Source: Corynebacterium cystitidis (GTDB taxonomy: Bacteria > Actinomycetota > Actinomycetes > Mycobacteriales > Mycobacteriaceae). From it: a stretch of 64,000 nt of DNA. The notes under the pieces are model-generated. The model saw only the letters and a program-made list of their open reading frames with translations, had not been told where the DNA came from and ran no database searches. Position 1 is the stretch's first letter. Each line of letters begins with the position of its first letter. Shown here piece after piece: positions 1 through 64,000 of this stretch. The position numbers and the translations under genes were made by a program. The stretch lies in the NCBI RefSeq assembly GCF_900187295.1, contig NZ_LT906473.1:434001-498000 (forward strand), read 5' to 3'.

Positions 1-122
1 CTGGGCGTGGGCGCTAAAGCTGCAGAGGCAACTGGATTCTGCAGCGCAGATGGTCAGGGGCATTCACGCCCGCCCCCTACAACGCTCGCGAGTATGTGCA
101 CCCCGAAACCAGAAGAGTCGCT

Positions 123-2420
123 TTACGACGAATACTTCAGTGCTGCCCCCAGTTCAGGCCTACCTCTAATCCCCAGCTTCTTGTAGATATTGGTCAGATG
201 GTACTCCACGGTCTTCAACGACAGGGTGAGCTGGAGGGCAATCTCGCGGTTGGTAATGCCGTCGGCCGCCAACCGTGCCACCTGTTCCTCCTGAGCAGTC
301 AGCCCCAGGCGGCTGTGCACGTGGCCGCCCACACCGCTGAGGCGGCGTCCTTTATTGCACCGCTCCACCATGACATGGGCACCTAACTCTTCAAACAGGG
401 TGGATGCTCGGCGCAGGATATCGTCGGCACGCGAACGTCGACCAATGCGGCGCAGCGTGATGCCGTACTCGAACAGAACGCGCGTGGCGTAAACAGACAT
501 GGGGGAGTGCTCGATGGCATCGACGGCATCATCGAAGAGTCGAAGAGCAGGCTCCACCTCACCACGCTGCAACATGATCGTGGCCCGTGGCACTGCAAGA
601 CGCGCAAACCACGAGACCAAATCAACATCGGCAGTACGCTCCTCCGCAGCGGTTACCACCATGTCTGCCTCATCCAAACGCCCACTGCGCAGCAGAGTCT
701 GGGCGTAAACATCTTCCCACGGCCAAAACCCAGGCTGGTACGTGTCCGCCCGTTTCGCGGCAGAGGCAAGATCATCCGCCGCACTCACCGCCGAATTCAG
801 ATCCCACAAGGTCGACGAGACAAACAGGCGTGCCATCGCCGCCGGGATTTGCTGCAAAGCAAACGAGTCACTGCCGGCAGCCGCCCGGTTAACATAGGAC
901 CGGGCAAGACCTTGATTCCCTTCCATAGACGCAATCGAGGCACCCGTCCACAATAAAAACGGCTCCAGCAAGGCCACGCCGTGCAACTCGCAAGCAGCCA
1001 GCCCACGCTCCACAACTACCTTGGCCTCATCCCATTGGCCAAGCACAAACAGGGTGCGGGCAAGCAACGCGTCGCGCCAGATCCCCACAGAGAGAGCGCC
1101 ACCAGGAACCGGGCGAAGTTGCTCCCGGGCAGAGATCGGATCATCGTCGGCAAGCGCTACCCACCCACTAAACATCTTGAGCCGCTCGCGCGATACCGCA
1201 TGACGAAGTTCCGGGTTACGTTCTGGAAAGGTGCGGTTGATCAACCAGTAGGCGAAAGACCTGTGAATACGCGCCTCCTCGTAGCGCACTGATCCAGGCA
1301 TCGCCAAGCTCATCGTGTGCTGTGAACGCGCAGCCAAACCGCGCGGATTCCAGTTAGCCAACTCAAACATGGATCCGGCTGCAGACTGTTCAAGAGACTT
1401 TGTCACCGGCTCCAGATATGCCTGAGCCTGGTGGCGGTTACCGGTGTACAACGCAATATATCCGGTCAATGTGTCGCGGTGCTCGGCGTTGACAACCCCG
1501 GTGCAATCCTGCAGAAACAACTGCGCAGAACCCAACCCCAGATCGTCGGCATGTGCCTGCGCCTTCGACAGCAAGAGCTTCTCGCGGGCAATCGCAGTGG
1601 TAGCCCGCGGCGGGGTTGGTATAGAAGCCTGGGTAATGGCATTAAAGCGCGGGTCGCGGAAGAACGTCTCCTGCCCCATCTCATTCTTGCGCAGCTGAAC
1701 AATCCCGGCGCTAATCGCCTCCGAAAGATCCTCAGGGACAAGCGGACGGACATAGAGCGCCTCAATCGTCTCCGGCGATAAACCCTGAATGCGCCTGTTG
1801 AATTCGGTGTGCCAACTATCGGGAATGGTCAGGGCGGCGTTGGCCTGGGTCCAGTAATCGCGCGGGGCCACATCCAGCATCTCCGCGACGTAGTCAGGCC
1901 GCCCACGGGTGGCAAAATACAAGTCTTCAAGCAAAAGGGCGGGCAGCTTATGGCCCGTCAGCGCACGGGCAAACTGGTCAGTTTCGGGCAGAGTAAACGG
2001 AGGCAGGGTGATGATCTCGTCGGCAAGCACATGTAAGCGTTCCGACGACACCGTCGCCACAATCCGCACGCCCTCGCGTTTCGACGCCGTGACTAACTCG
2101 CGAAACGAGGTGTCGTCGGCCTGATCAAAGTCATGAATCAGCACGATGGCGTTAGCGGGCCGATCCTTCAACTGTGTAAGCAGCGCGCCGGGATAGTTCA
2201 TATCCCACGGCAAGACCGTGACCACCTGCGTATCTTCTGCGGGAAGCTGGGTGGCCAAGCCGTCTAAAAACCGCCGGGCACCCAGGCCTTGATCGATGGG
2301 CACAATGATGAGCCGCTGCGGGTGCGCCTCGAGGCTGCTAATAATGGTCCCAACCGCGTGCCTGCGCAAAATCCGGTCAACCATCTGAACCATGTACCCG
2401 CCCACCTGATCTTCACTCAT
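123..2420 (-). CDS. LuxR-family transcriptional regulator, BenR-like
   Basis: This is a 765-aa regulator read from the ATG at 2420; a TTG at 2432 is an alternative start. A LuxR/GerE helix-turn-helix closes the protein (about residues 700-760, containing TAQEEQVARLAADG, TNREIALQL and KTVEYHLTNIYKKLG), so DNA binding is well supported. The first 200 residues resemble the NTPase part of large MalT/LAL-type regulators, but the Walker A position reads IVPIDQGLGARRFL with no GKS or GKT, so ATP binding is doubtful. The middle is helical and TPR-like. The gene follows benE by 17 bp on the same strand and is probably co-transcribed. In C. glutamicum a LuxR-type activator, BenR, is encoded with benE, so control of benzoate use is my inference. 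Bases 1-122 hold no gene I can support. Confidence 0.85.
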   Translation of the reverse strand: MSEDQVGGYMVQMVDRILRRHAVGTIISSLEAHPQRLIIVPIDQGLGARRFLDGLATQLPAEDTQVVTVLPWDMNYPGALLTQLKDRPANAIVLIHDFDQADDTSFRELVTASKREGVRIVATVSSERLHVLADEIITLPPFTLPETDQFARALTGHKLPALLLEDLYFATRGRPDYVAEMLDVAPRDYWTQANAALTIPDSWHTEFNRRIQGLSPETIEALYVRPLVPEDLSEAISAGIVQLRKNEMGQETFFRDPRFNAITQASIPTPPRATTAIAREKLLLSKAQAHADDLGLGSAQLFLQDCTGVVNAEHRDTLTGYIALYTGNRHQAQAYLEPVTKSLEQSAAGSMFELANWNPRGLAARSQHTMSLAMPGSVRYEEARIHRSFAYWLINRTFPERNPELRHAVSRERLKMFSGWVALADDDPISAREQLRPVPGGALSVGIWRDALLARTLFVLGQWDEAKVVVERGLAACELHGVALLEPFLLWTGASIASMEGNQGLARSYVNRAAAGSDSFALQQIPAAMARLFVSSTLWDLNSAVSAADDLASAAKRADTYQPGFWPWEDVYAQTLLRSGRLDEADMVVTAAEERTADVDLVSWFARLAVPRATIMLQRGEVEPALRLFDDAVDAIEHSPMSVYATRVLFEYGITLRRIGRRSRADDILRRASTLFEELGAHVMVERCNKGRRLSGVGGHVHSRLGLTAQEEQVARLAADGITNREIALQLTLSLKTVEYHLTNIYKKLGIRGRPELGAALKYSS

Positions 2421-2437
2421 TTTTACCGCCAAGGCTG

Positions 2438-3658
2438 CTACGTGTCTTTATCCAGGAGCTTACCGACGATGACCCCGGCAACCAGCCCCCAGAACGGTGC
2501 CGAAAGCCCCAGAAAAGTCACCTCGGCAATAGTGACCAAGAAGCACACCAACGCACCGGTGGAAAATGGGCCAGAAAACCCTGCTACGAATGCATTCTTG
2601 AGCGGGGTGAGCATGGCAAGGCCGGCCAGGGCGGCAATAAAAGATGCGGGCATACCCAACATAAACGCCACGAACACCGGCGCAACGATGCCCACCGTTA
2701 TGGCCGCGAGTGCGTTGACGATGGCCGCTGCGTAGTGGCGGGAAGAATCTTGACTTGAGACAATCAACGCGTTGGTCGGACCGGTCAAGCAGGTTGAGGC
2801 GCACCCGAGCAAGCCCACTGGAATTGACCACAGGCCAGACACTGTGGCTGAGAGATTAATACCCTGCTTGTGGTTTGCTGCACGCAGCACCGCCAGCCCC
2901 TGGCCGTTTTGCACGAAGACAACAGTAATTGCGAGCGGAATAACAAGTTCAACCAGCGCTGCCCACGAAAAAACAGGTGTGACGAACTGTGGGGTAGCAA
3001 AAACGCCAGCGGCTGTGATATCAGCGTCGAAAAGCCCCAAAGATATGGCAATGATCGTTCCTAAGACCGCTGCAGTAGCTACCGGTGGCAGCCATTTGGC
3101 AGCCCACGGGATCATCGTGAGAATGACAAACAAAACTGTCATGGGGATCGCAATGATGGGGTCGTCGATAAGCGCGCCGATCAACTGCACACCAAAGTGG
3201 AGGAATACCCCGGCCACCATGGCCATGACGATGGTAGCCGGGATTAAGTCCATGATCTTGCGAATCAACCCTGTCCAGCCCAGCAGAAACACGAGGATCC
3301 CGGTGACAAGATAGGCACCGACAACCTCGTTGAGAGTGAGGTGGGTAAGCGCTGTACCGACCAGGACCGTTCCAGGGATGGTCCAATAGAAAGCCATGGG
3401 AGACCGGTACAAGTAGGTCATGGTCAAGGTGATCAGACCGTTGCCCAGAAACGCTCCCAGGATCCACGAGGAGGTCTGTTGTGCAGTAAGGTTGCCAGCT
3501 GCTGTTGCTGCCAGAATCACGGCAACCGGGCCAGAAGCAGAGAAAATGAATGCCACAAGCCCATTGCCGATCTCGGTGGGGCCGACATCTCGGAGGAACT
3601 CGCGCAGCGTTGGTCGCTGAAGCTGGGGGCGCTCGATGGCGCCGAGAACCTTAGTCAT
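2438..3658 (-). CDS. benE: Benzoate/H+ symporter BenE family
   Basis: This is a 406-aa polytopic membrane protein from the ATG at 3658, which has AGGTAGG upstream; a TTG at 3667 is less likely. It has about twelve hydrophobic segments and the BenE-type start GNGLVAFIFSASGPVAVILAA, followed by small-residue-rich helices such as IPGTVLVGTALTH and GCASTCLTGPTNALIVSS. The family imports aromatic acids, chiefly benzoate, across the cytoplasmic membrane with protons. The length is typical. The LuxR-type gene follows immediately, as expected for a transporter with its regulator. No benABCD or cat genes are visible here, though the window ends just beyond the regulator, so they may lie outside. The family call is strong and the substrate is inferred from the family. 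Confidence 0.88.
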   Translation of the reverse strand: MTKVLGAIERPQLQRPTLREFLRDVGPTEIGNGLVAFIFSASGPVAVILAATAAGNLTAQQTSSWILGAFLGNGLITLTMTYLYRSPMAFYWTIPGTVLVGTALTHLTLNEVVGAYLVTGILVFLLGWTGLIRKIMDLIPATIVMAMVAGVFLHFGVQLIGALIDDPIIAIPMTVLFVILTMIPWAAKWLPPVATAAVLGTIIAISLGLFDADITAAGVFATPQFVTPVFSWAALVELVIPLAITVVFVQNGQGLAVLRAANHKQGINLSATVSGLWSIPVGLLGCASTCLTGPTNALIVSSQDSSRHYAAAIVNALAAITVGIVAPVFVAFMLGMPASFIAALAGLAMLTPLKNAFVAGFSGPFSTGALVCFLVTIAEVTFLGLSAPFWGLVAGVIVGKLLDKDT

Positions 3659-3830
3659 GAAACGCAACCTACCTCACCGCACGCAATAGTGTGGCCTGGG
3701 GCACTATTTTCGAACTTCTGGTTACACCAGTTTGGACGGCTGGGTGTTGAAACAGACGCGCACAGCCGTGCTGTTCGTCGTAAAGCGCGCAAGGCACTAG
3801 GATGAGTAGGACAAACAGGGGGTAGCTCGC

Positions 3831-3836
3831 TACAAT
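3831..3836 (+). promoter_or_regulatory. Candidate -10 box for clpX
   Basis: TACAAT fits the corynebacterial TANNNT -10 consensus and would give a leader of about 65 nt before clpX. The best -35 guess (TAGGAC at 3807-3812) is weak. The region between benE and clpX (3659-3908) otherwise holds only divergent upstream sequence. Confidence 0.4.
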
Positions 3837-3908
3837 CGGGCTACCCTGCGCTTACCGCAGCGTCGAGACAACACATAGTTTTAGAAGTAAAGCGAGAGTT
3901 TATACCTC

Positions 3909-5186
3909 ATGTCAGTGACTCATGATAGCTCCGATCTGCTGAAGTGCTCTTTTTGTGGAAAGAGTCAGAAGCAGGTGAAGAAACTCATCGCTGGTGGCGG
4001 AGTATATATCTGTGATGAGTGTATTGAGTTATGCAATGAGATCATTGAGGAGGAGCTGCAGGGCGCCCAAGCAGATGAAGAGCAGAAGAAGCAGCGTCTG
4101 CCTCGGCCCTCGGAGATCTCTGCGTTTCTAGATGACTATGTGATCGGCCAGGACGAAGCAAAACGGACTCTGTCGGTGGCTGTTTACAACCACTACAAGC
4201 GGATCCGTGCGGAAGAAGTCGCCTCGACTCGCTCTAAACGCGATGATGCGGTGGAGATAGCCAAGTCCAATATCCTCCTGCTGGGGCCGACAGGTTCGGG
4301 TAAAACCTACTTGGCGCAAACGCTGGCGCGGATGCTGGACGTCCCCTTTGCCATTGCCGATGCCACCAGCTTGACCGAAGCTGGTTATGTTGGCGAAGAT
4401 GTGGAAAATATCCTCCTGAAGTTGCTGCAGGCCGCTGACTTCGATGTTGCCCGTGCGCAGCGTGGCATTATCTACGTCGACGAGGTGGATAAGATCTCAC
4501 GCAAGTCTGAAAACCCGTCGATTACCCGCGATGTTTCTGGCGAGGGTGTGCAGCAAGCGTTGCTGAAGATCCTGGAAGGCACCGTTGCTTCTGTCCCACC
4601 CCAGGGTGGGCGCAAGCACCCTAACCAAGAATTTATTCAGTTGGACACTACCAACGTCCTTTTCATCGTGGCGGGCGCGTTTGCGGGCCTAGAAAAAGTT
4701 ATCGCAGAGCGTGTGGGTAAGAAAGGGATTGGCTTCGGGGCAGAGATCGAAACGGAGAAGCAGCGCGAAGAGCAACAGATTTTGAAGCAGGTGCAGCCAG
4801 AAGACCTGGTGAAGTTTGGTTTGATCCCCGAGTTCATCGGCCGTCTGCCGATCGTCGCCACCGTGGACAATTTGGACCGTGAGTCCTTGATCAAGGTGCT
4901 AACTGAGCCAAAGAACTCACTAGTGAAGCAGTATGAGCGCCTGTTTGCAATGGATGACGCAACATTAACTTTCACCGAGGACGCTCTTGGGGAGATCGCC
5001 GATAAGGCCTCTGAGCGCGGTACCGGAGCACGTGGGCTGCGCGCGATCATGGAAGAGATCTTGGTACCGATCATGTATGACTTGCCCGACCGCGAGGACA
5101 TCGACGAAGTGATTATCTCTGACGCCGTCGTGCGTGGTGAGGGCGAACCAACCTTCGTGCTTCTCGACGAGGAAAAAACCGCCTAG
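3909..5186 (+). CDS. clpX: ATP-dependent Clp protease ATP-binding subunit ClpX
   Basis: ClpX (425 aa) is the hexameric AAA+ unfoldase that recognises tagged or native substrates and feeds them into ClpP in the cytoplasm. The N-terminal zinc-binding domain is intact, with Cys13, Cys16, Cys35 and Cys38. Walker A is GPTGSGKT (126-133), the pore loop is GYVG (159-162) and Walker B is IIYVDEVDK (about 187-195). Arginine-finger and sensor regions follow ([22 protein letters not shown]). The length is normal for the family. The gene stands alone between benE, read the other way, and a TetR gene, and no clpP is visible nearby. The Shine-Dalgarno is weak (a GAGAG about 10 nt upstream). The assignment is secure. 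Confidence 0.98.
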
Positions 5187-5212
5187 CAACTCCCACCAGT
5201 CAGAGATAGTGC

Positions 5213-5260
5213 GGAACTAGGGAGCTAGGGAGCTAGGGAGCTAGGGAACTAGGGAACTAG
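5213..5260. repeat. 8-bp tandem repeat GGARCTAG x6
   Basis: Six head-to-tail copies of GGA(G/A)CTAG lie between the convergent ends of clpX and the TetR gene, with a partial seventh copy after. The unit contains CTAG, which is often scarce in bacterial genomes. No coding role is visible. Such arrays can change copy number by slippage. Confidence 0.9.
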
Positions 5261-5292
5261 GGAGCCTTAGCTCATACCCTGAGTGAATCTTT

Positions 5293-6102
5293 TCAGTAGA
5301 TATCGTCGCCGAACTCGTAGATCTCGCCATCAACCGGGACATCTGGGAGCGCTGGAGAGACGGTGAGGTATGCATCATAACCGGAATCCGGAATATTCGA
5401 TGTGAGAAAGGCAAGGACAGTGTCGATAATGAAGCGACGCATCCCGTCGGTATTTTCCTGACTGGCTGTATCAATATTAAATAGGTTGACCGACAGCGCG
5501 TGGTAGCCCAAACGGTAGGCCCCCAAGGCGACAATCAGTGCCAAGACGTCGTCTGCAGAGATACCTGGGCGGAAGGCCCCGGCGTCCTGGCCCATCATGA
5601 GCAGCCGCTCTAGGTGGAGGGTGAGCTCAGACGCGTCTGCGATAGCGGATATTTCTGTGAGTTTCAACACAGGATCCATGTTTTCTCGCTGGATTAAACG
5701 CTGTGCATCTTCCTGCTCTACCATCCGATAGAAGAGGGCATCAACAAACCGGCGTACGCCCTCAACGGGCACAGCGTAGGAACGGTTCAGTACCTCTGCG
5801 GGTGGATGCAGGCGGGCTACAGCTTCAGCAAGGGCCTGCTGATAGAGACCTTTCTTATCTCCGAAGTGGTAATGGATCATCCGCTTCGACATGCCCGACT
5901 TTTTCGCGATGGAATCTATTGTGGTGTCGTTGAATCCTTTCTGGGCGAATCCGGCAAGGGCGATATCGATTACATCGTCGACGGTGGCAATATCGCTTGT
6001 ATCAGCCGTATCAATCGAAGTGACGTGCTTTGGCGCGTCGGAGGCGGAAGGGCCCGCGGTGCGGGAGTCCTGCGGGTGCGAGGTCTGCGAGGTCGGGGAC
6101 AT
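5293..6102 (-). CDS. TetR-family transcriptional regulator
   Basis: This is a TetR repressor of 269 aa from the ATG at 6102, chosen because AAAGGTGG sits 4 nt upstream; an upstream in-frame extension to 6180 lacks this support. About 45 low-complexity residues precede the helix-turn-helix, which reads IDIALAGFAQKGFNDTTIDSIAKK and then GMSKRMIHYHFGDKKGLYQQAL. The rest is a helical ligand and dimer domain with no recognisable specificity. The gene is divergent from mdh across a 361-bp gap that contains a near-perfect inverted repeat at 6407-6432, a plausible operator. The ligand is unknown. The family call is firm and the target is inferred. Confidence 0.9.
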   Translation of the reverse strand: MSPTSQTSHPQDSRTAGPSASDAPKHVTSIDTADTSDIATVDDVIDIALAGFAQKGFNDTTIDSIAKKSGMSKRMIHYHFGDKKGLYQQALAEAVARLHPPAEVLNRSYAVPVEGVRRFVDALFYRMVEQEDAQRLIQRENMDPVLKLTEISAIADASELTLHLERLLMMGQDAGAFRPGISADDVLALIVALGAYRLGYHALSVNLFNIDTASQENTDGMRRFIIDTVLAFLTSNIPDSGYDAYLTVSPALPDVPVDGEIYEFGDDIY

Positions 6103-6406
6103 GGCCACCTTTCGTCCGTCGACGGTGGGCGCATGCCCACCCGAGTTGAAGAATTGTAATCTATACCAAAGATTGTTCAAGGGTTATCTTCTATAGTGCC
6201 TGAACCACACCCGTGGCGTGTCTGGTTGTAGCAAAACCCACACAAAAGAGCTCGAAATTGAGTTTTTTGGGGGTAGTTACGTTACGCGACGCTCCCAGGT
6301 GTAACCAATCGCACTGTGCTTTACAGGGCTTTATAGGGCTTTACAGGACTTTATATGTGGCTTCATCGGCGGTGAAACGCGGGTAAGCTGGCATCGTCTA
6401 ACAAAT
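6103..6406. other. Divergent intergenic region, TetR gene to mdh
   Basis: No gene is supported here. The region holds the TetR ribosome binding site, an array of four 10-bp units (6318-6357) and, at its mdh end, AT-rich sequence leading into the inverted repeat. TetR promoter elements are not obvious. Confidence 0.6.
6318..6357. repeat. 10-bp tandem repeat (GCTTTAYAGG-like) x4
   Basis: Four consecutive 10-bp units, GCTTTACAGG, GCTTTATAGG, GCTTTACAGG and the diverged ACTTTATATG, sit in the region upstream of mdh. The period is close to one DNA turn. Function is unknown. Confidence 0.85.
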
Positions 6407-6432
6407 ATTGTCTGACAGAATTGTCAGACAAT
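6407..6432. promoter_or_regulatory. Long inverted repeat in the mdh promoter, candidate TetR operator
   Basis: Two perfect 11-bp arms, ATTGTCTGACA and TGTCAGACAAT, are separated by GAAT. The left arm overlaps TATTGT (6406-6411), which fits the -10 consensus, and the element ends 31 bp before the mdh ATG. The size and dyad symmetry suit a dimeric TetR-family protein, and such a gene is divergently encoded. A hairpin in the mdh leader RNA is the alternative. Confidence 0.6.
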
Positions 6433-6439
6433 GAAGTGA

Positions 6440-7453
<1,014 letters not shown>

Positions 7454-7534
7454 CTCTCACTGCGAGAAGCGGTCAAGTTGTGGTTCAGCCAGCCTTGCGT
7501 TTCTGTGCTAGCTGGACCCGCTAGACTGGTTCGC

Positions 7535-10267
7535 GTGACTGAAGCAAACGTGGGTAAGAATCGTGCAGACAACCTCCCAAAGAGTTGGGAGCCGCAAACG
7601 CAGGAGGCGGAGCTTTACCAAGGCTGGGTAGACAAGGGCTACTTCACCGCTGATGCGCACAGCGATAAACCTGCGTACTCGATTGTTCTGCCGCCACCGA
7701 ACGTGACGGGCCAGCTGCATATGGGCCACGCGCTCGATCACACGCTGATTGATGTGATGGTGCGCCGCAAGCGCATGCAGGGCTACGAGGTGTTGTGGCT
7801 GCCCGGCATGGACCATGCGGGCATTGCTACCCAGACGAAGGTGGAGGCCTTGCTCAAGGAGACCGAGGGTAAGGACCGCTACGACTACGGTCGCGAGGAG
7901 TTCATCGCGCATGTCTGGGACTGGAAGGAAAAGTACGGTGGCACCATCCAGTCGCAGATGCGTGCTATTGGCGATTCGGTGGACTGGTCGCGTGATTCCT
8001 TCACCATGGATGAGAACTTGTCGCGCGCGGTGCAGACCATCTTTAAGATGATGTATGACCAGGGCATGATCTACCAGGATTACCGCCTGGTGAACTGGTC
8101 ACCGGTGCTTGAGACAGCAGTTTCTGACATTGAGGTTGTGTACAAAGACGTCGAGGGTGAGTTGGTGTCGATCCGCTATGGTTCGCTTGCCGACGATGAA
8201 CCCCACCTGGTGGTGGCCACAACGCGTGTAGAAACCATGTTGGGCGATGTTGCTATTGCTGTGCACCCTGATGACCAGCGCTATTCTCACTTGGTGGGAA
8301 CGCAGTTCCCGCACCCCTTCCGTGATGACCTCAAGCTGAAGGTTGTCGCTGACGATTATGTGGATATGGAGTTCGGTACCGGTGCCGTGAAGATTACCCC
8401 GGCGCACGACCCGAATGACTATGAGATGGGCCTGCGCCACAACCTTGATATGCCGATCATCATGGATAAGACCGGCCATATCGCCGACACGGGTACCCAG
8501 TTTGACGGCATGACCCGTGAGGAAGCCCGCGTGAAAGTCCGTGAAGCATTGGCCGAGCAAGGCCGTATTGTTAAGGAAGTTCGCCCCTACGTCCACTCGG
8601 TGGGCCACTCGGAGCGTTCCGGCGAGGCGATCGAACCGCGCCTGTCGCTGCAGTGGTTTGTGAAAGTGGAGCAGTTAGCGCAAATGGCCGGGGATGCCGT
8701 GCGCCAGGGAGATACCAGGATCCACCCCGAGTCCATGGAGAAACGCTACTTCGACTGGGTGGACAACATGCATGACTGGACCATTTCGCGCCAGCTGTGG
8801 TGGGGCCACCGCATCCCCATCTGGTACGGGCCTGAGGGCTCCGGCGGCGGACGCGACGTTGTCTGCGTGGGCCCTGGCGAGGAGCCACCAGCGGGATACG
8901 AGCAAGACCCAGACGTGCTAGACACCTGGTTCTCCTCGGCCCTGTGGCCATTTTCCACACTGGGATGGCCGGAGAAAACGGCTGACCTAGAAAAGTTCTA
9001 CCCAACTTCCGTTTTGGTTACCGCCTACGACATCTTGTTTTTCTGGGTGGCACGCATGATGATGTTCGGTACTTTTGCCGGGCGTGAAACCCCAGAGGTG
9101 TTGGGTGAGGGCCGTGACGGCCGCCCACAGGTCCCGTTCACAGACCTGTACCTGCATGGTTTGGTGCGCGACGAGAAGGGCCGCAAGATGTCCAAGTCTT
9201 TGGGCAACGGCATTAACCCAATGGATTGGGTGGAACAGTTCGGCGCTGACGCGTTGCGTTTCGCTTTGGCCCGCGGCGCGAACCCCGGCGTGGACCTACC
9301 TATCGGTGAGGACAATGCCCAGTCCGCCCGCAATTTTGCCACCAAGCTGTACAACGCAACAAAGTTTGCCCTGATGAATGGTGCTGCAGTGGGTGAACTG
9401 CCCGCACGCGACACGCTGACTGACGCCGACCGCTGGATTCTTGACCGCCTCGAGCAGGTCCGCGCGCTTGTCGACGAGCGCCTTGATGACTACCAGTTTG
9501 CGAAGGCCAACGAGGACTTGTACCACTTCGTGTGGGACGAACTGTGCGACTGGTACCTGGAGATCGCCAAGACACAGATTTCTCGCGAGCCTGATAACAA
9601 TCCTGATAACAATGAGGAACAAGCACGCACCCGTTCCACCCAGATTGTGCTGGGCCGTGCGCTCGATGTCGTGTTGCGCTTGTTGCACCCGACCATGCCG
9701 TTTATCACGGAGGTGCTGTGGACTGCGCTGACCGAAGAAGAGTCCGTTACTCAGGCTGCTTGGCCAACAGCGGAGGACACCAACGGTGGCGCCCAAACCG
9801 ATGAAGTTGCCGCGCGCCGTATTGAAGACTCCATCAAGTTGATCACCGAGCTGCGCCGTTTCCGCGCCGACCAAGGTGTGAAACCGTCGCAGAAGGTACC
9901 GGGCTCGCTAGACTTCGCCGCCGCTGACCTGGAAGGCCAGGAAGCGCTGGTGCGCGACATTGCGCGCGTGGAAGTACCGGGCGCGGACTTTGCAGCGTCG
10001 GCAAGCATTGAAATGCGACTGAGCCAAACCACCCTCGATGTGGCCCTGGATACCTCCGGCACCGTCGATGTCGCAGCAGAACGCAAGCGCCTTGAAAAGG
10101 AACTGGCCGCCGCAGAGAAAGAACTGGAAACCACCGCAAAGCAGCTGGGCAATGAGCAGTTCTTGGCGAACGCTCCGGAGGCTGTGGTGCACAAGATTCG
10201 CCACCGCCAACAGGTGGCTGCCGAAGAGCAGGCGCGCATCAGTGCCCGATTGGAGAACCTGAAGTAG
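7535..10267 (+). CDS. valS: Valyl-tRNA synthetase
   Basis: ValS (910 aa) charges tRNA-Val and edits mischarged Thr. It is a class I synthetase: the HIGH-type motif is HMGH (62-65) inside [17 protein letters not shown], and KMSKS is at 551-555. The inserted editing domain lies between them, and an anticodon-binding domain and a C-terminal coiled coil rich in Glu, Lys and Ala follow. I take the GTG at 7535, because TAGACT at 7522-7527 leaves only 7 nt before it, a leaderless layout. The longer frame from 7478 adds 19 residues unlike the family. The folC ATG abuts the valS stop, so the two genes are translationally coupled. Confidence 0.97.
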
Positions 10268-11887
10268 ATGACGGACAATCGTCCACACTCTGACGACGAG
10301 CAAATCAAACGCATCCTAGAGGCGATCGACGCCGCTGAATTTGGGGGAGACGACGCCGACGACGCCGACGAGGCGGAAGCTGTGCTTCCCGAACAGCCGG
10401 ACTTCGATGTCGAGATCACCGAGGCTGGCCGTACCCTGAATCTGGGTGGGACACCGGTGGTTGGCGATGGCCCCGTGGAAGTTGATGGGCTGGTAACCGA
10501 AACAGTCGAACCGATTGAGCGGCCGGTCACCGATGACGACCGTGCGGCTTTGGCTTCTGTGGAAAACGAGTTGGCGCAACGTGCCTCGGAGCGCGAGATT
10601 GAGCCGTCGACCGAGAAGATCGCGCTGCTGCTCGATTTTCTGGGCACCCCGCAGCAGATTTATAAGGTGATTCACGTTGCTGGGACGAATGGCAAGACAT
10701 CGACCGTGCGGATGATTGCGACGTTGCTGGAGGCCTTCCATCGCCGGGTGGGTTACTTTGTGAGCCCACAACTCAGCGCGGCCAACGACATGATCAGCAT
10801 TGACGGCGAGGACCTGCACCCGGCTGATTTTGTGCGGATCTACCAGGAGATTAAGCCTTTTGTGGAGCTGGTGGACGCGCGTTACGACGTTCCGCTGTCT
10901 CGCTTTGAGGTGCTCACCGCCATCGCGTATGCAGCGTTTGCCGATGCCCCTGTTGATGTCGCCGTGATTGAGGCCGGCATGGGGGGACAGTGGGATTCCA
11001 CCAACGTGGTCAACGCCGATGTCAACGTGATCACACCGGTGGGGCTCGACCACACCGACTATCTTGGCGAGACAATAGCGGAGATCGCAGCAAACAAGGT
11101 CGGCATTATCCGGAACCCGGATGCGGTCGCTATCGTGGCTGCTCAGCCGGAGGAGGCGGTGGGGCCGATCCTGGCGCGTGCCGTTGAGGTTGATGCGGCT
11201 GTGGCGCGCTATGGCGTGGAGTTCACCGTTGCTGATTCCGCGATCGCTGTGGGTGGACAAACGGTGCAGATCAATGGTTTGGGTGGGCTTTACGGCGATG
11301 TCTTTGTCCCCCTATCGGGTGCGCACCAGGCGGCGAACGCTGCTGTTGCGTTGGCAGCGGTGGAGGCATTTTTCGGCGCGCACGCCGGCCGCCAACTCGA
11401 CGTGGAGACAATCCGGCGCGGTTTTGCCGCTGTCGAGGTTCCGGGTCGACTGCAGCGCATGGACACTACTCCGACGACGTTCGTCGACTCCACGCATAAC
11501 CCGGCTGGTGCCCAGGCGCTCGCGGCGGCTTTAGAGCGCGACTTTCACTTCAGTACGCTGATTGGCGTGGTGGGTGTGCTGGAGGACAAAGACGCGGTAG
11601 GGATTCTGCGCGCACTTGAGCCTGTGCTGTCGGTTGTTGTGGTGGCGGGGTTGTCGTCGCCACGTGCTCTGGATGTCTTTGATTTGGCAGACATAGCACG
11701 CGAGGTGTTCGGTGATGAGCGTGTGTTCGTCGGCGAGACACTGGCCGGTGCTTATGCGACGGCGCGTGAGCTGGCGGTTGAGGAATCAGGGGTGGATGAG
11801 GCACAATCGGGCACTGGTATCGTGCTCACTGGTTCTGGCCATGTGGTCGGGCAGGCACGAGCGTTGTTTGCAAAGGATGCGGAGTAG
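10268..11887 (+). CDS. folC: Folylpolyglutamate synthase / dihydrofolate synthase
   Basis: This 539-aa Mur-ligase-family enzyme adds glutamate to dihydropteroate or to folates, using ATP, in the cytoplasm. The P-loop is GTNGKTS (from residue 139), followed by the DHFS-type FVSPQLSAANDMISI, the magnesium and nucleotide region EAGMGGQWDSTN, GLDHTDYLG, and the C-terminal VPGRLQRM and DSTHNPAGAQAL. The first 105 or so residues are an acidic extension with DDADDADEAEA, longer than in E. coli FolC and not part of the catalytic fold. The start codon abuts the valS stop and DUF4233 begins at the next base after the folC stop, so all three form one transcription unit. Confidence 0.95.
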   Translation: MTDNRPHSDDEQIKRILEAIDAAEFGGDDADDADEAEAVLPEQPDFDVEITEAGRTLNLGGTPVVGDGPVEVDGLVTETVEPIERPVTDDDRAALASVENELAQRASEREIEPSTEKIALLLDFLGTPQQIYKVIHVAGTNGKTSTVRMIATLLEAFHRRVGYFVSPQLSAANDMISIDGEDLHPADFVRIYQEIKPFVELVDARYDVPLSRFEVLTAIAYAAFADAPVDVAVIEAGMGGQWDSTNVVNADVNVITPVGLDHTDYLGETIAEIAANKVGIIRNPDAVAIVAAQPEEAVGPILARAVEVDAAVARYGVEFTVADSAIAVGGQTVQINGLGGLYGDVFVPLSGAHQAANAAVALAAVEAFFGAHAGRQLDVETIRRGFAAVEVPGRLQRMDTTPTTFVDSTHNPAGAQALAAALERDFHFSTLIGVVGVLEDKDAVGILRALEPVLSVVVVAGLSSPRALDVFDLADIAREVFGDERVFVGETLAGAYATARELAVEESGVDEAQSGTGIVLTGSGHVVGQARALFAKDAE

Positions 11888-12304
11888 ATGAGCGACGAGC
11901 AGTACGGCCCACTGGGCAAAGGCCACGAGCCTGCCAAAGACCCCATGAAGGGTTTCAAGGGAGTGGTTTCCGGTGTGCTGATCCTGGAAGCCATCACGAT
12001 CTTCTTGGCACTGACGGTGATCTTGAAGATTGATGATGGCGCTTTGTGGACCACGTTCAACTGGGGCTACATTACCGCCTTGGGCGTTGCGCACACCGTG
12101 TTAGCCTTTCTTACCCGCTTTAAGTGGGCGTTGCCTGTGGCTATCGTGTTGCAGGTGTTGTTGTTGGCCGGCGGGCTGATCCACTGGTCCGTGTTTGCCA
12201 TCGGTGTGATGTTTGGTGTGGTGTGGTGGTTTGTGTTCACTTTGCGCCGCAACATGCTTGAGCGGATGAAGCGTGGCCTGCTCACAACCCAGCATCTTGG
12301 CTGA
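11888..12304 (+). CDS. DUF4233 membrane protein
   Basis: This 138-aa protein has four predicted membrane helices (around VVSGVLILEAITIFLALTVI, YITALGVAHTVLAFL, LPVAIVLQVLLLAGGLI and VFAIGVMFGVVWWFVF) and a short basic tail. DUF4233 proteins sit directly after folC in corynebacteria and mycobacteria and have no established function. Here the ATG follows the folC stop without a gap, indicating translational coupling. The product is probably in the cytoplasmic membrane. The family call rests on sequence type plus position. Confidence 0.85.
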   Translation: MSDEQYGPLGKGHEPAKDPMKGFKGVVSGVLILEAITIFLALTVILKIDDGALWTTFNWGYITALGVAHTVLAFLTRFKWALPVAIVLQVLLLAGGLIHWSVFAIGVMFGVVWWFVFTLRRNMLERMKRGLLTTQHLG

Positions 12305-12341
12305 TTCATCTCGCACCACTGATACCTCTGGAGAGGCACCC

Positions 12342-13193
12342 ATGACACAGGGCTGGATTGTGGTGAACCATTTTTACCACTCGGCGAAGTTCAACGAGTT
12401 ACACGACTGGTTGCTGCGCTGTGCAGACGAGGTGGGCGTTGCAGCAAAGCTAGTGACCAATGCTGAAGTTCACGTTCAGTTCGAGCGGCTGCGCCCGGAG
12501 TGGGTGCTTTTATGGGACAAAGATGTTTCTGTGGGCCGTTGGCTCGAAGCCCAGGGGGTGCGGTGTTTTAATCCTGCCGCGGCCATTGAGGCCTGTGATG
12601 ATAAGTTCCGCACCTACACTGTGCTGCTGCGTGCTGGTATTGAGCAGCCCCACACCATGGTGGTGCCGTTGCGTTTTCAGCCTGTCGAGTGGGACGATCA
12701 GCCTTTTGTCGACGCCGCAATCCAGCACTTCGGCCTGCCCATGGTGGTCAAAGAATCTTTCGGCTCCTTTGGCGCCCACGTGCACTTGGCGCGGACTCGT
12801 GATGAGCTGGTGGAGTGGCTGAACAACCTGGGAACCCGCGCTGGCATCGTGCAGGAGTTCATCGCAGGATCCGCTGGCCGGGACTACCGCCTTCAGGTGA
12901 TTGGCAACCAGGTTGTCGCCGCGATCGAGCGCACCGCCCAGCCCGGCGAGTTTCGGGCCAACCTCACCCACGGTGGGCACGCCCGCAGCGTGATCCCGAC
13001 ACCACAGCAGAAGGAACTCGCCATCGCCGCCACTTGTGCGGTTGGGGCTGACTTCGCTGGTGTGGACTTGCTGGATGGCCCCAATGGGCCCATTGTCTGT
13101 GAGGTGAACTCCAACGCGCACTTTGTGAACATGTCGCGCACCACCGGCATCGACATTGGACATGCCATCATGAGGTATGTGCGCGATGCGTAG
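12342..13193 (+). CDS. RimK-like ATP-grasp ligase (first of a tandem pair)
   Basis: This is a 283-aa ATP-grasp protein. The ATG at 12342 is chosen because GGAGAGG lies 5 nt upstream; the longer frame from 12273 overlaps DUF4233. The preATP-grasp part begins GWIVVNHFYHSAKFNELHDW. The ATP-grasp core shows a lysine in LPMVVKESFGSFGAHV, the RimK-type IVQEFIAGSAGRDYRLQVIG, a GVDLLDG segment and the magnesium-binding end CEVNSNAHFVNMS. Such enzymes join a carboxylate to an amine or thiol through an acylphosphate. The substrate is unknown; RimK, LysX and cofactor ligases share the fold. Its stop overlaps the start of a second, shorter ATP-grasp gene, so the two products may act together. Confidence 0.85.
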   Translation: MTQGWIVVNHFYHSAKFNELHDWLLRCADEVGVAAKLVTNAEVHVQFERLRPEWVLLWDKDVSVGRWLEAQGVRCFNPAAAIEACDDKFRTYTVLLRAGIEQPHTMVVPLRFQPVEWDDQPFVDAAIQHFGLPMVVKESFGSFGAHVHLARTRDELVEWLNNLGTRAGIVQEFIAGSAGRDYRLQVIGNQVVAAIERTAQPGEFRANLTHGGHARSVIPTPQQKELAIAATCAVGADFAGVDLLDGPNGPIVCEVNSNAHFVNMSRTTGIDIGHAIMRYVRDA

Positions 13194-13968
13194 CATGTGG
13201 CTGGTCTACGACACTCTACGCGCTCAGCGCAACCGATGGATGATTAACCACTATATCGCTACCGCGCCCCGCCACGGCCTGCAGTGCACGCTCGTGCTTG
13301 CCGACGGGCCCCTGCCGGACGCGGTGCCGGAGCTGGCGCTTTTTCGCTGCGTGGCCCCCGCCCTGCGCGCGCAGCTAGAACAACGTGGTGTGGTCTGCCA
13401 CAACGGCACCGAACTGGCGGCCATTGCCAACGATAAGTGGGCCACCTACCAGTACTTCAAGGAGCGTGGTTGCGCGGTGATGGAGACCCAACTGGCAGCA
13501 GGGCACACGTTGGTACCACCGTTTGTTGTGAAGCCCCGTGACGGGCATGGCGGGGCCGGGGTGGAGTTGGTGAGAGAACCTGTGCAGCAGTCCTTGCGGG
13601 GTGCAGATGAGAACCTGATTGTGCAAGCCTTGGCAGATACTCCTGGTGTAGACCTGCGTGTTTACCTGCTTGGGGGCAGTGTGCAGGCAGCGATGTTGCG
13701 CCGGTCTAACACGAGCTTTAAGTCTAACTTCTCGCTCGGCGGGTCGGCGCAGGTTTACCCGCTTAACGACGATGCCCTGGCTGCCATCGCACAACTCGTG
13801 CAGGTGGCACCGATTCTGTCCCAGGGGCTGTGCGGGGTGGACTTCATCCGCCATCAGGGCAGGTGGGTGCTCAATGAGATCGAAGATGTGGTGGGTATGC
13901 GCATGCTTTATACGCAGACGCAGCTGGATATCGTCGATAAGCATCTGGCTTACCTGGCGCAGGCTTAA
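13186..13968 (+). CDS. ATP-grasp domain protein (second of a tandem pair)
   Basis: This protein is 260 aa from the ATG at 13186, overlapping the preceding gene by 8 bp; ATG 13195 is possible. It looks like a paralogous, shorter ATP-grasp enzyme. The start MWLVYDTLRAQRNRWMINHY mirrors the opening of its neighbour. PPFVVKPRDGHGGAGVELV carries the adenine/phosphate-contacting lysine and glycine loop. DLRVYLLGGSVQAAMLRRSN, LCGVDFIRHQGRWVLNEIED supply the rest, although the last metal-binding element is ENxxxx-like (LNEIEDVVGM) rather than ENNTR or EVN. The substrate is unknown. Translational coupling and similar architecture argue for a two-step or heteromeric ligase. Confidence 0.8.
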   Translation: MRSMWLVYDTLRAQRNRWMINHYIATAPRHGLQCTLVLADGPLPDAVPELALFRCVAPALRAQLEQRGVVCHNGTELAAIANDKWATYQYFKERGCAVMETQLAAGHTLVPPFVVKPRDGHGGAGVELVREPVQQSLRGADENLIVQALADTPGVDLRVYLLGGSVQAAMLRRSNTSFKSNFSLGGSAQVYPLNDDALAAIAQLVQVAPILSQGLCGVDFIRHQGRWVLNEIEDVVGMRMLYTQTQLDIVDKHLAYLAQA

Positions 13969-14022
13969 ACGCTGCGACACAACGCTGCGACAAAACAGGC
14001 CTTAGTGGTTACTGTTAGGGCT

Positions 14023-14331
14023 ATGCGCATCCTTTATTTCATGATCGCGACGGTGTTGACCCTGCTCGCACTGGTGGCTAACTGGTTCAACGGCCCTGGT
14101 TGGGTAACGTGGGCGGCGCTGATTCCGGCGGGGTTTTTCCTGATTCTTGGGTTTATGAAGACCGCGGAGGAGAAAAAGCCGAAAGAGTTTGAGCTGTCTG
14201 AGCAGCAAAAAGATACCCTGCGGGAGTTGAAGGCCGAGGGCAATGAATCCGGGGCGATCCGCCAGGTGCTGATGTGGGACCGCTACGCCAGCAATGAGGA
14301 CGCCCAGCGAATCGTCAGAGAACTGGACTGA
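14023..14331 (+). CDS. Small membrane protein with bL12-like helical tail
   Basis: This is a 102-aa protein from the ATG at 14023; TACTGT at 14010-14015 with 7 nt to the ATG makes it a leaderless candidate. Two membrane helices ([18 protein letters not shown] and [18 protein letters not shown]) are followed by a charged segment. The soluble tail contains [18 protein letters not shown] and [13 protein letters not shown], recalling the helix-turn-helix pattern of the ribosomal protein bL12 C-terminal domain, which recurs in small actinobacterial membrane proteins. No function is known. It lies just before ndk, separated by about 90 bp. Confidence 0.7.
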
Positions 14332-14420
14332 TACAAGATAGCTTCTCCAACCGCCCCGAAGCCGATCTAAAACTGGTCCATAGTCTGCGCGGTGGGTGTG
14401 AGTTCGGTAGGGTATTCGGC

Positions 14421-14831
14421 ATGACTGAACGTACACTTATTCTTATTAAGCCAGACGGCGTTGCAAACGGCCATGTTGGCGAGATCATCTCCCGTATCGA
14501 ACGCAAGGGCCTCAAGCTTGTTGAAATGGATCTGCGTACCGCAGACCGTGAGACCGCTGAGAAGCACTACGAAGAGCACAAGGACAAGCCATTTTTTGGC
14601 GAGCTCGTTGAGTTCATTACCTCTGCACCTCTGGTTGCAGGCATCATCGAGGGCGAGCGCGCAATTGAGGCGTGGCGCCAGCTGGCTGGTGGCACCGACC
14701 CAGTCTCTAAGGCGACCCCTGGCACCATCCGTGGTGATTTTGCCTTGACCGTGGGCGAGAACGTCGTCCACGGTTCTGACTCGCCAGAGTCCGCTGACCG
14801 CGAGATCGCCATCTGGTTCCCTAACAGTTAA
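14421..14831 (+). CDS. ndk: Nucleoside diphosphate kinase
   Basis: Ndk (136 aa) transfers the gamma phosphate of ATP to NDPs through a phospho-histidine. Family landmarks are [19 protein letters not shown], the Kpn-loop region and the active-site His117 in [16 protein letters not shown]. The length is standard. TAGGGT at 14408-14413 ends 7 nt before the ATG, so the mRNA is probably leaderless. A strong hairpin terminator follows at 14840-14869. Its position after folC and DUF4233 is conserved in corynebacteria, here with the ATP-grasp pair between them. The assignment is secure. Confidence 0.97.
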
Positions 14832-14839
14832 GTTATTCG

Positions 14840-14869
14840 AGGCTCTCCGCTAGCTGGCGGGGAGCCTTT
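14840..14869 (+). terminator. Rho-independent terminator after ndk
   Basis: An 11-bp stem, AGGCTCTCCGC with GCGGGGAGCCT and one G-U pair, is followed by a short T run. It ends the ndk transcript 9 bp after the stop codon. Confidence 0.8.
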
Positions 14870-14877
14870 GGATTTGG

Positions 14878-14907
14878 CTGTATTTTGCTGTATTTTGCTG
14901 TATTTTG
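14878..14907. repeat. 10-bp tandem repeat CTGTATTTTG x3
   Basis: Three exact copies of CTGTATTTTG lie between the ndk terminator and the 3' end of the GNAT gene. Function is unknown. Confidence 0.9.
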
Positions 14908-14915
14908 CAGAAAGT

Positions 14916-15224
14916 TTATGGCTTGCGCCACTGCCCTTGAAAGTCATTGCTCTCCATCCAGGAAGAGACAAAGGGGCACTGCGCAATGATGGGCCAGCCG
15001 CGCGAGGCCGTATCTTCGGCCGCGACTTTCACCAGGATTGACGCGAGACCACGCCCACCATATTCATCGTCGACGACGGTGTGCTTGAAGTTGCGCTCGT
15101 CGCCTTCGTCGACATACTCGAGGTAGCCGGCGGGGAGGGATTCGCCTTCGTAGCTGATGGTGTATCGGTTGTCATCGTCGTTATGTTCGACCTGGACTTT
15201 ACGTTGTTGTTTATCGCTGAGCAC
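14916..15224 (-). CDS. Small GNAT N-acetyltransferase, YjdJ type
   Basis: This 102-aa protein matches the minimal GNAT_YjdJ-type acetyltransferases. It has SYEGESLPAGYLEYVDE, then TVVDDEYGGRGLASILVKVA, where the G-G-R-G-L-A loop binds acetyl-CoA pyrophosphate, and the conserved end IIAQCPFVSSWM. The whole protein is one short domain, normal for this subgroup. The start is the GTG at 15224, with AAAGGAA about 6 nt upstream. Its likely -10 (TATAGT, 15248-15253) sits beside a 10-bp palindrome, and a TetR gene is transcribed divergently. The physiological acceptor is unknown. Confidence 0.88.
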   Translation of the reverse strand: MLSDKQQRKVQVEHNDDDNRYTISYEGESLPAGYLEYVDEGDERNFKHTVVDDEYGGRGLASILVKVAAEDTASRGWPIIAQCPFVSSWMESNDFQGQWRKP

Positions 15225-15247
15225 GGCGGTTCCTTTCTTTTCGCCCC

Positions 15248-15268
15248 ACTATAGACTCACACTAGTGT
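15248..15268. promoter_or_regulatory. GNAT promoter with palindrome ACACTAGTGT
   Basis: On the minus strand TATAGT (15248-15253) is a good -10 for the GNAT gene. The perfect palindrome ACACTAGTGT (15259-15268) lies just upstream of it, inside the promoter spacer, where a repressor would act. The divergent TetR gene is the obvious candidate regulator. This is an inference from layout. Confidence 0.45.
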
Positions 15269-15454
15269 TTGAATCCATGATTTGATTCCGACAGTTGCGG
15301 GGCTACCGAGAAGTATTCATGTTGTAGATGCTTATCCTCGCTGATAGTTGAGTTTCCTTTAAGGCTTGAAGGTCAATCGATTCGTTTTTAAGCGCATTAG
15401 GATATAAGTTTGACTGCATAGGAATGTTCGTGGTTGATGAAGGAGGCTAGGCGA

Positions 15455-16027
15455 GTGGCGCAGCGAGCAGAGCAATCACGAGCCGTAGAAAAACGTGAAT
15501 CGATCTTGCGGGCAGCTACAGAAATCCTGCTGGCAGAAGGACTCCGCGAAGTCACCCACCGTCAGGTTGCAGCACGTGCGGGAGTTCCCGTTGGATCCAT
15601 TGGGTACTACTATGCCAGCCGGGAAAAACTATTGATGACATGCCTGACGCGGATGGCGGAGCACCGCGCAATCATCGCGGCGGAGCAACTCGAGCAGGCA
15701 AGTCCGGACGATGGCGACGTGCTTGTCGCCCGCCGCCTCGTCGACAGTCTCACAGCAGGAAGAACTCAAGATCTGCCGGGCTTGATCGGCGTGCTCATCG
15801 ACGGGTTGCGTGAGCCAGGTGAACTGCCTGCGCTAATGATCGAACTCTACGCAGAATCAATGGTCAGCGCGGAGAAGATCCTCGATGCCTCAGGTGTTTC
15901 GCGCGATGCCATGGACGGAATTCTCGACACTCTCATGGGGACCATTTTGCGCTCCCGCCTGGAAACTCACGACACACATCCATCAGTTGTGGAAGCCGCA
16001 GCAATGGTCATTGCTCGGCATCGGTAG
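15455..16027 (+). CDS. TetR-family transcriptional regulator
   Basis: This TetR protein is 190 aa from the GTG at 15455, chosen because AGGAGG (15441-15446) stands 8 nt upstream; TTG 15434 and ATG 15437 are in frame but overlap that site. The N-terminal HTH reads ILRAATEILLAEGLREVTHRQVAARAGVPVGSIGYYYASREKLL, shown here only by its parts EGLREVTHRQVAARAG and GSIGYYYASREKL. The C-terminal half is a helical sensor domain of unknown ligand. It is divergent from a small GNAT gene, which it may control. No transporter or enzyme gene follows it; the RNase E/G gene comes 235 bp later with its own ribosome binding site. Confidence 0.9.
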   Translation: MAQRAEQSRAVEKRESILRAATEILLAEGLREVTHRQVAARAGVPVGSIGYYYASREKLLMTCLTRMAEHRAIIAAEQLEQASPDDGDVLVARRLVDSLTAGRTQDLPGLIGVLIDGLREPGELPALMIELYAESMVSAEKILDASGVSRDAMDGILDTLMGTILRSRLETHDTHPSVVEAAAMVIARHR

Positions 16028-16262
16028 CGGGTCCGATCAAAGGTTTCATCCCGGGTGTGCAACAATGGGGGACAGCGCACCGGGAATAGGCGTGACGTGA
16101 TTTCTTCGCGGACGCCGTGTGGTGTGCGGATAAGCTTTGATACCCGTATACGTACCGTGAAGTTAGCGAACTGCGTGGCGGCGGCGAACAGCGACGCATT
16201 GCTGTTGAGTGCCAGCGCCCGGTTAGCCCTCTCTGCGGATAGAAAACAATAGGAGATCGGTC

Positions 16263-19200
16263 GTGGCTGATACCAGCGAAAATACCGAACAAACCGATAA
16301 TTCTGGCACAACAAACACAGCCGGAAACCCTGACCAGCCCGCAAAGAGGAGGGCTACCAAGAAGGCCAGCCGGAAGGCCTCGCGTAAGGCTACTACCAAC
16401 AAAGAAGGCCAGAAAAGGTCCGGTAAGTCAGCGAAGAAAACAGCGAAAAAGACCGCGAAGAAAACTGCGAAGAAAACAGCGAAAAAGACCGCGAAAAAGA
16501 CTGCGAGAAAGGCAACGCAAACACAGAGAGGCACTAGCGCGACTACCACTACGAGTGCGCTGCAAAGCTTCGACCGCTCTCAACTTGGCGACAAGACGCG
16601 TGTGTTCACGCTGGCAAAACAGCTGGGTCTGCCGTCGAAAGACCTGGTTATAGCCCTCAATGGGATGGGTCTGGTCAAAGTTGCTCAGTCTTCGCTGACC
16701 CGTGCTGAGGCTGAACAGCTCGTCGATGTGCTCCAGGGTACCGACGCGGATCCCAACGTGGACACAACCGTGCCCGACGACGTCGCCGCCGAAGCAGGCG
16801 AGAAGATTCGCGACCGCGTCCGTAAGGACGTGGCCAATGAGATCAACCAAATCCAAAACAAAGTTGATGCAGACCTCGCCTCATCAAAGGAAACGGACGG
16901 GGCCACCGACGATGAGCTATTGGCCGAAATAATTCCTGATGTCACCCCTCCACCGGCAGAAGAGTCCGCAGTGGACGCGCACGCGCCCGTCTTCAAGGCT
17001 CCGTCGCGCTCAGACCGCCGTCGCGCGCGTCGCACGAGCTCCAGCACCGGTGCTGAGCAACTGGACGGAAATCGCGCTGGCGACTCGGGTCCCGACAAGG
17101 ACCAGGGCAACCACCAGGGCAAAGACGAAAGCCGCGACGAGGCGCCCGAGGCAGAAGTTGATGTTATCGACGAGCCACGGGCCATCAAGGGCTCCTCGCG
17201 CCTAGAGGCACAGCGCCGTCGACGCAGCGAGAAGCGTGCGGAGGGGCGCAAGCGTTCCCGCATCGTGAGCGAGGCGGAATTTCTGGCGCGTCGTGAATCT
17301 GTCGAGCGCGCCATGATTGTGCGCGAACGTGAACGCCACGACCATCACGGACGCATCACTCAGGTGGGAGTACTCGAGGACGGGCTGTTGGTGGAGCATT
17401 TTGTCACCAGCGAGGAAAACACCTCAATGATTGGCAATATCTACCTCGGGCGCGTACAAAACGTGTTGCCGAGCATGGAAGCGGCGTTTATTGATATCGG
17501 CCAGGGCCGCAACGGAGTGCTCTATGCTGGTGAGGTTGACTGGAAAGCCGCTGGCCTTGGCGGACGGTCGCGTCGCATCGAAAACGCACTGAAGTCCGGC
17601 GACCAGGTGGTTGTGCAGGTCTCCAAAGACCCAATCGGGCAGAAAGGCGCGCGCTTAACGACGCAAATCTCCCTGGCTGGCCGTTACCTTGTGTATGTAC
17701 CGGGTGGCCGCAGTGCTGGTATTTCCCGCAAGCTGCCAGCACCTGAACGCAGCCGTTTGAAGGAAATCCTCAACAACGTTGTGCCCGGAAAGGGCGGTGC
17801 CATCATTCGTACCGCCGCCGAAGGGGTGTCGGAAGAGGCCATCGGCGCTGACGTCAACCGTTTGCACAACCAATGGGAAGCGATTCAGGAACAGGCGGCG
17901 AAGGAAAAGGCATCGAAGGGTGCTAAGCCTGTCACCCTGTACGAAGAGCCAAACATGCTGGTCAAGGTCGTACGCGACTTGTTCAATGAGGACTTTACAG
18001 AACTTGTTGTTGACGGCGAGAAGTCATGGAACGTGGTCTCCAATTACGTCTCGAAGGTCGCACCGGATCTCGAGGACCGTTTGGTCAAGTTTGATCGCGA
18101 TGAACACGACGGGGCGGACGCTTTCGCGGAGCACCGCGTCGATGAGCAGCTGGAGAAGGCACTGAGCCGGAAGGTGTGGCTGCCATCTGGTGGCTCGCTG
18201 GTCATTGACCGCACTGAGGCCATGACGGTGATCGACGTGAATACCGGAAAGTTCACCGGCTCTGGTGGTTCTCTCGAAGAGACCGTTACGTCTAATAACT
18301 TGGAGGCCGCCGAAGAGATCGTGCGACAGATGCGTCTGCGTGACATCGGTGGCATGATCATCGTTGATTTCATTGATATGATCCTGCCCGAGAACCAGGA
18401 ACTCGTCCTGCGTCGCCTGAAGGAGGCGCTGGGCCGCGACCGCACCCGCCACCAAGTTTCTGAGGTCACCTCGCTTGGCTTGGTGCAAATGACGCGTAAG
18501 CGCCTGGGTACCGGCCTTTTGGAAACGTTCTCGCACGAGTGTGAGGCGTGTGGTGGACGCGGCATCATCCTGAGTGATGATCCGGTCGAGCATACCTTCG
18601 AGCACGAGCCTCGACACCGCCGTAAGCCAGCGCGCAAGGCAGGGGAGCATCCCGCAGCTCAGGCCATGCGTGCGCGTGACGACGACAAGTCCTTTGAGGG
18701 CGTTGACGACACCTCGGGGGCTGAGGCTGGTGACAATGACACCGGTGACGCAGCCGATCAGCCACGATCATCGCGTCGCCGCAGGCGGAGCAACCGCGAC
18801 TTTGAAGAACTTGCAGATTCTGTGATCGGCACCAAGACTGACGCTGATACTGATACTGATAATGGTGACGGCGAAGAGGCAGATTCTGAGCAGCTCGAGG
18901 AGTCGGCCCGCCGCGCGTCGCGACGCCGCGGACGCCGTGGCCGCGGACGTGGTCGGGGCCGCCAACCAGAACAGTCCGACAATCTCGTGGACAACGTTGA
19001 CGATATTGACGATATTGACGATATTGACGATACTGACGATCCAGCAGTGGCAGACGACAGTGCAGGCACTATCGGAGAAGGTGAGAAAACCTACGAGGAA
19101 GCAGTCGCCGAGTTTGAGAAGTCTCCACGCCGGAAGCGCCGCACCCGTGGGAACTCGCGGTCAGATCACCGCCCACGCCGTGAAGATTTCCAACAGCCGG

Positions 19201-19466
19201 TGGAAGAATCCACGTCGCAGAAGACAGAGGTGGTCGTCGAAAAGCGATCAAGTGACACTTCAGGCCGTTCGCGACGCGGGCGGAGGCGAGCAGTGCGCCG
19301 CGCCCGGACATCGAACTTGGGTCCGCGGAAAGAGCATTCCACGCGCAACCGGGATGTCGACAAAGCGGAGTCCGCGAAGGCTCAAGAGTTGGGGGCAGAT
19401 TCGTCGAAGACTTCCTCGCCGCGTGGCCGGGGACGGCGTCGAGCGGTCCGCCGGAGCATGCGTTAG
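16263..19466 (+). CDS. rne: Ribonuclease E/G with long extensions
   Basis: This is a 1067-aa RNase E/G-family endoribonuclease for mRNA decay and rRNA processing. The start is GTG 16263, with AGGAG 7 nt upstream. The N-terminus is basic: six to seven KKTA units (about residues 57-85), then an IF2_N-like fold (TRVFTLAKQLGLPSKDLVIAL). The S1 domain contains IGNIYLGRVQNVLPSMEAAF. Catalytic Asp658 (VIDVNTGKF) and Asp702 (IIVDFIDM) match E. coli Asp303 and Asp346. Zn-link Cys760 and Cys763 are in CEACGGRG. The C-terminus is disordered, mixing RRGRRGRGRGRG with an acidic DID repeat (about 912-922). Upstream sequence (16028-16262) shows no other gene. Annotation as rne or rng varies between genomes. 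Confidence 0.95.
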   Translation: MADTSENTEQTDNSGTTNTAGNPDQPAKRRATKKASRKASRKATTNKEGQKRSGKSAKKTAKKTAKKTAKKTAKKTAKKTARKATQTQRGTSATTTTSALQSFDRSQLGDKTRVFTLAKQLGLPSKDLVIALNGMGLVKVAQSSLTRAEAEQLVDVLQGTDADPNVDTTVPDDVAAEAGEKIRDRVRKDVANEINQIQNKVDADLASSKETDGATDDELLAEIIPDVTPPPAEESAVDAHAPVFKAPSRSDRRRARRTSSSTGAEQLDGNRAGDSGPDKDQGNHQGKDESRDEAPEAEVDVIDEPRAIKGSSRLEAQRRRRSEKRAEGRKRSRIVSEAEFLARRESVERAMIVRERERHDHHGRITQVGVLEDGLLVEHFVTSEENTSMIGNIYLGRVQNVLPSMEAAFIDIGQGRNGVLYAGEVDWKAAGLGGRSRRIENALKSGDQVVVQVSKDPIGQKGARLTTQISLAGRYLVYVPGGRSAGISRKLPAPERSRLKEILNNVVPGKGGAIIRTAAEGVSEEAIGADVNRLHNQWEAIQEQAAKEKASKGAKPVTLYEEPNMLVKVVRDLFNEDFTELVVDGEKSWNVVSNYVSKVAPDLEDRLVKFDRDEHDGADAFAEHRVDEQLEKALSRKVWLPSGGSLVIDRTEAMTVIDVNTGKFTGSGGSLEETVTSNNLEAAEEIVRQMRLRDIGGMIIVDFIDMILPENQELVLRRLKEALGRDRTRHQVSEVTSLGLVQMTRKRLGTGLLETFSHECEACGGRGIILSDDPVEHTFEHEPRHRRKPARKAGEHPAAQAMRARDDDKSFEGVDDTSGAEAGDNDTGDAADQPRSSRRRRRSNRDFEELADSVIGTKTDADTDTDNGDGEEADSEQLEESARRASRRRGRRGRGRGRGRQPEQSDNLVDNVDDIDDIDDIDDTDDPAVADDSAGTIGEGEKTYEEAVAEFEKSPRRKRRTRGNSRSDHRPRREDFQQPVEESTSQKTEVVVEKRSSDTSGRSRRGRRRAVRRARTSNLGPRKEHSTRNRDVDKAESAKAQELGADSSKTSSPRGRGRRRAVRRSMR

Positions 19467-19515
19467 TTGCAGCAGTAACGACGGTTTGGAGTTTGGCCCC
19501 ATTACGGTGTAGTCT

Positions 19516-19544
19516 TTGACAGTCGCTGTTTTGGGGCGCATTCT
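19516..19544 (+). promoter_or_regulatory. Promoter of rplU-rpmA
   Basis: A perfect -35 TTGACA (19516-19521) is followed after 17 bp by CATTCT (19539-19544). The leader would be about 87 nt. The rplU ribosome binding site (AAGGGG) lies in a tiny AGGG/CCCT hairpin just before the ATG. Confidence 0.55.
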
Positions 19545-19637
19545 GCCCGCAAAACACATTTATTACATGTCCACTGGGGATGCCTGCTAAAGAATGCGTG
19601 GCGGTGTCTCACGAGTATAGATAAGGGGTAACCCTCT

Positions 19638-19943
19638 ATGTACGCGATCGTCAAGACCGGCGGCAAGCAGTACAAGGTTGCCGAAGGCGACCTCGTCAAG
19701 GTCGAGAAGATCGAGGGTGAGCCAGGCGACACCGTGGCTCTCACCCCGGTTCTGCTTGTCGACGGTGCCAACGTCACCACCAAAGCAGACGACCTAGCTA
19801 AGGCCAGTGTCGCTGCAGAGATCGTCGATCACGGCAAGGGCCGTAAGATCGACATCATGAAGTACAAGAACAAGACAGGCTACAAGCGCCGCCTCGGCCA
19901 CCGTCAGCCACTGACTGTTCTGAAAATCACCGGCATCAAGTAA
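19638..19943 (+). CDS. rplU: 50S ribosomal protein L21
   Basis: Ribosomal protein bL21 (101 aa) begins [20 protein letters not shown] and ends [18 protein letters not shown], both typical. It binds 23S rRNA in the large subunit. The length is standard. AAGGGG lies about 8 nt upstream of the ATG. It is followed 31 bp later by rpmA, the near-universal bacterial pairing, and by obg after a terminator. No anomalies are seen. Confidence 0.98.
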
Positions 19944-19974
19944 GCCGAGAACGTAATCTCAAAGGAGAAACAAC

Positions 19975-20253
19975 ATGGCAACTAAGAAGGGCGCATCGTC
20001 CACTCAGAACGGTCGTGACTCCGAGGCAAAGCGTCTTGGCGTCAAGCGTTTCGGCGGCCAGCAGGTCAAAGCAGGCGAGATCCTCGTCCGTCAGCGCGGC
20101 ACCAAGTTCCACCCAGGTGAGAACGTGGGCCGTGGCGGCGACGACACCCTGTTCGCATTGGCAGCTGGTTCCGTCAAGTTCGGAATCAAGCGCAACCGTC
20201 GCATAGTGAACATCGTTCCTGCTGAAGAGCAGGCCGCTGCGGCAACCGCTTAA
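19975..20253 (+). CDS. rpmA: 50S ribosomal protein L27
   Basis: Ribosomal protein bL27 (92 aa) has the N-terminus [20 protein letters not shown], whose tail reaches the peptidyl transferase centre, followed by [20 protein letters not shown]. The Firmicutes-type cleavable leader is absent, as expected. A strong AAAGGAG stands 8 nt before the ATG. It is co-transcribed with rplU and followed by a 12-bp stem terminator. The assignment is secure. Confidence 0.98.
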
Positions 20254-20295
20254 GCTTCTCGCTGCCGCGAGAGTTTTCGCTCGCTGAATTTCAAG

Positions 20296-20340
20296 AAGTT
20301 CACCTCCTCGCACGATCATCCGCGGGGAGGTGAACTTTTT
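20296..20340 (+). terminator. Rho-independent terminator after rpmA
   Basis: The perfect 12-bp inverted repeat AAGTTCACCTCC / GGAGGTGAACTT is followed by a run of T. It separates rplU-rpmA from obg. Confidence 0.9.
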
Positions 20341-20420
20341 GCTCTGGTGCGGGATGCCTTTTTTCTCCACGCGCGCCCTGATACCATCAACCGATACGTT
20401 AGCTGCAGAAAGGAGAACTC

Positions 20421-21932
20421 ATGGCGCAGTTCGTTGACCGCGCAGTCCTCCACCTCCAAGCCGGGGACGGGGGACATGGTTGTGTGTCCGTCCACCGCGA
20501 AAAGTTCAAGCCCCTCGGCGGGCCCGACGGTGGCAACGGCGGGCACGGCGGCGACATCATCTTCGAAGTATCCCCGCAGGTACACACGCTGCTGGACTTC
20601 CAGTGGCGGCCACACCTGCGCGCTGCGCGAGGCAATAACGGCGAAGGCGACCACCGCAACGGGGCACGCGGTGAGGACCTCGTGTTGGAAGTCCCCGTAG
20701 GCACCGTGGTGAAAACTAAGCACGGTGAAACCCTGGCTGATCTGACCGTGCCCGGCAGCCGCTTCGTCGCAGCTGAAGGCGGCTACGGCGGGCTGGGCAA
20801 CGCCGCACTGGCCAACGCGCAACGCAAAGCACCCGGTTTCGCACTCAAAGGTGAACCCGGCGAGATGTGTGACCTCGTACTCGAACTTAAATCCATGGCG
20901 GACGTGGGCCTAGTTGGTTTTCCGTCGGCGGGGAAGTCCTCGCTGATTTCTGTCTTGTCGGCGGCCAAGCCAAAGATCGCCGACTACCCATTTACCACCC
21001 TGGAACCGAACCTGGGCGTGGTCACCGTGGGCGACGATACCTTTACTATTGCTGATGTTCCGGGCCTTATCCCCGGCGCCAGCGAAGGCCGCGGCCTAGG
21101 CCTCGACTTCCTGCGCCACATCGAACGTACCGCCGTGCTGGTGCACGTGGTGGATACCGCCTCGATCGAGCCTGGACGCGACCCACAGTCCGATATCGAA
21201 GCCCTTGAAGCAGAGCTCGACGCCTACGCAAAGGACCTCGAGCATGACACCGGGCTTGGGGATCTCCGCCAACGCCCCCGCCTCATTGCGTTGAACAAGG
21301 CGGATGTGCCCGAGGCCAAGGAGCTCGCCGAGTTTGTGCGCGAAGATGTGGAGGCCCAGTTCGGCTGGCCCATCCACATTATTTCCACCGCCACGCGTGA
21401 AGGTTTAGACGAGCTGAAGTGGGCGTTGTGGGAGATCGTGAAACAGGCGCGCCGGGCCCGGCCGAAGCCGCAGCGCGCCACCGCTGAAAATGCGACAGTG
21501 CTGCGCCCGCAGGCCGTCGATAAGCGCCACGGCTCCGATATCCAGGTCATAGAAGACCCAGCGGTACCGGGTGCGTTCATCGTGACCGGGAAAAAGGCCG
21601 AGCGGTGGATTATGCAGACTGACTTCGAAAATGATGAGGCCGTGGGGTATCTCTCCGACCGCCTCAACCGCGCCGGCGTGGAGGACCAGCTACGCAAACT
21701 TGGCGCGCGCGAGGGTGCGACGGTGACGATCGGCGAGATCTCTTTCGATTGGGAGCCCAGCCTGGCTGGTGACCCAACCCTGGCTGGCCGTGGCCGTGAT
21801 GCCCGCATGGAGCACACCACGCGGACCTCGGCGGCTGAACGCAAACGCGCATCGCAGGTACGTCGCGGGCTTATCGACGAATACGACTATGGCCAGGATG
21901 AAGAGGCGGACCGCGAGCGGTGGCAGGGCTAA
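20421..21932 (+). CDS. obg: GTPase Obg/CgtA
   Basis: Obg (503 aa) is an essential GTPase linked to 50S maturation and stress control. The glycine-rich Obg fold comes first ([33 protein letters not shown]). The G domain has P-loop [10 protein letters not shown], switch sequence [30 protein letters not shown] and the specificity motif NKAD. An OCT domain follows ([20 protein letters not shown] to [15 protein letters not shown]), then an acidic tail. AAAGGAG is 6 nt upstream of the ATG. Position between rpmA and proB is the conserved actinobacterial arrangement. The assignment is secure. Confidence 0.97.
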
Positions 21933-21969
21933 ACGAAACCGGTTTTGCTGTCTTATAGACTAAACGGCT

Positions 21970-23091
21970 ATGACCAGCTCGCAGCTTCGCAGCCAGATCG
22001 CCACCGCCCGCCGGATCGTGGTGAAAATCGGTAGTTCCTCACTAGTGAACCCGGACTCCACCGTCAGCAGCGACAAGATTGATCGCATCGTCGACGCTCT
22101 TGAGTCACGCATGGGGCGTGGATCCGACATCATGGTCGTGTCCTCCGGCGCGATCGCCGCCGGCATGGAACCCCTGGGCCTAAAAACCCGCCCGCTGGAC
22201 TTGGCAACGAAGCAGGCTGCGGCCGCCGTCGGCCAGGTGCACTTGGCCCACCAGTGGGGGCGTTCCTTCGCCCGCTATGGGCGTACCACCGGCCAGGTTT
22301 TGCTCACCGCAGCCGATGCGGGGCGGCGTGACCGGGCGCGTAACGCCCAGCGCACCATTGACAGGCTACGCCAGCTGGGCACTGTGCCGATCGTCAATGA
22401 AAACGACACCGTGGCCACCTCCGAGATGCGCTTCGGCGACAATGACCGCCTTTCGGCTATTGTGGCCACGCTCACCGCAGCGGATGCTTTGGTGCTGCTT
22501 TCTGATGTGGACGGCCTGTATGACCGCAACCCAGCAGAACCCGGTGCCCGTTTTATTGACGAGGTGCGCAGCGGACATGACCTGGCTAACGTGGCGGCCG
22601 GCGACGGCGGCAGGCTGGGCACTGGGGGCATGGCTTCCAAGGTGTCTGCGGCACGTTTGGCGGCGCGTGGTGGGGTGCCCGTTTTGCTGGCGTCGGCAGA
22701 AAACATTGAGGTAGCGCTTCACGACGCCTCCGTGGGCACCGTGTTTCACACTCGCCTTGACAAACGGCTGAGTGCGTGGAAGTTCTGGGCGCTTTATGCT
22801 GCGGATGCTGAAGGGGTGCTGCGCCTTGATGAGGGCGCAGTGCAGGCTGTGACCCGTGGTGGGACCAGTTTGCTCGCGGTGGGTATCACCGCTATTGAAG
22901 GTGACTTTCATGCCGGTGACATCGTGGAAATTCTGGGCCCGGACGGCCACAACGTGGGCCGCGGCGAGGTGGCCTATAGTGCGGGAGTGCTGGCTGGGAT
23001 GCTGGGCAAACACACCGACGAGCTCCCGGACGGGCAGCGTCGCCCAGTGGTCCATGCGGATTACCTCTCCAACTACGCCTCCCGCCTGTAA
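21970..23091 (+). CDS. proB: Glutamate 5-kinase
   Basis: ProB (373 aa) makes gamma-glutamyl phosphate, the first step of proline synthesis. The amino-acid-kinase domain shows [53 protein letters not shown] and [22 protein letters not shown]-terminal PUA domain follows ([20 protein letters not shown]). TAGACT lies 8 nt before the ATG, suggesting a leaderless transcript. The next step, ProA, is encoded 7 kb away beyond the hydroxyacid dehydrogenase and the inserted helicase-nuclease pair. Confidence 0.97.
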
Positions 23092-23107
23092 TAGCTAGGG
23101 TGGGGGC

Positions 23108-24016
23108 ATGAAGTTTACTTTTCTTGGTGACCCGTGGAAGAACGTCGTCGACGAGGTTGAAGCCGCCGGCCACACCTATGTGGATGACGTGAACGAGGCC
23201 GAGTTCCTGGTGTACCCCGGCGGCCGGCTGCCGGAGTTGCCTGAGAACATCAAGTGGGTGCAGTTTATCTACTCGGGTGTCGACGGCATCATGCCCACCA
23301 TTAAGAAAAGCGGTGTGCGCTGGGCAAATGCTGCCGGAGTGTATGCCACCCCGGTGGCCGAGGCAGCACTTGCCTTGATGTTGTCGGTGATGCACCAGCA
23401 CAAGGCGGCCACCATGTCCCCGACCTTCCGGGTGCGCGCCGAGCTGGATTCGCGCACGCAGTTGCTTGCCGACGATAACACCACCGTGGTTATTTTGGGT
23501 GCTGGTGGAATTGGTAAGCGCCTGATTGAGATGCTGCGCGGTTTCAATGTGAACGTGGTGGCGGTGAATCGGTCTGGTAACCCCGTCGAGGGGGCCGACC
23601 GTGTGGTCACCACTGACCAGTTGGAATCGGTGTGGCCGACAGCCGATGTGGTGGTCAATCTGCTTCCTTTGACACAGCAGACCAGGGGCCTCGTCGATAA
23701 GCACGCATTCGATGCCATGCCTACCAATGCCATCCTGGTCAACGTGGGCCGTGGCCCGGTGGTAGATACTGACGCGTTGACCGAAGCGCTGCAAAGCGGT
23801 GCAATTGCGGGTGCGGGATTGGATGTGACGGACCCGGAGCCGCTGCCGGAGGATCACCCGTTGTGGCAGTTACCGAATTGCCTGATTACGCCACATATCG
23901 CGACGACCTGGACAACGGCGCCAAAGTTCATTGCCCCGTGCATCATCGCTAATGCTGCGGCGTTTGAGGCCGGCGAAAAAATGGTGACGGAAGTAGACAC
24001 CGAAGCTGGCTATTAA
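23108..24016 (+). CDS. D-isomer-specific 2-hydroxyacid dehydrogenase
   Basis: This 302-aa NAD(P)-dependent dehydrogenase of the D-2-hydroxyacid family has the nucleotide-binding loop VVILGAGGIGKRLIEML, the signature VNVGRGPVVDTDALTEALQSG with the catalytic Arg region before it, and the Glu/His end DVTDPEPLPEDHPLW and CLITPHIATTW. In C. glutamicum the gene between proB and proA is called unkdh; its substrate is not established. TAGGGT (23096-23101) lies 6 nt before the ATG, a leaderless candidate. The stop codon overlaps, on the opposite strand, the stop of the following helicase gene, so the two transcripts converge with no space for a terminator. Confidence 0.92.
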   Translation: MKFTFLGDPWKNVVDEVEAAGHTYVDDVNEAEFLVYPGGRLPELPENIKWVQFIYSGVDGIMPTIKKSGVRWANAAGVYATPVAEAALALMLSVMHQHKAATMSPTFRVRAELDSRTQLLADDNTTVVILGAGGIGKRLIEMLRGFNVNVVAVNRSGNPVEGADRVVTTDQLESVWPTADVVVNLLPLTQQTRGLVDKHAFDAMPTNAILVNVGRGPVVDTDALTEALQSGAIAGAGLDVTDPEPLPEDHPLWQLPNCLITPHIATTWTTAPKFIAPCIIANAAAFEAGEKMVTEVDTEAGY

Positions 24017-27000
24017 AGGTTGAGGGTGCGCACCTCCACCTCATCGCCGCGGATAAAGAGCAGTTCACAGCGCACAATCTTCCACTTCTCGCCCAATAGA
24101 TGTGCGTAGATCTGCAGTTGGGTGAAGTAATCGTCGACAAGCTGTGAGGACGCGTAGGCGTCAGTCTTGTAGTCGGCGATGACCCAGCCGCCGGCCACGT
24201 CATCGAAGTAGAGCAGGTCGATGATGCCGTCGACGGCAATCCCTCCCACCGTAGAAATAACGGGAATCTCGCGATGGTGCGTGCCCTCAAACGCGCCTGC
24301 CACAATCGGGTGGGCCGCTAGCGCCCGGACGGCACGGATGGCTGCCGGGATCAGCTCGCTGTCGAGCTCGTGGATGCCCGCAATGTTGACGGCGTCGGTG
24401 GGCACGTGGGCATCGGTGGTGTAGGCGTCCATGAGGTCATGGACCACCGTGCCGAAAACAGAGCCGTAGCCTGAGTGATCACCAATTCTGCGTACCTCTG
24501 GTTGGCCCGCCGCCTTGATCCACCCGTTGTTGCTGGCCACAGCGCGCAGCGACGATGCGCCGTGTCCGATGTCTTCGGTTTCAGGGTGCGCGTGTGCGAT
24601 GGTCGTCGCGGTGAGTTTTCTACCCCCACTGTCACTGGCATTGTTGAATCGGTGCTCTTGGCGGGCCTGAAACTCTTCGGTAATGCGTTCCAGGTCAGGC
24701 TGCGGTGTCTCCGGCAGTGCAATCTCCACGGTGGCATCCCCAAACTGGCTGGGACTGATCGCTGCGAGGTGGTCCGATTCGGGTGGAAGCACCAAGCCGT
24801 CTGGATTCAACGGGGCGACTACCTCGGCGAAAGGCTTGCCCTTCGTTTTCATGTACTGGGTACCCTGCTTGTTGCGTTTCAACTCAAGTGGAACAACGAG
24901 CGCATGTTCTGCACGGGTGGCTGCCACATAGTGGCGGCGCACGGCCTCTGCTTGGTCAGCCAGCTTGTCGTACTCTTTAAACGCGTCGTAGCCGGCAGTA
25001 GCGATGTCTTTAAACTTAAATTCCACCGCTCGGGTGACGGGGTGGAAGCCCACCGCGCCGGCCCTGGATGAATCGGAGCCTGCTAGTCCGCCGAGAATCA
25101 CTACGGGGAATTCGCGGCCTTTCGAGGCGTGGACGGTCATCACACGGACTGCCTCTGAACCGTCATCAAGAACGGGATCGGAGGCCCCGTCGCGATCATC
25201 AGCTTGCTCCACGGTCCAACGCAGAAATGCGTTCAGGCCTGCGTTGGTCTCCTCGGAAAAGACCTGAGCATCGAAGATGACGCGCTGAACCCGGCGAATC
25301 GCAAGCTCATCACCGGTGGCAGCCAAGTCTGGAATGAGGCCTACAGCTTTCACTACCGCGCGCACCGTTGTGGCGACATCAGTACGCTGCGCATCGCGCT
25401 GCAGGGCTTTCAGTGTGGTGGTGGCTAGCGTGTAGGGGTGGTCGTCGGCAAGCTCGCTGCCTGCGAAGCGTGCTTGTGCGGCATCGGCGAGATCCTGGTC
25501 GCTGAGACCAAACGAAGGTGAGCGCAGCGCGATCGTTGTGGCTAAACGGTTGGCGGGATCAGCGATGGCGCGCAGGATCGAGGTGAGGTTCTCAATTTCG
25601 GGTGCGGTGTACACCTTTTGTGAGCCTTCCGTGATCGCCGGGATCCCGTCGGCAGTGAGTTTTTCCACCACGGCCAAGGCATTGTTGTGGGTAGGCACGA
25701 GCACCGCAATGTCATTAAGTGGGACAGGGGTGCCAATCAGCGTGCCGGCATAGGCTTGCCGCACGGCTGCTGCGATGTGGTTTAGCTCGGCGCGTTGATG
25801 ATCGAGGATGGACAGCTCTGCGTCTGCTTCATCGTATTCGGGGCAGAGAAAAGCCACGTAACCAGGGGCGGCGGAGGTCGCATCCATGGCAACGTAGGGG
25901 ACAGCCTTCGGCGAGGCGGGCAGGGCAGGGTTCGGTTCAGGTAGGTTGTCGAACATCCCAGCAAAGAGCGAGTTGATAGCGCCGACAACCGCCTGGTCTG
26001 AGCGGAAATTGGCGGTGAGTTTGAGCACTTCACCGTGCTGCTCGGCCGCCTCCCTGGCGGTGAGGTAGGTGTCCAAATCGGCGCGGCGGAAACGATAAAT
26101 CGACTGCTTAGGATCACCCACGGTGAAGCGATGGCCAGGTTGACCAGCAACAATCTTATTAATAATGTCCAGCTGTGCCGGGTCTGTATCCTGAAACTCA
26201 TCAATGGCAATCATCCGGAAGTGCTGAGACAATGCCTTGCACACTTCGGGATTATCCACGAGGCGAGCCGCCAGATAAATCATGTCGTGGTACTCCAGCT
26301 CGCCTGTCCGGCGGCGTTGGTCCGCATCACGCAACGTCAAAGCGGTAAGTAGGCGACGTAGAACGCCCGCGTGGTAGCTCACCGGCCCCAAAGCCCGGCG
26401 TGACCACGTGTCGGCGTGTGCGCTAAAGCGAGCTTTCACGTCTTTGACCGGTTCTTTCCAGTTGCCGTTCGCTCCGCCTCGGCCAACCTTGGAAAACAGC
26501 TCCCGATCCGCCCCGGTGATCAAGTCGCCGGGTTGGCGGATCAGCTCTGCAACATAGTCAATCGTCGGCGCAAGCTTCTCCTGATACCATTTGTCGCTTT
26601 CGTTTGTGCACAACGCCGCTATTTCCTGCAGGTCGCTTACCACCTCAGTGACGTAGGCCTTGTCGAGTTCCTGCTTTTCGGGCAACGCGCCGCCGGAGGC
26701 TGGTTCCTTGGGGTCGGTTGACAGCTCACCCCAGTGATCGTCCATGAACAGGGCTATCTCTTCGATGTTCCCACTGGTCATGCCCGCTGCCAATAACCAG
26801 TCAATAGCTTCGGCAACCACGGTAGGTTCCACCCCAATATTGAGGCCGCGGATCTCATCAGCCATCCCTTCTGGGGAGGTGACCACCTGGTCAATAAACT
26901 GCATGGTGGATTCGGCGCGCAGCAGCGCATTAAACGACGCACCTAAATCACTGGACTTGCGCACCGTAGGCGGAACACCAACCGCCAGCGGGTACATAGA

Positions 27001-27372
27001 GATCAGGCGCAGACAAAACGAGTGCAGCGTCTCAATCGCAGCCCCTGGCAGATCACCAAGTGCGCGCCGGGCACGGTCCCTGGCATCCGGTGCCTTAAAT
27101 TCGCGGTAGTCACCATGGACCTGCAGCCGCCCCGTCTGCTCCACCTCGGTCAGTGCAGTGCGCAAACGGTTGACGAGTTCTTCGGAGGCTTTCTCGGTGA
27201 AGGTGATGGCTGCCAGACGGTTCAAGGCCACGCCATCGTCGATCAGCAGGGTGATCAGGCGCTGTACTAGTAGGAATGTTTTGCCTGAGCCTGCCCCTGC
27301 TTCAACAAAGTAGGAGGTGTCGGTGTCATATGTGATTTGGGTGCGAAATTTATGGTCTGCAGGGTGAGCCAT
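24013..27372 (-). CDS. AddA-like UvrD-family helicase with C-terminal nuclease
   Basis: This is a 1119-aa SF1 helicase-nuclease for processing DNA double-strand ends. Walker A is AGAGSGKT (25-32), motif Ia AITFTEKASEELVNRLR, Walker B MIAIDEFQDTDPAQ, motif III GDPKQSIYRFRRAD, motif V VMTVHASKGREFPVV and motif VI YVAATRAEHALV. The C-terminal PD-(D/E)XK nuclease keeps GTVVHDLMDA, a DGIIDLLYFDD aspartate and DYK (Asp1067, Lys1069). This is the AddA layout. It differs from mycobacterial AdnAB, where both subunits are helicase-like. Its ATG overlaps the upstream partner's TAA by 1 nt (TAATG), so both are coupled. The pair sits, reversed, between proB-unkdh and proA. Role in recombination, or possibly defence, is inferred. 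Confidence 0.9.
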   Translation of the reverse strand: MAHPADHKFRTQITYDTDTSYFVEAGAGSGKTFLLVQRLITLLIDDGVALNRLAAITFTEKASEELVNRLRTALTEVEQTGRLQVHGDYREFKAPDARDRARRALGDLPGAAIETLHSFCLRLISMYPLAVGVPPTVRKSSDLGASFNALLRAESTMQFIDQVVTSPEGMADEIRGLNIGVEPTVVAEAIDWLLAAGMTSGNIEEIALFMDDHWGELSTDPKEPASGGALPEKQELDKAYVTEVVSDLQEIAALCTNESDKWYQEKLAPTIDYVAELIRQPGDLITGADRELFSKVGRGGANGNWKEPVKDVKARFSAHADTWSRRALGPVSYHAGVLRRLLTALTLRDADQRRRTGELEYHDMIYLAARLVDNPEVCKALSQHFRMIAIDEFQDTDPAQLDIINKIVAGQPGHRFTVGDPKQSIYRFRRADLDTYLTAREAAEQHGEVLKLTANFRSDQAVVGAINSLFAGMFDNLPEPNPALPASPKAVPYVAMDATSAAPGYVAFLCPEYDEADAELSILDHQRAELNHIAAAVRQAYAGTLIGTPVPLNDIAVLVPTHNNALAVVEKLTADGIPAITEGSQKVYTAPEIENLTSILRAIADPANRLATTIALRSPSFGLSDQDLADAAQARFAGSELADDHPYTLATTTLKALQRDAQRTDVATTVRAVVKAVGLIPDLAATGDELAIRRVQRVIFDAQVFSEETNAGLNAFLRWTVEQADDRDGASDPVLDDGSEAVRVMTVHASKGREFPVVILGGLAGSDSSRAGAVGFHPVTRAVEFKFKDIATAGYDAFKEYDKLADQAEAVRRHYVAATRAEHALVVPLELKRNKQGTQYMKTKGKPFAEVVAPLNPDGLVLPPESDHLAAISPSQFGDATVEIALPETPQPDLERITEEFQARQEHRFNNASDSGGRKLTATTIAHAHPETEDIGHGASSLRAVASNNGWIKAAGQPEVRRIGDHSGYGSVFGTVVHDLMDAYTTDAHVPTDAVNIAGIHELDSELIPAAIRAVRALAAHPIVAGAFEGTHHREIPVISTVGGIAVDGIIDLLYFDDVAGGWVIADYKTDAYASSQLVDDYFTQLQIYAHLLGEKWKIVRCELLFIRGDEVEVRTLNL

Positions 27373-30179
27373 TAGTTGTCCTCCTCAAGGTAGGAGTCGA
27401 GCGCGTGTGCGCCACCACGGGCGATGGCTCGAGCAGTCTGGTTGGAGCGTGTCGGGCCGCGCAGCACAAGCGAATCGCTGAACCCGTAGAAGAAGTTCTT
27501 CTTTTCATACGTGGGAGGAAAATGCCCGGAAACGATTTCGGTATACGTGGTGGTGAGGAAGTCTTGCAGCGCTGTTGAGGTGGCGTCGTCGTTGAGCAGT
27601 TCTACCTCCGGGTTGTCGCTGTCCCGGAACATCCAATAGCGTGAGGTCACCGTGACTGGAGCGCCGGGTGAGCAGAATCGGGAGATGATCTCGGGCAACG
27701 GTGCTAGCGGCGCGTGGGTGGAGTGTGCGCCGTGGCCAATGGAGGCCTGCGCCGCTGCACCATAGATAGCCAGCTGGATGGCGTATCCGCCCTTGTCGGC
27801 TTCGTGGTCCTTGGGCCCACCAACCGGGGAAATATCCAATTTTTCCGCGTACTTCTTGCCAGTGCCGGACTTGTAGTCGGTGACTCGCAGGTGCACGCCG
27901 CCCTCATCGTCAATCCTTAAGTCAATCCGGTCAATCGCACCGCGCAAGAGGACTTCGCGGTGCCTGCCAACCCGTGGGGTGATAGGAACTCGCACCGGTG
28001 GGGCAGAAGTGCCGAAGGGGGTTTCAGCACCCACAGCGATCCACCCGTCGGCGATATCGGCCATTTCGCGTTCAAACCAGCGCGCCACGTTGCCCCGGAC
28101 GTCTTGGGTAAACGCCTCCCATGTGGTCGCGGAGTAGCGTTCATCGCGAGTACCCAGGTGCGTCTTTACAATCCTGTCGAGCACGGCGCGGGCCTCGTCT
28201 TCATCGGGGACAGTGCCGATGTTGTCGCCGAGGCGAACCTGATGCGTCCAGTCCTCGAAGATGCGGTGGTACACCGTGCCCCGCTCCACAGGGGAAACCT
28301 GGGCGGCAGGCGCCGGGTCCTCCAACCTTTTCGAACGCAGCAGGTAGTGAAAGAAAAACTCCTGGGGGTCTTCGGTGTACAGCTCAAGTGCAGAAGCAGA
28401 AACAGGGTTGTCAAACCAGTCTTCAGATAGTGGGGTGGAGACAAAACCGTTCAGCTCGGTACGTTCACCACCGCGGCGGGCGGCGGCCACCTGCCCAAAC
28501 CGGGTGCGTGGGCGTGTGACACCGTTGGCGATGCGTTTCAGGCCCTGCTCAGTCAGCGGCACCAGCGTGCTGCGCTCGAAGCGTGGATAGTCGGCAGGTG
28601 TAGAAGGAAGATATTGCAGCACCCAGCCGGACGGTTGTCCAGTAAGCACCCCGTCCAGCGAGCTGCGCGAAAATGAAATCTGCACCGTCGTCGCAGACCG
28701 TAGCGCCGCCTCCCACAATAAGCGGGTGTGCTCGTTATACCACGTGGCATCAACCCCGGATTGTTTCGCAGTAATCGCTGGGTCTGGGGTGAAGGAACCG
28801 GGCAGCGCAGCGTCGGAAGCGCCAACGATATACAGGTGGCGCAGTTGCTTGCCGACGATGTCGTCGAGCGTGCCGACGATCATCTCCCCCTGAGACTCGG
28901 CAGCACGTGGGGTGGACCATAAATCCGTGAGCACCTCCACGACCATGGCCTGCGTGGGCGCGCCAAGCTCGCCGTCAAAAGACGCAAGCGAGTCCACAGT
29001 ATCCAAAATCAGCCCGGCTGTTGGCAGCTCGTCGATTCGGAGAGTCTGTAATAAAAGGCTACGCAGTCGCGCGGCGAGATCAGTCCAGGTAGTCGCACTC
29101 CACACCGTTTGCAACCCGGCCCGCAGCGCATTGCGCCACTGCAAAACAGATGAGTCCTCGCCGCTGGTAAGCGCAATATTCCAATCTTCACCAGAATCAA
29201 TCGGCATGTCGCGGTCGCGCGTAAACCGGTTGAACTCGTAGGCCGACGGCGCGTTGGCCACGTACCCGCTTTCCAACAGTTCCGCCACGGCGCGCCGCGG
29301 CGTGGAATCAGAATCCAAAGACACGAGGCGAAGGACGGTGCGAATCGCGGGGTCCTGAGCCCACCGGGACACCGCAGGAACGCGCGCCGGGAACACTGCG
29401 CTGCGACTTAGCCGCACCAGCTCGGGAAGATAATCGGCAGACGGGGTGACCACGGCGACGTCACCAGCTGCTAGGGTGTCGTCGGCACGCGCGCGTGCAG
29501 CAACATCCGAAAAGACTGCCTCAATTTCTTCGGATGGATCCATATACGTCATCATTTCGGGCTGTGGTTCCGGATTCACCGTCGTGGCTACGAGGGTGGG
29601 GCACAATGCTTCAATGAGTGCCTCCTCCTGTGGATCAGCTGGGATGACGCCCGCGCTAATAAACGCCGTGTGACCGGACTGTTCAGAGGCCGCCGCTGCT
29701 GCGATCGCAAAGGCCTCAGCCCGCGTGTAATAATCGTCGCGGGTGCGCTGGGCCACCAGCTCAGCGATCCGCGCGGCCTCCCGCGGAAGCTGCGCGTCAC
29801 CAGCGTGGGCCCGCGCCTGTGGCGGCAACCGCAGCAGGCGCCCCACGATATCGCTTAACGACGAGCGGGTGGCCGTTTCCGTATGAATCTCATGGTTGCG
29901 GAATGCAGAGTCCTCATCCAGGAGGATGCGTGTCACCTCCGTCATGATGCGCCGACGCGGCAGGGGACTGCGTGGTGACAATGATCGCGCTGCTTGACGC
30001 ACAAAACCCTCGACTGTGGACACGCTCACGCCCACGTGGGGCCCAGTGTGGGCAAGAGCGATCACCACGTCGTTACGCGCATGCGGCCCGCACAACACGG
30101 TGACAGGGCGCGTTGGGTCGTCGGCACGCGCGGCGTCAATCGCAGACTGAAGTGAAGTGGCAAGGATGTGCGCTGTCAT
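27372..30179 (-). CDS. AddB-like PD-(D/E)XK nuclease partner
   Basis: This 935-aa protein starts at ATG 30179, with AAGGTGG 6 nt upstream; a GTG at 30188 is less likely. It resembles AddB: an inactivated helicase-like body (the N-terminus VTVLCGPHARND lacks a Walker A) and a C-terminal RecB-type nuclease with GTVYHRIFEDW, RGAIDRIDLRIDD, VTDYKSG (Asp768, Lys770) and GGYAIQLAIYG. Classical AddB has four cysteines for a 4Fe-4S cluster around the nuclease. Here I find only one Cys near the C-terminus (FCSPG), so no cluster is expected. The next gene is the AddA-like subunit. An SOS-type box 45 bp upstream suggests DNA-damage induction. Confidence 0.82.
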   Translation of the reverse strand: MTAHILATSLQSAIDAARADDPTRPVTVLCGPHARNDVVIALAHTGPHVGVSVSTVEGFVRQAARSLSPRSPLPRRRIMTEVTRILLDEDSAFRNHEIHTETATRSSLSDIVGRLLRLPPQARAHAGDAQLPREAARIAELVAQRTRDDYYTRAEAFAIAAAAASEQSGHTAFISAGVIPADPQEEALIEALCPTLVATTVNPEPQPEMMTYMDPSEEIEAVFSDVAARARADDTLAAGDVAVVTPSADYLPELVRLSRSAVFPARVPAVSRWAQDPAIRTVLRLVSLDSDSTPRRAVAELLESGYVANAPSAYEFNRFTRDRDMPIDSGEDWNIALTSGEDSSVLQWRNALRAGLQTVWSATTWTDLAARLRSLLLQTLRIDELPTAGLILDTVDSLASFDGELGAPTQAMVVEVLTDLWSTPRAAESQGEMIVGTLDDIVGKQLRHLYIVGASDAALPGSFTPDPAITAKQSGVDATWYNEHTRLLWEAALRSATTVQISFSRSSLDGVLTGQPSGWVLQYLPSTPADYPRFERSTLVPLTEQGLKRIANGVTRPRTRFGQVAAARRGGERTELNGFVSTPLSEDWFDNPVSASALELYTEDPQEFFFHYLLRSKRLEDPAPAAQVSPVERGTVYHRIFEDWTHQVRLGDNIGTVPDEDEARAVLDRIVKTHLGTRDERYSATTWEAFTQDVRGNVARWFEREMADIADGWIAVGAETPFGTSAPPVRVPITPRVGRHREVLLRGAIDRIDLRIDDEGGVHLRVTDYKSGTGKKYAEKLDISPVGGPKDHEADKGGYAIQLAIYGAAAQASIGHGAHSTHAPLAPLPEIISRFCSPGAPVTVTSRYWMFRDSDNPEVELLNDDATSTALQDFLTTTYTEIVSGHFPPTYEKKNFFYGFSDSLVLRGPTRSNQTARAIARGGAHALDSYLEEDN

Positions 30180-30224
30180 GGAGCCCACCTTAAAACATCA
30201 CCCCGACACGCGCCGCCACGCCCT

Positions 30225-30240
30225 TCGAACAATTGTTCTA
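30225..30240. promoter_or_regulatory. Candidate LexA/SOS box
   Basis: TCGAACAATTGTTCTA matches the actinobacterial SOS consensus TCGAAC-N4-GTTCGA at 11 of 12 fixed positions. It lies 45 bp before the AddB-like start and 41 bp before the proA ATG, so it could repress either. Function suggests the helicase-nuclease operon. Confidence 0.7.
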
Positions 30241-30281
30241 GTAGTGCGATGTGCTGGGAAATCAAGCTAGGATAAGTGGTC

Positions 30282-31586
30282 ATGAGCACCCAGACTGAGC
30301 AAGCACGCGCCGCCGAGCGTGACGAGGTCCTGTCCAAGGCAACCGCAGCAAAACAGGTCGCACCGACGCTGGCCACCCTGCCCACCAGCGCCAAAGATGC
30401 CTTGCTGCGCGACGCGGCCGACAAGCTGATCGCGCGTGCCGACGACATCCTAGAAGCAAACCGCAAAGATATAGAGGCTGGCCGTGCCAACGCAATGTCG
30501 GAGTCTTTGGTGGACCGCCTCGCCCTCGATCAGGGGCGCATCGAAGGCATTGCAGGTGGGCTGCGCCAGGTCGCTGACCTTGAGGATCCAGTTGGTGTGA
30601 TTGTCCAAGGCGGGGTGATGGCCAACGGCATCCAGATGAAGCAGGTTCGCGTGCCACTGGGTGTGATGGGCATGGTCTATGAAGCCCGCCCAAACGTGAC
30701 AGTAGATGCGTTTGGGCTGGCGATAAAGTCCGGCAACGTGGCACTGCTGCGTGGCTCGTCGACAGCTGTGCACTCGAACACCAAGCTGGTAGAAATCCTG
30801 CAGGAAGTCGCAGCCAGCCACGAGTTGCCGCGCGAGATTGTGCAACTTCTGCCATGCCAGTCCCACGATTCTGTGCAAGACTTAGTAACGGCACGTGGGC
30901 TTGTTGACGTAGTGATCCCCCGCGGGTCTGCCCGCCTGATCAACGCTGTAGTGACAGGGGCTACGGTGCCAACCATTGAAACCGGCACCGGAAACTGCCA
31001 CTTCTACATTGACAAGGACGCAGAGCTGGACTCCGCTATAGAGATGCTGCTCAACGGAAAAACCCGCCGCGTGAGCGTGTGCAATGCCACCGAAACAGTG
31101 TTGCTGGATTCCGCGCTTGCCGACGACGCCAAAGCTCAGGTGCTGCGTGCGCTCCAAGACGCCGGCGTGACCGTCCACGGTGAGAAAGACCAGCTGGAAG
31201 CTCTCGGTGTTGAGGGCCGCGGTGTTGAGGGAATCGTCCAAGCTGAAGAAGCGGACTGGGCTGACGAGTACCTGTCATTTGATATCGCAGCCGCCATCGT
31301 CGATGGAGTAGAAGGTGCCATTGCACACATCGCACAGTGGAGCTCGGGGCATACCGACGCAATTGCTTCGCACAATGCGTACACCCTGCAGAAGTTCGCC
31401 AATGAGGTGGATTCCGCAGCTGTGATGCTCAACGCCTCGACCGCTTTCACCGATGGCGAGCAGTACGGGATGGGTGCAGAGATCGGCATTTCCACCCAAA
31501 AACTGCACGCCCGTGGCCCCATGGCGCTGCCCGAGCTGACCAGTACCAAGTGGATCCTCGAAGGCACCGGGCACACACGCCCCTAA
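30282..31586 (+). CDS. proA: Gamma-glutamyl phosphate reductase
   Basis: ProA (434 aa) reduces gamma-glutamyl phosphate to glutamate semialdehyde with NADPH, the second step of proline synthesis. It has [34 protein letters not shown], the catalytic Cys239 in [16 protein letters not shown], and the typical end [20 protein letters not shown]. The ATG at 30282 is preferred because TAGGAT (30268-30273) stands 8 nt before it, a leaderless arrangement; a GTG at 30276 would fall too close to that box. Divergent from the helicase-nuclease operon across about 100 bp that holds the SOS-type box. Confidence 0.96.
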
Positions 31587-31827
31587 CCGTCCAACCTAAC
31601 GGCGCAGCAGGCGCCAGCGTCGTTACGCGTGGCCAGCCCGGCGGCGCGGTTGGCGTGAGGTGGATACGCGAGCTTATCGCGTGGTTACATCAACCCCACG
31701 ACGAATCTTGTCCCACTGGTTTTGCATGAGGAGGGGCCCAACTACCCAAAATCATTGGAGAGAGCTTAAGATGGGGAGCGAAAATCGACTGAATCCGTGC
31801 GTTCAGCTCTTTATGGAAGGTCTCTCC

Positions 31828-32763
31828 GTGCATAACTCTCTTTCCATCCGTAAACGACTGCCCGTCGTTCTAGCGGCAGTAATCACTGCGGTTGTGGGCA
31901 CCATCGTGCCCATAGCTGTGAATCCACCAGAAGCGGATGCCCAGCACCGCTGCCCAGCCGTTGCTGTAGTAGCCGCCCGTGGTTCCGGCCAGAACTCCCA
32001 GGTCTACCGAACTCAGTACTCCTACCAGGCCCCCTGGGTGTCCAATGGCTGGGAGGGTGAAACCATCCGCGCTTTCCTGCGCAAAAGTGAAAACCGCTAC
32101 GTGGACACCCACGGTGGCAACTCACTGATGAAAGACGTTGAAGTCCTCGGTTTGGAACCGCGCTACTACCCAGCGTTATACCCGGATTACACCGTTCCTG
32201 ACGTGGCTCAGCCTCAAACTGTCGTCCAGCTCGGCCTGCTTGCAGCCCAGTTGGCTATGCCCGCACTGCAAACCGTAACCCGTGCCGCCAACGAGTTTAT
32301 CGGTTCTGTCCAGCATGGTCGGACCGGTGTGATGGACATGATCCGCGACTACGAAAACTCCACTGGATGCCGCCCGTCGTACGTATTGGTGGGCTTCTCC
32401 CAAGGTGCGATGGTGCTTCACGAACACGAACGTGAGCTGGCTCGACGTGGTCAGCTGGCTGGCGTGCTGTACATGGGAAACCCTATGACCAACCATGCCG
32501 ACCCATCGACGATGGGTGTCGCTGGCGGTGGTGCCGGTGGCATCCTCGGCAACATGCCCCTGAACTCCCGCACTGCTGCAGCAACGCCGAACCGTGTGAA
32601 CTACTGCCTGCCACTTGATGGCGTGTGCGATACTTCCCCGCAGGTTCTCCAAGCCTCCCGCTTCAATGGCGGAAACCATGGCCGGTATTTCCTGTGGAAC
32701 TCCCACTGGGACAACCAAGTGGCTGACTCGTTTGGACACTGGGTCGACCAAGTCCGATACTAA
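31828..32763 (+). CDS. Secreted cutinase-like / PE-PPE-type serine hydrolase
   Basis: This is an exported alpha/beta hydrolase of about 311 aa from GTG 31828 (GGAAGG 7 nt upstream). ATG 31771, with GGAGAG before it, would add 19 residues. The signal peptide has an IRKR n-region, a hydrophobic LPVVLAAVITAVVGTIVPIAV core and probable cleavage after ADAQ. The mature start HRCPAVAVVAARGSGQNSQ is cutinase-like. The nucleophile is Ser191 in GFSQGAM. An Asp in LDGVCDTSP and a His near NSHWDNQVADSFGHW could complete the triad. In mycolate-containing bacteria such enzymes act on envelope lipids or host esters. The true substrate is unknown. Confidence 0.82.
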   Translation: MHNSLSIRKRLPVVLAAVITAVVGTIVPIAVNPPEADAQHRCPAVAVVAARGSGQNSQVYRTQYSYQAPWVSNGWEGETIRAFLRKSENRYVDTHGGNSLMKDVEVLGLEPRYYPALYPDYTVPDVAQPQTVVQLGLLAAQLAMPALQTVTRAANEFIGSVQHGRTGVMDMIRDYENSTGCRPSYVLVGFSQGAMVLHEHERELARRGQLAGVLYMGNPMTNHADPSTMGVAGGGAGGILGNMPLNSRTAAATPNRVNYCLPLDGVCDTSPQVLQASRFNGGNHGRYFLWNSHWDNQVADSFGHWVDQVRY

Positions 32764-32869
32764 AACAATTTCGCTTCTGCACTACACCAGTTAAGCTACC
32801 TACGTAAACCATTCATGCCGGTCGTGGCATCTTCACACCAGCTTCGTGCGAAGATCGCGGCCTGCTCCA

Positions 32870-32889
32870 ACTTCTACTAGAAGTAGGAT
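32870..32889 (+). promoter_or_regulatory. Leaderless promoter with overlapping palindrome
   Basis: The -10 box TAGGAT (32884-32889) is 6 nt from the next start codon, GTG 32896. The palindrome ACTTCTACTAGAAGT (32870-32884) touches it, as an operator would. No regulator gene is adjacent. Confidence 0.5.
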
Positions 32890-32895
32890 TTACCC

Positions 32896-33336
32896 GTGCA
32901 CAAGATCACCCGTATCACCCTGGCCACCACAACCGCAGCTGCTATGGCTTTCTCCGGTACAACCGTGGCATCCGCCGATAACCGGCCCAACCCGTTTGGC
33001 TCGTCGGTGACTACCACCGAGTACAAGACAGACAAGGACGACAAACCAATCCTGGATGACAAGGGTAACCGAATCCCCATCAGGAAGGGCGAACAGACTC
33101 ATCAGGCGCCACAGTCTATTGCGGACGCGTGGGGCAGCATGCAGCAGCTTGGTGAGTCGTCGAGCAAAGGCTCGTCGAAAAGCGATGCCGATGCCGCATC
33201 CAGCCAGGACAGCTCTTCCCAGGTCCCAGCATGGGTGATTCCCGTCGTCGGTGTGCTCAGCGCTGTCGGCCTGTTAGTCGCAGTGCTGAACTACCTGGTT
33301 CCAGCGTGGAGCATCAACCTCATCCCGCTGGCCTAA
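32896..33336 (+). CDS. Exported, C-terminally anchored hypothetical protein
   Basis: This is a 146-aa protein from GTG 32896. A signal peptide (HKITRITLATTTAAAMAFSG, cleavage probably after ASA) is followed by a hydrophilic middle with TDKDDKPILDDKGNRIP and a Ser/Ala-rich linker (SSSKGSSKSDADAASSQDSS). A single hydrophobic segment (VPAWVIPVVGVLSAVGLLVA and following) sits near the C-terminus, so the mature protein is likely held in the cytoplasmic membrane facing outward. I recognise no family. It follows the cutinase-like gene on the same strand but has its own leaderless promoter. Confidence 0.7.
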   Translation: MHKITRITLATTTAAAMAFSGTTVASADNRPNPFGSSVTTTEYKTDKDDKPILDDKGNRIPIRKGEQTHQAPQSIADAWGSMQQLGESSSKGSSKSDADAASSQDSSSQVPAWVIPVVGVLSAVGLLVAVLNYLVPAWSINLIPLA

Positions 33337-33447
33337 AGGCAACCCGGGGAAAACCCAAGAACAACGCAGCCAATTCAACCGCCGGGGTTTATCCTTTCGG
33401 TGCAAGTCCTGCGCCGAGCGCGCGTGACGACGCTACACTGAACTATC

Positions 33448-34107
33448 ATGAGCACACCCGAAGCGAACGGCCAGCTGACAGCCCACTTTTTTCCAGCGCA
33501 AGCTCCGGTGGGGTCCCGTCGCATCGGCGTGATGGGGGGCACCTTCGACCCCATCCACCACGGACACCTCGTGGCAGCCAGCGAAGTAGCAGACCGATTC
33601 CAGCTCGACGAAGTCATCTTCGTCCCTACCGGTAAGCCGTGGCAAAAAGCAGACCGTACAGTATCGGACTCGGAAGACCGGTATTTAATGACCGTGATCG
33701 CCACCGCCTCCAACCCGCGCTTTACCGTATCGCGTGTAGACATCGACCGCCCAGGACCGACCTACACCATCGACACGCTGCGCGATCTTAACCAGATCTA
33801 CCCCCACGACAACCTGTTTTTCATCACCGGTGCAGACGCTTTGGCCTCAATCTTGTCATGGCGTGACTGGCAGAAAATGTTCGACCTCGCCGAATTCGTT
33901 GGTGTCACCCGCCCAGGCTACGAGCTTACTGAAGACATGCTGCCCGACGCACACCAAGAAAAAGTACACCTCATTGACGTGCCCGCTATGGCTATCTCCT
34001 CGACTGATTGCCGGCGGCGTTGCGCTACCGGACGCCCCGTGTGGTACCTCGTGCCTGATGGGGTGGTGCAGTTTATTGCCAAGCACCAGCTGTACACCGC
34101 TGAGTAG
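33448..34107 (+). CDS. nadD: Nicotinate-nucleotide adenylyltransferase
   Basis: NadD (219 aa) makes deamido-NAD from nicotinate mononucleotide and ATP. The nucleotidyltransferase signature is [20 protein letters not shown], with the HxGH motif [29 protein letters not shown] and the C-terminal [20 protein letters not shown] (the ISSTxxR motif) complete it. About 28 extra residues precede the core. TACACT (33434-33439) lies 8 nt before the ATG, so it is probably leaderless. It heads the conserved nadD-rsfS-gpgP-degV cluster. The assignment is secure. Confidence 0.96.
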
Positions 34108-34187
34108 CATCAAACGTGCCTCACGTGGGAGACTAGACTTTAATTACTCAAACCCTGTCAATACCATACGTGAAGGAAAGTACCCAT

Positions 34188-34664
34188 TTGACTGCTACCG
34201 AAGAGTCCCGCAACCAGGCGAGCATCGTCGCGAAAGCTGCTAATGAGAAACTGGGCAAGGACATCGCCGTCATCGACGTGAGCGATGTCATGGCCATCAG
34301 CGATATTTTCGTCGTCATCACCGGCGATAATGAGCGCCAGGTTCGCGCCATCACCGACGAAGTGGACGAAAAAATGTCCGAGGCAGGCTTCGAGCCGAAA
34401 CGCCGCGAAGGCAACCGCGAATTTCGCTGGGTGTTGCTCGACTACGGCCAGGTGGTTGTGCACATCCAGCGCACGGCTGAGCGCGAATTTTATGGCCTCG
34501 ACGGCCTCTACGCGGACTGCCCACGTATCGCGGTTGATGGCGTGGAAACCGCACAAACCCCCGGAAAGTGGGCCGATGAGGTCAACGTGCGCGAGATCGA
34601 CGACATTGAGGACCTGCCGCTGGCGGGTGCGGAGCCGGAAGACGAGGACGAAGGCTACTACTGA
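34188..34664 (+). CDS. rsfS: Ribosomal silencing factor RsfS
   Basis: RsfS (158 aa) binds L14 on the 50S subunit and blocks joining with 30S during starvation. The core shows KDIAVIDVSDVMAISDIFVV, then DNERQVRAITDEV and REFRWVLLDYGQVVVHI, typical of the family. The acidic tail (PEDEDEGYY) is an extension. I prefer the TTG at 34188, since AAGGAAAG (34173-34180) stands 7 nt before it and the encoded LTATEES start resembles relatives. GTG 34170 is the alternative. TAGACT at 34134-34139 is a likely -10. The next gene starts 2 bp after the stop. Confidence 0.93.
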   Translation: MTATEESRNQASIVAKAANEKLGKDIAVIDVSDVMAISDIFVVITGDNERQVRAITDEVDEKMSEAGFEPKRREGNREFRWVLLDYGQVVVHIQRTAEREFYGLDGLYADCPRIAVDGVETAQTPGKWADEVNVREIDDIEDLPLAGAEPEDEDEGYY

Positions 34665-34666
34665 TC

Positions 34667-35335
34667 ATGTCCCGACGACTCGTTTTGCTGCGCCACGGCC
34701 AGACCGAATACAACGCCACGAAGCGAATGCAGGGCCAGCTAGATACGCACCTGTCCGCCGTCGGAGTCGAACAGGCTCGCGCGGCAGCGCTCCTCGTTAA
34801 GGATTTGGATGTGGTGCGCGTCATCTCGTCTGATCTCGTGCGCGCAAAAAACACCGCTGAGATCGTTGCGGCTTCGTTGAACCTTCCGGTGGAAGAAGAT
34901 GCCCGCCTGCGCGAGACCCATTTGGGCCAGTGGCAGGGATTGACGCATGAGGAAGTGGATCGGGATTTCGTCGGCAAGCGTGCGGCGTGGCGGCATCGGC
35001 CGGACTGGGCTCCGCCGGGCGGGGAGTCGCGACTGGAGGTTGCGCTGCGGGTGCGTTCGCTTGTCGACGATGTGATGCACGCATTTGACGGCTGGGAAAA
35101 TAAAACGGTGCTGCTTGTCGCCCACGGTGGTGCGATAGCTGCGGTGACCTGTCATTTGCTGGGGTTGAAGCCGCACCAATATCCGTTGCTGTCGGGGTTG
35201 CAGAACACGAATATTTCGGTGCTGACGGCGCGCCCCAGGTTTAATCCAGAGCAGCCGGCGCTCGATTTCACGCCCGAGACAGTGGCTGATGCGCAGTGGT
35301 ATTTGGACGCGTGGAACCAAGGAATAGGTGTTTAG
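34667..35335 (+). CDS. gpgP: Histidine-phosphatase family, probable glucosyl-3-phosphoglycerate phosphatase
   Basis: This 222-aa histidine phosphatase has the phospho-acceptor motif LVLLRHGQTEYNATKRMQG, the substrate region ETHLGQWQGLTHEEV and the second catalytic His in LLVAHGGAIAAV. In M. tuberculosis the orthologous position (after the rsfS homologue) holds GpgP, which dephosphorylates glucosyl-3-phosphoglycerate for methylglucose lipopolysaccharide synthesis. Corynebacterial annotations usually say phosphoglycerate mutase. Position favours GpgP, but sequence alone cannot separate the substrates. degV begins directly at its stop. Confidence 0.8.
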   Translation: MSRRLVLLRHGQTEYNATKRMQGQLDTHLSAVGVEQARAAALLVKDLDVVRVISSDLVRAKNTAEIVAASLNLPVEEDARLRETHLGQWQGLTHEEVDRDFVGKRAAWRHRPDWAPPGGESRLEVALRVRSLVDDVMHAFDGWENKTVLLVAHGGAIAAVTCHLLGLKPHQYPLLSGLQNTNISVLTARPRFNPEQPALDFTPETVADAQWYLDAWNQGIGV

Positions 35336-36151
35336 ATGGCGGTGCGGATTGTCACTGATTCGTCGTCCGGCCTGCCGGAACACATCATTAATGAGCTCGA
35401 CATCACCGTGATTGATCTGCACGTGATGAGCGATGATGGAGAGCAGTCCACCTCGGGCTTGTCCGCCCTGGAGCTGGCTGCGGCATACGCCCGCCAGTTG
35501 GAGCGTGGTGGCGATGACGGGGTGGTGGCGCTGCACCTGTCGAAGGAGTTGTCGGCGACATGGTCCTCGGCCGTGGCTGCCGCCGCTGTGTTTGACGGGG
35601 CGGTGCGCGTGGTTGATTCCGGCGAGGTGGGCATGTCGGTTGGCGCTGCGGCGATGGCTGCAGCCACGGTGGCGCGTGAAGGAGCTGACCTCGACGAGTG
35701 CGAACGCGTTGCCGAAGACACATTGTCCCGGGCCCGAACCTGGATCTACCTGCACCAGCTGGATGAGCTGCGCAAATCTGGTCGCTTATCGACGACCACC
35801 GCCGTCTTATCTGCTGCTTTACTTGCAACGAAGCCGATCATGCATGTGCGCGACGGCAAATTAGAACTAGCAGGCAAAACCCGTACTCAAACTAAAGCGT
35901 TTAGGAAATTGGTGGAGCTCGTGCAAGAAAGCGCGGGGGGCCAGCCGGCGTTCGTAGCCGTCCAGCATGCTGATGCAAAAGAAGCAGCTGAACTGCTGGA
36001 GGACATGCTGGTGGACGTGTTGCCGGAGCACTCCACGGTGCTGATCACCGAGCTGAATGGCGTGCTACGTGTGCATACCGGGGTGGGCGCGATTGGGTTG
36101 TCCGCCGTCGTCGCAGCGCCTGGGCCTGTGGATAAGTCGGCTAAAAAATAG
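35336..36151 (+). CDS. degV: DegV family fatty-acid-binding protein
   Basis: DegV proteins (271 aa here) bind acyl chains; the bacterial FakB members present fatty acids to a kinase. The N-terminus VRIVTDSSSGLPEHIINELD carries the family DSS motif, and KELSATWSSAVAAA and LSRARTWIYLHQLDELRKSGR correspond to the lipid-binding core. No FakA-like kinase is in the window. The ATG abuts the upstream stop, so translation is coupled. The 3' end contains one half of a DnaA-box pair (36127-36135). The family assignment is good, the lipid ligand unknown. Confidence 0.9.
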   Translation: MAVRIVTDSSSGLPEHIINELDITVIDLHVMSDDGEQSTSGLSALELAAAYARQLERGGDDGVVALHLSKELSATWSSAVAAAAVFDGAVRVVDSGEVGMSVGAAAMAAATVAREGADLDECERVAEDTLSRARTWIYLHQLDELRKSGRLSTTTAVLSAALLATKPIMHVRDGKLELAGKTRTQTKAFRKLVELVQESAGGQPAFVAVQHADAKEAAELLEDMLVDVLPEHSTVLITELNGVLRVHTGVGAIGLSAVVAAPGPVDKSAKK

Positions 36152-36183
36152 CGTTTGTGGCCGTGTCAACGCGGTTATCCACA
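36127..36183. promoter_or_regulatory. Inverted pair of perfect DnaA boxes
   Basis: TGTGGATAA (36127-36135) and TTATCCACA (36175-36183) are exact DnaA-box matches in opposite orientation, 39 bp apart, just before the comEA start at 36236. The first lies in the degV coding end. This could make comEA transcription respond to DnaA or the replication cycle. Confidence 0.5.
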
Positions 36184-36235
36184 GATATTTTTCGGGGCCC
36201 AGCGGGCAAGGCGTTCATCGTTTAGCGTCCAAGCC

Positions 36236-36913
36236 ATGGAGACTAAGCAGCGGATCACAGACCGCATCACAGACCGCATCACAGAACTAACCCGCCCCAC
36301 CGGTGAGGAAGACCTCCTCAACGTCACATACCCGCAGCCACGCTTCGACATCGGCTTAAAGCAGACCATCATCGTAATACTTGTGGCAGTGGTGGGGTTG
36401 GCGGGGTGGGTCGTCGTTAAGCCCTCGCCGAGCCCGCCGCCGAAGATGCCTGCCGGTGCCGGCTTAACGCACAGCCCGGTAGAAGATGCCACACAACCCC
36501 AGGAGGTGGTGGTTTCGGTGGTAGGTGCTGTCCACAATCCGGGGCTTGTCACATTGAGGGAGGGCGCGCGGGTCGCTGACGCGCTTGAGGCTGCAGGCGT
36601 GCAGGGCGAGGCGGACACGCTGGCCCTTAATCTGGCACAGGTGTTGGCGGACGGCCAGCAAATCGTGGTGCCACGGGTGGGTGAAACCCCGCCAGCTCAT
36701 GCGGTGGGCACAAGCGGAGATGGGGCCGTCTCGCTGAATAATGCCAGCGCTGACGAGCTGATGGAACTACCCGGGGTGGGGGAGGCGACTGCGGCGGCGA
36801 TCATCGCGCACCGCGAGGAGATCGGCGGGTTCAGCGACATTGCCCAGCTGCTCGATGTCAGCGGGATTGGGCCGGCGAAATTTGCCAAGCTCGAAGGCGA
36901 GGTTGTGCTGTGA
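36236..36913 (+). CDS. comEA: ComEA-like DNA-binding competence protein
   Basis: This 225-aa protein starts at ATG 36236. After a short cytosolic part with an ITDR repeat comes one membrane helix (QTIIVILVAVVGLAGWVVV) and a Pro-rich linker. An SLBB-like domain follows (VVSVVGAVHNPGLVTLREGA to DGQQIVVPRVGE). The C-terminus has the double helix-hairpin-helix of ComEA (NNASADELMELPGVGEATA, then SDIAQLLDVSGIGPAKFAKL). ComEA binds incoming double-stranded DNA outside the membrane and hands it to ComEC, encoded next. Natural transformation is not established for most corynebacteria. Upstream lies a DnaA-box pair. Confidence 0.92.
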   Translation: METKQRITDRITDRITELTRPTGEEDLLNVTYPQPRFDIGLKQTIIVILVAVVGLAGWVVVKPSPSPPPKMPAGAGLTHSPVEDATQPQEVVVSVVGAVHNPGLVTLREGARVADALEAAGVQGEADTLALNLAQVLADGQQIVVPRVGETPPAHAVGTSGDGAVSLNNASADELMELPGVGEATAAAIIAHREEIGGFSDIAQLLDVSGIGPAKFAKLEGEVVL

Positions 36914-36958
36914 GGCGCAAGTCCGTGTGCGCCCGCAAGTGGGGTTGCTAGGGGTGTA

Positions 36959-38599
36959 GTGGTGCGCGAACTTCGATTAGTTCCGGCGGCACTGGTGGCG
37001 TGGACAGTCACGCTCGGGCTGCTCATTGGAGTGCCACGGGTGGGGCTGGTGGTTGTGGCCGTTGTGGTGGGTTTCGCGGTGGCGCGCCACGTGGGCCAGG
37101 CGATCGTCACAGCTGTTGTCGGCACGTGCGCCTGGGCGGTGACAAGCGCGCGGTTGGCCATGCGCCCGCCGCTTGACGACGAGTTTGTAGCCCAGCTTAC
37201 TGCCGCGCCGAAGCAGGTGGATTCGGGAAGTTGGCTGCTCACAGTGTGTATCGACGACTACCCCGGTACCGTAGCCGTGTTTACAGACGAGTTGCCAAAA
37301 CCAGAAGGTGGGGCCAGCGGGGCCATAGTGCACGTGGCTGGCACGTGGTCGGAGTCGGACCGGGTGAGCCTTGCGGGCCACACAATCAGCGGATCGGTAG
37401 AGCTTGTGGCCCCACCTACCGGGTTTCAGGGGTGGGCAGCACAGGTGCGCGCGACGTTTGCGGAATCCGTGGCAGCCCACGTGCCGGAGCATTCCCAGGG
37501 GCTGATCCCCGGCATGGTACTAGGCGATACCAGCCTGCAATCCGCTGCCGAACAAGACGCGTATATCGCCACCGGCCTGTCACACCTGTCGGCTGTGTCA
37601 GGGGCGAACGTGGCGATAGTGACTACAGCAGCCGCGATCGCCGCCCGACTGGTGGGGTTGGGGCTGCGTGGACAGGTGGCGGCCTCGGCTGTGGCTTTAG
37701 GCATCTTCGTGGGCCTGGTTGGCGGTGAGCCCTCAGTGCTGCGCGCGGCCATCACTGGGGTGGTGGGGTTAGTGGCGGTGCTGGCGTCGTCGGCAAGCGA
37801 ACCCATTCATGCGCTGTGCCTGGCCGTCATCGCGCTTGTTTTTCTCGATTCAGACATGGCCGCCAACTACGGATTCGCCCTGTCTGTGGCAGCGACCGCG
37901 GGCATCATTGTGCTGCATCCGCTGCTGTATCGCGCGCTGGCACCTACCGGCTGGCCTGATATTGTCGTTCGCGCGCTGGCTGTGGCGATCGCTGCTGACA
38001 TCGTCACCATGCCGATCATTGCTTTGATGGCCGGCGAAGTATCCCTGGTGTCGGTGGTGGCAAACGTGCTGGTCGCCCCCGCCACGCCGCCCGTGACGGT
38101 GCTGGGGCTTGTGGCGGTACTGCTCAGCCTGATCCCAGGCGGCCTGGAGCAGCTCGTCTACCTTGCGATCACGCCGCTAACGTGGTGGATCAACTTCGTC
38201 GGTACTCATCTTGCCCAGCTGCCCATCGCCACCGTGGAGGCCACACCGTGGTACACGCTGCTGGGCTACGGGTGGGTCATCGTCGGCTTCCTGCTGCGTC
38301 GCCCCCGCGCAACTGTGGCCGTGGCCGTGTGCGCCTACTTCGCAGCCAGCTGGCAGCCGCTGCCACCGGCGATTGACTTGGAGCGCGCCCCCGTCCACGT
38401 TGTTGACACCCTGCACGACACAGCGCGCGAGCAGGTTCCGCCCGGCATAGCCGTCATTATTGTGCTTGACGACGAAGGCCCTGCCGCCACCCGGCCCACC
38501 GTCACCACCGGGCGTGTTCCCGTGCTCTACCCCAACCGCGATGGGCCCGTCACCGTCCACATCGACGGCACCCAGCATGCCGCTGACGGCCGGTTCTAA
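36959..38599 (+). CDS. comEC: ComEC/Rec2-family DNA-uptake channel, no metallohydrolase domain
   Basis: This is a 546-aa polytopic membrane protein. Two GTG codons (36959, 36962) follow TAGGGG at 36949-36954, so leaderless initiation at 36962 is possible. The soluble OB-like region (about residues 60-150) precedes the Competence domain, seen as LIPGMVLGDTSLQSAAEQDA, ATGLSHLSAVSGANVAIV and GGEPSVLRAAITGVVG. About ten hydrophobic helices follow. The beta-lactamase-like domain found after the channel in Bacillus ComEC is absent, as in other short actinobacterial forms. ComEC carries single-stranded DNA across the cytoplasmic membrane. Confidence 0.9.
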   Translation: MVRELRLVPAALVAWTVTLGLLIGVPRVGLVVVAVVVGFAVARHVGQAIVTAVVGTCAWAVTSARLAMRPPLDDEFVAQLTAAPKQVDSGSWLLTVCIDDYPGTVAVFTDELPKPEGGASGAIVHVAGTWSESDRVSLAGHTISGSVELVAPPTGFQGWAAQVRATFAESVAAHVPEHSQGLIPGMVLGDTSLQSAAEQDAYIATGLSHLSAVSGANVAIVTTAAAIAARLVGLGLRGQVAASAVALGIFVGLVGGEPSVLRAAITGVVGLVAVLASSASEPIHALCLAVIALVFLDSDMAANYGFALSVAATAGIIVLHPLLYRALAPTGWPDIVVRALAVAIAADIVTMPIIALMAGEVSLVSVVANVLVAPATPPVTVLGLVAVLLSLIPGGLEQLVYLAITPLTWWINFVGTHLAQLPIATVEATPWYTLLGYGWVIVGFLLRRPRATVAVAVCAYFAASWQPLPPAIDLERAPVHVVDTLHDTAREQVPPGIAVIIVLDDEGPAATRPTVTTGRVPVLYPNRDGPVTVHIDGTQHAADGRF

Positions 38600-38615
38600 C
38601 GCTAGACTTGCATCC

Positions 38616-39548
38616 ATGGATGCAGCGGTACACCTCGTGCTTGGCGACGACACCTTCCTTCAAGAACGCGCCACCGACGCGATCGTCGACACGCTCCCTC
38701 CCACTGTGGAAGTGCAGCGCTACAAAGCTGGCGAAGTCACCGAAGGCGAGCTTTTACAAGCCACCAGCCCGTCCCTGTTCGCTGAGGAACGCGCCGTGGT
38801 ATTCACCGGCACCGAGCTGGCAGGCAAAGAGCCAACCGAACTGCTGTTACAGGCCGCTGTGAATCCGGCGCCGGGAATGACACTGATCATCAACCACACC
38901 GGTGGCGGCCGCAACAAAGCGTACGTAGCCAAGTTCAAAAAGATCGCCGAAGTCCACGAGGCCACCGCACCAAAATACGCCAACCAACTATCGCAGTGGA
39001 TAACCGCAGAGTTTCGCCGCCACGGGGTCAGGCCCACGCCAGATGTGGTCGGCGCGCTGCAAGAATCGGTGGGCTCAGACCTGCGCGAACTGGCGAGCGC
39101 TGTCGACCAGCTGGTCGCAGACGCGGACGGCGATATCACCGTGGCAACCGTGCGCGCCTACTACACCGGGGTGGCCGAAGTGTCTGGATTCGACATCGCT
39201 GACGCCGCCGTGGCCGGGAAACTGGGCGTGGCGCTCGGGTCGACGCGCCGGGCACTCCAGTTAGGGATCTCGCCGGTGGCAATCGCCGCGGCACTGGCCA
39301 GCAAAGTGGGCGATATCGCCCGGCTCTACCAAACCCGTGGCAACCCCGACCAGCTGGCGAAAACCTTCGGCATGCACCCATTCGTGGTGAAAAAAACCAT
39401 GCAGGTCGCGCGCAACTGGTCCGGTGAGGCCGTCAGCGACGCCGTCATCCTCGTCGCCGAGCTCGACGCCGAAGTGAAAGGGCAAGGCGGAGATCCCGAA
39501 TTCGCGGTAGAAAACGCGGTGCGCAGGATCGCTAAACTCGCTGCGTAA
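38616..39548 (+). CDS. holA: DNA polymerase III subunit delta
   Basis: HolA (310 aa) is the clamp-loader delta subunit that opens the sliding clamp. It is chosen from ATG 38616: TAGACT (38603-38608) stands 7 nt upstream (leaderless) and the encoded MDAAVHLVLGDDTFLQERAT is the family start. Later landmarks are LTLIINHTGGGRNKAYV-like sequence in the AAA-like domain and YTGVAEVSGFDIADAAVAGK, then LASKVGDIARLYQT and FVVKKTMQVARNWSGEAVSD. The longer frame from 38460 runs over the comEC end and is not supported. The comEA-comEC-holA-rpsT neighbourhood is conserved in many bacteria. Confidence 0.95.
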   Translation: MDAAVHLVLGDDTFLQERATDAIVDTLPPTVEVQRYKAGEVTEGELLQATSPSLFAEERAVVFTGTELAGKEPTELLLQAAVNPAPGMTLIINHTGGGRNKAYVAKFKKIAEVHEATAPKYANQLSQWITAEFRRHGVRPTPDVVGALQESVGSDLRELASAVDQLVADADGDITVATVRAYYTGVAEVSGFDIADAAVAGKLGVALGSTRRALQLGISPVAIAAALASKVGDIARLYQTRGNPDQLAKTFGMHPFVVKKTMQVARNWSGEAVSDAVILVAELDAEVKGQGGDPEFAVENAVRRIAKLAA

Positions 39549-39575
39549 CGGTGGCTGCGTGATAGCGTTAACACC

Positions 39576-39977
39576 ATGAATAATCCTCAAGACCACGCCG
39601 ACGTGCCTAACGACGTCCAAGAGTTCGCCGCCCGCCTGTTCAACTATGCGCGTACCGGTGATACCCAACTGATTGACTACATTAACCAAGGCGTCAACGT
39701 CGACCTGACCAACCAGGACGGAAACACCTTTATCATGCTCGCCTCCTACTCCGGCCAACGCGAGCTGGTCACGCAGCTCATCAATGCTGGCGCCGACGTG
39801 AACAAAACCAATAGTCGTGGCCAGACCCCGCTGGCAGGCGTGATCTTTAAGAAAGAAGAAGCAATTATCGACGACCTGCTCGCCGCCGGCGCCGACCCGC
39901 TGGCAGGCCAGCCGAACTCCATTGACACCGCCCGCATGTTCGGGCGAGAGGACTTGGTAGAAAAGTTCACCAAGTGA
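39576..39977 (+). CDS. Ankyrin-repeat protein
   Basis: This is a 133-aa soluble protein built mostly of ankyrin repeats: DLTNQDGNTFIMLASYSGQR, ELVTQLINAGADVNKTNSRG, QTPLAGVIFKKEEAIIDDLL and AAGADPLAGQPNSIDTARMF. Ankyrin proteins bind other proteins and no catalytic residue is visible. TAGCGT (39563-39568) lies 7 nt before the ATG, a leaderless candidate. Its last codons overlap the GTG of the LysE-type gene by 4 nt (GTGA), so the two are coupled, but a functional link is unproven. Confidence 0.9.
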   Translation: MNNPQDHADVPNDVQEFAARLFNYARTGDTQLIDYINQGVNVDLTNQDGNTFIMLASYSGQRELVTQLINAGADVNKTNSRGQTPLAGVIFKKEEAIIDDLLAAGADPLAGQPNSIDTARMFGREDLVEKFTK

Positions 39978-40630
39978 GCGTGATCAACCCGGCCGATCTT
40001 GGGGCCATCATTGTTGTCAACCTAGTAGGTGCGGCCTCACCTGGCCCCGACATCATTTTGATCACCCGCACTGCCACACGGTCGCGTCGTCACGCGCTCG
40101 CCACCGTCGCCGGCATCCAAGTCGGGGTACTGATGTGGTGCACGCTCACCGTACTTGGGGCGGCAGCCCTGCTCACCGCGTTTCCGTGGGTGCTGGAATT
40201 CATCCAAATCATCGGCGGGGCCTGGCTGATGTACCTCGGCGCAAGCTCCGTCCGCGGCGGATTGATTGAGCGCCACAACCCGCCACGCGACACTTCAGAA
40301 GCCGAAGCCCGCCTCGGACGGTTGCGCCATTCCTTTGCCAAGGGCTTAACGACGAACCTCTCCAACCCGAAGATCGTGTTATTCTTGGCGGCGCTTGTGG
40401 CACCACTGCTGCCCCCGAACCCGTCGTGGGCAGTGTCCATGATCGTGATTGTGGCGTTGTGGATTCCGTCGATGCTGCTCCAAGCCGGGCTGGCCACGCT
40501 CGTGTCCACCCATGCGGTGCGCAACCGCTTGCTGCGCGCCGGGCCATATATCGACATCGCCGCCGGGGTCTTCTTCGTCATCGCAGCGGTAGTACTGGTG
40601 TGGCGCGGGGTGGCGGGGCTGCTTAACTAG
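39974..40630 (+). CDS. LysE/RhtB-family amino-acid exporter
   Basis: This 218-aa membrane protein has about six hydrophobic helices. The start has the family pattern NLVGAASPGPDIILITRTAT, with the G-x-x-x-GPD element. A central FAKGLTTNLSNPKIVLFLAA segment, typical of LysE/RhtB, follows. These proteins export lysine, arginine, threonine or homoserine lactone type substrates. The specific substrate cannot be read here. The start is GTG 39974, overlapping the ankyrin gene stop. No LysG-type regulator is adjacent. Confidence 0.9.
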   Translation: MSVINPADLGAIIVVNLVGAASPGPDIILITRTATRSRRHALATVAGIQVGVLMWCTLTVLGAAALLTAFPWVLEFIQIIGGAWLMYLGASSVRGGLIERHNPPRDTSEAEARLGRLRHSFAKGLTTNLSNPKIVLFLAALVAPLLPPNPSWAVSMIVIVALWIPSMLLQAGLATLVSTHAVRNRLLRAGPYIDIAAGVFFVIAAVVLVWRGVAGLLN

Positions 40631-40668
40631 CCGCGCCCAGGCAGCAGCGCCCGGGCCCGCGTCCGCGT

Positions 40669-41559
40669 TTACTGTGCCCGGAAGAAATCGACCGACAACT
40701 GAGTCGCTGACGGCGATATAAACCACGTGTGGCCGCCACCGTTGACACGCACAACGCGGGTGCCTGCCTTGCACTTTTCCAGCTCGAACACCGTCGTGTC
40801 GCCGGTCTCGGTGACGCGGGTGTTCGGCAGCACGCACTGATTCTTGCGCCCCATCGTGGTAGTGACTTGGTCTACAGACAGATACGGCGCGCCGTGGCGC
40901 ACACCACCCTCGTAGGCCACCACGTCATCAGCGGTGCCGTGGATAATCATGGTGGGTACTACACCTGCTGCGCAGTTGGACACCGTCGGGTTGTAGTAAG
41001 CACCCGCCACTCCGGCCACGCCCGCAACCAGATCCGGCGCATGACACCCGAGAGCCAGCGCCATGCCGCCACCATTAGACAGGCCTGTTGCATAAACCTG
41101 CTGGCGGTCCACGGTGTGCGAGGCAGCCACGTTGTCCACAACCTCGCGGGTGTACGAGATGTCGTCGAAAAGCGATGTTTGAGCGTACGGTGCACCCGCC
41201 CAGGCATTGTTCACGCCTTGCGCATAGACGACGATCGCGTCCCTGGCCACCTGCTCAACCTGGGCGTAATCGCGTGTCCCGCCCGCGGTGTGCTGCCACC
41301 CGCCAAACACCAGCACCACCGGGTACGCGGTCGCCGGGTTGTAGTTGTGGGGAACAGACAGGAGGAATTCGCGCCCGCTAGCCAGCGTGCGGGTGGTTGT
41401 GGTGTGCCCGGTCGGTGCGGGAAGGAGTTCCGGCAGCATGCTGGATAGGTGCGAGCTTGCCGACGCCGCGTCCGACGACTGTGCGGTAGCAAAAGGGGAG
41501 GCGGACAGGCTGAGAGCGGTCATGGCAACTGCGGCGGCAGCGAAAGCTCGAAGTTTCAT
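40669..41559 (-). CDS. Secreted PHB-depolymerase/LpqC-like esterase
   Basis: This exported alpha/beta hydrolase is 296 aa from ATG 41559. TATAGT (41567-41572 on the minus strand) ends 7 nt before it, so initiation is leaderless; the upstream extension to 41703 is spurious. A signal peptide (KLRAFAAAAVAMTALSLSAS, cleavage near TAQ) precedes VVLVFGGWQHTAGGT, the oxyanion part. The nucleophile is Ser161 in YATGLSNGGGMALALGC. HGTADDVVAYEGG holds the likely Asp, and VNGGGHTWF the His. The family covers poly(3-hydroxybutyrate) depolymerases, feruloyl esterases and LpqC. The substrate is unknown. Confidence 0.88.
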   Translation of the reverse strand: MKLRAFAAAAVAMTALSLSASPFATAQSSDAASASSHLSSMLPELLPAPTGHTTTTRTLASGREFLLSVPHNYNPATAYPVVLVFGGWQHTAGGTRDYAQVEQVARDAIVVYAQGVNNAWAGAPYAQTSLFDDISYTREVVDNVAASHTVDRQQVYATGLSNGGGMALALGCHAPDLVAGVAGVAGAYYNPTVSNCAAGVVPTMIIHGTADDVVAYEGGVRHGAPYLSVDQVTTTMGRKNQCVLPNTRVTETGDTTVFELEKCKAGTRVVRVNGGGHTWFISPSATQLSVDFFRAQ

Positions 41560-41580
41560 GCCCCATACTATAAACCGGAA

Positions 41581-41610
41581 AGAGCCCGCACCCATACGGG
41601 CGCAGGCTCT
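41581..41610 (-). terminator. Rho-independent terminator of rpsT
   Basis: Read on the minus strand, a 13-bp stem begins AGAGCC and ends GGCTCT, with a GTAT loop and two G-U pairs, followed by TTT. It lies 22 bp after the rpsT stop. Confidence 0.8.
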
Positions 41611-41632
41611 TGAAGTGGAAAATGAGTGGAAG

Positions 41633-41896
41633 TTAATCCATCTTGTTGACGGCCTTAGCCATCTTGGACTTCTTGTTAGCCGCATTGTTGCGGTGGAAGA
41701 CACCCTTGGTCACAGCCTTGTCCAGCTTGCGGGACGCGACGCGCAGCTGCGCTTGTGCGTTTTCCTTGTTGCCGGATTCGACAGCCTCGCGGAACTTGCG
41801 GATTTCGGTGCGGACTGCGGAACGGATGGACTTGTTGCGCTGACGGCGTTTCTCGTTGGTGAGAACGCGCTTCTTCTGCTGCTTAATATTTGCCAT
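41633..41896 (-). CDS. rpsT: 30S ribosomal protein S20
   Basis: bS20 (87 aa) begins [20 protein letters not shown], which is diagnostic, and ends [20 protein letters not shown]. It binds 16S rRNA early in 30S assembly. The length is standard. CAAGAGG precedes the ATG by a normal distance. It is convergent with the holA-LysE unit side and has its own terminator. The 280 bp upstream (41897-42176) contain no gene I can support. Confidence 0.98.
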
Positions 41897-42176
41897 TGCG
41901 ATACCTCTTGGAAATCGATGTTGAATAAACCAGTCGATCTACCCGCACATGGGACTGCTGACCAGGCACTCACGCGCTACTGCAAACCACACGGTTGCGA
42001 TGTAGCACTACGCGGACCCAAGGTACGTGACCGCGCTGCCGGATCACCCAGAAAAGCGGGTGTGAACAACACCGCGACTTTAGCAGGCGAGCTTGTCGAC
42101 ACCCAAATCGACGGCCTAATCGACGGCCACGTTAAGGGTGCCACACAGGGCTGGCAACGGGCGGCTGGCAACGGGC

Positions 42177-42779
42177 TCAGGCCCAGTTGAACATGCTGCG
42201 CAAACGATTCGCCACCACGTTGAAGCGACGCTGCGGAAACAAAATGCCGCGGCGGGACACCTCAATCTCAGGCACGATCATCGTTTTGTCGAGGCGGAGC
42301 CAACACCGTGCACTGTCGCCGCACCACTCGCCACTGCCGATCTCAAGCCAACTGCTATCGGCAGAATGCTGCGAGTTCGACGAAATTAACAAGCCCAACA
42401 CTTTATGCTGCTGGCGACCAATGACCAGCATGGAGCGTTCCTGCGGTGGGTGCGAAGGCACTGTCACCCACACAACCTCGCCCGGTTCGGCATGCCCATC
42501 GAGGTCAGACGAGTAGTAGATGGAGCGAGCCAGCCGAGCCGTTGGTTCCACACGCAGCGACCGGGCAACACGTGGGCGCGAGGCAGTATTATTACCGCCC
42601 AGTCGCTGATTCAGCTTGGCAAGCCCAAGATCCAGATCGTCCGTCTCGGTGGCAGCTTTTCTTTCGCGGGCGCGGCGACGACGCTCTTTTCGGCGCAGAA
42701 AGAACCGGGAGGGGGTGCTCTTGCCCGTCGCCTCACTCGCGTCGATGCTTCTCGACTGGCGAAGACGCAGAATGCTCAT
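42177..42779 (-). CDS. PemK/MazF-fold protein without partner antitoxin
   Basis: This 200-aa protein has a basic, disordered first third (FFLRRKERRRRARERKAATE) followed by a PemK/MazF-type domain: YYSSDLDGHAEPGEVVWVTV, then RSMLVIGRQQHKVLGLLISS, SSWLEIGSGEW and CWLRLDKTMIVPEIEVSRRG. The MazF-fold core is clear, but the protein is twice the usual toxin length and no small antitoxin gene is adjacent. A similar gene sits beside lepA in mycobacteria and corynebacteria, so it is probably a conserved housekeeping member rather than a mobile toxin. RNase activity is untested here. Confidence 0.75.
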   Translation of the reverse strand: MSILRLRQSRSIDASEATGKSTPSRFFLRRKERRRRARERKAATETDDLDLGLAKLNQRLGGNNTASRPRVARSLRVEPTARLARSIYYSSDLDGHAEPGEVVWVTVPSHPPQERSMLVIGRQQHKVLGLLISSNSQHSADSSWLEIGSGEWCGDSARCWLRLDKTMIVPEIEVSRRGILFPQRRFNVVANRLRSMFNWA

Positions 42780-42972
42780 AAGTATGTGGTCCAGATTTAG
42801 TCCCGGTACGGTGGGTTTACATTCACAACTGTAACGTTTAGATCACGCACCCCACAATCAACCAAAAGGAGGACCTCCCTTAACGGGGGTAATAGGGGGC
42901 GGGCGGTCGTCGTTACGCGTGCGCGACCAGCGTTTCGTGCACAGGTGACACCACAGGGTAGAGTCTGATTTT

Positions 42973-44829
42973 ATGGCTAGGAAATCGGGAAACTTCGCCC
43001 AGTCAACGTTCACGGATCCCGCCCGGATCCGAAATTTCTGCATCATTGCGCACATCGACCACGGGAAATCCACCCTGGCTGACCGCATCCTGCAGCTGTC
43101 CAACGTAGTGGAAGCACGCGACATGCGCGACCAATACCTGGACAACATGGACATTGAGCGCGAACGTGGCATCACCATCAAGGCGCAAAACGTGCGCCTG
43201 CCATGGGTGCCACACACCGGTGACCACGCCGGCGAAGAAATCGTGCTGCAGATGATCGATACCCCCGGCCACGTCGACTTCTCCTACGAGGTCTCCCGCG
43301 CGCTCGAGGCATGTGAGGGCGCGATTTTGCTTGTCGACGCAGCCCAGGGCATCGAGGCGCAAACACTGGCGAACCTGTATATGGCGATTGATAAGGGCCT
43401 GGAGATCATCCCGGTGCTCAACAAGATTGACCTGCCGGCGGCCGACCCGGAGAAATACGCCTTTGAGATCGCCAATATCATCGGCTGCGAGCCGGAAGAC
43501 GTCCTGCGGGTGTCAGGCAAAACCGGTGAAGGTGTGGAAAAGCTGCTGGACGTGGTGGTGGACATGGTGCCCGCGCCGGATAACCCCAACGGTGCCGACG
43601 CGCCCGCCCGCGCCATGATTTTCGACTCCGTCTACGACACCTACCGCGGCGTGGTCACCTATATCCGCATGGTCGACGGCACCCTGAAAAAGGGCCAGAA
43701 ACTACGCATGATGAACACCGGCACCACCCTTGAACTGCTGGAAATTGGTGTGGTCTCGCCCACCGCCACCCCGGTGGCTGGCCTGGGCCCCGGCGAGGTG
43801 GGCTACCTGATCACCGGCGTGAAAGACGTGCGCGAAACCAAAGTCGGCGACACCGTCACCAGCGACTCCAAAGGCGCGGAAGAGCCACTGCAGGGCTACG
43901 AGGACGTCAAACCCATGGTGTACTCCGGGCTGTTCCCCGTCAGCCAGGAAGACTTCCCGGCGTTGCGCGAGTCTTTGGAAAAGCTGCAGCTTAACGACGC
44001 ATCGCTGACCTGGGAGCCAGAAACGTCAGTCGCGCTAGGTTTCGGTTTCCGCTGCGGCTTTTTGGGCCTGTTGCACATGGAGATCACCCGCGACCGCCTC
44101 GAGCGCGAATTCGACCTGGACCTGATCTCTACCGCGCCGAGTGTGACCTACCGGGTTGTGGCCGAAGACGGCACCGAACAGTACGTGCACAATCCCAGCG
44201 ACTGGCCGGAGGGCAAACTGCAGTCCGTGTACGAGCCGATTGTGAACATGACGATCATCGTGCCTGCCGAGTTTGTCGGGCCAACCATGGAGCTGTGCCA
44301 GAAAAAGCGGGGCCAGATGAAAAACATGGACTACCTGTCTGAAGACCGCGTTGAGCTGCGCTACATCATGCCACTAGGTGAGATCATCTTTGATTTCTTC
44401 GACATGCTGAAATCGCGTACCAAAGGCTACGCATCGCTGAACTATGAGGAAGCCGGAGAGCAAGAAGCGAACCTGGTGAAGGTGGACATCCTGCTGCAGG
44501 GTGAGCCGGTAGACGCGTTCTCCGCAATCGTGCACCGCGACAACGCCCAGTGGTACGGCAACAAAATGACCACAAAGCTCAAAGAGCTCATCCCGCGCCA
44601 ACAATTCGAAGTGCCGGTGCAGGCAGCGATCGGCTCCAAGATTATTGCGCGTGAAAACATCCGCGCGCTGCGCAAGGACGTGCTCTCCAAGTGCTACGGC
44701 GGCGATATTTCACGCAAGCGCAAACTGCTGGAGAAGCAGAAGGCCGGTAAGAAACGCATGAAATCCATCGGCTCAGTCACCGTGCCACAAGAAGCGTTCG
44801 TGGCAGCGCTGTCCACCGACGAGGAGTAG
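42973..44829 (+). CDS. lepA: Elongation factor 4 (LepA)
   Basis: LepA (618 aa) is the ribosome-associated GTPase that back-translocates or aids 30S biogenesis. G motifs: [18 protein letters not shown] (G1), ITIKAQNV region (G2), [12 protein letters not shown] (G3) and NKIDLP (G4). The LepA-specific C-terminal domain ends with [26 protein letters not shown] (42959-42964) lies 8 nt before the ATG, so it is probably leaderless. It is divergent from the MazF-like gene across about 190 bp, the conserved actinobacterial layout. Confidence 0.98.
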
Positions 44830-44843
44830 CGGAGGCGCGTCGC

Positions 44844-45536
44844 TTAGCGCGGGTTTTGCCAGGCCACAATGACGTGGCTGCGCAGCCGCCACGTCACCGT
44901 GAACACCGTCATGGCATAGACCAAGGCGGTGGCCAGGTAGAGGGCGTTGAGTTCCAGCAACAAGTAGCAGAACCCACCGACAAGCGCCCCAGCCCCCAAG
45001 GCTGACGCGATCAAGAAGTGCTGCAACCAGGCCGCGTGAGATCCACCAAAAAGCGTATCGACAAGCCGCTGGCCCATCTTGACAAGTGTGCCCGTCATGT
45101 AGGTCAGCGCCAAAGAAACCTCACCGCGGCGCTCAAAGATGCTGTTCATCGAACCAATCCCGAGCGACGCAAACCCCACCGCCACATGCGGCCACCCCGC
45201 CGCCAGAAACACGCACGCCACGGTGAACAGCAACGCCATATTCACCACCACGGCATTTTTCACAAACACGCGAGGTATTCGTCGTGAAGCGAGCCGGCGA
45301 ACCAACGCGCCTTCCATCACACCCAACAAAAACAGGACCACACACGTGGCCGCGAGCTGAACCGTCGCCCAATCTCCCGTCACCGCAGATGCCGCGATGC
45401 GGGTGACGTTGCCGGACATGAAGGACAAAAACACGCCGCCGAGGAACATGAAGGCAAGCGCATCGACAAAACCGGCGACAAAGGCGAAACCGGTCCCCGC
45501 CATGAGTTGGCGCGGGCTATGACTGACAGCAGACAT
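44844..45536 (-). CDS. DUF1275 (YoaK-type) membrane protein
   Basis: This is a 230-aa protein with six to seven hydrophobic helices, beginning MSAVSHSPRQLMAGTGFAFV. The ATG at 45536 is chosen over 45554 because TATACT (45543-45548, minus) lies 6 nt upstream. DUF1275 hallmarks are FVAGFVDALAFMFLGGVFLSF-like and FMSGNVTRIAA sequence near the N-terminus and GIGSMNSIFERRGEVSLALT with TYMTGTLVKMGQRL. The family's function is unknown, and transport is often supposed. It converges on lepA with 14 bp between stops. Confidence 0.88.
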   Translation of the reverse strand: MSAVSHSPRQLMAGTGFAFVAGFVDALAFMFLGGVFLSFMSGNVTRIAASAVTGDWATVQLAATCVVLFLLGVMEGALVRRLASRRIPRVFVKNAVVVNMALLFTVACVFLAAGWPHVAVGFASLGIGSMNSIFERRGEVSLALTYMTGTLVKMGQRLVDTLFGGSHAAWLQHFLIASALGAGALVGGFCYLLLELNALYLATALVYAMTVFTVTWRLRSHVIVAWQNPR

Positions 45537-45559
45537 GCCCGCAGTATAGGCCACGGCCT

Positions 45560-46275
45560 GGGAAAACTCAGGGAGGGTGCAGGTAATCTAGAAGCAGCCG
45601 CCGCGCCGAAACTGTTCAGCTTCAGCACGAACTCCGTTAACGCCCGCTGCCTCTCGAGCGCCTCGCTAAAAGACTCCTGCTCTTCCGGCTCGAAAAAGCG
45701 TCCACCTCCATCACTGCCCGGTACATGTCAGCTCCCGTCGTTGACGCACGCGTGCCGACGATCCCTGTCGTAGTCGCCCCCACCGCCAGGTAGACCGGTG
45801 TGCCCGCGGGAATGCCCAGCTTGTGAGTAGTGGTGCCGCCAAGCAAGCCCTGTGAGATCTGGGGCAGCGCACTGGGCTCGATACCAGTAGCCGCTACGAC
45901 CTCGGGGTGCACCTGCCACCGGCGAAGCGTTACTCGTCGCTGATTGCTCGTTGCCCGTCCACTCCTCCCACCGCGGTAGCGGATTAAGTTCTGCATCTGG
46001 CCGGTCAGCGTCACCGCATCGTAAGGCCCCGGTAAATCCTTGGTCACAGCGGCTACGGCGCGCAACCATTCGTTCGGGTCTTGTTCCACCACGCCGCCGT
46101 CAGCTGTCACGGTGGGGTAGGGGGCGCTCGTCGTTAAGCGCGACGAACCGCTAACCAGCGCAGCTTTCGCGCTGACCCCTGACGCGCCGAAGAACCCGAC
46201 TCCGCCCGGCCCAAGTGGAGCAGATGCCAACACGTTCGATGCCCCCGCCGGCAAGTTGGCGGTGTCGGGCGCCAC
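45560..46275 (-). pseudogene. Decayed FGGY-family carbohydrate kinase
   Basis: Remnants of an FGGY sugar kinase (xylulokinase-like) are visible on the minus strand. The N-terminal piece ASGVSAKAALVSG resembles the first nucleotide-binding element but has lost the usual DxGT-type start. APYPTVTADGGVVEQDPNEW and YDAVTLTGQMQNLI follow. The frame then passes almost directly to PEVVAATGIEPSALPQISQG and IPAGTPVYLAVGATTTGIVG, so central regions are missing. After EVDAF a -1-type frameshift is needed to continue as EPEEQESFSEALERQ. It lies behind mutarotase and ribokinase genes, suggesting a pentose locus that has lost this step. Confidence 0.7.
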
Positions 46276-46306
46276 AACCCCGACAGCAAAGAGCTGGTAC
46301 CCCGCG

Positions 46307-47044
46307 CTAGTTTGCGGCGGCGGTCACCGTCATCACGATGGTCGCTGTCTCACCGCCGGGCAGCAACACTCCCTCCGCGTTGTCGCCCAGCAGCGCAGGC
46401 TCGACGCAGACGAACTTGTCCCATTCACCTTCGCCGAGGTCGTCGATGCGTGCGCCGGCTTCTGCGCCGGGATTCCACAACACCGTCGAGTCGGTACCCT
46501 CAGCAGAAATGGTGAGCCTGCGGTTGGCATCGCGCACCGTGACCTGAGGCGCTGCTAGGGCGATCCTGTCCGTCAGGCCCGAGAAGGTGAAGTCGCCGCG
46601 GTGCACCGCCTTGTCGTGGTCCACACGGTCCCACACATTGACCCCGTCGATACCATCGACCACCACATCCTCTACAGCGCTGACCGCGAAGTAAGGGTGG
46701 AACGCCAGCTGAATCTCACGCACGGTGTCCCCCGTGTTGGTACACGACAGTTCAAAACGCCAACCGTCGGCGTTTGCTTCGTCGCCAACAGGGGTGGCGG
46801 AGAAGCGGAGGGCCAAGTGGTCGTCGTTAAGCGTGCCCGTGGTGCCGTCCATCTCCCACACGCTGGACCGCGCCCAGCCGTGCTGCTTCTCGCCGAGGAA
46901 TTTGGCGAACCACGGCGCGATGATCGGCAGGCCGCCGCGCACAGGTGCACTGCCGTCGAGGGCGGTGGCGGACGAGACGAAAAAGAGATCGCCGGTGGAA
47001 GTAGGGGCGGACAAGACATGGGCACCAAAATCGAGGATTCTCAT
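46307..47044 (-). CDS. D-hexose-6-phosphate mutarotase / aldose 1-epimerase-like
   Basis: This 245-aa beta-sandwich protein of the galactose-mutarotase superfamily has SGSAPVRGGLPIIAPWF-like sequence (visible as SAPVRGGLPIIAPWFAKFLG), which matches the YeaD/hexose-6-phosphate mutarotase group, and a catalytic Glu candidate in EKQHGWARSSVWEM or near LAFHPYFAVS. It interconverts anomers of sugar phosphates. TAAGCT (47051-47056, minus) stands 6 nt before the ATG, a leaderless start. It lies between ribokinase and the broken kinase, all read leftward, fitting a sugar-use locus. Confidence 0.85.
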   Translation of the reverse strand: MRILDFGAHVLSAPTSTGDLFFVSSATALDGSAPVRGGLPIIAPWFAKFLGEKQHGWARSSVWEMDGTTGTLNDDHLALRFSATPVGDEANADGWRFELSCTNTGDTVREIQLAFHPYFAVSAVEDVVVDGIDGVNVWDRVDHDKAVHRGDFTFSGLTDRIALAAPQVTVRDANRRLTISAEGTDSTVLWNPGAEAGARIDDLGEGEWDKFVCVEPALLGDNAEGVLLPGGETATIVMTVTAAAN

Positions 47045-47105
47045 GCCCCCAGCTTAACGCTTCCGCAACCTACTGGGGGTTAAGATGCGGGCCACGCAGT
47101 CGCCG

Positions 47106-48035
47106 CTAATCCAGAGGGGGAAGTTCATCGCTGGCGGTGGGATACGACGGCTGCGCCCCCGTCCGCGTCACCGCAAAAGCCGACACGCGTGCCGCGAACC
47201 GGGCCGCCTCCACTAAAGTGTCACCCTCCACCAGCCGGTGGCACAGGGCACCGGTGTACGCGTCGCCAGCGCCGACGGTATCCACGGTGTCTTCGGGTGG
47301 CACGTGCGCGGCGGGGATCGTCGTCAAGCCCTCAGAGGTGGCCACCAGCGAACCAGCCTTGCCCAGCGTGAGCACCACCGAGGCAAAACCACACTCCAGC
47401 AGTGCACGCGCGATAGCCTCCGGCGACGCCGCCGTCGCATCAGCGCCACCACCGAACTGCGCCAAGATTAAGCCCGCCTCGTGCTCGTTGGCCACCAGCG
47501 GGTCAGCCTTGAGCAACGCGGCATGATCGACCTCAATCACCGGCGCCAAATTCACCACCACACGCCCCCGCGCCAGCTCTACGGCCTTGGCAAACCCGCT
47601 GGCGGGGATCTCGCCTTGAAGCAGCACGATCTCAGCACCACCAATCAGCTCAGCATGCCCGGCCACCAGCGCAGAATCCACCCGCGCATTCGCCCCAGGC
47701 GCCACAATGATCGTGTTCTCCCCATCAGCCGCCACCGTGATCACGGCCAGGCCGGTTACTTCGTCGACACGCGCAATGGTGCTCGTGGTCACGCACTCGC
47801 GCAGGATGCTGGTGGCAGGCCCGGCATACGCGTCATCGCCGACCGCGCCGACCAACGCAACGTCCGCACCCAATCGTGCCGCCGCCACCGCCTGATTCGC
47901 CCCCTTCCCACCCGGCGTGACCTCGCCGCCCCGGCCCAACAGTGTCTCGCCGGGCTGCGGGTGGCGTTCCACCTGCACCGTCAAATCCGCATTAATAGAA
48001 CCCACGACTACGATCTTGTGCGATAACTTCTGCAT
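47106..48035 (-). CDS. rbsK: Ribokinase
   Basis: RbsK (309 aa) phosphorylates ribose at O5. The PfkB-family signatures are clear: VVGSINADLTVQVERHPQPG with the GGKGANQAVAAARLGADVAL glycine loop, ILLQGEIP-like inner motif (IVLLQGEIPASGFA), and the C-terminal anion hole DTVGAGDAYTGALCHRL with the catalytic Asp of GAGD. TAGACT (48042-48047, minus) ends 6 nt before the ATG, so it is probably leaderless. No ribose transporter or RbsR is adjacent. It is divergent from a small hypothetical gene whose -10 lies only 5 bp away. Confidence 0.95.
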   Translation of the reverse strand: MQKLSHKIVVVGSINADLTVQVERHPQPGETLLGRGGEVTPGGKGANQAVAAARLGADVALVGAVGDDAYAGPATSILRECVTTSTIARVDEVTGLAVITVAADGENTIIVAPGANARVDSALVAGHAELIGGAEIVLLQGEIPASGFAKAVELARGRVVVNLAPVIEVDHAALLKADPLVANEHEAGLILAQFGGGADATAASPEAIARALLECGFASVVLTLGKAGSLVATSEGLTTIPAAHVPPEDTVDTVGAGDAYTGALCHRLVEGDTLVEAARFAARVSAFAVTRTGAQPSYPTASDELPPLD

Positions 48036-48041
48036 GCTTTA

Positions 48042-48058
48042 AGTCTAACCGCTACGGT
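48042..48058. promoter_or_regulatory. Back-to-back divergent -10 boxes
   Basis: TAGACT on the minus strand (48042-48047, for rbsK) and TACGGT on the plus strand (48053-48058, for the gene at 48066) lie 5 bp apart. Polymerase binding at one should exclude the other. Confidence 0.5.
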
Positions 48059-48065
48059 GAGGACC

Positions 48066-48326
48066 ATGATCGCCGAATGGATCGCCGCCGAGTTCGCCGC
48101 CGGCCGCACCGACCTGCAAACCCTGCTGGACACCTCCCCGCACCCGCGCCCGGCTCTGCGCGCGGTGGCCGAGGATTGCGGCTTTCAGCTCGTCGACGGG
48201 CAGGTCTCGCTTAACGACGACCACACCGGCGCAACGTGGTTCGTGGAGGGAGTTGAATTGGTGTTCTATCCCGGCGCGCGCACACGTGCTGTGGAGCACG
48301 CTTCTGAGCCAGCCGCACAGCGATGA
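48066..48326 (+). CDS. Hypothetical protein
   Basis: This is an 86-aa soluble protein from ATG 48066, with TACGGT 7 nt upstream suggesting leaderless translation; GTG 48057 overlaps that box. It reads MIAEWIAAEFAAGRTDLQTL, then LRAVAEDCGFQLVDGQ and GATWFVEGVELVFYPGARTR. I recognise no family, signal peptide or membrane segment. Its stop overlaps the ATG of thpR by 4 nt (ATGA), so the two are translationally coupled, which supports it being a real gene. Confidence 0.6.
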   Translation: MIAEWIAAEFAAGRTDLQTLLDTSPHPRPALRAVAEDCGFQLVDGQVSLNDDHTGATWFVEGVELVFYPGARTRAVEHASEPAAQR

Positions 48327-48916
48327 GCAGGCGACTCTTCGCGGCGCTCGCCGTGCCAGACCACGTCCGCGAACACCTCGTTACCACCCTGCGCCCCATC
48401 CGCGAACGCGACGGTGGCGTGCTGCGCTTCACCGACCCCGATAACTGGCATATCACCTGCGCTTTCTATGGTGACACTGCCGAGGACCCGGAGAGGTTGC
48501 TCGGCCACCTCGCTGCTGCAGCCACCGGGGCCGCCGGGCGTGCAGGCGGTTCGCTCGACTTGTACTTGTCGGGTGCCGGCTCGTTTTCCTCGCGCACGTT
48601 GTGGATTGGTGTTGGCGGGGCCACGAAAAGGTTGCGGGCGCTGATGGCTGGCTGCGTGCTGGAGGATTTCTCCGCTGGGCGCGCCGGCAGAACGTCGGGC
48701 GAACAGCAGCGGCCCCGGCAGCGCGCGCACCTCACCGTCGCCCGCGCACACAACCGCCTGCAAGATCCATGGTTGCTTGGTGACCTCACCCACGCGCTCA
48801 GCGTGTATCGCGGGCCCCAGTGGCGCGCTACCTCCGTGGGCTTGTATGAGTCGTTTTTGGGTGAGGGTCGTTCCGGCGGGCCGCGCTACGAACTCATCGG
48901 CGAAGTAGAACTCTAA
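48323..48916 (+). CDS. thpR: RNA 2',3'-cyclic phosphodiesterase (2'-5' RNA ligase family)
   Basis: This 197-aa 2H-phosphoesterase begins SRRLFAALAVPDHVREHLVT. Both catalytic motifs are present: HITCAF in DNWHITCAFYG and HLTVAR in RAHLTVARAHNRL. ThpR enzymes hydrolyse 2',3'-cyclic phosphates in RNA and can join tRNA halves with 2'-5' links in vitro. The length is standard. It is coupled to the preceding small gene by an ATGA overlap. The biological RNA target is unknown in this group. Confidence 0.92.
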   Translation: MSRRLFAALAVPDHVREHLVTTLRPIRERDGGVLRFTDPDNWHITCAFYGDTAEDPERLLGHLAAAATGAAGRAGGSLDLYLSGAGSFSSRTLWIGVGGATKRLRALMAGCVLEDFSAGRAGRTSGEQQRPRQRAHLTVARAHNRLQDPWLLGDLTHALSVYRGPQWRATSVGLYESFLGEGRSGGPRYELIGEVEL

Positions 48917-49043
48917 AACCGCATCCGCGCGGGCCTCGTGGCCTTGCGTGCCGCGCAGCGGTGAGCACTTACGACGAGTCGCAAGCGCAAATATCTGCGT
49001 GACCGAGGCTCCGCAATCTAGAGGCTTGCCGCAGGCACGGCGA

Positions 49044-49403
49044 TTAACTGTCGGTTACTTCTTCAACGAACTGAAGTTGATTGCCTTCTGGGTCTTCGGC
49101 GATGGCAAGGCGGATGAAACCGTAGTCTTGTAATTCGCCTGTTGCGATGCCGTTGTCTTCGCAGAGTTTCAGCTGGGCATCCAGATCGGTGGTGCCGATA
49201 ATAGCGATGGACTTGCCTGCTCTTTCTGCGTCTTCAGTCACCTGAAGCCATGAGCCTTCCGCGATTTTCCATTCAGCGGTGGTGGGCTCTGGGTCCACAG
49301 CGGCGGGGCCGAAGAGCTTTTCGTACCAGGCACGGGTTGCAGACAGGTCCTTGACGACGGTGACAGCGTAAACACTATCGAGGTAGCGGGTTTTGTCGGT
49401 CAT
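49044..49403 (-). CDS. Glyoxalase/bleomycin-resistance (VOC) family protein
   Basis: This 119-aa single-domain VOC protein starts at ATG 49403 (MTDKTRYLDSVYAVTVVKDL); GGAG lies 10 nt upstream. The upstream in-frame extension to 49487 is a low-complexity Asn/Thr run from TG-rich repeats and is not convincing. The fold is shown by VYAVTVVKDLSATRAWYEKL at the start and FIRLAIAEDPEGNQLQFVEE at the end, where Glu and Gln/Glu residues are candidate metal ligands. VOC proteins include glyoxalases, dioxygenases and antibiotic-sequestering proteins. The specific role is unknown. Confidence 0.85.
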   Translation of the reverse strand: MTDKTRYLDSVYAVTVVKDLSATRAWYEKLFGPAAVDPEPTTAEWKIAEGSWLQVTEDAERAGKSIAIIGTTDLDAQLKLCEDNGIATGELQDYGFIRLAIAEDPEGNQLQFVEEVTDS

Positions 49404-49666
49404 CGACGTTGTTCTCCAAGAATTGGTTTGAGTGTTGTGGGTGTTTTGAGTGTTTAAAGTGTGCGAGAAAGCCAAGTGATTGAGCACGACCGTATTAATT
49501 CATTTTTCTTTCTTAACCCTTCCGCAACAAGCCCAGCGTAACGCGAGGCTACACCTGGCGCACCTGCTGCGGCGATCGTTCGCTCTGCCGTCGGCCACCG
49601 GACGCTAGCGTTTTGCTGCCAGTGTGATTAAGGTAAGAGGCGTGTCGACGGGCACTTCAGCAAAAC
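49404..49666. other. Intergenic region
   Basis: No gene is supported. The first 60 bp are a TG-rich run with GTGTT units; the rest is unremarkable and leads into the hairpin at 49667-49703. Confidence 0.6.
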
Positions 49667-49703
49667 GGGGCAGTCACATGCTCCAACATGTGACTACCCC
49701 TTT
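49667..49703. terminator. Bidirectional hairpin terminator
   Basis: A long stem, AGTCACATG / CATGTGACT extended by GGG/CCC, has a CTCCAA loop and T runs on both sides. It lies just after the stop of the 53-aa peptide gene and should end that leftward transcript. Confidence 0.85.
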
Positions 49704-49706
49704 GAC

Positions 49707-49868
49707 CTAGGAGTCAATCCAGGTGATTGCCTTGTGGACTAGATCCACAAGGAGTTTGGATATAACTCCGGCCAGGACCCGCCCCGCGAATGCGCTCGCT
49801 GGGTGGGTCTTCTTACGTTCGTGCTTGTCACGACGTGCGTGATCTGCGCGATCGGAAGAGTCTGACAT
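49707..49868 (-). CDS. 53-aa basic amphipathic peptide
   Basis: This small gene has a strong ribosome binding site (GAGAGGAGG, 6 nt before ATG 49868) and a terminator 3 bp after the stop, so I believe it is real. The first half is charged and hydrophilic (MSDSSDRADHARRDKHERKK). The second half, SAFAGRVLAGVISKLLVDLV followed by HKAITWIDS, would form an amphipathic helix. I recognise no family. The helix recalls small membrane-active peptides such as delta-lysin-type toxins or corynebacterial porin peptides, but identity is too low to claim either. Its mRNA has a long leader with three hairpins. Confidence 0.6.
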   Translation of the reverse strand: MSDSSDRADHARRDKHERKKTHPASAFAGRVLAGVISKLLVDLVHKAITWIDS

Positions 49869-49902
49869 GTCGGTCCTCCTCTCTCTTGTTGTCGGTTGGT
49901 GG

Positions 49903-50050
49903 CATTCCTGCGCGCAGGAATGGTCAACCGCACTTGTGTGCAGTTGACCTTTGTTTTTCAACAAAAACACTGCACTCAAGAGCAGAAAAGACACGTCCCC
50001 CGTCAGTGAAGTGGTCTCCCACCCCTAGGAGACGCGCACCGCCTAGTGTA
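49903..50050 (-). promoter_or_regulatory. Structured 5' leader and promoter of the 53-aa peptide gene
   Basis: On the minus strand a TACACT -10 box (50045-50050) would give a leader of about 170 nt. Three hairpins follow in order: GTTTTT/AAAAAC (49953-49968), GGTCAAC/GTTGACC with an inner GCAC/GTGC (49922-49949), and the perfect palindrome CATTCCTGCGCGCAGGAATG (49903-49922). They end about 20 nt before the ribosome binding site, suggesting translational or attenuation control. Confidence 0.5.
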
Positions 50051-50396
50051 GCGAACCCCCTGAAACTCACAGCCGCTTTCCCGCATTATCGCGCCAACGC
50101 CAGTGGGGCAACGCCAACTGGTACTCGACCTTGCGGGGAGTACAGATGATGTTGGTCAGACGCGTCCGATTGGCGTGTTATGATTCTCTAAAAGAAACAG
50201 TGCAGCCTGACCAGCAAGCCGATGAAACGCTCCATGCCAAACACCGATTCCAGCTAACATCCAAAAACTCATGCCAAACTACCCCAACCCGTCGTACTAA
50301 CGGGATCCAACTCGGATTCGAGTTCCTGGAAGGCTGGGGTTTGTCTGGTGTTTCGGTTTGTGGGCCGGGACTCTCGGCTCGGCCGGCGCCGGGCTG
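50051..50396. other. Intergenic region downstream of the HNH gene
   Basis: No gene is supported; the open frame at 50131-50400 has no family features. Near 50380-50395 a GC-rich inverted repeat (GCCGGCGCCGGGC) may be a weak terminator for the HNH gene, without a T run. Confidence 0.5.
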
Positions 50397-51575
50397 TTAG
50401 GCCACGGCGGGCGCCAGTATCTTCTCTACTGGGGAGGATCTGGCCAGCGGGTGTTGGTTGAGCGCGAGCTTCCCGCCGGGCAGTATTCTGTACGGTCTGC
50501 CACGGATGTTACGGTACCGCTGCTTCGCCCCGGCTTTGCCGTTGTGATAAGAACACAGCAGACTTTCGTTAGACAGGAGGCTGAGTCCGCCGCGCGAGTA
50601 CGGCACGTTGTGGTTGATCTCGCAGTAGGCTGCGGGCACCGAGCAGTCCATCCCGGCACACGTGGTTTGGGTGGCTTCCAGCAGGCAGCGGTCCTTGTAG
50701 GTGCCGTGCCGGGCGGTGGCCTTGTCAACGGCCGCCGCAGGGACCGGTTTCTCTCCGTGTGTCGCGCGGCGGCGGTGTTCGTCGTTAAGCTCCTTGCGGG
50801 TGTTGACAATACAGCGCCCTGTGCCGATCGTGATCGCCCCATGCATGGGGGTCACGCCAATGAATTCGGCGATCGGGTCAAGCTTTTTGCGCACCAAGTC
50901 CATACCGGTCATGACGGCGCCGCTGGTGGTTTGAACGAGCACGTCGGCGCCTTCGCCGCTCAGGATGCGTTCGATGTCCTCGAGCGCGACTAGCACTTTG
51001 ATGCGGTATGTGGGCGCGCTGGTGCCGGAAAAGAACGTATCGACGAGCGCTTGCGCCATCGTGGTGTCATGTTCTGCGGCAACAGCGCGGGCGGTAGCTT
51101 CAATCTCGCGGATGGAGGCGGAGTCCGCACACAAGGTCAGCGTGGATTTCGTGGTGCCTTCGTGGTGGGTGACCTTGACGGAGGTCTCCCGTTTCCGCTT
51201 GGGCTTATCGACGTTTAACGCCGCCAACTTTTCTTTGGCGTGTGCCCGAAAGTCGTGGTGGTTGCCGTTGAAGCGTGTGAGGTCATGGCGTAACGCCCAG
51301 GATTTCGACTTGTCGTAGAGCTTGTCGACGAACCCCTCGATGGCCTCCAACCTGTCGAAACCGAGCCTATTGTTGGTGGCGTGGTCGCGGGCACCGCGCT
51401 GGCGGCGGTGGGATTTGGTGGGGCCGTAGTAGATGTTGTGGAGTCTGACGATGCGGTCGAGGTGGGTTGGTTCTGCGCCAGCGTCGATCAGCTCGCGGGG
51501 TGCGAGTTCGGCGGCGTCGGCAAGCATGGTCATGGCTGCCGAGCCGGACGCGATCAAGTACTGGCGAAGGTTCAT
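50397..51575 (-). CDS. DUF222/HNH endonuclease protein
   Basis: This 392-aa protein starts at ATG 51575, with TAATGT (51583-51588, minus) 7 nt upstream, so it is likely leaderless. The first two thirds are a helical DUF222-type region containing TLTLCADSASIREIEATARA. The C-terminus has an HNH nuclease domain: CAGMDCSVPAAYCEINHNVP, YSRGGLSLLSNESLLCSYHN, with the paired cysteines and the EINHN catalytic His. Such 13E12-repeat-like proteins are present in several copies per actinobacterial genome, sometimes in mobile contexts, and their role is unclear. Two DnaA-box-like sequences lie upstream. Confidence 0.85.
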   Translation of the reverse strand: MNLRQYLIASGSAAMTMLADAAELAPRELIDAGAEPTHLDRIVRLHNIYYGPTKSHRRQRGARDHATNNRLGFDRLEAIEGFVDKLYDKSKSWALRHDLTRFNGNHHDFRAHAKEKLAALNVDKPKRKRETSVKVTHHEGTTKSTLTLCADSASIREIEATARAVAAEHDTTMAQALVDTFFSGTSAPTYRIKVLVALEDIERILSGEGADVLVQTTSGAVMTGMDLVRKKLDPIAEFIGVTPMHGAITIGTGRCIVNTRKELNDEHRRRATHGEKPVPAAAVDKATARHGTYKDRCLLEATQTTCAGMDCSVPAAYCEINHNVPYSRGGLSLLSNESLLCSYHNGKAGAKQRYRNIRGRPYRILPGGKLALNQHPLARSSPVEKILAPAVA

Positions 51576-51638
51576 GGCCCACACATTAGGGTCGCGGCAG
51601 CCAGCTGCGCCAGGGGTGGGCGAGAAATGTCCGAAATC

Positions 51639-51664
51639 TGTGGAAAACAACATTTTTATCCACA
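51639..51664. promoter_or_regulatory. DnaA-box pair upstream of the HNH gene
   Basis: TTATCCACA (51656-51664) is an exact DnaA box, and TGTGGAAAA (51639-51647) is an 8/9 match to the inverse, 8 bp away. The surrounding 176-bp gap between the HNH gene and the ABC ATPase gene has no gene. Confidence 0.45.
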
Positions 51665-51751
51665 GAAAACGGCACCGAATATCCTTTCGGTTGCGGGCCG
51701 CGCGCGGTGCTGTATGATAACGCGCCCGCGGAGCTGGCCGGGCTGGCCGGG

Positions 51752-53131
51752 CTAGCTGGGGACGGCGGCAAGCAGGCGGCGGGTGTACTCGTGTTGGGGG
51801 TCGGCCCAAATCTCTTCGGTGGCGCCGGCCTCAACGATGCGGCCCTCGTGGATCACGGCCAGCGTGGGGCACACCGCGCGCACCACTGCAAGATCGTGGG
51901 AGACGAAGACAAGGGTGAGGCCATCGTCGTCGACAAGCGAGTCCAGCAGGCCCAACACCTGGGCGCGGACGGTGACATCAAGGGCGGAGACGGGCTCATC
52001 GGCAAGCAGGATATCAGGCCGGGGCGCAGCTGCTCGTGCGATGGAGATGCGTTGGCGTTGGCCGCCGGAAAATTCGTGCGGAAAACGCTCGGCCACCCCA
52101 GGCAGGCCAACCTGCTCAAGGACTTCGGCCACACGCTCACCGCGGCTGGCGCACGCCTCAGCAATGGAGCGGCCCACCCGCAGCCGCGGGTTCAGCGAGC
52201 CTGCGGGGTCTTGAAACACCATCTGCAACCGCCCGTCCACGCGCACGGTGCCAGAGTCAGGCTGATCCAGCCCGGCGATCAGCCGCAGCAGCGACGTCTT
52301 ACCGGAGCCTGACCCGCCGACCAGGCCCAACCGTTGGCCGCGGCGCACGGTCAGGGTCACATCATCGACAGCTAGAGTACCCCCGCGGTGCAGGCTTACC
52401 CCGGCAAGCTGGATCACTGGTTCGCCGAGTGGACGGGCAACCGCAGGTGGTCCGGGGCGCGAGGCGGCGAGCAGGGCCTGAGCGTAGTCGGACTCAGGTG
52501 CCACAACACGGCCGCGCTGCATGATCAGCACGCGCTCGGTCATGCGGCGCACAACGGCCAAGTCATGGGAAATAAACAGCAGCGCCATGCCTCGTTCAGC
52601 CACCAGCCGATCAATCAGATCCAGTACCTGGGCCTGGGTGGTGGAATCAAGCGCGGTGGTGGGTTCGTCGCAGATCAGCACATCAGGCTCCCCGGCGAGC
52701 GCCTTGGCGATCAGCACTCGCTGGCGTTGCCCGCCGGACAGTTCGTGGGGGTAGGCGTCGGCACGGGTGATCCCCACGTCGGCCAGTAGCTCGTCGGCAC
52801 GCGCGGCGTCTCGCGAGACTTGTTTGCCCACCGGCATCAGCGGGTCAAGCGCTGTCATGGGTTCTTGGAAGATCATGGCGATCCGCCGCCCGCGCACGCC
52901 GCGTTTGGTGCGTTCGCGTGCGGTGAGCATATTGTGCTTATCGACGAGCACTTCGCCGCTCGCTTCCACAGTTTGGGGTACTAGGCCCATGAGTGCTAAC
53001 GCTGTCATGGATTTGCCGGAGCCGGATTCACCGATGATACCAAGGCGCTGGCCGGGGGCAAGCGTAAAGGAGAGATCGTCGATTAGTGTGGTACTGCCTG
53101 CGGTGATGGTGAGGTTGTTAACGCTGATCAT
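51752..53131 (-). CDS. Dipeptide-type ABC transporter, fused double ATPase (DppDF-like)
   Basis: This 459-aa protein carries two ABC ATPase domains. Domain 1 has Walker A GESGSGKSMTALALM, signature LSGGQRQRVLIAKAL and Walker B VLICDEPTTALD. Domain 2 has GGSGSGKTSLLRLIA, FSGGQRQRISIARA and ILLADEPVSALD. It energises uptake of peptides or similar small solutes. In most Dpp systems the two ATPases are separate genes; fusion is common in actinobacteria. It overlaps the upstream permease gene by 14 bp. Domain 2 is compact, lacking the usual oligopeptide C-terminal extension. Confidence 0.93.
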   Translation of the reverse strand: MISVNNLTITAGSTTLIDDLSFTLAPGQRLGIIGESGSGKSMTALALMGLVPQTVEASGEVLVDKHNMLTARERTKRGVRGRRIAMIFQEPMTALDPLMPVGKQVSRDAARADELLADVGITRADAYPHELSGGQRQRVLIAKALAGEPDVLICDEPTTALDSTTQAQVLDLIDRLVAERGMALLFISHDLAVVRRMTERVLIMQRGRVVAPESDYAQALLAASRPGPPAVARPLGEPVIQLAGVSLHRGGTLAVDDVTLTVRRGQRLGLVGGSGSGKTSLLRLIAGLDQPDSGTVRVDGRLQMVFQDPAGSLNPRLRVGRSIAEACASRGERVAEVLEQVGLPGVAERFPHEFSGGQRQRISIARAAAPRPDILLADEPVSALDVTVRAQVLGLLDSLVDDDGLTLVFVSHDLAVVRAVCPTLAVIHEGRIVEAGATEEIWADPQHEYTRRLLAAVPS

Positions 53132-53963
53132 TTATTCCTCTCCCCTTCGGGCTCGAGCTTGCGAGAGCCCGCTTGTGAGAGCCCGCGTGCGAGAGCCCGT
53201 CGGCAAGCAGGTTGAAGCCCAGCACGGTCAGTGCGATGGCAACCCCGGGCACGATCGCCAGGTGCGGGGCGGAGGACAAAAAACCTTGGGAGGATTGCAG
53301 CATGCGGCCCCAGCTGGCGTAGGGCGCGGGCGTGCCCAGGCCCAGAAATGACAGGCCGGCCTCCGCCAGGATGGCCAAAGCAAACGCGACGGACATCTGC
53401 ACAATGATCACCCCTGAAATATTGGGCAGGATGTGCCGCCACGCGAGGACCGGGCTGGATACTCCGGAGATGCGGGCAGCAAGGATATAGTCCTGTGTCA
53501 TCACACGCAGGGTGCCGGCCCGGGCCACGCGCGCGAACCCGGGGATGCCGGCAATCCCGATGGCCAGCATCACAATGCCGGTGGACGCCCCGAATACCGC
53601 GGTGAACACGATGGCCAGAAGCAGCGCGGGGAAAGCAAGTAGGAGATCAGCGCCGCGCATGATCAGGCGCTGCGCCCACCCGCCGCGCTGGCCTGCCATC
53701 ATGCCCAGTGGCACGCCGATCAGCGCGGAGATCGCCACCGCCACCACCCCCACGGCCAGCGTGATTTGGGCACCTTCCATGATGCGGGAGAGGATATCGC
53801 GGCCAAACTGGTCGGTTCCCAACCAGTGGGTGGCGCTCGGGCTGGCGAGTCGGTCGTCGACAAGCGCACGCGTGGGGTCATAGGGGGTCCACACCAGCGA
53901 GACCGCAGCCATCACAACGACGAGGGCGACAATGCCCGCCCCGATCCAACCGGTAGTTTTCAT
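53118..53963 (-). CDS. ABC transporter permease, DppC-like
   Basis: This 281-aa inner-membrane permease has about six helices and begins with one helix followed by the DppC-type periplasmic DPTRALVDDRLASPSATHWL and GTDQFGRDILSRIM. The EAA loop is near GFARVARAGTLRVMTQDYIL and AARISGVSSPVLAWRHILPN. It pairs with the DppB-like permease, overlapping it by 4 bp (ATGA), and with the fused ATPase downstream. The substrate is not specified by sequence. The C-terminal tail is basic and overlaps the ATPase start. Confidence 0.93.
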   Translation of the reverse strand: MKTTGWIGAGIVALVVVMAAVSLVWTPYDPTRALVDDRLASPSATHWLGTDQFGRDILSRIMEGAQITLAVGVVAVAISALIGVPLGMMAGQRGGWAQRLIMRGADLLLAFPALLLAIVFTAVFGASTGIVMLAIGIAGIPGFARVARAGTLRVMTQDYILAARISGVSSPVLAWRHILPNISGVIIVQMSVAFALAILAEAGLSFLGLGTPAPYASWGRMLQSSQGFLSSAPHLAIVPGVAIALTVLGFNLLADGLSHAGSHKRALASSSPKGRGINDQR

Positions 53964-54901
53964 GCGACTCTCCTGACGCGGGGGTCGATAACGCGGTACA
54001 GCAGGTCCACCACGAAGTTGACCGTCAGGGTGAACACGACCAGCAACATCATCACAGTCTGCACGGTGGTCAGGTCACGGTTGGCGACCGAGTCAATCAG
54101 CATGGAGCCCAGCCCCGGGATCACAAAGACACGCTCGATCACCACCGCGCCCACGATCAGGCTGGTCAGCTGCAGCCCCGTCACAGTCAGCACGGGTAGT
54201 GCCGCGTTACGCAGGGCGTGGCGGTAGAGCACGTCGCTTATCGACGCACCACTGGCCCGAGCTGTGCGGATATAGTCCTTGTGCAACTCTTCGATGATGG
54301 CGCTGCGCACATAGCGGGTCAGGATTGCGGCCTGAACCAGCGATAACGCGATCACGGGGAGGATCAGGTGGGACACAAACGCGCCGAAATTTTGGTTGGG
54401 TGGGGTCCAGCCGTTAGCGGGCAGCCAGTTCAGGCGCACCGCGAAAACCGCGACTAAAAGTATGCCCACCAGGAAACTCGGCACCGCAATACCCAGCTGG
54501 GTGCCTGCGGAGACCACGGTGGCATCAGGGTGGCCGTCGCGCCGGGCTAAGTAGATGCCGGTGGGGATGGCACCAAGTAGGGAGAGCACCATGGCTGCCA
54601 CGCACAGAATCAGGGAGACTTGGGCGCGGTCGAGCACTAGGGTGGTGATGTTTTGTTGGCTGGCCAGCGAGATGCCGAAGTTGCCGGTGAGAAGCCCGCC
54701 GACCCAGTCGAGGTATTGGGTGATCAGGGGGCGGTCGGTGCCGAGGCGGGAGGAAAGCTCCGCGACTGACTCGTCGGTGGCGGTGATTCCGAGTGCGATG
54801 CGGGCTGGGTCGCCCGGGATTGCGCGCAGGAGCACGAAGATGATCACGCTGGCCAGAAACAGCATGATGGCAAACCGCACAACAAGGCGCATAACTTTCA
54901 T
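53960..54901 (-). CDS. ABC transporter permease, DppB-like
   Basis: This 313-aa permease begins with the DppB-type helix (VVRFAIMLFLASVIIFVLLR) and GDPARIALG, then LGTDRPLITQYLDWVGGLLTGNFG with the GD-x-G region. The EAA loop is TRYVRSAIIEELHKDYIRTA followed by RASGASISDVLYRHALRNAA. It forms the membrane channel with the DppC-like protein. The ATG overlaps the stop of the substrate-binding protein gene by 4 bp, so the whole set is one operon read leftward. Confidence 0.93.
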   Translation of the reverse strand: MKVMRLVVRFAIMLFLASVIIFVLLRAIPGDPARIALGITATDESVAELSSRLGTDRPLITQYLDWVGGLLTGNFGISLASQQNITTLVLDRAQVSLILCVAAMVLSLLGAIPTGIYLARRDGHPDATVVSAGTQLGIAVPSFLVGILLVAVFAVRLNWLPANGWTPPNQNFGAFVSHLILPVIALSLVQAAILTRYVRSAIIEELHKDYIRTARASGASISDVLYRHALRNAALPVLTVTGLQLTSLIVGAVVIERVFVIPGLGSMLIDSVANRDLTTVQTVMMLLVVFTLTVNFVVDLLYRVIDPRVRRVA

Positions 54902-56412
54902 GGGCGATTCACCCCCGCCAGCGGTAGCGCGTCGGTGATCACATCTGCTTTAATGCCTGTGACCCCTGGCGCGGTGAGCACAATATTGGGGCTGTTGGCC
55001 AGCGTTAACGCGCCTGCGTCGGCCATGATCTGGTCCACGGCTGCCTCCATGTGAGTGATCTGGGTTGTAGTGTCTCCTTGGTCGGCGAGCTTAAGGTATT
55101 TGCGCACGTTGGCTGAATCGTAGCCCAGGTAGTAGTCCGGGTTGCCGAATAATGTGGGGATGTCGCGTGGTTCCACATGCGCGATGATGGAAGCTTGGTA
55201 GTTCTGCTGATTCATCACCTGGCCGAGCCACACCGCCGGAAATTCAACGGTTTCGAGGCTTACGCGGAAACCAACCTCGGTCAGCTGCGAGTAGATCAGC
55301 TCGGCGGCTTTCTGCGCGTACGGCAGGCTGGGTACTGAGATGGTTACTTCTGGTGTGCGGCCGGCCAAGAGCTCGTCGGCACGCGCGGGATCAAACGGGT
55401 AGTAGTCGTGGCCGGTGAACCACGGGTCGGATGGTGGCACGGGCGCGCCGCCGGTGTTGGTGCCCATGCCTTCGTAGACCACGTGGTTGAGGGCGTCGCG
55501 GTCGATGGCGTAGGCGGCGGCCTGTCGCACGGTGGGGTCGTCGAACGGGGCGAGGTTATTGTTCATGGAGAAGATCACCTCGCCGTTGGTGGAGCCGACT
55601 TGCACGCCGTATTCGTCTGGCAAGGAATCCAGTAGCTCCGGGGCTTGGAGTGCCCACACCACGTCTACGTCGCCGGCGCGTAAAGCGTTGACGCTGGCCA
55701 CCGAGTCGGCGAAGTAGCGGATGGCGGCGTCGTGATGCGCAGGTGTAGACCAGTAGTCGTCGCGGGCGGAAAAAACGATGGACTCGCCCACGTTGAAACG
55801 GTCCACCGTGTAGGGCCCGGTGCCGATCGGATCCGTGGCTAAGGTGTCGATGCCCGCAGGCGTCATCATCGCCCCCGTCAGTGTTCCCATCGACCATAAC
55901 CACCGGTTTGATGGGGCACTCAGCGTGACCACTAGAGTGTGCTTATCGACGACATTTACCGACGCAACCGGGTCCATGTGCGCCTTCAAACCATTGGTCC
56001 ACTCGTTTTTCACATAGTTAATGGAAAACGCGGCTGTTTCAGCAGTGAACTCGTCACCATTGGAAAACTGCACCCCGTGGCGCAGATGGAAGGTGTAGCG
56101 CAGGCCATCGTCGTCACGCTCGACGCGTTCGGCGAGGTGGGGGACGGGTTGGCCGTGCTCGTCGATACGCACCAGCGTTTCATAGACGTTAGACATCAGT
56201 GCTTGTGGAATTGCGGCTCCACCTGTGGTGGTGAAATCCAGGCTGGCGGGGGCGCCGGATGTGCCGACGACCACTCCCGCACCCGCGACACGTCCCACCT
56301 GTGTGGCCGTGGAACCAGCAGAGCATGACGCTAGCATACCGGCGGCGGTCAACGCTGCGGCAACGCGAGGAACGGTGCGGGCGGAGCTGCGGGCGACCCT
56401 GTTCATTGCCAT
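54898..56412 (-). CDS. Solute-binding lipoprotein of the dipeptide ABC transporter (SBP family 5)
   Basis: This is a 504-aa lipoprotein. The ATG is at 56412 or 56406, since TATTAT (56424-56429, minus) is a likely -10. The signal sequence ends in the lipobox LASC, so the mature protein is lipid-anchored outside the membrane. SBP_bac_5 landmarks: DEHGQPVPHLAERVERDDDG, YTFHLRHGVQFSNGDEFTAE, GTGPYTVDRFNVGESIVFSA and PTVRQAAAYAIDRDALN. The family delivers peptides, nickel or other solutes. No specificity is apparent. First gene of the operon, with a GntR pseudogene upstream. Confidence 0.93.
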   Translation of the reverse strand: MAMNRVARSSARTVPRVAAALTAAGMLASCSAGSTATQVGRVAGAGVVVGTSGAPASLDFTTTGGAAIPQALMSNVYETLVRIDEHGQPVPHLAERVERDDDGLRYTFHLRHGVQFSNGDEFTAETAAFSINYVKNEWTNGLKAHMDPVASVNVVDKHTLVVTLSAPSNRWLWSMGTLTGAMMTPAGIDTLATDPIGTGPYTVDRFNVGESIVFSARDDYWSTPAHHDAAIRYFADSVASVNALRAGDVDVVWALQAPELLDSLPDEYGVQVGSTNGEVIFSMNNNLAPFDDPTVRQAAAYAIDRDALNHVVYEGMGTNTGGAPVPPSDPWFTGHDYYPFDPARADELLAGRTPEVTISVPSLPYAQKAAELIYSQLTEVGFRVSLETVEFPAVWLGQVMNQQNYQASIIAHVEPRDIPTLFGNPDYYLGYDSANVRKYLKLADQGDTTTQITHMEAAVDQIMADAGALTLANSPNIVLTAPGVTGIKADVITDALPLAGVNRP

Positions 56413-56447
56413 GGCTGAACACAATAATATGGTCCGGCGGAAGAAAC

Positions 56448-56988
56448 CTATTCGCAGACTTGCATCATTGAGATCGCCTGCGGATTTCCGCGTGGCGTAG
56501 TGACAGCGAAACTCGCCTTATCGAACAGGTAGCGGTCATCCGACGACTCAATGGGGGTGCCGTCGGCTGTGAATGCGTGGCGGCGAACTCGCAGCATTGG
56601 TGTGCCGGAATCCACCCCTAAAGGAGGGCGTCTTCATCGGTAGCGCCAATCGCATCGATGGTGCGCGTCACATGGTCGATGTCTACGCCGGCTGCGAGGA
56701 GCCGGGAGTAGATGGAACCAGAATCGGTGTCGAAATTCATGAGGTGCTGGCCTGTTTCCAGGTTGTAGTTGAGTCGTTCGACCATGGCTGGTTCGCCATC
56801 CATGAGCCGGAGGTGACAAGTCCTTCGGATCGCAGCGTAGCTACAGCTTGTCGGACTGTGCCTCGCGCCGTACCGAATTGGCGGCATAACGCGGACTCGG
56901 AGGGGATTGCGTCGCCGGGGGCATAAACGCCGTCGCGGATCGCCGAACGAAGGTAGGCAGCAATGTCTTGGTTGGTCACGTGGCTCAT
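56448..56988 (-). pseudogene. Broken GntR/UTRA-family regulator
   Basis: Three pieces of one GntR regulator lie in three frames. The winged HTH (from ATG 56988, with GAAGGAAG upstream) reads DIAAYLRSAIRDGVYAPGDA and AVATLRSEGLVTSG. Near 56815 the frame shifts and about 55-60 linker residues are missing compared with the intact GntR at 58181. The UTRA part then reads DGEPAMVERLNYNLETGQHL. Near 56620 a second shift leads to GVDSGTPMLRVRRHAFTADG and a stop at 56448. The gene is therefore dead, though a short HTH-only peptide of 83 aa could still be made. Confidence 0.85.
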
Positions 56989-57078
56989 GGTGCTTCCTTC
57001 TACGACTTGTCTATTCCTTCCTCACACGATTGATCGTAGCGAAGGTCGGCCCAGAATTTCCGGCCTATCCCTACTATC

Positions 57079-57228
57079 CCTACTGAACTGGAATCAGCCC
57101 AGCGGGCGGGCGCGACGTCGGTAGGAGTGCTCACCGGTCATGTGACGGCTGAGCAGTTCACGGAGTATGGTGCTGATCTTGTGCTCAGTTCAGCAGCGGA
57201 TCTGCCTGCCCATGAGGTCATGGCATAG
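57079..57228 (+). pseudogene. C-terminal fragment of a HAD phosphatase (PhnX-like)
   Basis: This frame reads PTELESAQRAGATSVGVLTG, then HVTAEQFTEYGADLVLSSAA and a stop. The DLESAxxAG and SVGVLTG patterns are those of the C-terminal part of HAD-fold phosphonatase-like hydrolases. The catalytic N-terminal DxDG region is absent upstream, where only a few repeated CTATCCCTA-like bases occur. The fragment ends 1 bp before the ATG of the alcohol-dehydrogenase pseudogene, so they were probably one operon. Confidence 0.65.
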
Positions 57229-58146
57229 ATGGATGCAGGCGCGCTGGTGTAGCACGGTAACCAAGACTTCGGGTTAGTCCGCGTTCCTATTCCAGAACTC
57301 GGTCCGGATGAGTTGATCGTCGAGATGACCGCCGCAACGATCTGCGGGTCGGACCGGCACACCGTGTCTGGAAGTCGATCGGCGCCAAGGCCGTCCATTC
57401 TGGGGCACGAAGGGGTTGGAACCGTGATCGAGTCGCGGCGCGACGTGTGTGAGCCGGGCCAGCGCGTGGTGTTTTCTGTAGCCGCAGTCTGTGGGCGCTG
57501 CGACAACTGCCAGCGTGGGCTAACCGCGAAGTGTCGCTCGGTTGCTAAGGCAGGTCACGAACGTTTCGACGGGCCCTGGCCTTTGTCAGGAACCTTCGCT
57601 ACTCACATGCATGTGGTGAAAGGTCAAAAAGCTTCTGTCGTGCCGGACACTGTGTCAGATGCGGTGGCGGCAACGGCAGGATGCGCCGTGGCAACAGTCA
57701 TGGCAGTTATGGAGGCGGCAGGGCCCGTTGCTGGCCGCACCGTGTTAGTCAACGGTGTGGGCATGCTTGGGCTTGTCGCTGTGGCGGACCGTCTTGCACC
57801 CACCGCGGTCGGCCTTCACGCCGATGTTGTTTTAGAACTTTCGGGTGTCCGCCGGGGCGTGATCGACGCGTTGGGGACACTGAACGTCGGCGGTACCGCG
57901 GTCTTGGCGGGTTCGGTGATTCCGACTGCGGAGGTGCCACTAGACCCCGAATGGATCGTCCGTGGTTGGCGCACTGTGACAGGTGTCCATAATTATGAGC
58001 CGCATCACCTCGACCAAGCCGCGGAGTTCCTCGCTGAGGTGGATCTGCCCTGGGATGCCATCTTGGCTAGCCCGATCACTTTGGAGGAGTTGCCCGCTGC
58101 TTTTACGCGTAACGACGATCACCTACGCGTCGTCGTTAAGCTCTAA
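57229..58146 (+). pseudogene. Zinc-type alcohol dehydrogenase with in-frame TAG and internal deletion
   Basis: This frame gives a medium-chain dehydrogenase. Its natural ATG (57229) is followed after six codons by TAG at 57250-57252, probably a former Trp codon in ALVxHGN. Beyond it come VRVPIPELGPDELIVEM, the zinc Cys/His in TICGSDRH and LGHEGVG, and structural-zinc cysteines in CGRCDNCQRGLTAKC. The cofactor domain reads VNGVGMLGLVAVADRLAPTA and jumps to ADVVLELSG, so about 40 residues of the Rossmann fold are missing. It resembles the phosphonate-associated dehydrogenases (TIGR03366). A TTG at 57313 could restart translation but would not restore function. Confidence 0.75.
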
Positions 58147-58180
58147 TTTCTGGGGACGGTGCCCCAGCTGGCCGGGTGGC

Positions 58181-58975
58181 TCAGGCACGTACCGCGGCCT
58201 TTTCTAAGTTCCGGTCGTAGTCGGTGGGGATGTTCACCCACAGCGGCGAGGAAGAACCACGCACATTGTTCATGCCTAATTGAATTTTGTCGCTGCGGTA
58301 ACGGTAATCCGCGAGCTCGATCGGCTGGCCCGAATGTGTATAGCAGCGCATCAGCATGCGAAACAGTGGGTAGCCCTGTTCTACCTCGAGGGCCTCTGCG
58401 TCTTCTTTCGAAGCTGGAATAGCAACCAGAGTGCGTGACATGTTATTGAAGTCCACACCCAAGCGCAGCAGATGGCGGTGGATGGAGCCGGTGTCAGTGT
58501 TGAAATCTAATAGGTGGCGGCCGATGTCGGCGGGGAAGTGCATGCGTTCGACCATGACAGGTTCGCCGTCGGCACTGCGCACGCGGTGCACTGAGACAAT
58601 TGCGTCACCCTTTCTCATTTCGAGCGCCTCAGCTATCTCGCCGGACGCCGGCTGGCGTGTCATGCCTAGGGTTTTCTGACCAGGTTTCTTGCCCAGCGCT
58701 TTGAGCCAGGCAGTGACGGAGAAGACAGCGTCGAAAGACTCAGTGGGGGTGTTCTCTAAAACGATGGAGCGGCGCCCGCGCCCTGAGGAAATCAAACCTT
58801 CTGACCGTAGCGTGGACATCGCCTGGCGTACGGGGCCACGTGAGGAAGCGAATTGTTGGCATAATTCGGCTTCTGATGGTAGTGGATCACCGGGTTGGTA
58901 GCGGCCCGTGAAGATTTCCTGCCTGATGAACTCCGCGATTTCCTCATGTTGCTGGGGTGGCCTGAGTCTCGACAT
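58181..58975 (-). CDS. GntR/UTRA-family transcriptional regulator
   Basis: This is an intact 264-aa GntR regulator of the HutC/UTRA type. The ATG at 58975 is preferred over 59005, since AAAGAGGA stands 5 nt before it. The winged HTH reads EIAEFIRQEIFTGRYQPGDP and SEAELCQQFASSRGPVRQAM. The UTRA sensor domain spans about residues 95-245 (SADGEPVMVERMHFPADIGR, DTGSIHRHLLRLGVDFNNMS). It is closely similar in plan to the broken GntR at 56448, so the two are probably duplicates flanking the dehydrogenase pseudogene. The ligand is unknown; a phosphonate or amino-sugar compound is possible. Confidence 0.92.
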   Translation of the reverse strand: MSRLRPPQQHEEIAEFIRQEIFTGRYQPGDPLPSEAELCQQFASSRGPVRQAMSTLRSEGLISSGRGRRSIVLENTPTESFDAVFSVTAWLKALGKKPGQKTLGMTRQPASGEIAEALEMRKGDAIVSVHRVRSADGEPVMVERMHFPADIGRHLLDFNTDTGSIHRHLLRLGVDFNNMSRTLVAIPASKEDAEALEVEQGYPLFRMLMRCYTHSGQPIELADYRYRSDKIQLGMNNVRGSSSPLWVNIPTDYDRNLEKAAVRA

Positions 58976-59680
58976 ATTTATCCTCTTTCTCAATGTTGGG
59001 TGCACCGGTGTTCTGGTGTCTGGTCCACCCTTTTCATTTTTTCACGGGTGTAGAGCAACACGGTAAAGCTTTCCATGGCATCTATCGCTTATTGATTGTA
59101 CTGCTTTTTATAGCCAGGGAAAAAACGTGATTCCGCAATTAATAATGAAAATCATATTCTCATCGGGAGGGGGTGATTTTGTTGCTTGAATGTCCTGTGT
59201 CTGGGCTGGCAGGGGTGTTTTTTCCATTACCCCGGGAGTATTAGGGGGCAGCTGATAGCCTTTACCTTGGGAAAAGCTAGCCCTAAAGGGGGGTGCTCAC
59301 GTTTGGGTGTTCTTCGGTTAAGTGGCTAAATAAGTGCTCTAATGTGCTACGGCTATTGCATTCGTTTTTCATTAGCGCAGGGGTGGGGAAGGCTGGCAGG
59401 GGCAGCTATGCAATGGTTTGTCGGCGCTATCTTTACGAGAACGGGTGCAAAAAGTTGTTCTGCCACCGAAGTAAGGTGGCAGAAGCAAGCGCGAACACCG
59501 TCAGCGCCTATAGTCGGCGCTTTTCGTCAGCATGGACAGAAGGCGTACGAAAGTTGTGTTAGCTAGTGCAGACCTGCATGGGTGCGGTTGGTAGGGAACT
59601 CGGTCAGGGCGCAGGGCCGCAGGGCGTATAAATGCGGTCGGCTAAATGTGGTCGGCGGGATGTGTGTGGACGGGGCTGTA
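58976..59680. other. Long AT-richer intergenic region with hairpins, possible small RNA
   Basis: No protein gene is supported; the frames at 59293-59566 lack family features. The GntR leader comes first, then AT-rich sequence near 59100-59160. On the plus strand a perfect 10-bp stem TTCTGCCACC / GGTGGCAGAA (59458-59484) is followed by a terminator-like hairpin (59503-59524), as expected for the end of an unannotated rightward transcript. The composition differs from the housekeeping part of the window. Confidence 0.5.
59503..59524 (+). terminator. Orphan Rho-independent terminator
   Basis: AGCGCC / GGCGCT encloses a TATAGTC loop and is followed by TTT. No plus-strand protein gene ends here, so it may close a small RNA. 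Confidence 0.6.
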
Positions 59681-60931
59681 TTATCTTCTTTCCCAAACCT
59701 CACGAATGGTGTGCACTGGCAGGCCAGATTCTGACAGCAGGCGCATGTGCTCAGTAAAGTCAGCGGTTGTGACTGTCTCGGGCACACCATCCGAGCTGTC
59801 CATCAGATTGTGGTACACCATGATCAGCCAGGTTTTGTTAGCTACCGCGCGAGCAAGGGCGTTGTGCACTTGTTGCACTGTAGTAGAGCTGATCACATAA
59901 AACACTCGCAGGCGATATGGGTCGCCGGGTTGCACTGTTTCATTGTCATGCTCAATGGTGCGGGCTGTGTCAAAGTGGGTACGCACTACTTCAAGAACTT
60001 CTCGGTTGTAGCGGCCAAGCGGATAGGAGAAGTGATTCATGCCTCGACTAATCCCGTTATCTACCATGTATTTTTTCGTGTTTGCCAGTTCTGTGGCGAG
60101 GTGGCCTGGGGAAAAACTGGTCAAAGGAACAGAGCCGTGGCTGCCGATATCCCACCCGTGCACATTCTGCAGCTCTTGAATTTGGCTAATACTCATTCGG
60201 TTGGCTTCCCCAACCCTTTCTGGGATCACATACGAAACGCCGGTACGTATCCCATAGTTCTGCATGATGGGTAGCGCTACGGTGTAGTCGCTCAGCCAAC
60301 CATCGTCGAATACTACGGTTGCCACACCTGCGGTTGCTTCAGGGATAGTGCTCATGTGCCGGAAGATGACAGTGTTTTCACCACCACGCCCGGAAACCTT
60401 CAGCTCGATGCGCTCGATTGAGGCCCAGTCAGGGCTTCCCGCTGTCGAACGTATATTGAATTTTGTGGTGGTGACTATATTGTCGCCTCCGGCCCGGAAT
60501 GTTCGGAAGTCACGCACAATGTCGACGCGAAAATAGCTGCCTAAATCTGTGTAGGCCTGCAGTATTAATGACTCGATCCGATTAAAGTTGCCTGCGTCAA
60601 TCACAAAAGAGAAATCTTGGCCGGCAAAATCAAATGGGCCGGTCAGCTCGAACACGCTTTCTTCGCCTGCGATACCGCTGGTGGAGAGGAAGATAGTTTC
60701 GGGTAATAGTCCGGGGCCTGACGGGATGGGACCCGGCGTGGGTGTCGGTGTCGGTTGGGGGCGATCAGGCGTTGGCCACGGCGATGATGAAAGGCCAAGG
60801 TTGCTGCTCAGACGGCTAGAAGCCAGAGCTGGTGATGTGGACAGGCCCGCGATCGCGGCTGTTGTGAGAGCACTAGTTGTGAGGAAAGAACGACGGGAGA
60901 CGGTGCGGGAGTGGGGCTTGTGGTGCGACAT
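59681..60931 (-). CDS. Tat-exported NodB-fold polysaccharide deacetylase-like protein
   Basis: This is a 416-aa exported protein. A Tat signal (SRRSFLTTS, Arg13-Arg14) and a hydrophobic stretch ending near PALA are followed by a PTPTPTPGP linker. A beta-rich region (about 75-195) precedes the NodB domain. The first motif is VVFDDGW (Asp209, Asp210). The metal-binding second motif normally contains two His four residues apart; here it is GSHGSVPL, with His265 but Pro at the second position, so catalysis is doubtful. MNHFSYPLGRYN is the later motif. AAAGGAG precedes the ATG. It follows galU by 63 bp on the same strand, probably one operon for an envelope polysaccharide. Confidence 0.85.
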   Translation of the reverse strand: MSHHKPHSRTVSRRSFLTTSALTTAAIAGLSTSPALASSRLSSNLGLSSSPWPTPDRPQPTPTPTPGPIPSGPGLLPETIFLSTSGIAGEESVFELTGPFDFAGQDFSFVIDAGNFNRIESLILQAYTDLGSYFRVDIVRDFRTFRAGGDNIVTTTKFNIRSTAGSPDWASIERIELKVSGRGGENTVIFRHMSTIPEATAGVATVVFDDGWLSDYTVALPIMQNYGIRTGVSYVIPERVGEANRMSISQIQELQNVHGWDIGSHGSVPLTSFSPGHLATELANTKKYMVDNGISRGMNHFSYPLGRYNREVLEVVRTHFDTARTIEHDNETVQPGDPYRLRVFYVISSTTVQQVHNALARAVANKTWLIMVYHNLMDSSDGVPETVTTADFTEHMRLLSESGLPVHTIREVWERR

Positions 60932-60994
60932 AGGTTCTCCTTTGGGAGTAAATGTTTGGGATTAAATGTATGAAGGGAGAGGTGTGTTGTAGAA

Positions 60995-61906
60995 CTAACT
61001 GGTTTCTCTCCGGATAATGTGGTGGAGGTCAGACAAAACAAGGTCGCGTAGACCGGAGTCCTCGGCTAACGCCATTTCTACGTTGGCAATGATAAATCCG
61101 TGAGGAGTGCCCAAATCCAAGCGCATTCCTTTGTGGACAAGGATGTGGACGGGATGGCCTTGTTTGCTCAGATCCGCGATGGCATCGGTGAGTTGAATTT
61201 CTCCACCTTTTCCTGGTTGGACCTTGTGGAGTGCGGGAAAAACCTCGCGGCTTAGCACGTAGCGCCCAGCAGCGGCCAGATTGGAGGGGGCGTCAGCTGG
61301 ATCTGGTTTTTCTACCATCCCGAGCACGCGCCGTACTTCGCAGCCATCAATATGCTGGGGATCTTCCACCTCAAAAATGCCGTATTTGCTGGAATCTTGG
61401 GGCTCGATCTCAATGGCGCACAGCACTGAACCGCCGAGCCGGGCTCGAATCGTGGCCATTTTCGCCAAAACATCAGTTGGAATCACGAGGTCATCGGGAA
61501 GGGCGACAGCGAAAGATTCGTCGTCTCCGATTAATTCTTCGGCTTGTGCCACTGCGTGCCCGAGGCCTAATGGCTCTTGCTGGACGACATTGGTCACGTG
61601 GATAATGTTCGGAATATTTTCTACTGTCTGTGCTAAAGCATCTTTTCCTTTGTTGCGGAGATGATTGACAAGATCGTTGCTCGCGGAGAAGTGTTGATGC
61701 ACTGACTGCTTCTGTGGGGAGCGGACGATGATTAGGTCGGATGCCCCTACTGCAGCTGCCTCTTCTGCGATGAGTTGGATACTTGGTTTGTTGACTACCG
61801 GTAGTAGTTCTTTGGCGACACTGCGGGTGAAGGGTAACATGCGTGTTCCTAAGCCTGCAGAAGGAACCACGACCTTACCGACGGGTACTTGATCCATGTA
61901 GGTCAC
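60995..61906 (-). CDS. galU: UTP-glucose-1-phosphate uridylyltransferase
   Basis: GalU (303 aa) makes UDP-glucose from UTP and glucose 1-phosphate. It has the nucleotide-binding start VVPSAGLGTRMLPFTRSVAK followed by ELLPVVNKPSIQLIAEEA, then AVALPDDLVIP, and GRYVLSREVFPALHKVQPG with GEIQLTDAI, all typical. The start has GAGGAG about 9 nt upstream. UDP-glucose is the substrate of the Ugd enzyme encoded divergently at 62248, so the two together supply UDP-glucuronate. It may be a second galU copy, since corynebacteria usually have another elsewhere; that cannot be tested here. Confidence 0.95.
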   Translation of the reverse strand: MTYMDQVPVGKVVVPSAGLGTRMLPFTRSVAKELLPVVNKPSIQLIAEEAAAVGASDLIIVRSPQKQSVHQHFSASNDLVNHLRNKGKDALAQTVENIPNIIHVTNVVQQEPLGLGHAVAQAEELIGDDESFAVALPDDLVIPTDVLAKMATIRARLGGSVLCAIEIEPQDSSKYGIFEVEDPQHIDGCEVRRVLGMVEKPDPADAPSNLAAAGRYVLSREVFPALHKVQPGKGGEIQLTDAIADLSKQGHPVHILVHKGMRLDLGTPHGFIIANVEMALAEDSGLRDLVLSDLHHIIRRETS

Positions 61907-62247
61907 TCCTCATCTTGTGTGTATCTGTGTTGAGCTGATTAATTTCTCTTACGCTAACTTACTGTCACTTCAATACTTCCTCAGCTTTCATTGAATATGC
62001 TTACCTGAAGGATCATGTCCCACACTAGCCTGAATGTATGGACAATTCATGGCTGGCGGGTGTGAACTTTTTTTCTTGAGGCGGCTTCGTAGGTTGGACG
62101 CTTCTTGTGCTTTGCCTTGGAGGGGCCTAATTGTTCGTGGAAAAATCTATGAAACTCTCCCACCCTCTAAGTTGTCAAGACATTATTGCCTGTTTTGGAT
62201 TATCATCGCGCTAGACGCACTCACAATTCGGTAGATAAAGAGGATGT
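61907..62247. other. Divergent galU-ugd intergenic region with possible ugd promoter
   Basis: No gene is supported. The sequence is AT-rich with long T runs. TTGTCA (62172-62177) and TTGGAT (62195-62200), 17 bp apart, could be the ugd promoter. AAAGAGGA close to the ATG is its ribosome binding site. The open frame at 62034-62234 has no features of a real gene. Confidence 0.45.
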
Positions 62248-63417
62248 ATGAAAATTGTAGTTTTTGGACTCGGGTATGTAGGTCTCGCCAACGCTGTCTT
62301 GCTCGCATCGCGCCACGAGGTGGTGGCGGTTGACCTCATCGAAGAGAAAGTGGATCAGGTAAACAATCATATTTCTCCAATCGCTGACACGGAGGTGACT
62401 CAGGCTTTTGAAAAGGAAACACTCAATCTGCGTGCTACAACCGATGCGGCAGACGCTCTGGAAGGTGCTGATGTCACTTTCATCGCAACACCTACTGATT
62501 ACAAAGTAGATTCAGACAGCTTTGACACATCGTCCGTAAGGGCCGTGATCCAGCAGATTTCGGAACTGGCCCCAGATACCATCATCGTGATCAAGTCCAC
62601 CGTTCCTATTGGTTTCACCGAGCAGATCAGCCGGGAATTCCCTACGTTGAATCTGGTGTTTAGTCCGGAGTTTCTGCGTGAGGGTAAGGCGCTGTTTGAT
62701 AATCAACATCCCTCCCGGATCATCGCTGCTTCACGCAACCGTGAGCATGCTGCCACCGTTGCTCAACTTCTGGCTGACAACGCGGTTGACGATGATGTTC
62801 CAGTCCTACTGACTGATACAACTGAGGCAGAAAGTATCAAACTGTTCTCAAACACCTATTTGGCAATGCGGGTAGCTTATTTCAATGAGTTGGATACCTT
62901 TGCCCGTATCAAAGGGCTTAACCCGGAGCAGATTATTGAAGGCGTGTGCCTTGATCCCCGGATTGGAGACCACTACAACAACCCGAGTTTTGGCTACGGC
63001 GGCTACTGTCTGCCGAAGGATACCCAGCAGTTACTCGCAAACTATGATGGGACGCCACAGACGTTGATCACAGCGATCGTTGAGGCAAACCGTGTTCGGA
63101 AGAAGTTTGTGGCGCATGCTGCGTTGCGTTCCCAACCGTCTGCAGTGGGCGTCTACCGCTTGACCATGAAGTCCGGTTCGGATAACTTTCGCAGCGCAGC
63201 GATCCATGACGTGATGAAGATGGTCAAGGACGCTGGCGTTTCCGTTGGTGTGTATGAACCATCGCTTGACGACGGGTCTGTGGATGGGTATCCGGTGTAC
63301 GCGGATTTTGATACTTTTGCCCGCGACCACGACGTGATCCTTGCGAATCGGTGGGATGCAGAGCTGGAGCCTTATGCGAATAAGGTGCTGACTGCAGATC
63401 TGTACTCTCGCGATTGA
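62248..63417 (+). CDS. ugd: UDP-glucose 6-dehydrogenase
   Basis: Ugd (389 aa) oxidises UDP-glucose to UDP-glucuronate with two NAD+. The Rossmann start is MKIVVFGLGYVGLANAVLLA. FIATPTD, VIKSTVPIGFTEQ and FSPEFLREGKALFD are family signatures. The catalytic Cys254 lies in FGYGGYCLPKDTQQL. The length and the C-terminal UDP-binding domain are those of the short HasB type rather than the longer eukaryotic form. A strong hairpin terminator follows. It lies between galU and a hyaluronan-synthase-like glycosyltransferase gene, the enzyme set of a glucuronate-containing capsule. Confidence 0.96.
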   Translation: MKIVVFGLGYVGLANAVLLASRHEVVAVDLIEEKVDQVNNHISPIADTEVTQAFEKETLNLRATTDAADALEGADVTFIATPTDYKVDSDSFDTSSVRAVIQQISELAPDTIIVIKSTVPIGFTEQISREFPTLNLVFSPEFLREGKALFDNQHPSRIIAASRNREHAATVAQLLADNAVDDDVPVLLTDTTEAESIKLFSNTYLAMRVAYFNELDTFARIKGLNPEQIIEGVCLDPRIGDHYNNPSFGYGGYCLPKDTQQLLANYDGTPQTLITAIVEANRVRKKFVAHAALRSQPSAVGVYRLTMKSGSDNFRSAAIHDVMKMVKDAGVSVGVYEPSLDDGSVDGYPVYADFDTFARDHDVILANRWDAELEPYANKVLTADLYSRD

Positions 63418-63432
63418 TACGTTAGTGACTTA

Positions 63433-63492
63433 GCCTCGTGGGGCCTGGCCTTGTGGGGCCTGGCCTTGTGGGGCCTGGCCTTGTGGGGCCGA
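63433..63492. repeat. 15-bp tandem repeat GCCTTGTGGGGCCTG x4
   Basis: Four consecutive units differ only at one base in the first copy and two in the last. They lie between the ugd stop and its terminator. A leftward open frame turns them into a GPTRP repeat, but that frame overlaps the terminator and has no support. Confidence 0.95.
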
Positions 63493-63525
63493 CCTCAGAG
63501 GTCCCAGCCTTGTTGAAACTACTCG

Positions 63526-63574
63526 ACTCCCATAGTATGCGCTTTGCTTCAGCGCCGCACCCTATGGGAGTTTT
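63526..63574. terminator. Bidirectional terminator between ugd and the glycosyltransferase gene
   Basis: ACTCCCATAG (63526-63535) and CTATGGGAGT (63562-63571) form a perfect 10-bp stem followed by TTTT on the plus strand. The convergent leftward gene ends 38 bp away. Confidence 0.85.
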
Positions 63575-63611
63575 GCCTGTCTCGACAGCCTGTATTTGAG
63601 CAGTCTGTAGC

Positions 63612-64000
63612 TTATCCAGCCGCGATCGTCCCGGCCCCGCCGGGAGCCACAAATCCAGAGGGCTGAGGTGTTTCGTGGACGATTTCGACAGATTGTCGGG
63701 TATTCCATCCTGTTTTGCGGCAGGTGATAAAGCCCCATAACCGGATAGGGCGCAGGACAAACATCGACCAGAGGATGGAGAAAGGACTAAGCAGATAGGT
63801 AAGGAACTGGCTCGAATTCGACATGTCGCTGCGTTCGATGGCGAAGTAGCGCACTCCCTGAATATAGGACAGGAAGGCCGGAATTAAGAGGAACTGCCAG
63901 GGAGGCAGCTCACCTGTAGCGATCGGCTTGAATAAAACGATCTGAAGGACGACCACAGTCATACTGAAAAAGAGGACATATCCAAGGACTTGGCGGATCC
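63612..64000 (-). CDS. C-terminal part of a hyaluronan-synthase/NodC-like glycosyltransferase (partial)
   Basis: The frame is open to the window edge, so the N-terminal part of the gene lies beyond 64000. About 129 residues are visible: hydrophobic helices VLFFSMTVVVLQIVLF and WQFLLIPAFLSYIQGV, then YLLSPFSILWSMFVLRPIRL and the motif CRKTGWNTRQSVEIV. A membrane-reentrant helix followed by a GWGTR-like motif ends processive GT2 synthases (hyaluronan, chitin, NodC). Here it reads GWNTR. With galU and ugd beside it, a glucuronate- or glucose-based capsule polymer is likely. The catalytic DxD, DxD and QxxRW motifs are not in view, so specificity cannot be judged. Confidence 0.7.
   Translation of the reverse strand, partial: IRQVLGYVLFFSMTVVVLQIVLFKPIATGELPPWQFLLIPAFLSYIQGVRYFAIERSDMSNSSQFLTYLLSPFSILWSMFVLRPIRLWGFITCRKTGWNTRQSVEIVHETPQPSGFVAPGGAGTIAAG

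Follow-up and report, generated by a model that had tools for sequence, protein, structure and literature searches.

A dispersed, over-represented word in Corynebacterium genomes is probably a DNA-uptake sequence

A short asymmetric word, GCKTNNCGACG, is dispersed over both strands of a 64-kb window of the Corynebacterium cystitidis genome (the whole stretch analysed, 64,000 nucleotides), and raises the question of what maintains it there. The initial annotation had likened the word to an uptake or recombination-hotspot sequence. Its over-representation proved stronger than first claimed: 84 matches lie between positions 120 and 63274, against a shuffle mean of 2.37 and with none of 100 shuffles reaching 84, the overlapping pair at 18915/18916 being one self-complementary place scored on each strand. 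Position 3 is T in 58 matches and G in 26, the latter count having been put too low at about a dozen. The 11 exact copies reported for GCTTAACGACG were all recovered (shuffle mean, 0.05), and third-order Markov expectations for four of the 11-mers in the window are 0.03-0.12. A gap of 5.1 kb, from 58.14 to 63.26 kb, is real; another, proposed for 3.04-8.18 kb, contains sites at 3163, 3776 and 5159 (GCTT) and at 7387 (GCGT).

Exact copies of GCTTAACGACG encode L-N-D-D at 13761..13771 (+), 46822..46832 (-) and 48209..48219 (+), L-N-D-E at 50780..50790 (-), and L-T-T at 17653..17663 (+), 40344..40354 (+) and 46129..46139 (-). The copy at 29853..29863 (+) is antisense to its gene, which there reads S-S-L-S. 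V-V-V-K is read at 36412..36422 (-), within comEA, and at 58131..58141 (-), where an opposite GCGTAACGACG lies 24 bp away at 58107; the remaining copy is within lepA (43989..43999, +). The C. pilosum sequence is identical at the places homologous to 29853, 40344 and 43989. Codon readings annotated for exact sites were right, although the TTA codon occurs at four of them (17653, 29853, 40344 and 46129) and not three. The sites at 31618..31628 (-) and 42908..42918 (-), annotated as intergenic copies, do lie outside predicted genes, but each is GCGTAACGACG, a GCGT form. At the second, C. pilosum has GCTTTACGACG, which keeps the eight fixed bases and differs at position 3 and one free base. Counts of intergenic sites are upper bounds, as the gene caller was simple, with 81% coverage, and real genes were missed (e.g. 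holA, 38460-39548).

A genome-wide count, named in advance as a test of the excess, upheld it. The 3.01-Mb genome has 2,529 copies of GCKTNNCGACG (1286+1243), compared with 141 (88+53) for the reversed-pattern control, and exact GCTTAACGACG occurs 110+125 times, compared with 2+0. Density is higher in the window (1.31/kb) than in the whole genome (0.84/kb). A 464-kb sample of this genome that includes the window has 434 GCKTNNCGACG sites; the 365 genic sites compare with 20.7 from synonymous-codon shuffles. With this codon control on 464 kb, over-representation exceeds codon and Markov expectation, as it does for the DUS of Neisseriaceae and the USS of Pasteurellaceae.

The word is a sharp core with a degenerate, C-rich 3' extension. 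In the 464 kb, exact GCTTNNCGACG is present 309 times and its single-base variants 0-37 times each, except for G at position 3 (125). The spacer of 2 gives these 309 copies, and other spacers from 0 to 6 give 6-28. At +12, A is the commonest base in all five site classes tabulated (n=66, 218, 71, 44 and 18); C is commonest at +16, +19 and +22 in the four larger classes, the intergenic class among them, and is inconsistent in the class of 18. Two site classes of 7 sites are left out of this profile.

The genome of C. pilosum holds 1305+1380 sites (control, 75+95). At sites aligned between the window and C. pilosum, all eight fixed bases are kept in 17 of 21 cases, compared with 12.6% of phase-matched controls (n=3,583), and the free bases are 79% identical (control, 83%). 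Across the genus, three versions of the word were distinguished: D1 is the GCKTNNCGACG form, D2 is GCTTNNCGATG, and D3 is a word unrelated in sequence. Among 242 Corynebacterium genomes, D1 reaches at least three times its control in 171 and D2 is strong (above 200 copies; 490-1,337) in 14, with G024 carrying both. D3 was found in G012 only, the other 53 of the 54 genomes tested showing none above 2.3 times control. Words of this broad type are clearly present in 186 of the 242 species, and no enrichment was seen in 95 genomes from 30 other genera. On a tree of 20 genomes, including 8 of the 14 with strong D2, with some genes missing and the root not fixed, the D2 genomes group together; the dialects are lineage-specific and congruent with phylogeny, as in DUS and USS. 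D1 and D2 replace one another at homologous codons in 26 of 319 and 26 of 182 site pairs (shifted controls, 2/4,161 and 2/2,465), and 9 of 57 distinct D1 sites show a switch.

The word is probably a DNA-uptake sequence, by which Corynebacterium would recognise its own DNA in natural transformation. This is the best reading of its density, its genome-wide spread with near-exponential spacing (CV 1.13) and weak or no replication polarity, the same-site switching of dialects, the conserved fixed bases and the presence of ComEA, ComEC and Tad pilus genes. In the window, comEA (36155..36913, +) encodes SLBB and helix-hairpin-helix domains (PF12836, 3.7e-20; PF10531, 1.9e-9; TIGR01259 and TIGR00426 matches), and comEC (36959..38599, +; PF03772, 1.3e-40) encodes a DNA channel; both are candidate parts of an uptake machinery that may be linked to the word. 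From these data we infer competence, a receptor and an uptake bias as the driving force. A surface DNA receptor, perhaps a minor pilin of the Tad/Flp pilus or ComEA, would bind GCKTNNCGACGA with its C-rich 3' flank on duplex DNA, whichever way the site points in the genome. Bound DNA would reach ComEC via the Tad pilus and ComEA, and RecA would then recombine it. With word-bearing fragments favoured in uptake, word alleles would convert wordless alleles until roughly one copy per kb was present. A shift of receptor specificity in one group, from CGACG to CGATG and accompanied by a new preference immediately 3' of the core, may have been followed by the rewriting of many sites in place and by the loss or gain of others. 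The balance also tips, if slightly, towards sequence-specific uptake through the Tad/Flp pilus in Corynebacterium, with at least two related dialects forming recombination barriers between groups. As far as the literature was searched, no competence or uptake-preference experiment was found for these species. D3, being unrelated in sequence, is hard to explain by one drifting receptor and speaks against an uptake role. Further points against it are that the number of sites per 20-kb stretch ranges from 9 to 30 and that, in contrast to USS, sites do not gather at terminators.

The candidate uptake machinery (ComEA, ComEC and a Tad locus) was found in almost all genomes examined and does not discriminate word-bearing from wordless species. 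Profile matches were obtained for ComEC in 241, TadA in 239 and a Tad minor pilin in 241 of the 242 genomes, and ComEA was found in 30 of 30 genomes examined. The 45 wordless genomes have ComEC in 45, TadA in 44 and a minor pilin in 45, and this equal presence also counts against the uptake reading. Because ComEC, TadA and Tad minor pilins are nearly universal, whether a species has them was rejected as the reason for the distribution of the word. In G042 the Tad genes and ComEA look intact, yet 160 kb showed no dispersed word. TadA profile scores separate word-bearing from wordless genomes with an AUC of 0.90 (179 vs 44), a value confounded by phylogeny that leaves out 7 word-bearing genomes and 1 wordless genome with TadA weak or absent; 15 wordless genomes have ordinary TadA scores. 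ComEA is divergent or split in 6 of 9 wordless and 4 of 20 word-bearing genomes examined (G005, G055, G106 and G128). Partial alignments of Flp (15), TadE-like (16) and TadF-like (12) pilins from 20 loci gave no residue that cleanly tracks dialect, a comparison with little power because the D2 genomes cluster in the phylogeny. The TadE model PF07811 matched none of the 242 genomes, which is uninformative because this 43-position model matches just 1 of 14 control genomes.

Another reading is that the word is bound by an abundant protein that organises the chromosome (nucleoid-associated, or acting in condensation or segregation) and is selected for chromosome structure. Sites are indeed spread genome-wide on both strands, and homologous sites, one of them intergenic, keep their fixed bases. 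However, about 2,500 asymmetric sites far exceed the numbers of parS, matS, SlmA or Noc sites, and the exact forward copies listed are not clustered at the origin or terminus by hand count. To have many sites rewritten within a single lineage would also come at a high cost to a structural protein. We consider such a role unlikely.

More doubtful still is that the word is recognised by a methyltransferase or a self/non-self defence system and is abundant because it protects, for which HIP1 of cyanobacteria is a precedent. A fixed asymmetric word, limited to one genus and with lineage-specific versions, would suit such a system. Restriction should nevertheless lead to avoidance rather than to a word 18 times as frequent as its reversed control, and a structure of two fixed blocks, separated by 2 bases and followed by a flank graded to +22, corresponds to no common restriction-modification class that we know of.

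The word could also be a Chi-like recombination hotspot regulating a RecBCD, AddAB or AdnAB-type nuclease, being asymmetric, frequent and present in species-specific versions. Chi-type words are biased to the leading strand. In this genome, sites in the leading and lagging orientations stand at 232:202 to 238:196 over the sampled stretches, according to the assumed terminus. This is a slight excess at most, part of which would follow from genic sites pointing with their own gene (243/365 in the 464 kb); by hand count, the first half of the genome has 54 of the 110 exact forward copies. That forward and reverse totals are equal in 171 genomes is no test of polarity, because a polar word would show the same. 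As far as the literature on AdnAB, Chi and Corynebacterium was searched, no title or abstract opening mentions such a site. Of the two roles in the initial annotation, uptake is the best reading and the hotspot, disfavoured by orientation, very improbable. Finally, an origin of the word in codon, dipeptide or mutational bias alone, without a recogniser, is hardly credible: one reading frame does hold 218 of the 365 genic sites (464 kb) and 24 of 26 D1-to-D2 switches are synonymous at the changed base, but shuffles of synonymous codons give 20.7 sites and not 365, there are also intergenic sites and sites in the other frames, the spacer length is strict, fixed-base conservation is far above its phase-matched control, and relatives of similar GC, such as G001 (58.7%), have D1 at control level.

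Compared with known words, the putative uptake sequence shares high over-representation with HIP1, Chi and KOPS; HIP1 is palindromic and Chi and KOPS are polar, whereas the Corynebacterium word has no such symmetry and shows slight polarity at most. As with DUS and USS, it occurs in both orientations with no strong replication polarity, at roughly one per kb (0.84/kb). Like USS, it has a high-copy core and a degenerate flank; unlike USS, the flank is C-rich on the 3' side and no terminator pairs are formed. Only 12 opposite pairs closer than 60 bp were found among 434 sites, about the number expected by chance, and an association with terminators was rejected, sites not being concentrated there. 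In H. influenzae, the genome is described as having ~1,300 copies of AAGTGCGGT, and USS pairs as often forming terminators (PMC5217627). For Neisseriaceae, DUS dialects congruent with phylogeny are described, with one genome carrying two (PMC3630211); DUS thus resemble the present word as short asymmetric words of thousands of copies with related, phylogeny-following dialects and a two-dialect genome. They differ in that Corynebacterium belongs to the Actinobacteria and not the Proteobacteria, and in that the core GCTTNNCGAYG lacks the DUS core 5'-CTG-3'. The DUS receptor ComP is on the pilus, whereas Corynebacterium has a Tad/Flp pilus and ComEA, with the word's function putative. An actinobacterium with comEA, comEC and tad genes, Micrococcus luteus, is reported to require comEC for transformation and to use Flp pili as part of the apparatus; the term 'uptake sequence' is absent from the main text of that paper (PMC4322843).

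Whatever its function, a maintained word of 2,529 copies, of a kind clear in 186 of 242 species, needs a recogniser. To our knowledge, recognition of own-kind DNA for uptake has so far been credited only to two Gram-negative families. If the uptake reading is true, DNA self-recognition would exist in Gram-positive bacteria, independently of Neisseriaceae and Pasteurellaceae and with other machinery, in about three quarters of a genus. Many Corynebacterium species would be predicted to be naturally transformable, with the relevant DNA tag named, and dialect switches inside one genus would offer a route to the receptor and to the origin of a recombination barrier.

Mobile elements and wordless genomes were also surveyed. 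In 40 kb, each of two C. glutamicum-group phages contains a single D1 site, which may or may not be a sign of depletion, depending on the dialect of the hosts. A plasmid search gave mainly proA-like matches to a window gene, with no Corynebacterium record among the matches listed. No clear dispersed word of another kind was seen in 15 of the 45 wordless genomes, sampled at 40-160 kb, where a rare word can escape 40-60 kb. By eye, hits in these genomes resemble coding repeats in G127 and a local repeat in G042; G232 has clustered palindromes, and G206, of high GC, has over-represented 8-mers.

The C. cystitidis genome is a single contig of 3,011,567 bases, of which the window covers positions 434,001–498,000. 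The 11-mer GCTTAACGACG, reported as over-represented by the initial annotation, was indeed found 11 times in the window against a shuffle mean of 0.05, and its degenerate form GCKTNNCGACG (dialect 1, D1) 84 times against 2.37. The excess extends beyond the window: genome-wide, GCTTAACGACG occurs 235 times and GCKTNNCGACG 2,529 times, against 2 and 141 for the same patterns read backwards (the reversed control). The annotation had set the number of variants with G at position 3 too low, missed one TTA codon and described two site-free gaps, the first wrongly; its remaining statements, as far as checked, were correct.

The anatomy of the word was determined from the window and 20 stretches of the genome, 464 kb in all, which contained 434 D1 sites. 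The fixed positions were sharp: GCTTNNCGACG made up 309 of the sites, its variant with G at position 3 the other 125, and every other single-base change gave 0–37 copies. The spacer was strictly two bases long (309 copies vs 6–28 for other lengths within 0–6), and G was avoided as its second base (2%). A followed at position 12 in 72% of sites, and at the two bases 5' of the core G (55%) and then C (46%) were favoured. With two classes of 7 sites left out, the intergenic sites and the three larger coding classes all had C as their commonest base at +16, +19 and +22, and a class of 18 sites did not do so consistently; because the preference is common to intergenic and larger coding classes, the 3' flank is mostly no codon effect. 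The same flank was present in C. pilosum, with A at +12 in 93% of 30 sites.

In a C. pilosum region with 78% identity to the window (L031), 21 of the 84 window sites could be aligned. All eight fixed bases were kept at 17 of these, compared with 12.6% of 3,583 whole-codon-shifted controls. Identity was 95% at fixed bases (control 74%) and 79% at the two free bases (control 83%). The kept sites include the intergenic site at 42908, where position 3 and one free base differ. In the reverse comparison, 23 of 30 L031 sites aligned: 17 were kept, 3 had one mismatch and 3 had more.

Across 242 Corynebacterium genomes, D1 was three or more times as frequent as the reversed control in 171, two to three times in 8 and less in 63. 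Word statistics on seven D1-low genomes identified a second dialect, GCTTNNCGATG (D2, with CGATG in place of CGACG), in G001 and G004. D2 is present at 490–1,337 copies in 14 genomes and at 159–223 in four further genomes without D1 enrichment. Since intermediate counts also occur in several D1-rich genomes (118–165, e.g. 165 in G181 and 159 in G195; roughly 40–80 elsewhere), the D2 class has no sharp lower edge. When the cut-offs are set at 200 copies for D2 and at twice the control for D1, G024 alone carries both dialects. D2 sites favour C at +13 (83% of 92 sites). An unrelated, dispersed and asymmetric word, TGACGNCGCG, mostly ATGACGYCGCG, occurs 1,144 times (control 50) in the 2.03-Mb genome G012 (stretches L029, L030 and L112–L116); none of 53 other genomes tested exceeded 2.3 times control. 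Altogether, 186 of the 242 genomes have a clear word, 45, of which 15 were sampled for other words, have none found, and the remainder are weak. Outside the genus, GCTTNNCGACG, the only form searched, was not enriched in the 95 genomes of 30 other genera within a family set of 101 (highest ratio 1.74).

Sites in Tad-region genes were then compared between seven D1 and eight D2 genomes. A D1 site was replaced by D2 at homologous codons in 26 of 319 pairs and retained in 1. The pairs share ancestry and are not independent, the 26 switches tracing to 9 of 57 distinct D1 sites. In the other direction, 26 of 182 pairs were switched and 5 unchanged. Shifted controls gave 2 of 4,161 and 2 of 2,465. 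The amino acid at the switched base was unchanged in 24 of the 26 switches from D1 to D2. As switching lies far above these controls, the recogniser appears to have changed specificity, existing sites being rewritten meanwhile. In a tree of 20 genomes built from up to four proteins, with the root not fixed, a fully supported split sets the eight D2 genomes, wordless G042 and G032 with its weak D2 apart from the others, which is consistent with D2 having arisen once.

The word is thus frequent and hardly polar, its fixed bases are maintained, it is confined to one genus of those searched, and it has been rewritten from lineage to lineage; such a word requires a specific recogniser with a shiftable preference. 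Uptake receptors of Neisseriaceae are described as likewise shifting in preference (PMC3630211), and actinobacterial transformation through Flp/Tad pili and ComEC is known from Micrococcus luteus (PMC4322843). On these grounds, D1 was probably built up through DNA uptake, in which the preference of a word-specific receptor would drive the gain of copies. comEA and comEC lie adjacent in the window, and TadA is encoded at genome positions 2,368,900–2,369,934, after which come the genes for Flp, TadE-like and TadF-like pilins. Because matches occur in nearly all genomes (ComEC 241, TadA 239 and the minor pilin family 241 of 242), presence of the machinery does not discriminate word-bearing genomes. 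Wordless genomes scored lower for TadA than word-bearing ones (median exponent 123 vs 139; AUC 0.90; 44 vs 179 genomes), 15 of the wordless having ordinary scores, and ComEA was divergent or split in 6 of 9 wordless and 4 of 20 word-bearing genomes; both differences could reflect phylogeny alone.

Besides uptake, a chromosome-organising role and a methylation role are conceivable for D1. Chi, KOPS, HIP1, parS, matS, SlmA and Noc sites and restriction systems are considered here with their generally known properties. A Chi-like role is disfavoured, D1 being hardly polar: if the origin lies near position 1 and the terminus at 0.90, 1.35 or 1.51 Mb, leading and lagging sites number 238:196, 232:202 or 235:199, respectively, the weak GC skew not fixing the terminus, and by hand count the first genome half holds 54 of the 110 exact forward copies of GCTTAACGACG. 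Codon bias as the source is likewise disfavoured, synonymous-codon shuffling of 399 predicted genes giving a mean of 20.7 and a maximum of 33 in 100 shuffles against 365 observed. In-frame x-Leu-x-Asp accounted for 218 of these 365, and density was 0.97/kb inside predicted genes and 0.75/kb outside, the latter including genes overlooked by the gene caller.

Spacings were near exponential (CV 1.13), and the number of sites in a 20-kb stretch ranged from 9 to 30. Twelve opposite-oriented pairs lay within 60 bp, about chance. One 10.2-kb segment (L049:7080–17298; genome 2,507,080–2,517,298), covering a gene for a predicted 1,791-residue protein and small neighbours, has no site; by eye, a similar arrangement adjoins the Tad locus (L048).

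The open-access literature searched, which takes in few subscription papers and no bioRxiv preprints, yielded no description of a word of this kind in Corynebacterium. A survey of spaced motifs, as far as its main text goes, names Corynebacterium for CRISPR repeats only (PMC5217627).

Other words were seen in passing. Contig C1 of G232 carries 64 copies of the palindrome (G)ATGCACGTGCAT(C); those listed lie at about 195–404 kb and 2,157–2,278 kb and are mostly clustered, 2 to 9 together and about 80–150 bp apart, with one cluster in L140. Among 53 other genomes tested, five had one copy and 48 none. Its CACGTG centre is reminiscent of parS; the clusters are perhaps partition-type arrays. Words of the CCGTCGNYGTCGG type in G127 (C29; L117–L121) look by eye like coding repeats of an Asp-rich protein, perhaps, and not a genome-wide motif. 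In the window, 42177–42779 (minus strand), near lepA, gave a weak PemK/MazF-like match (9.9e-5; 22.9 bits, Pfam cut-off 23.1). In G206 (L132–L133, 74% GC), 40 kb contain 43 copies of CTCGGCGA where 5.4 would be expected, which may reflect codon usage.
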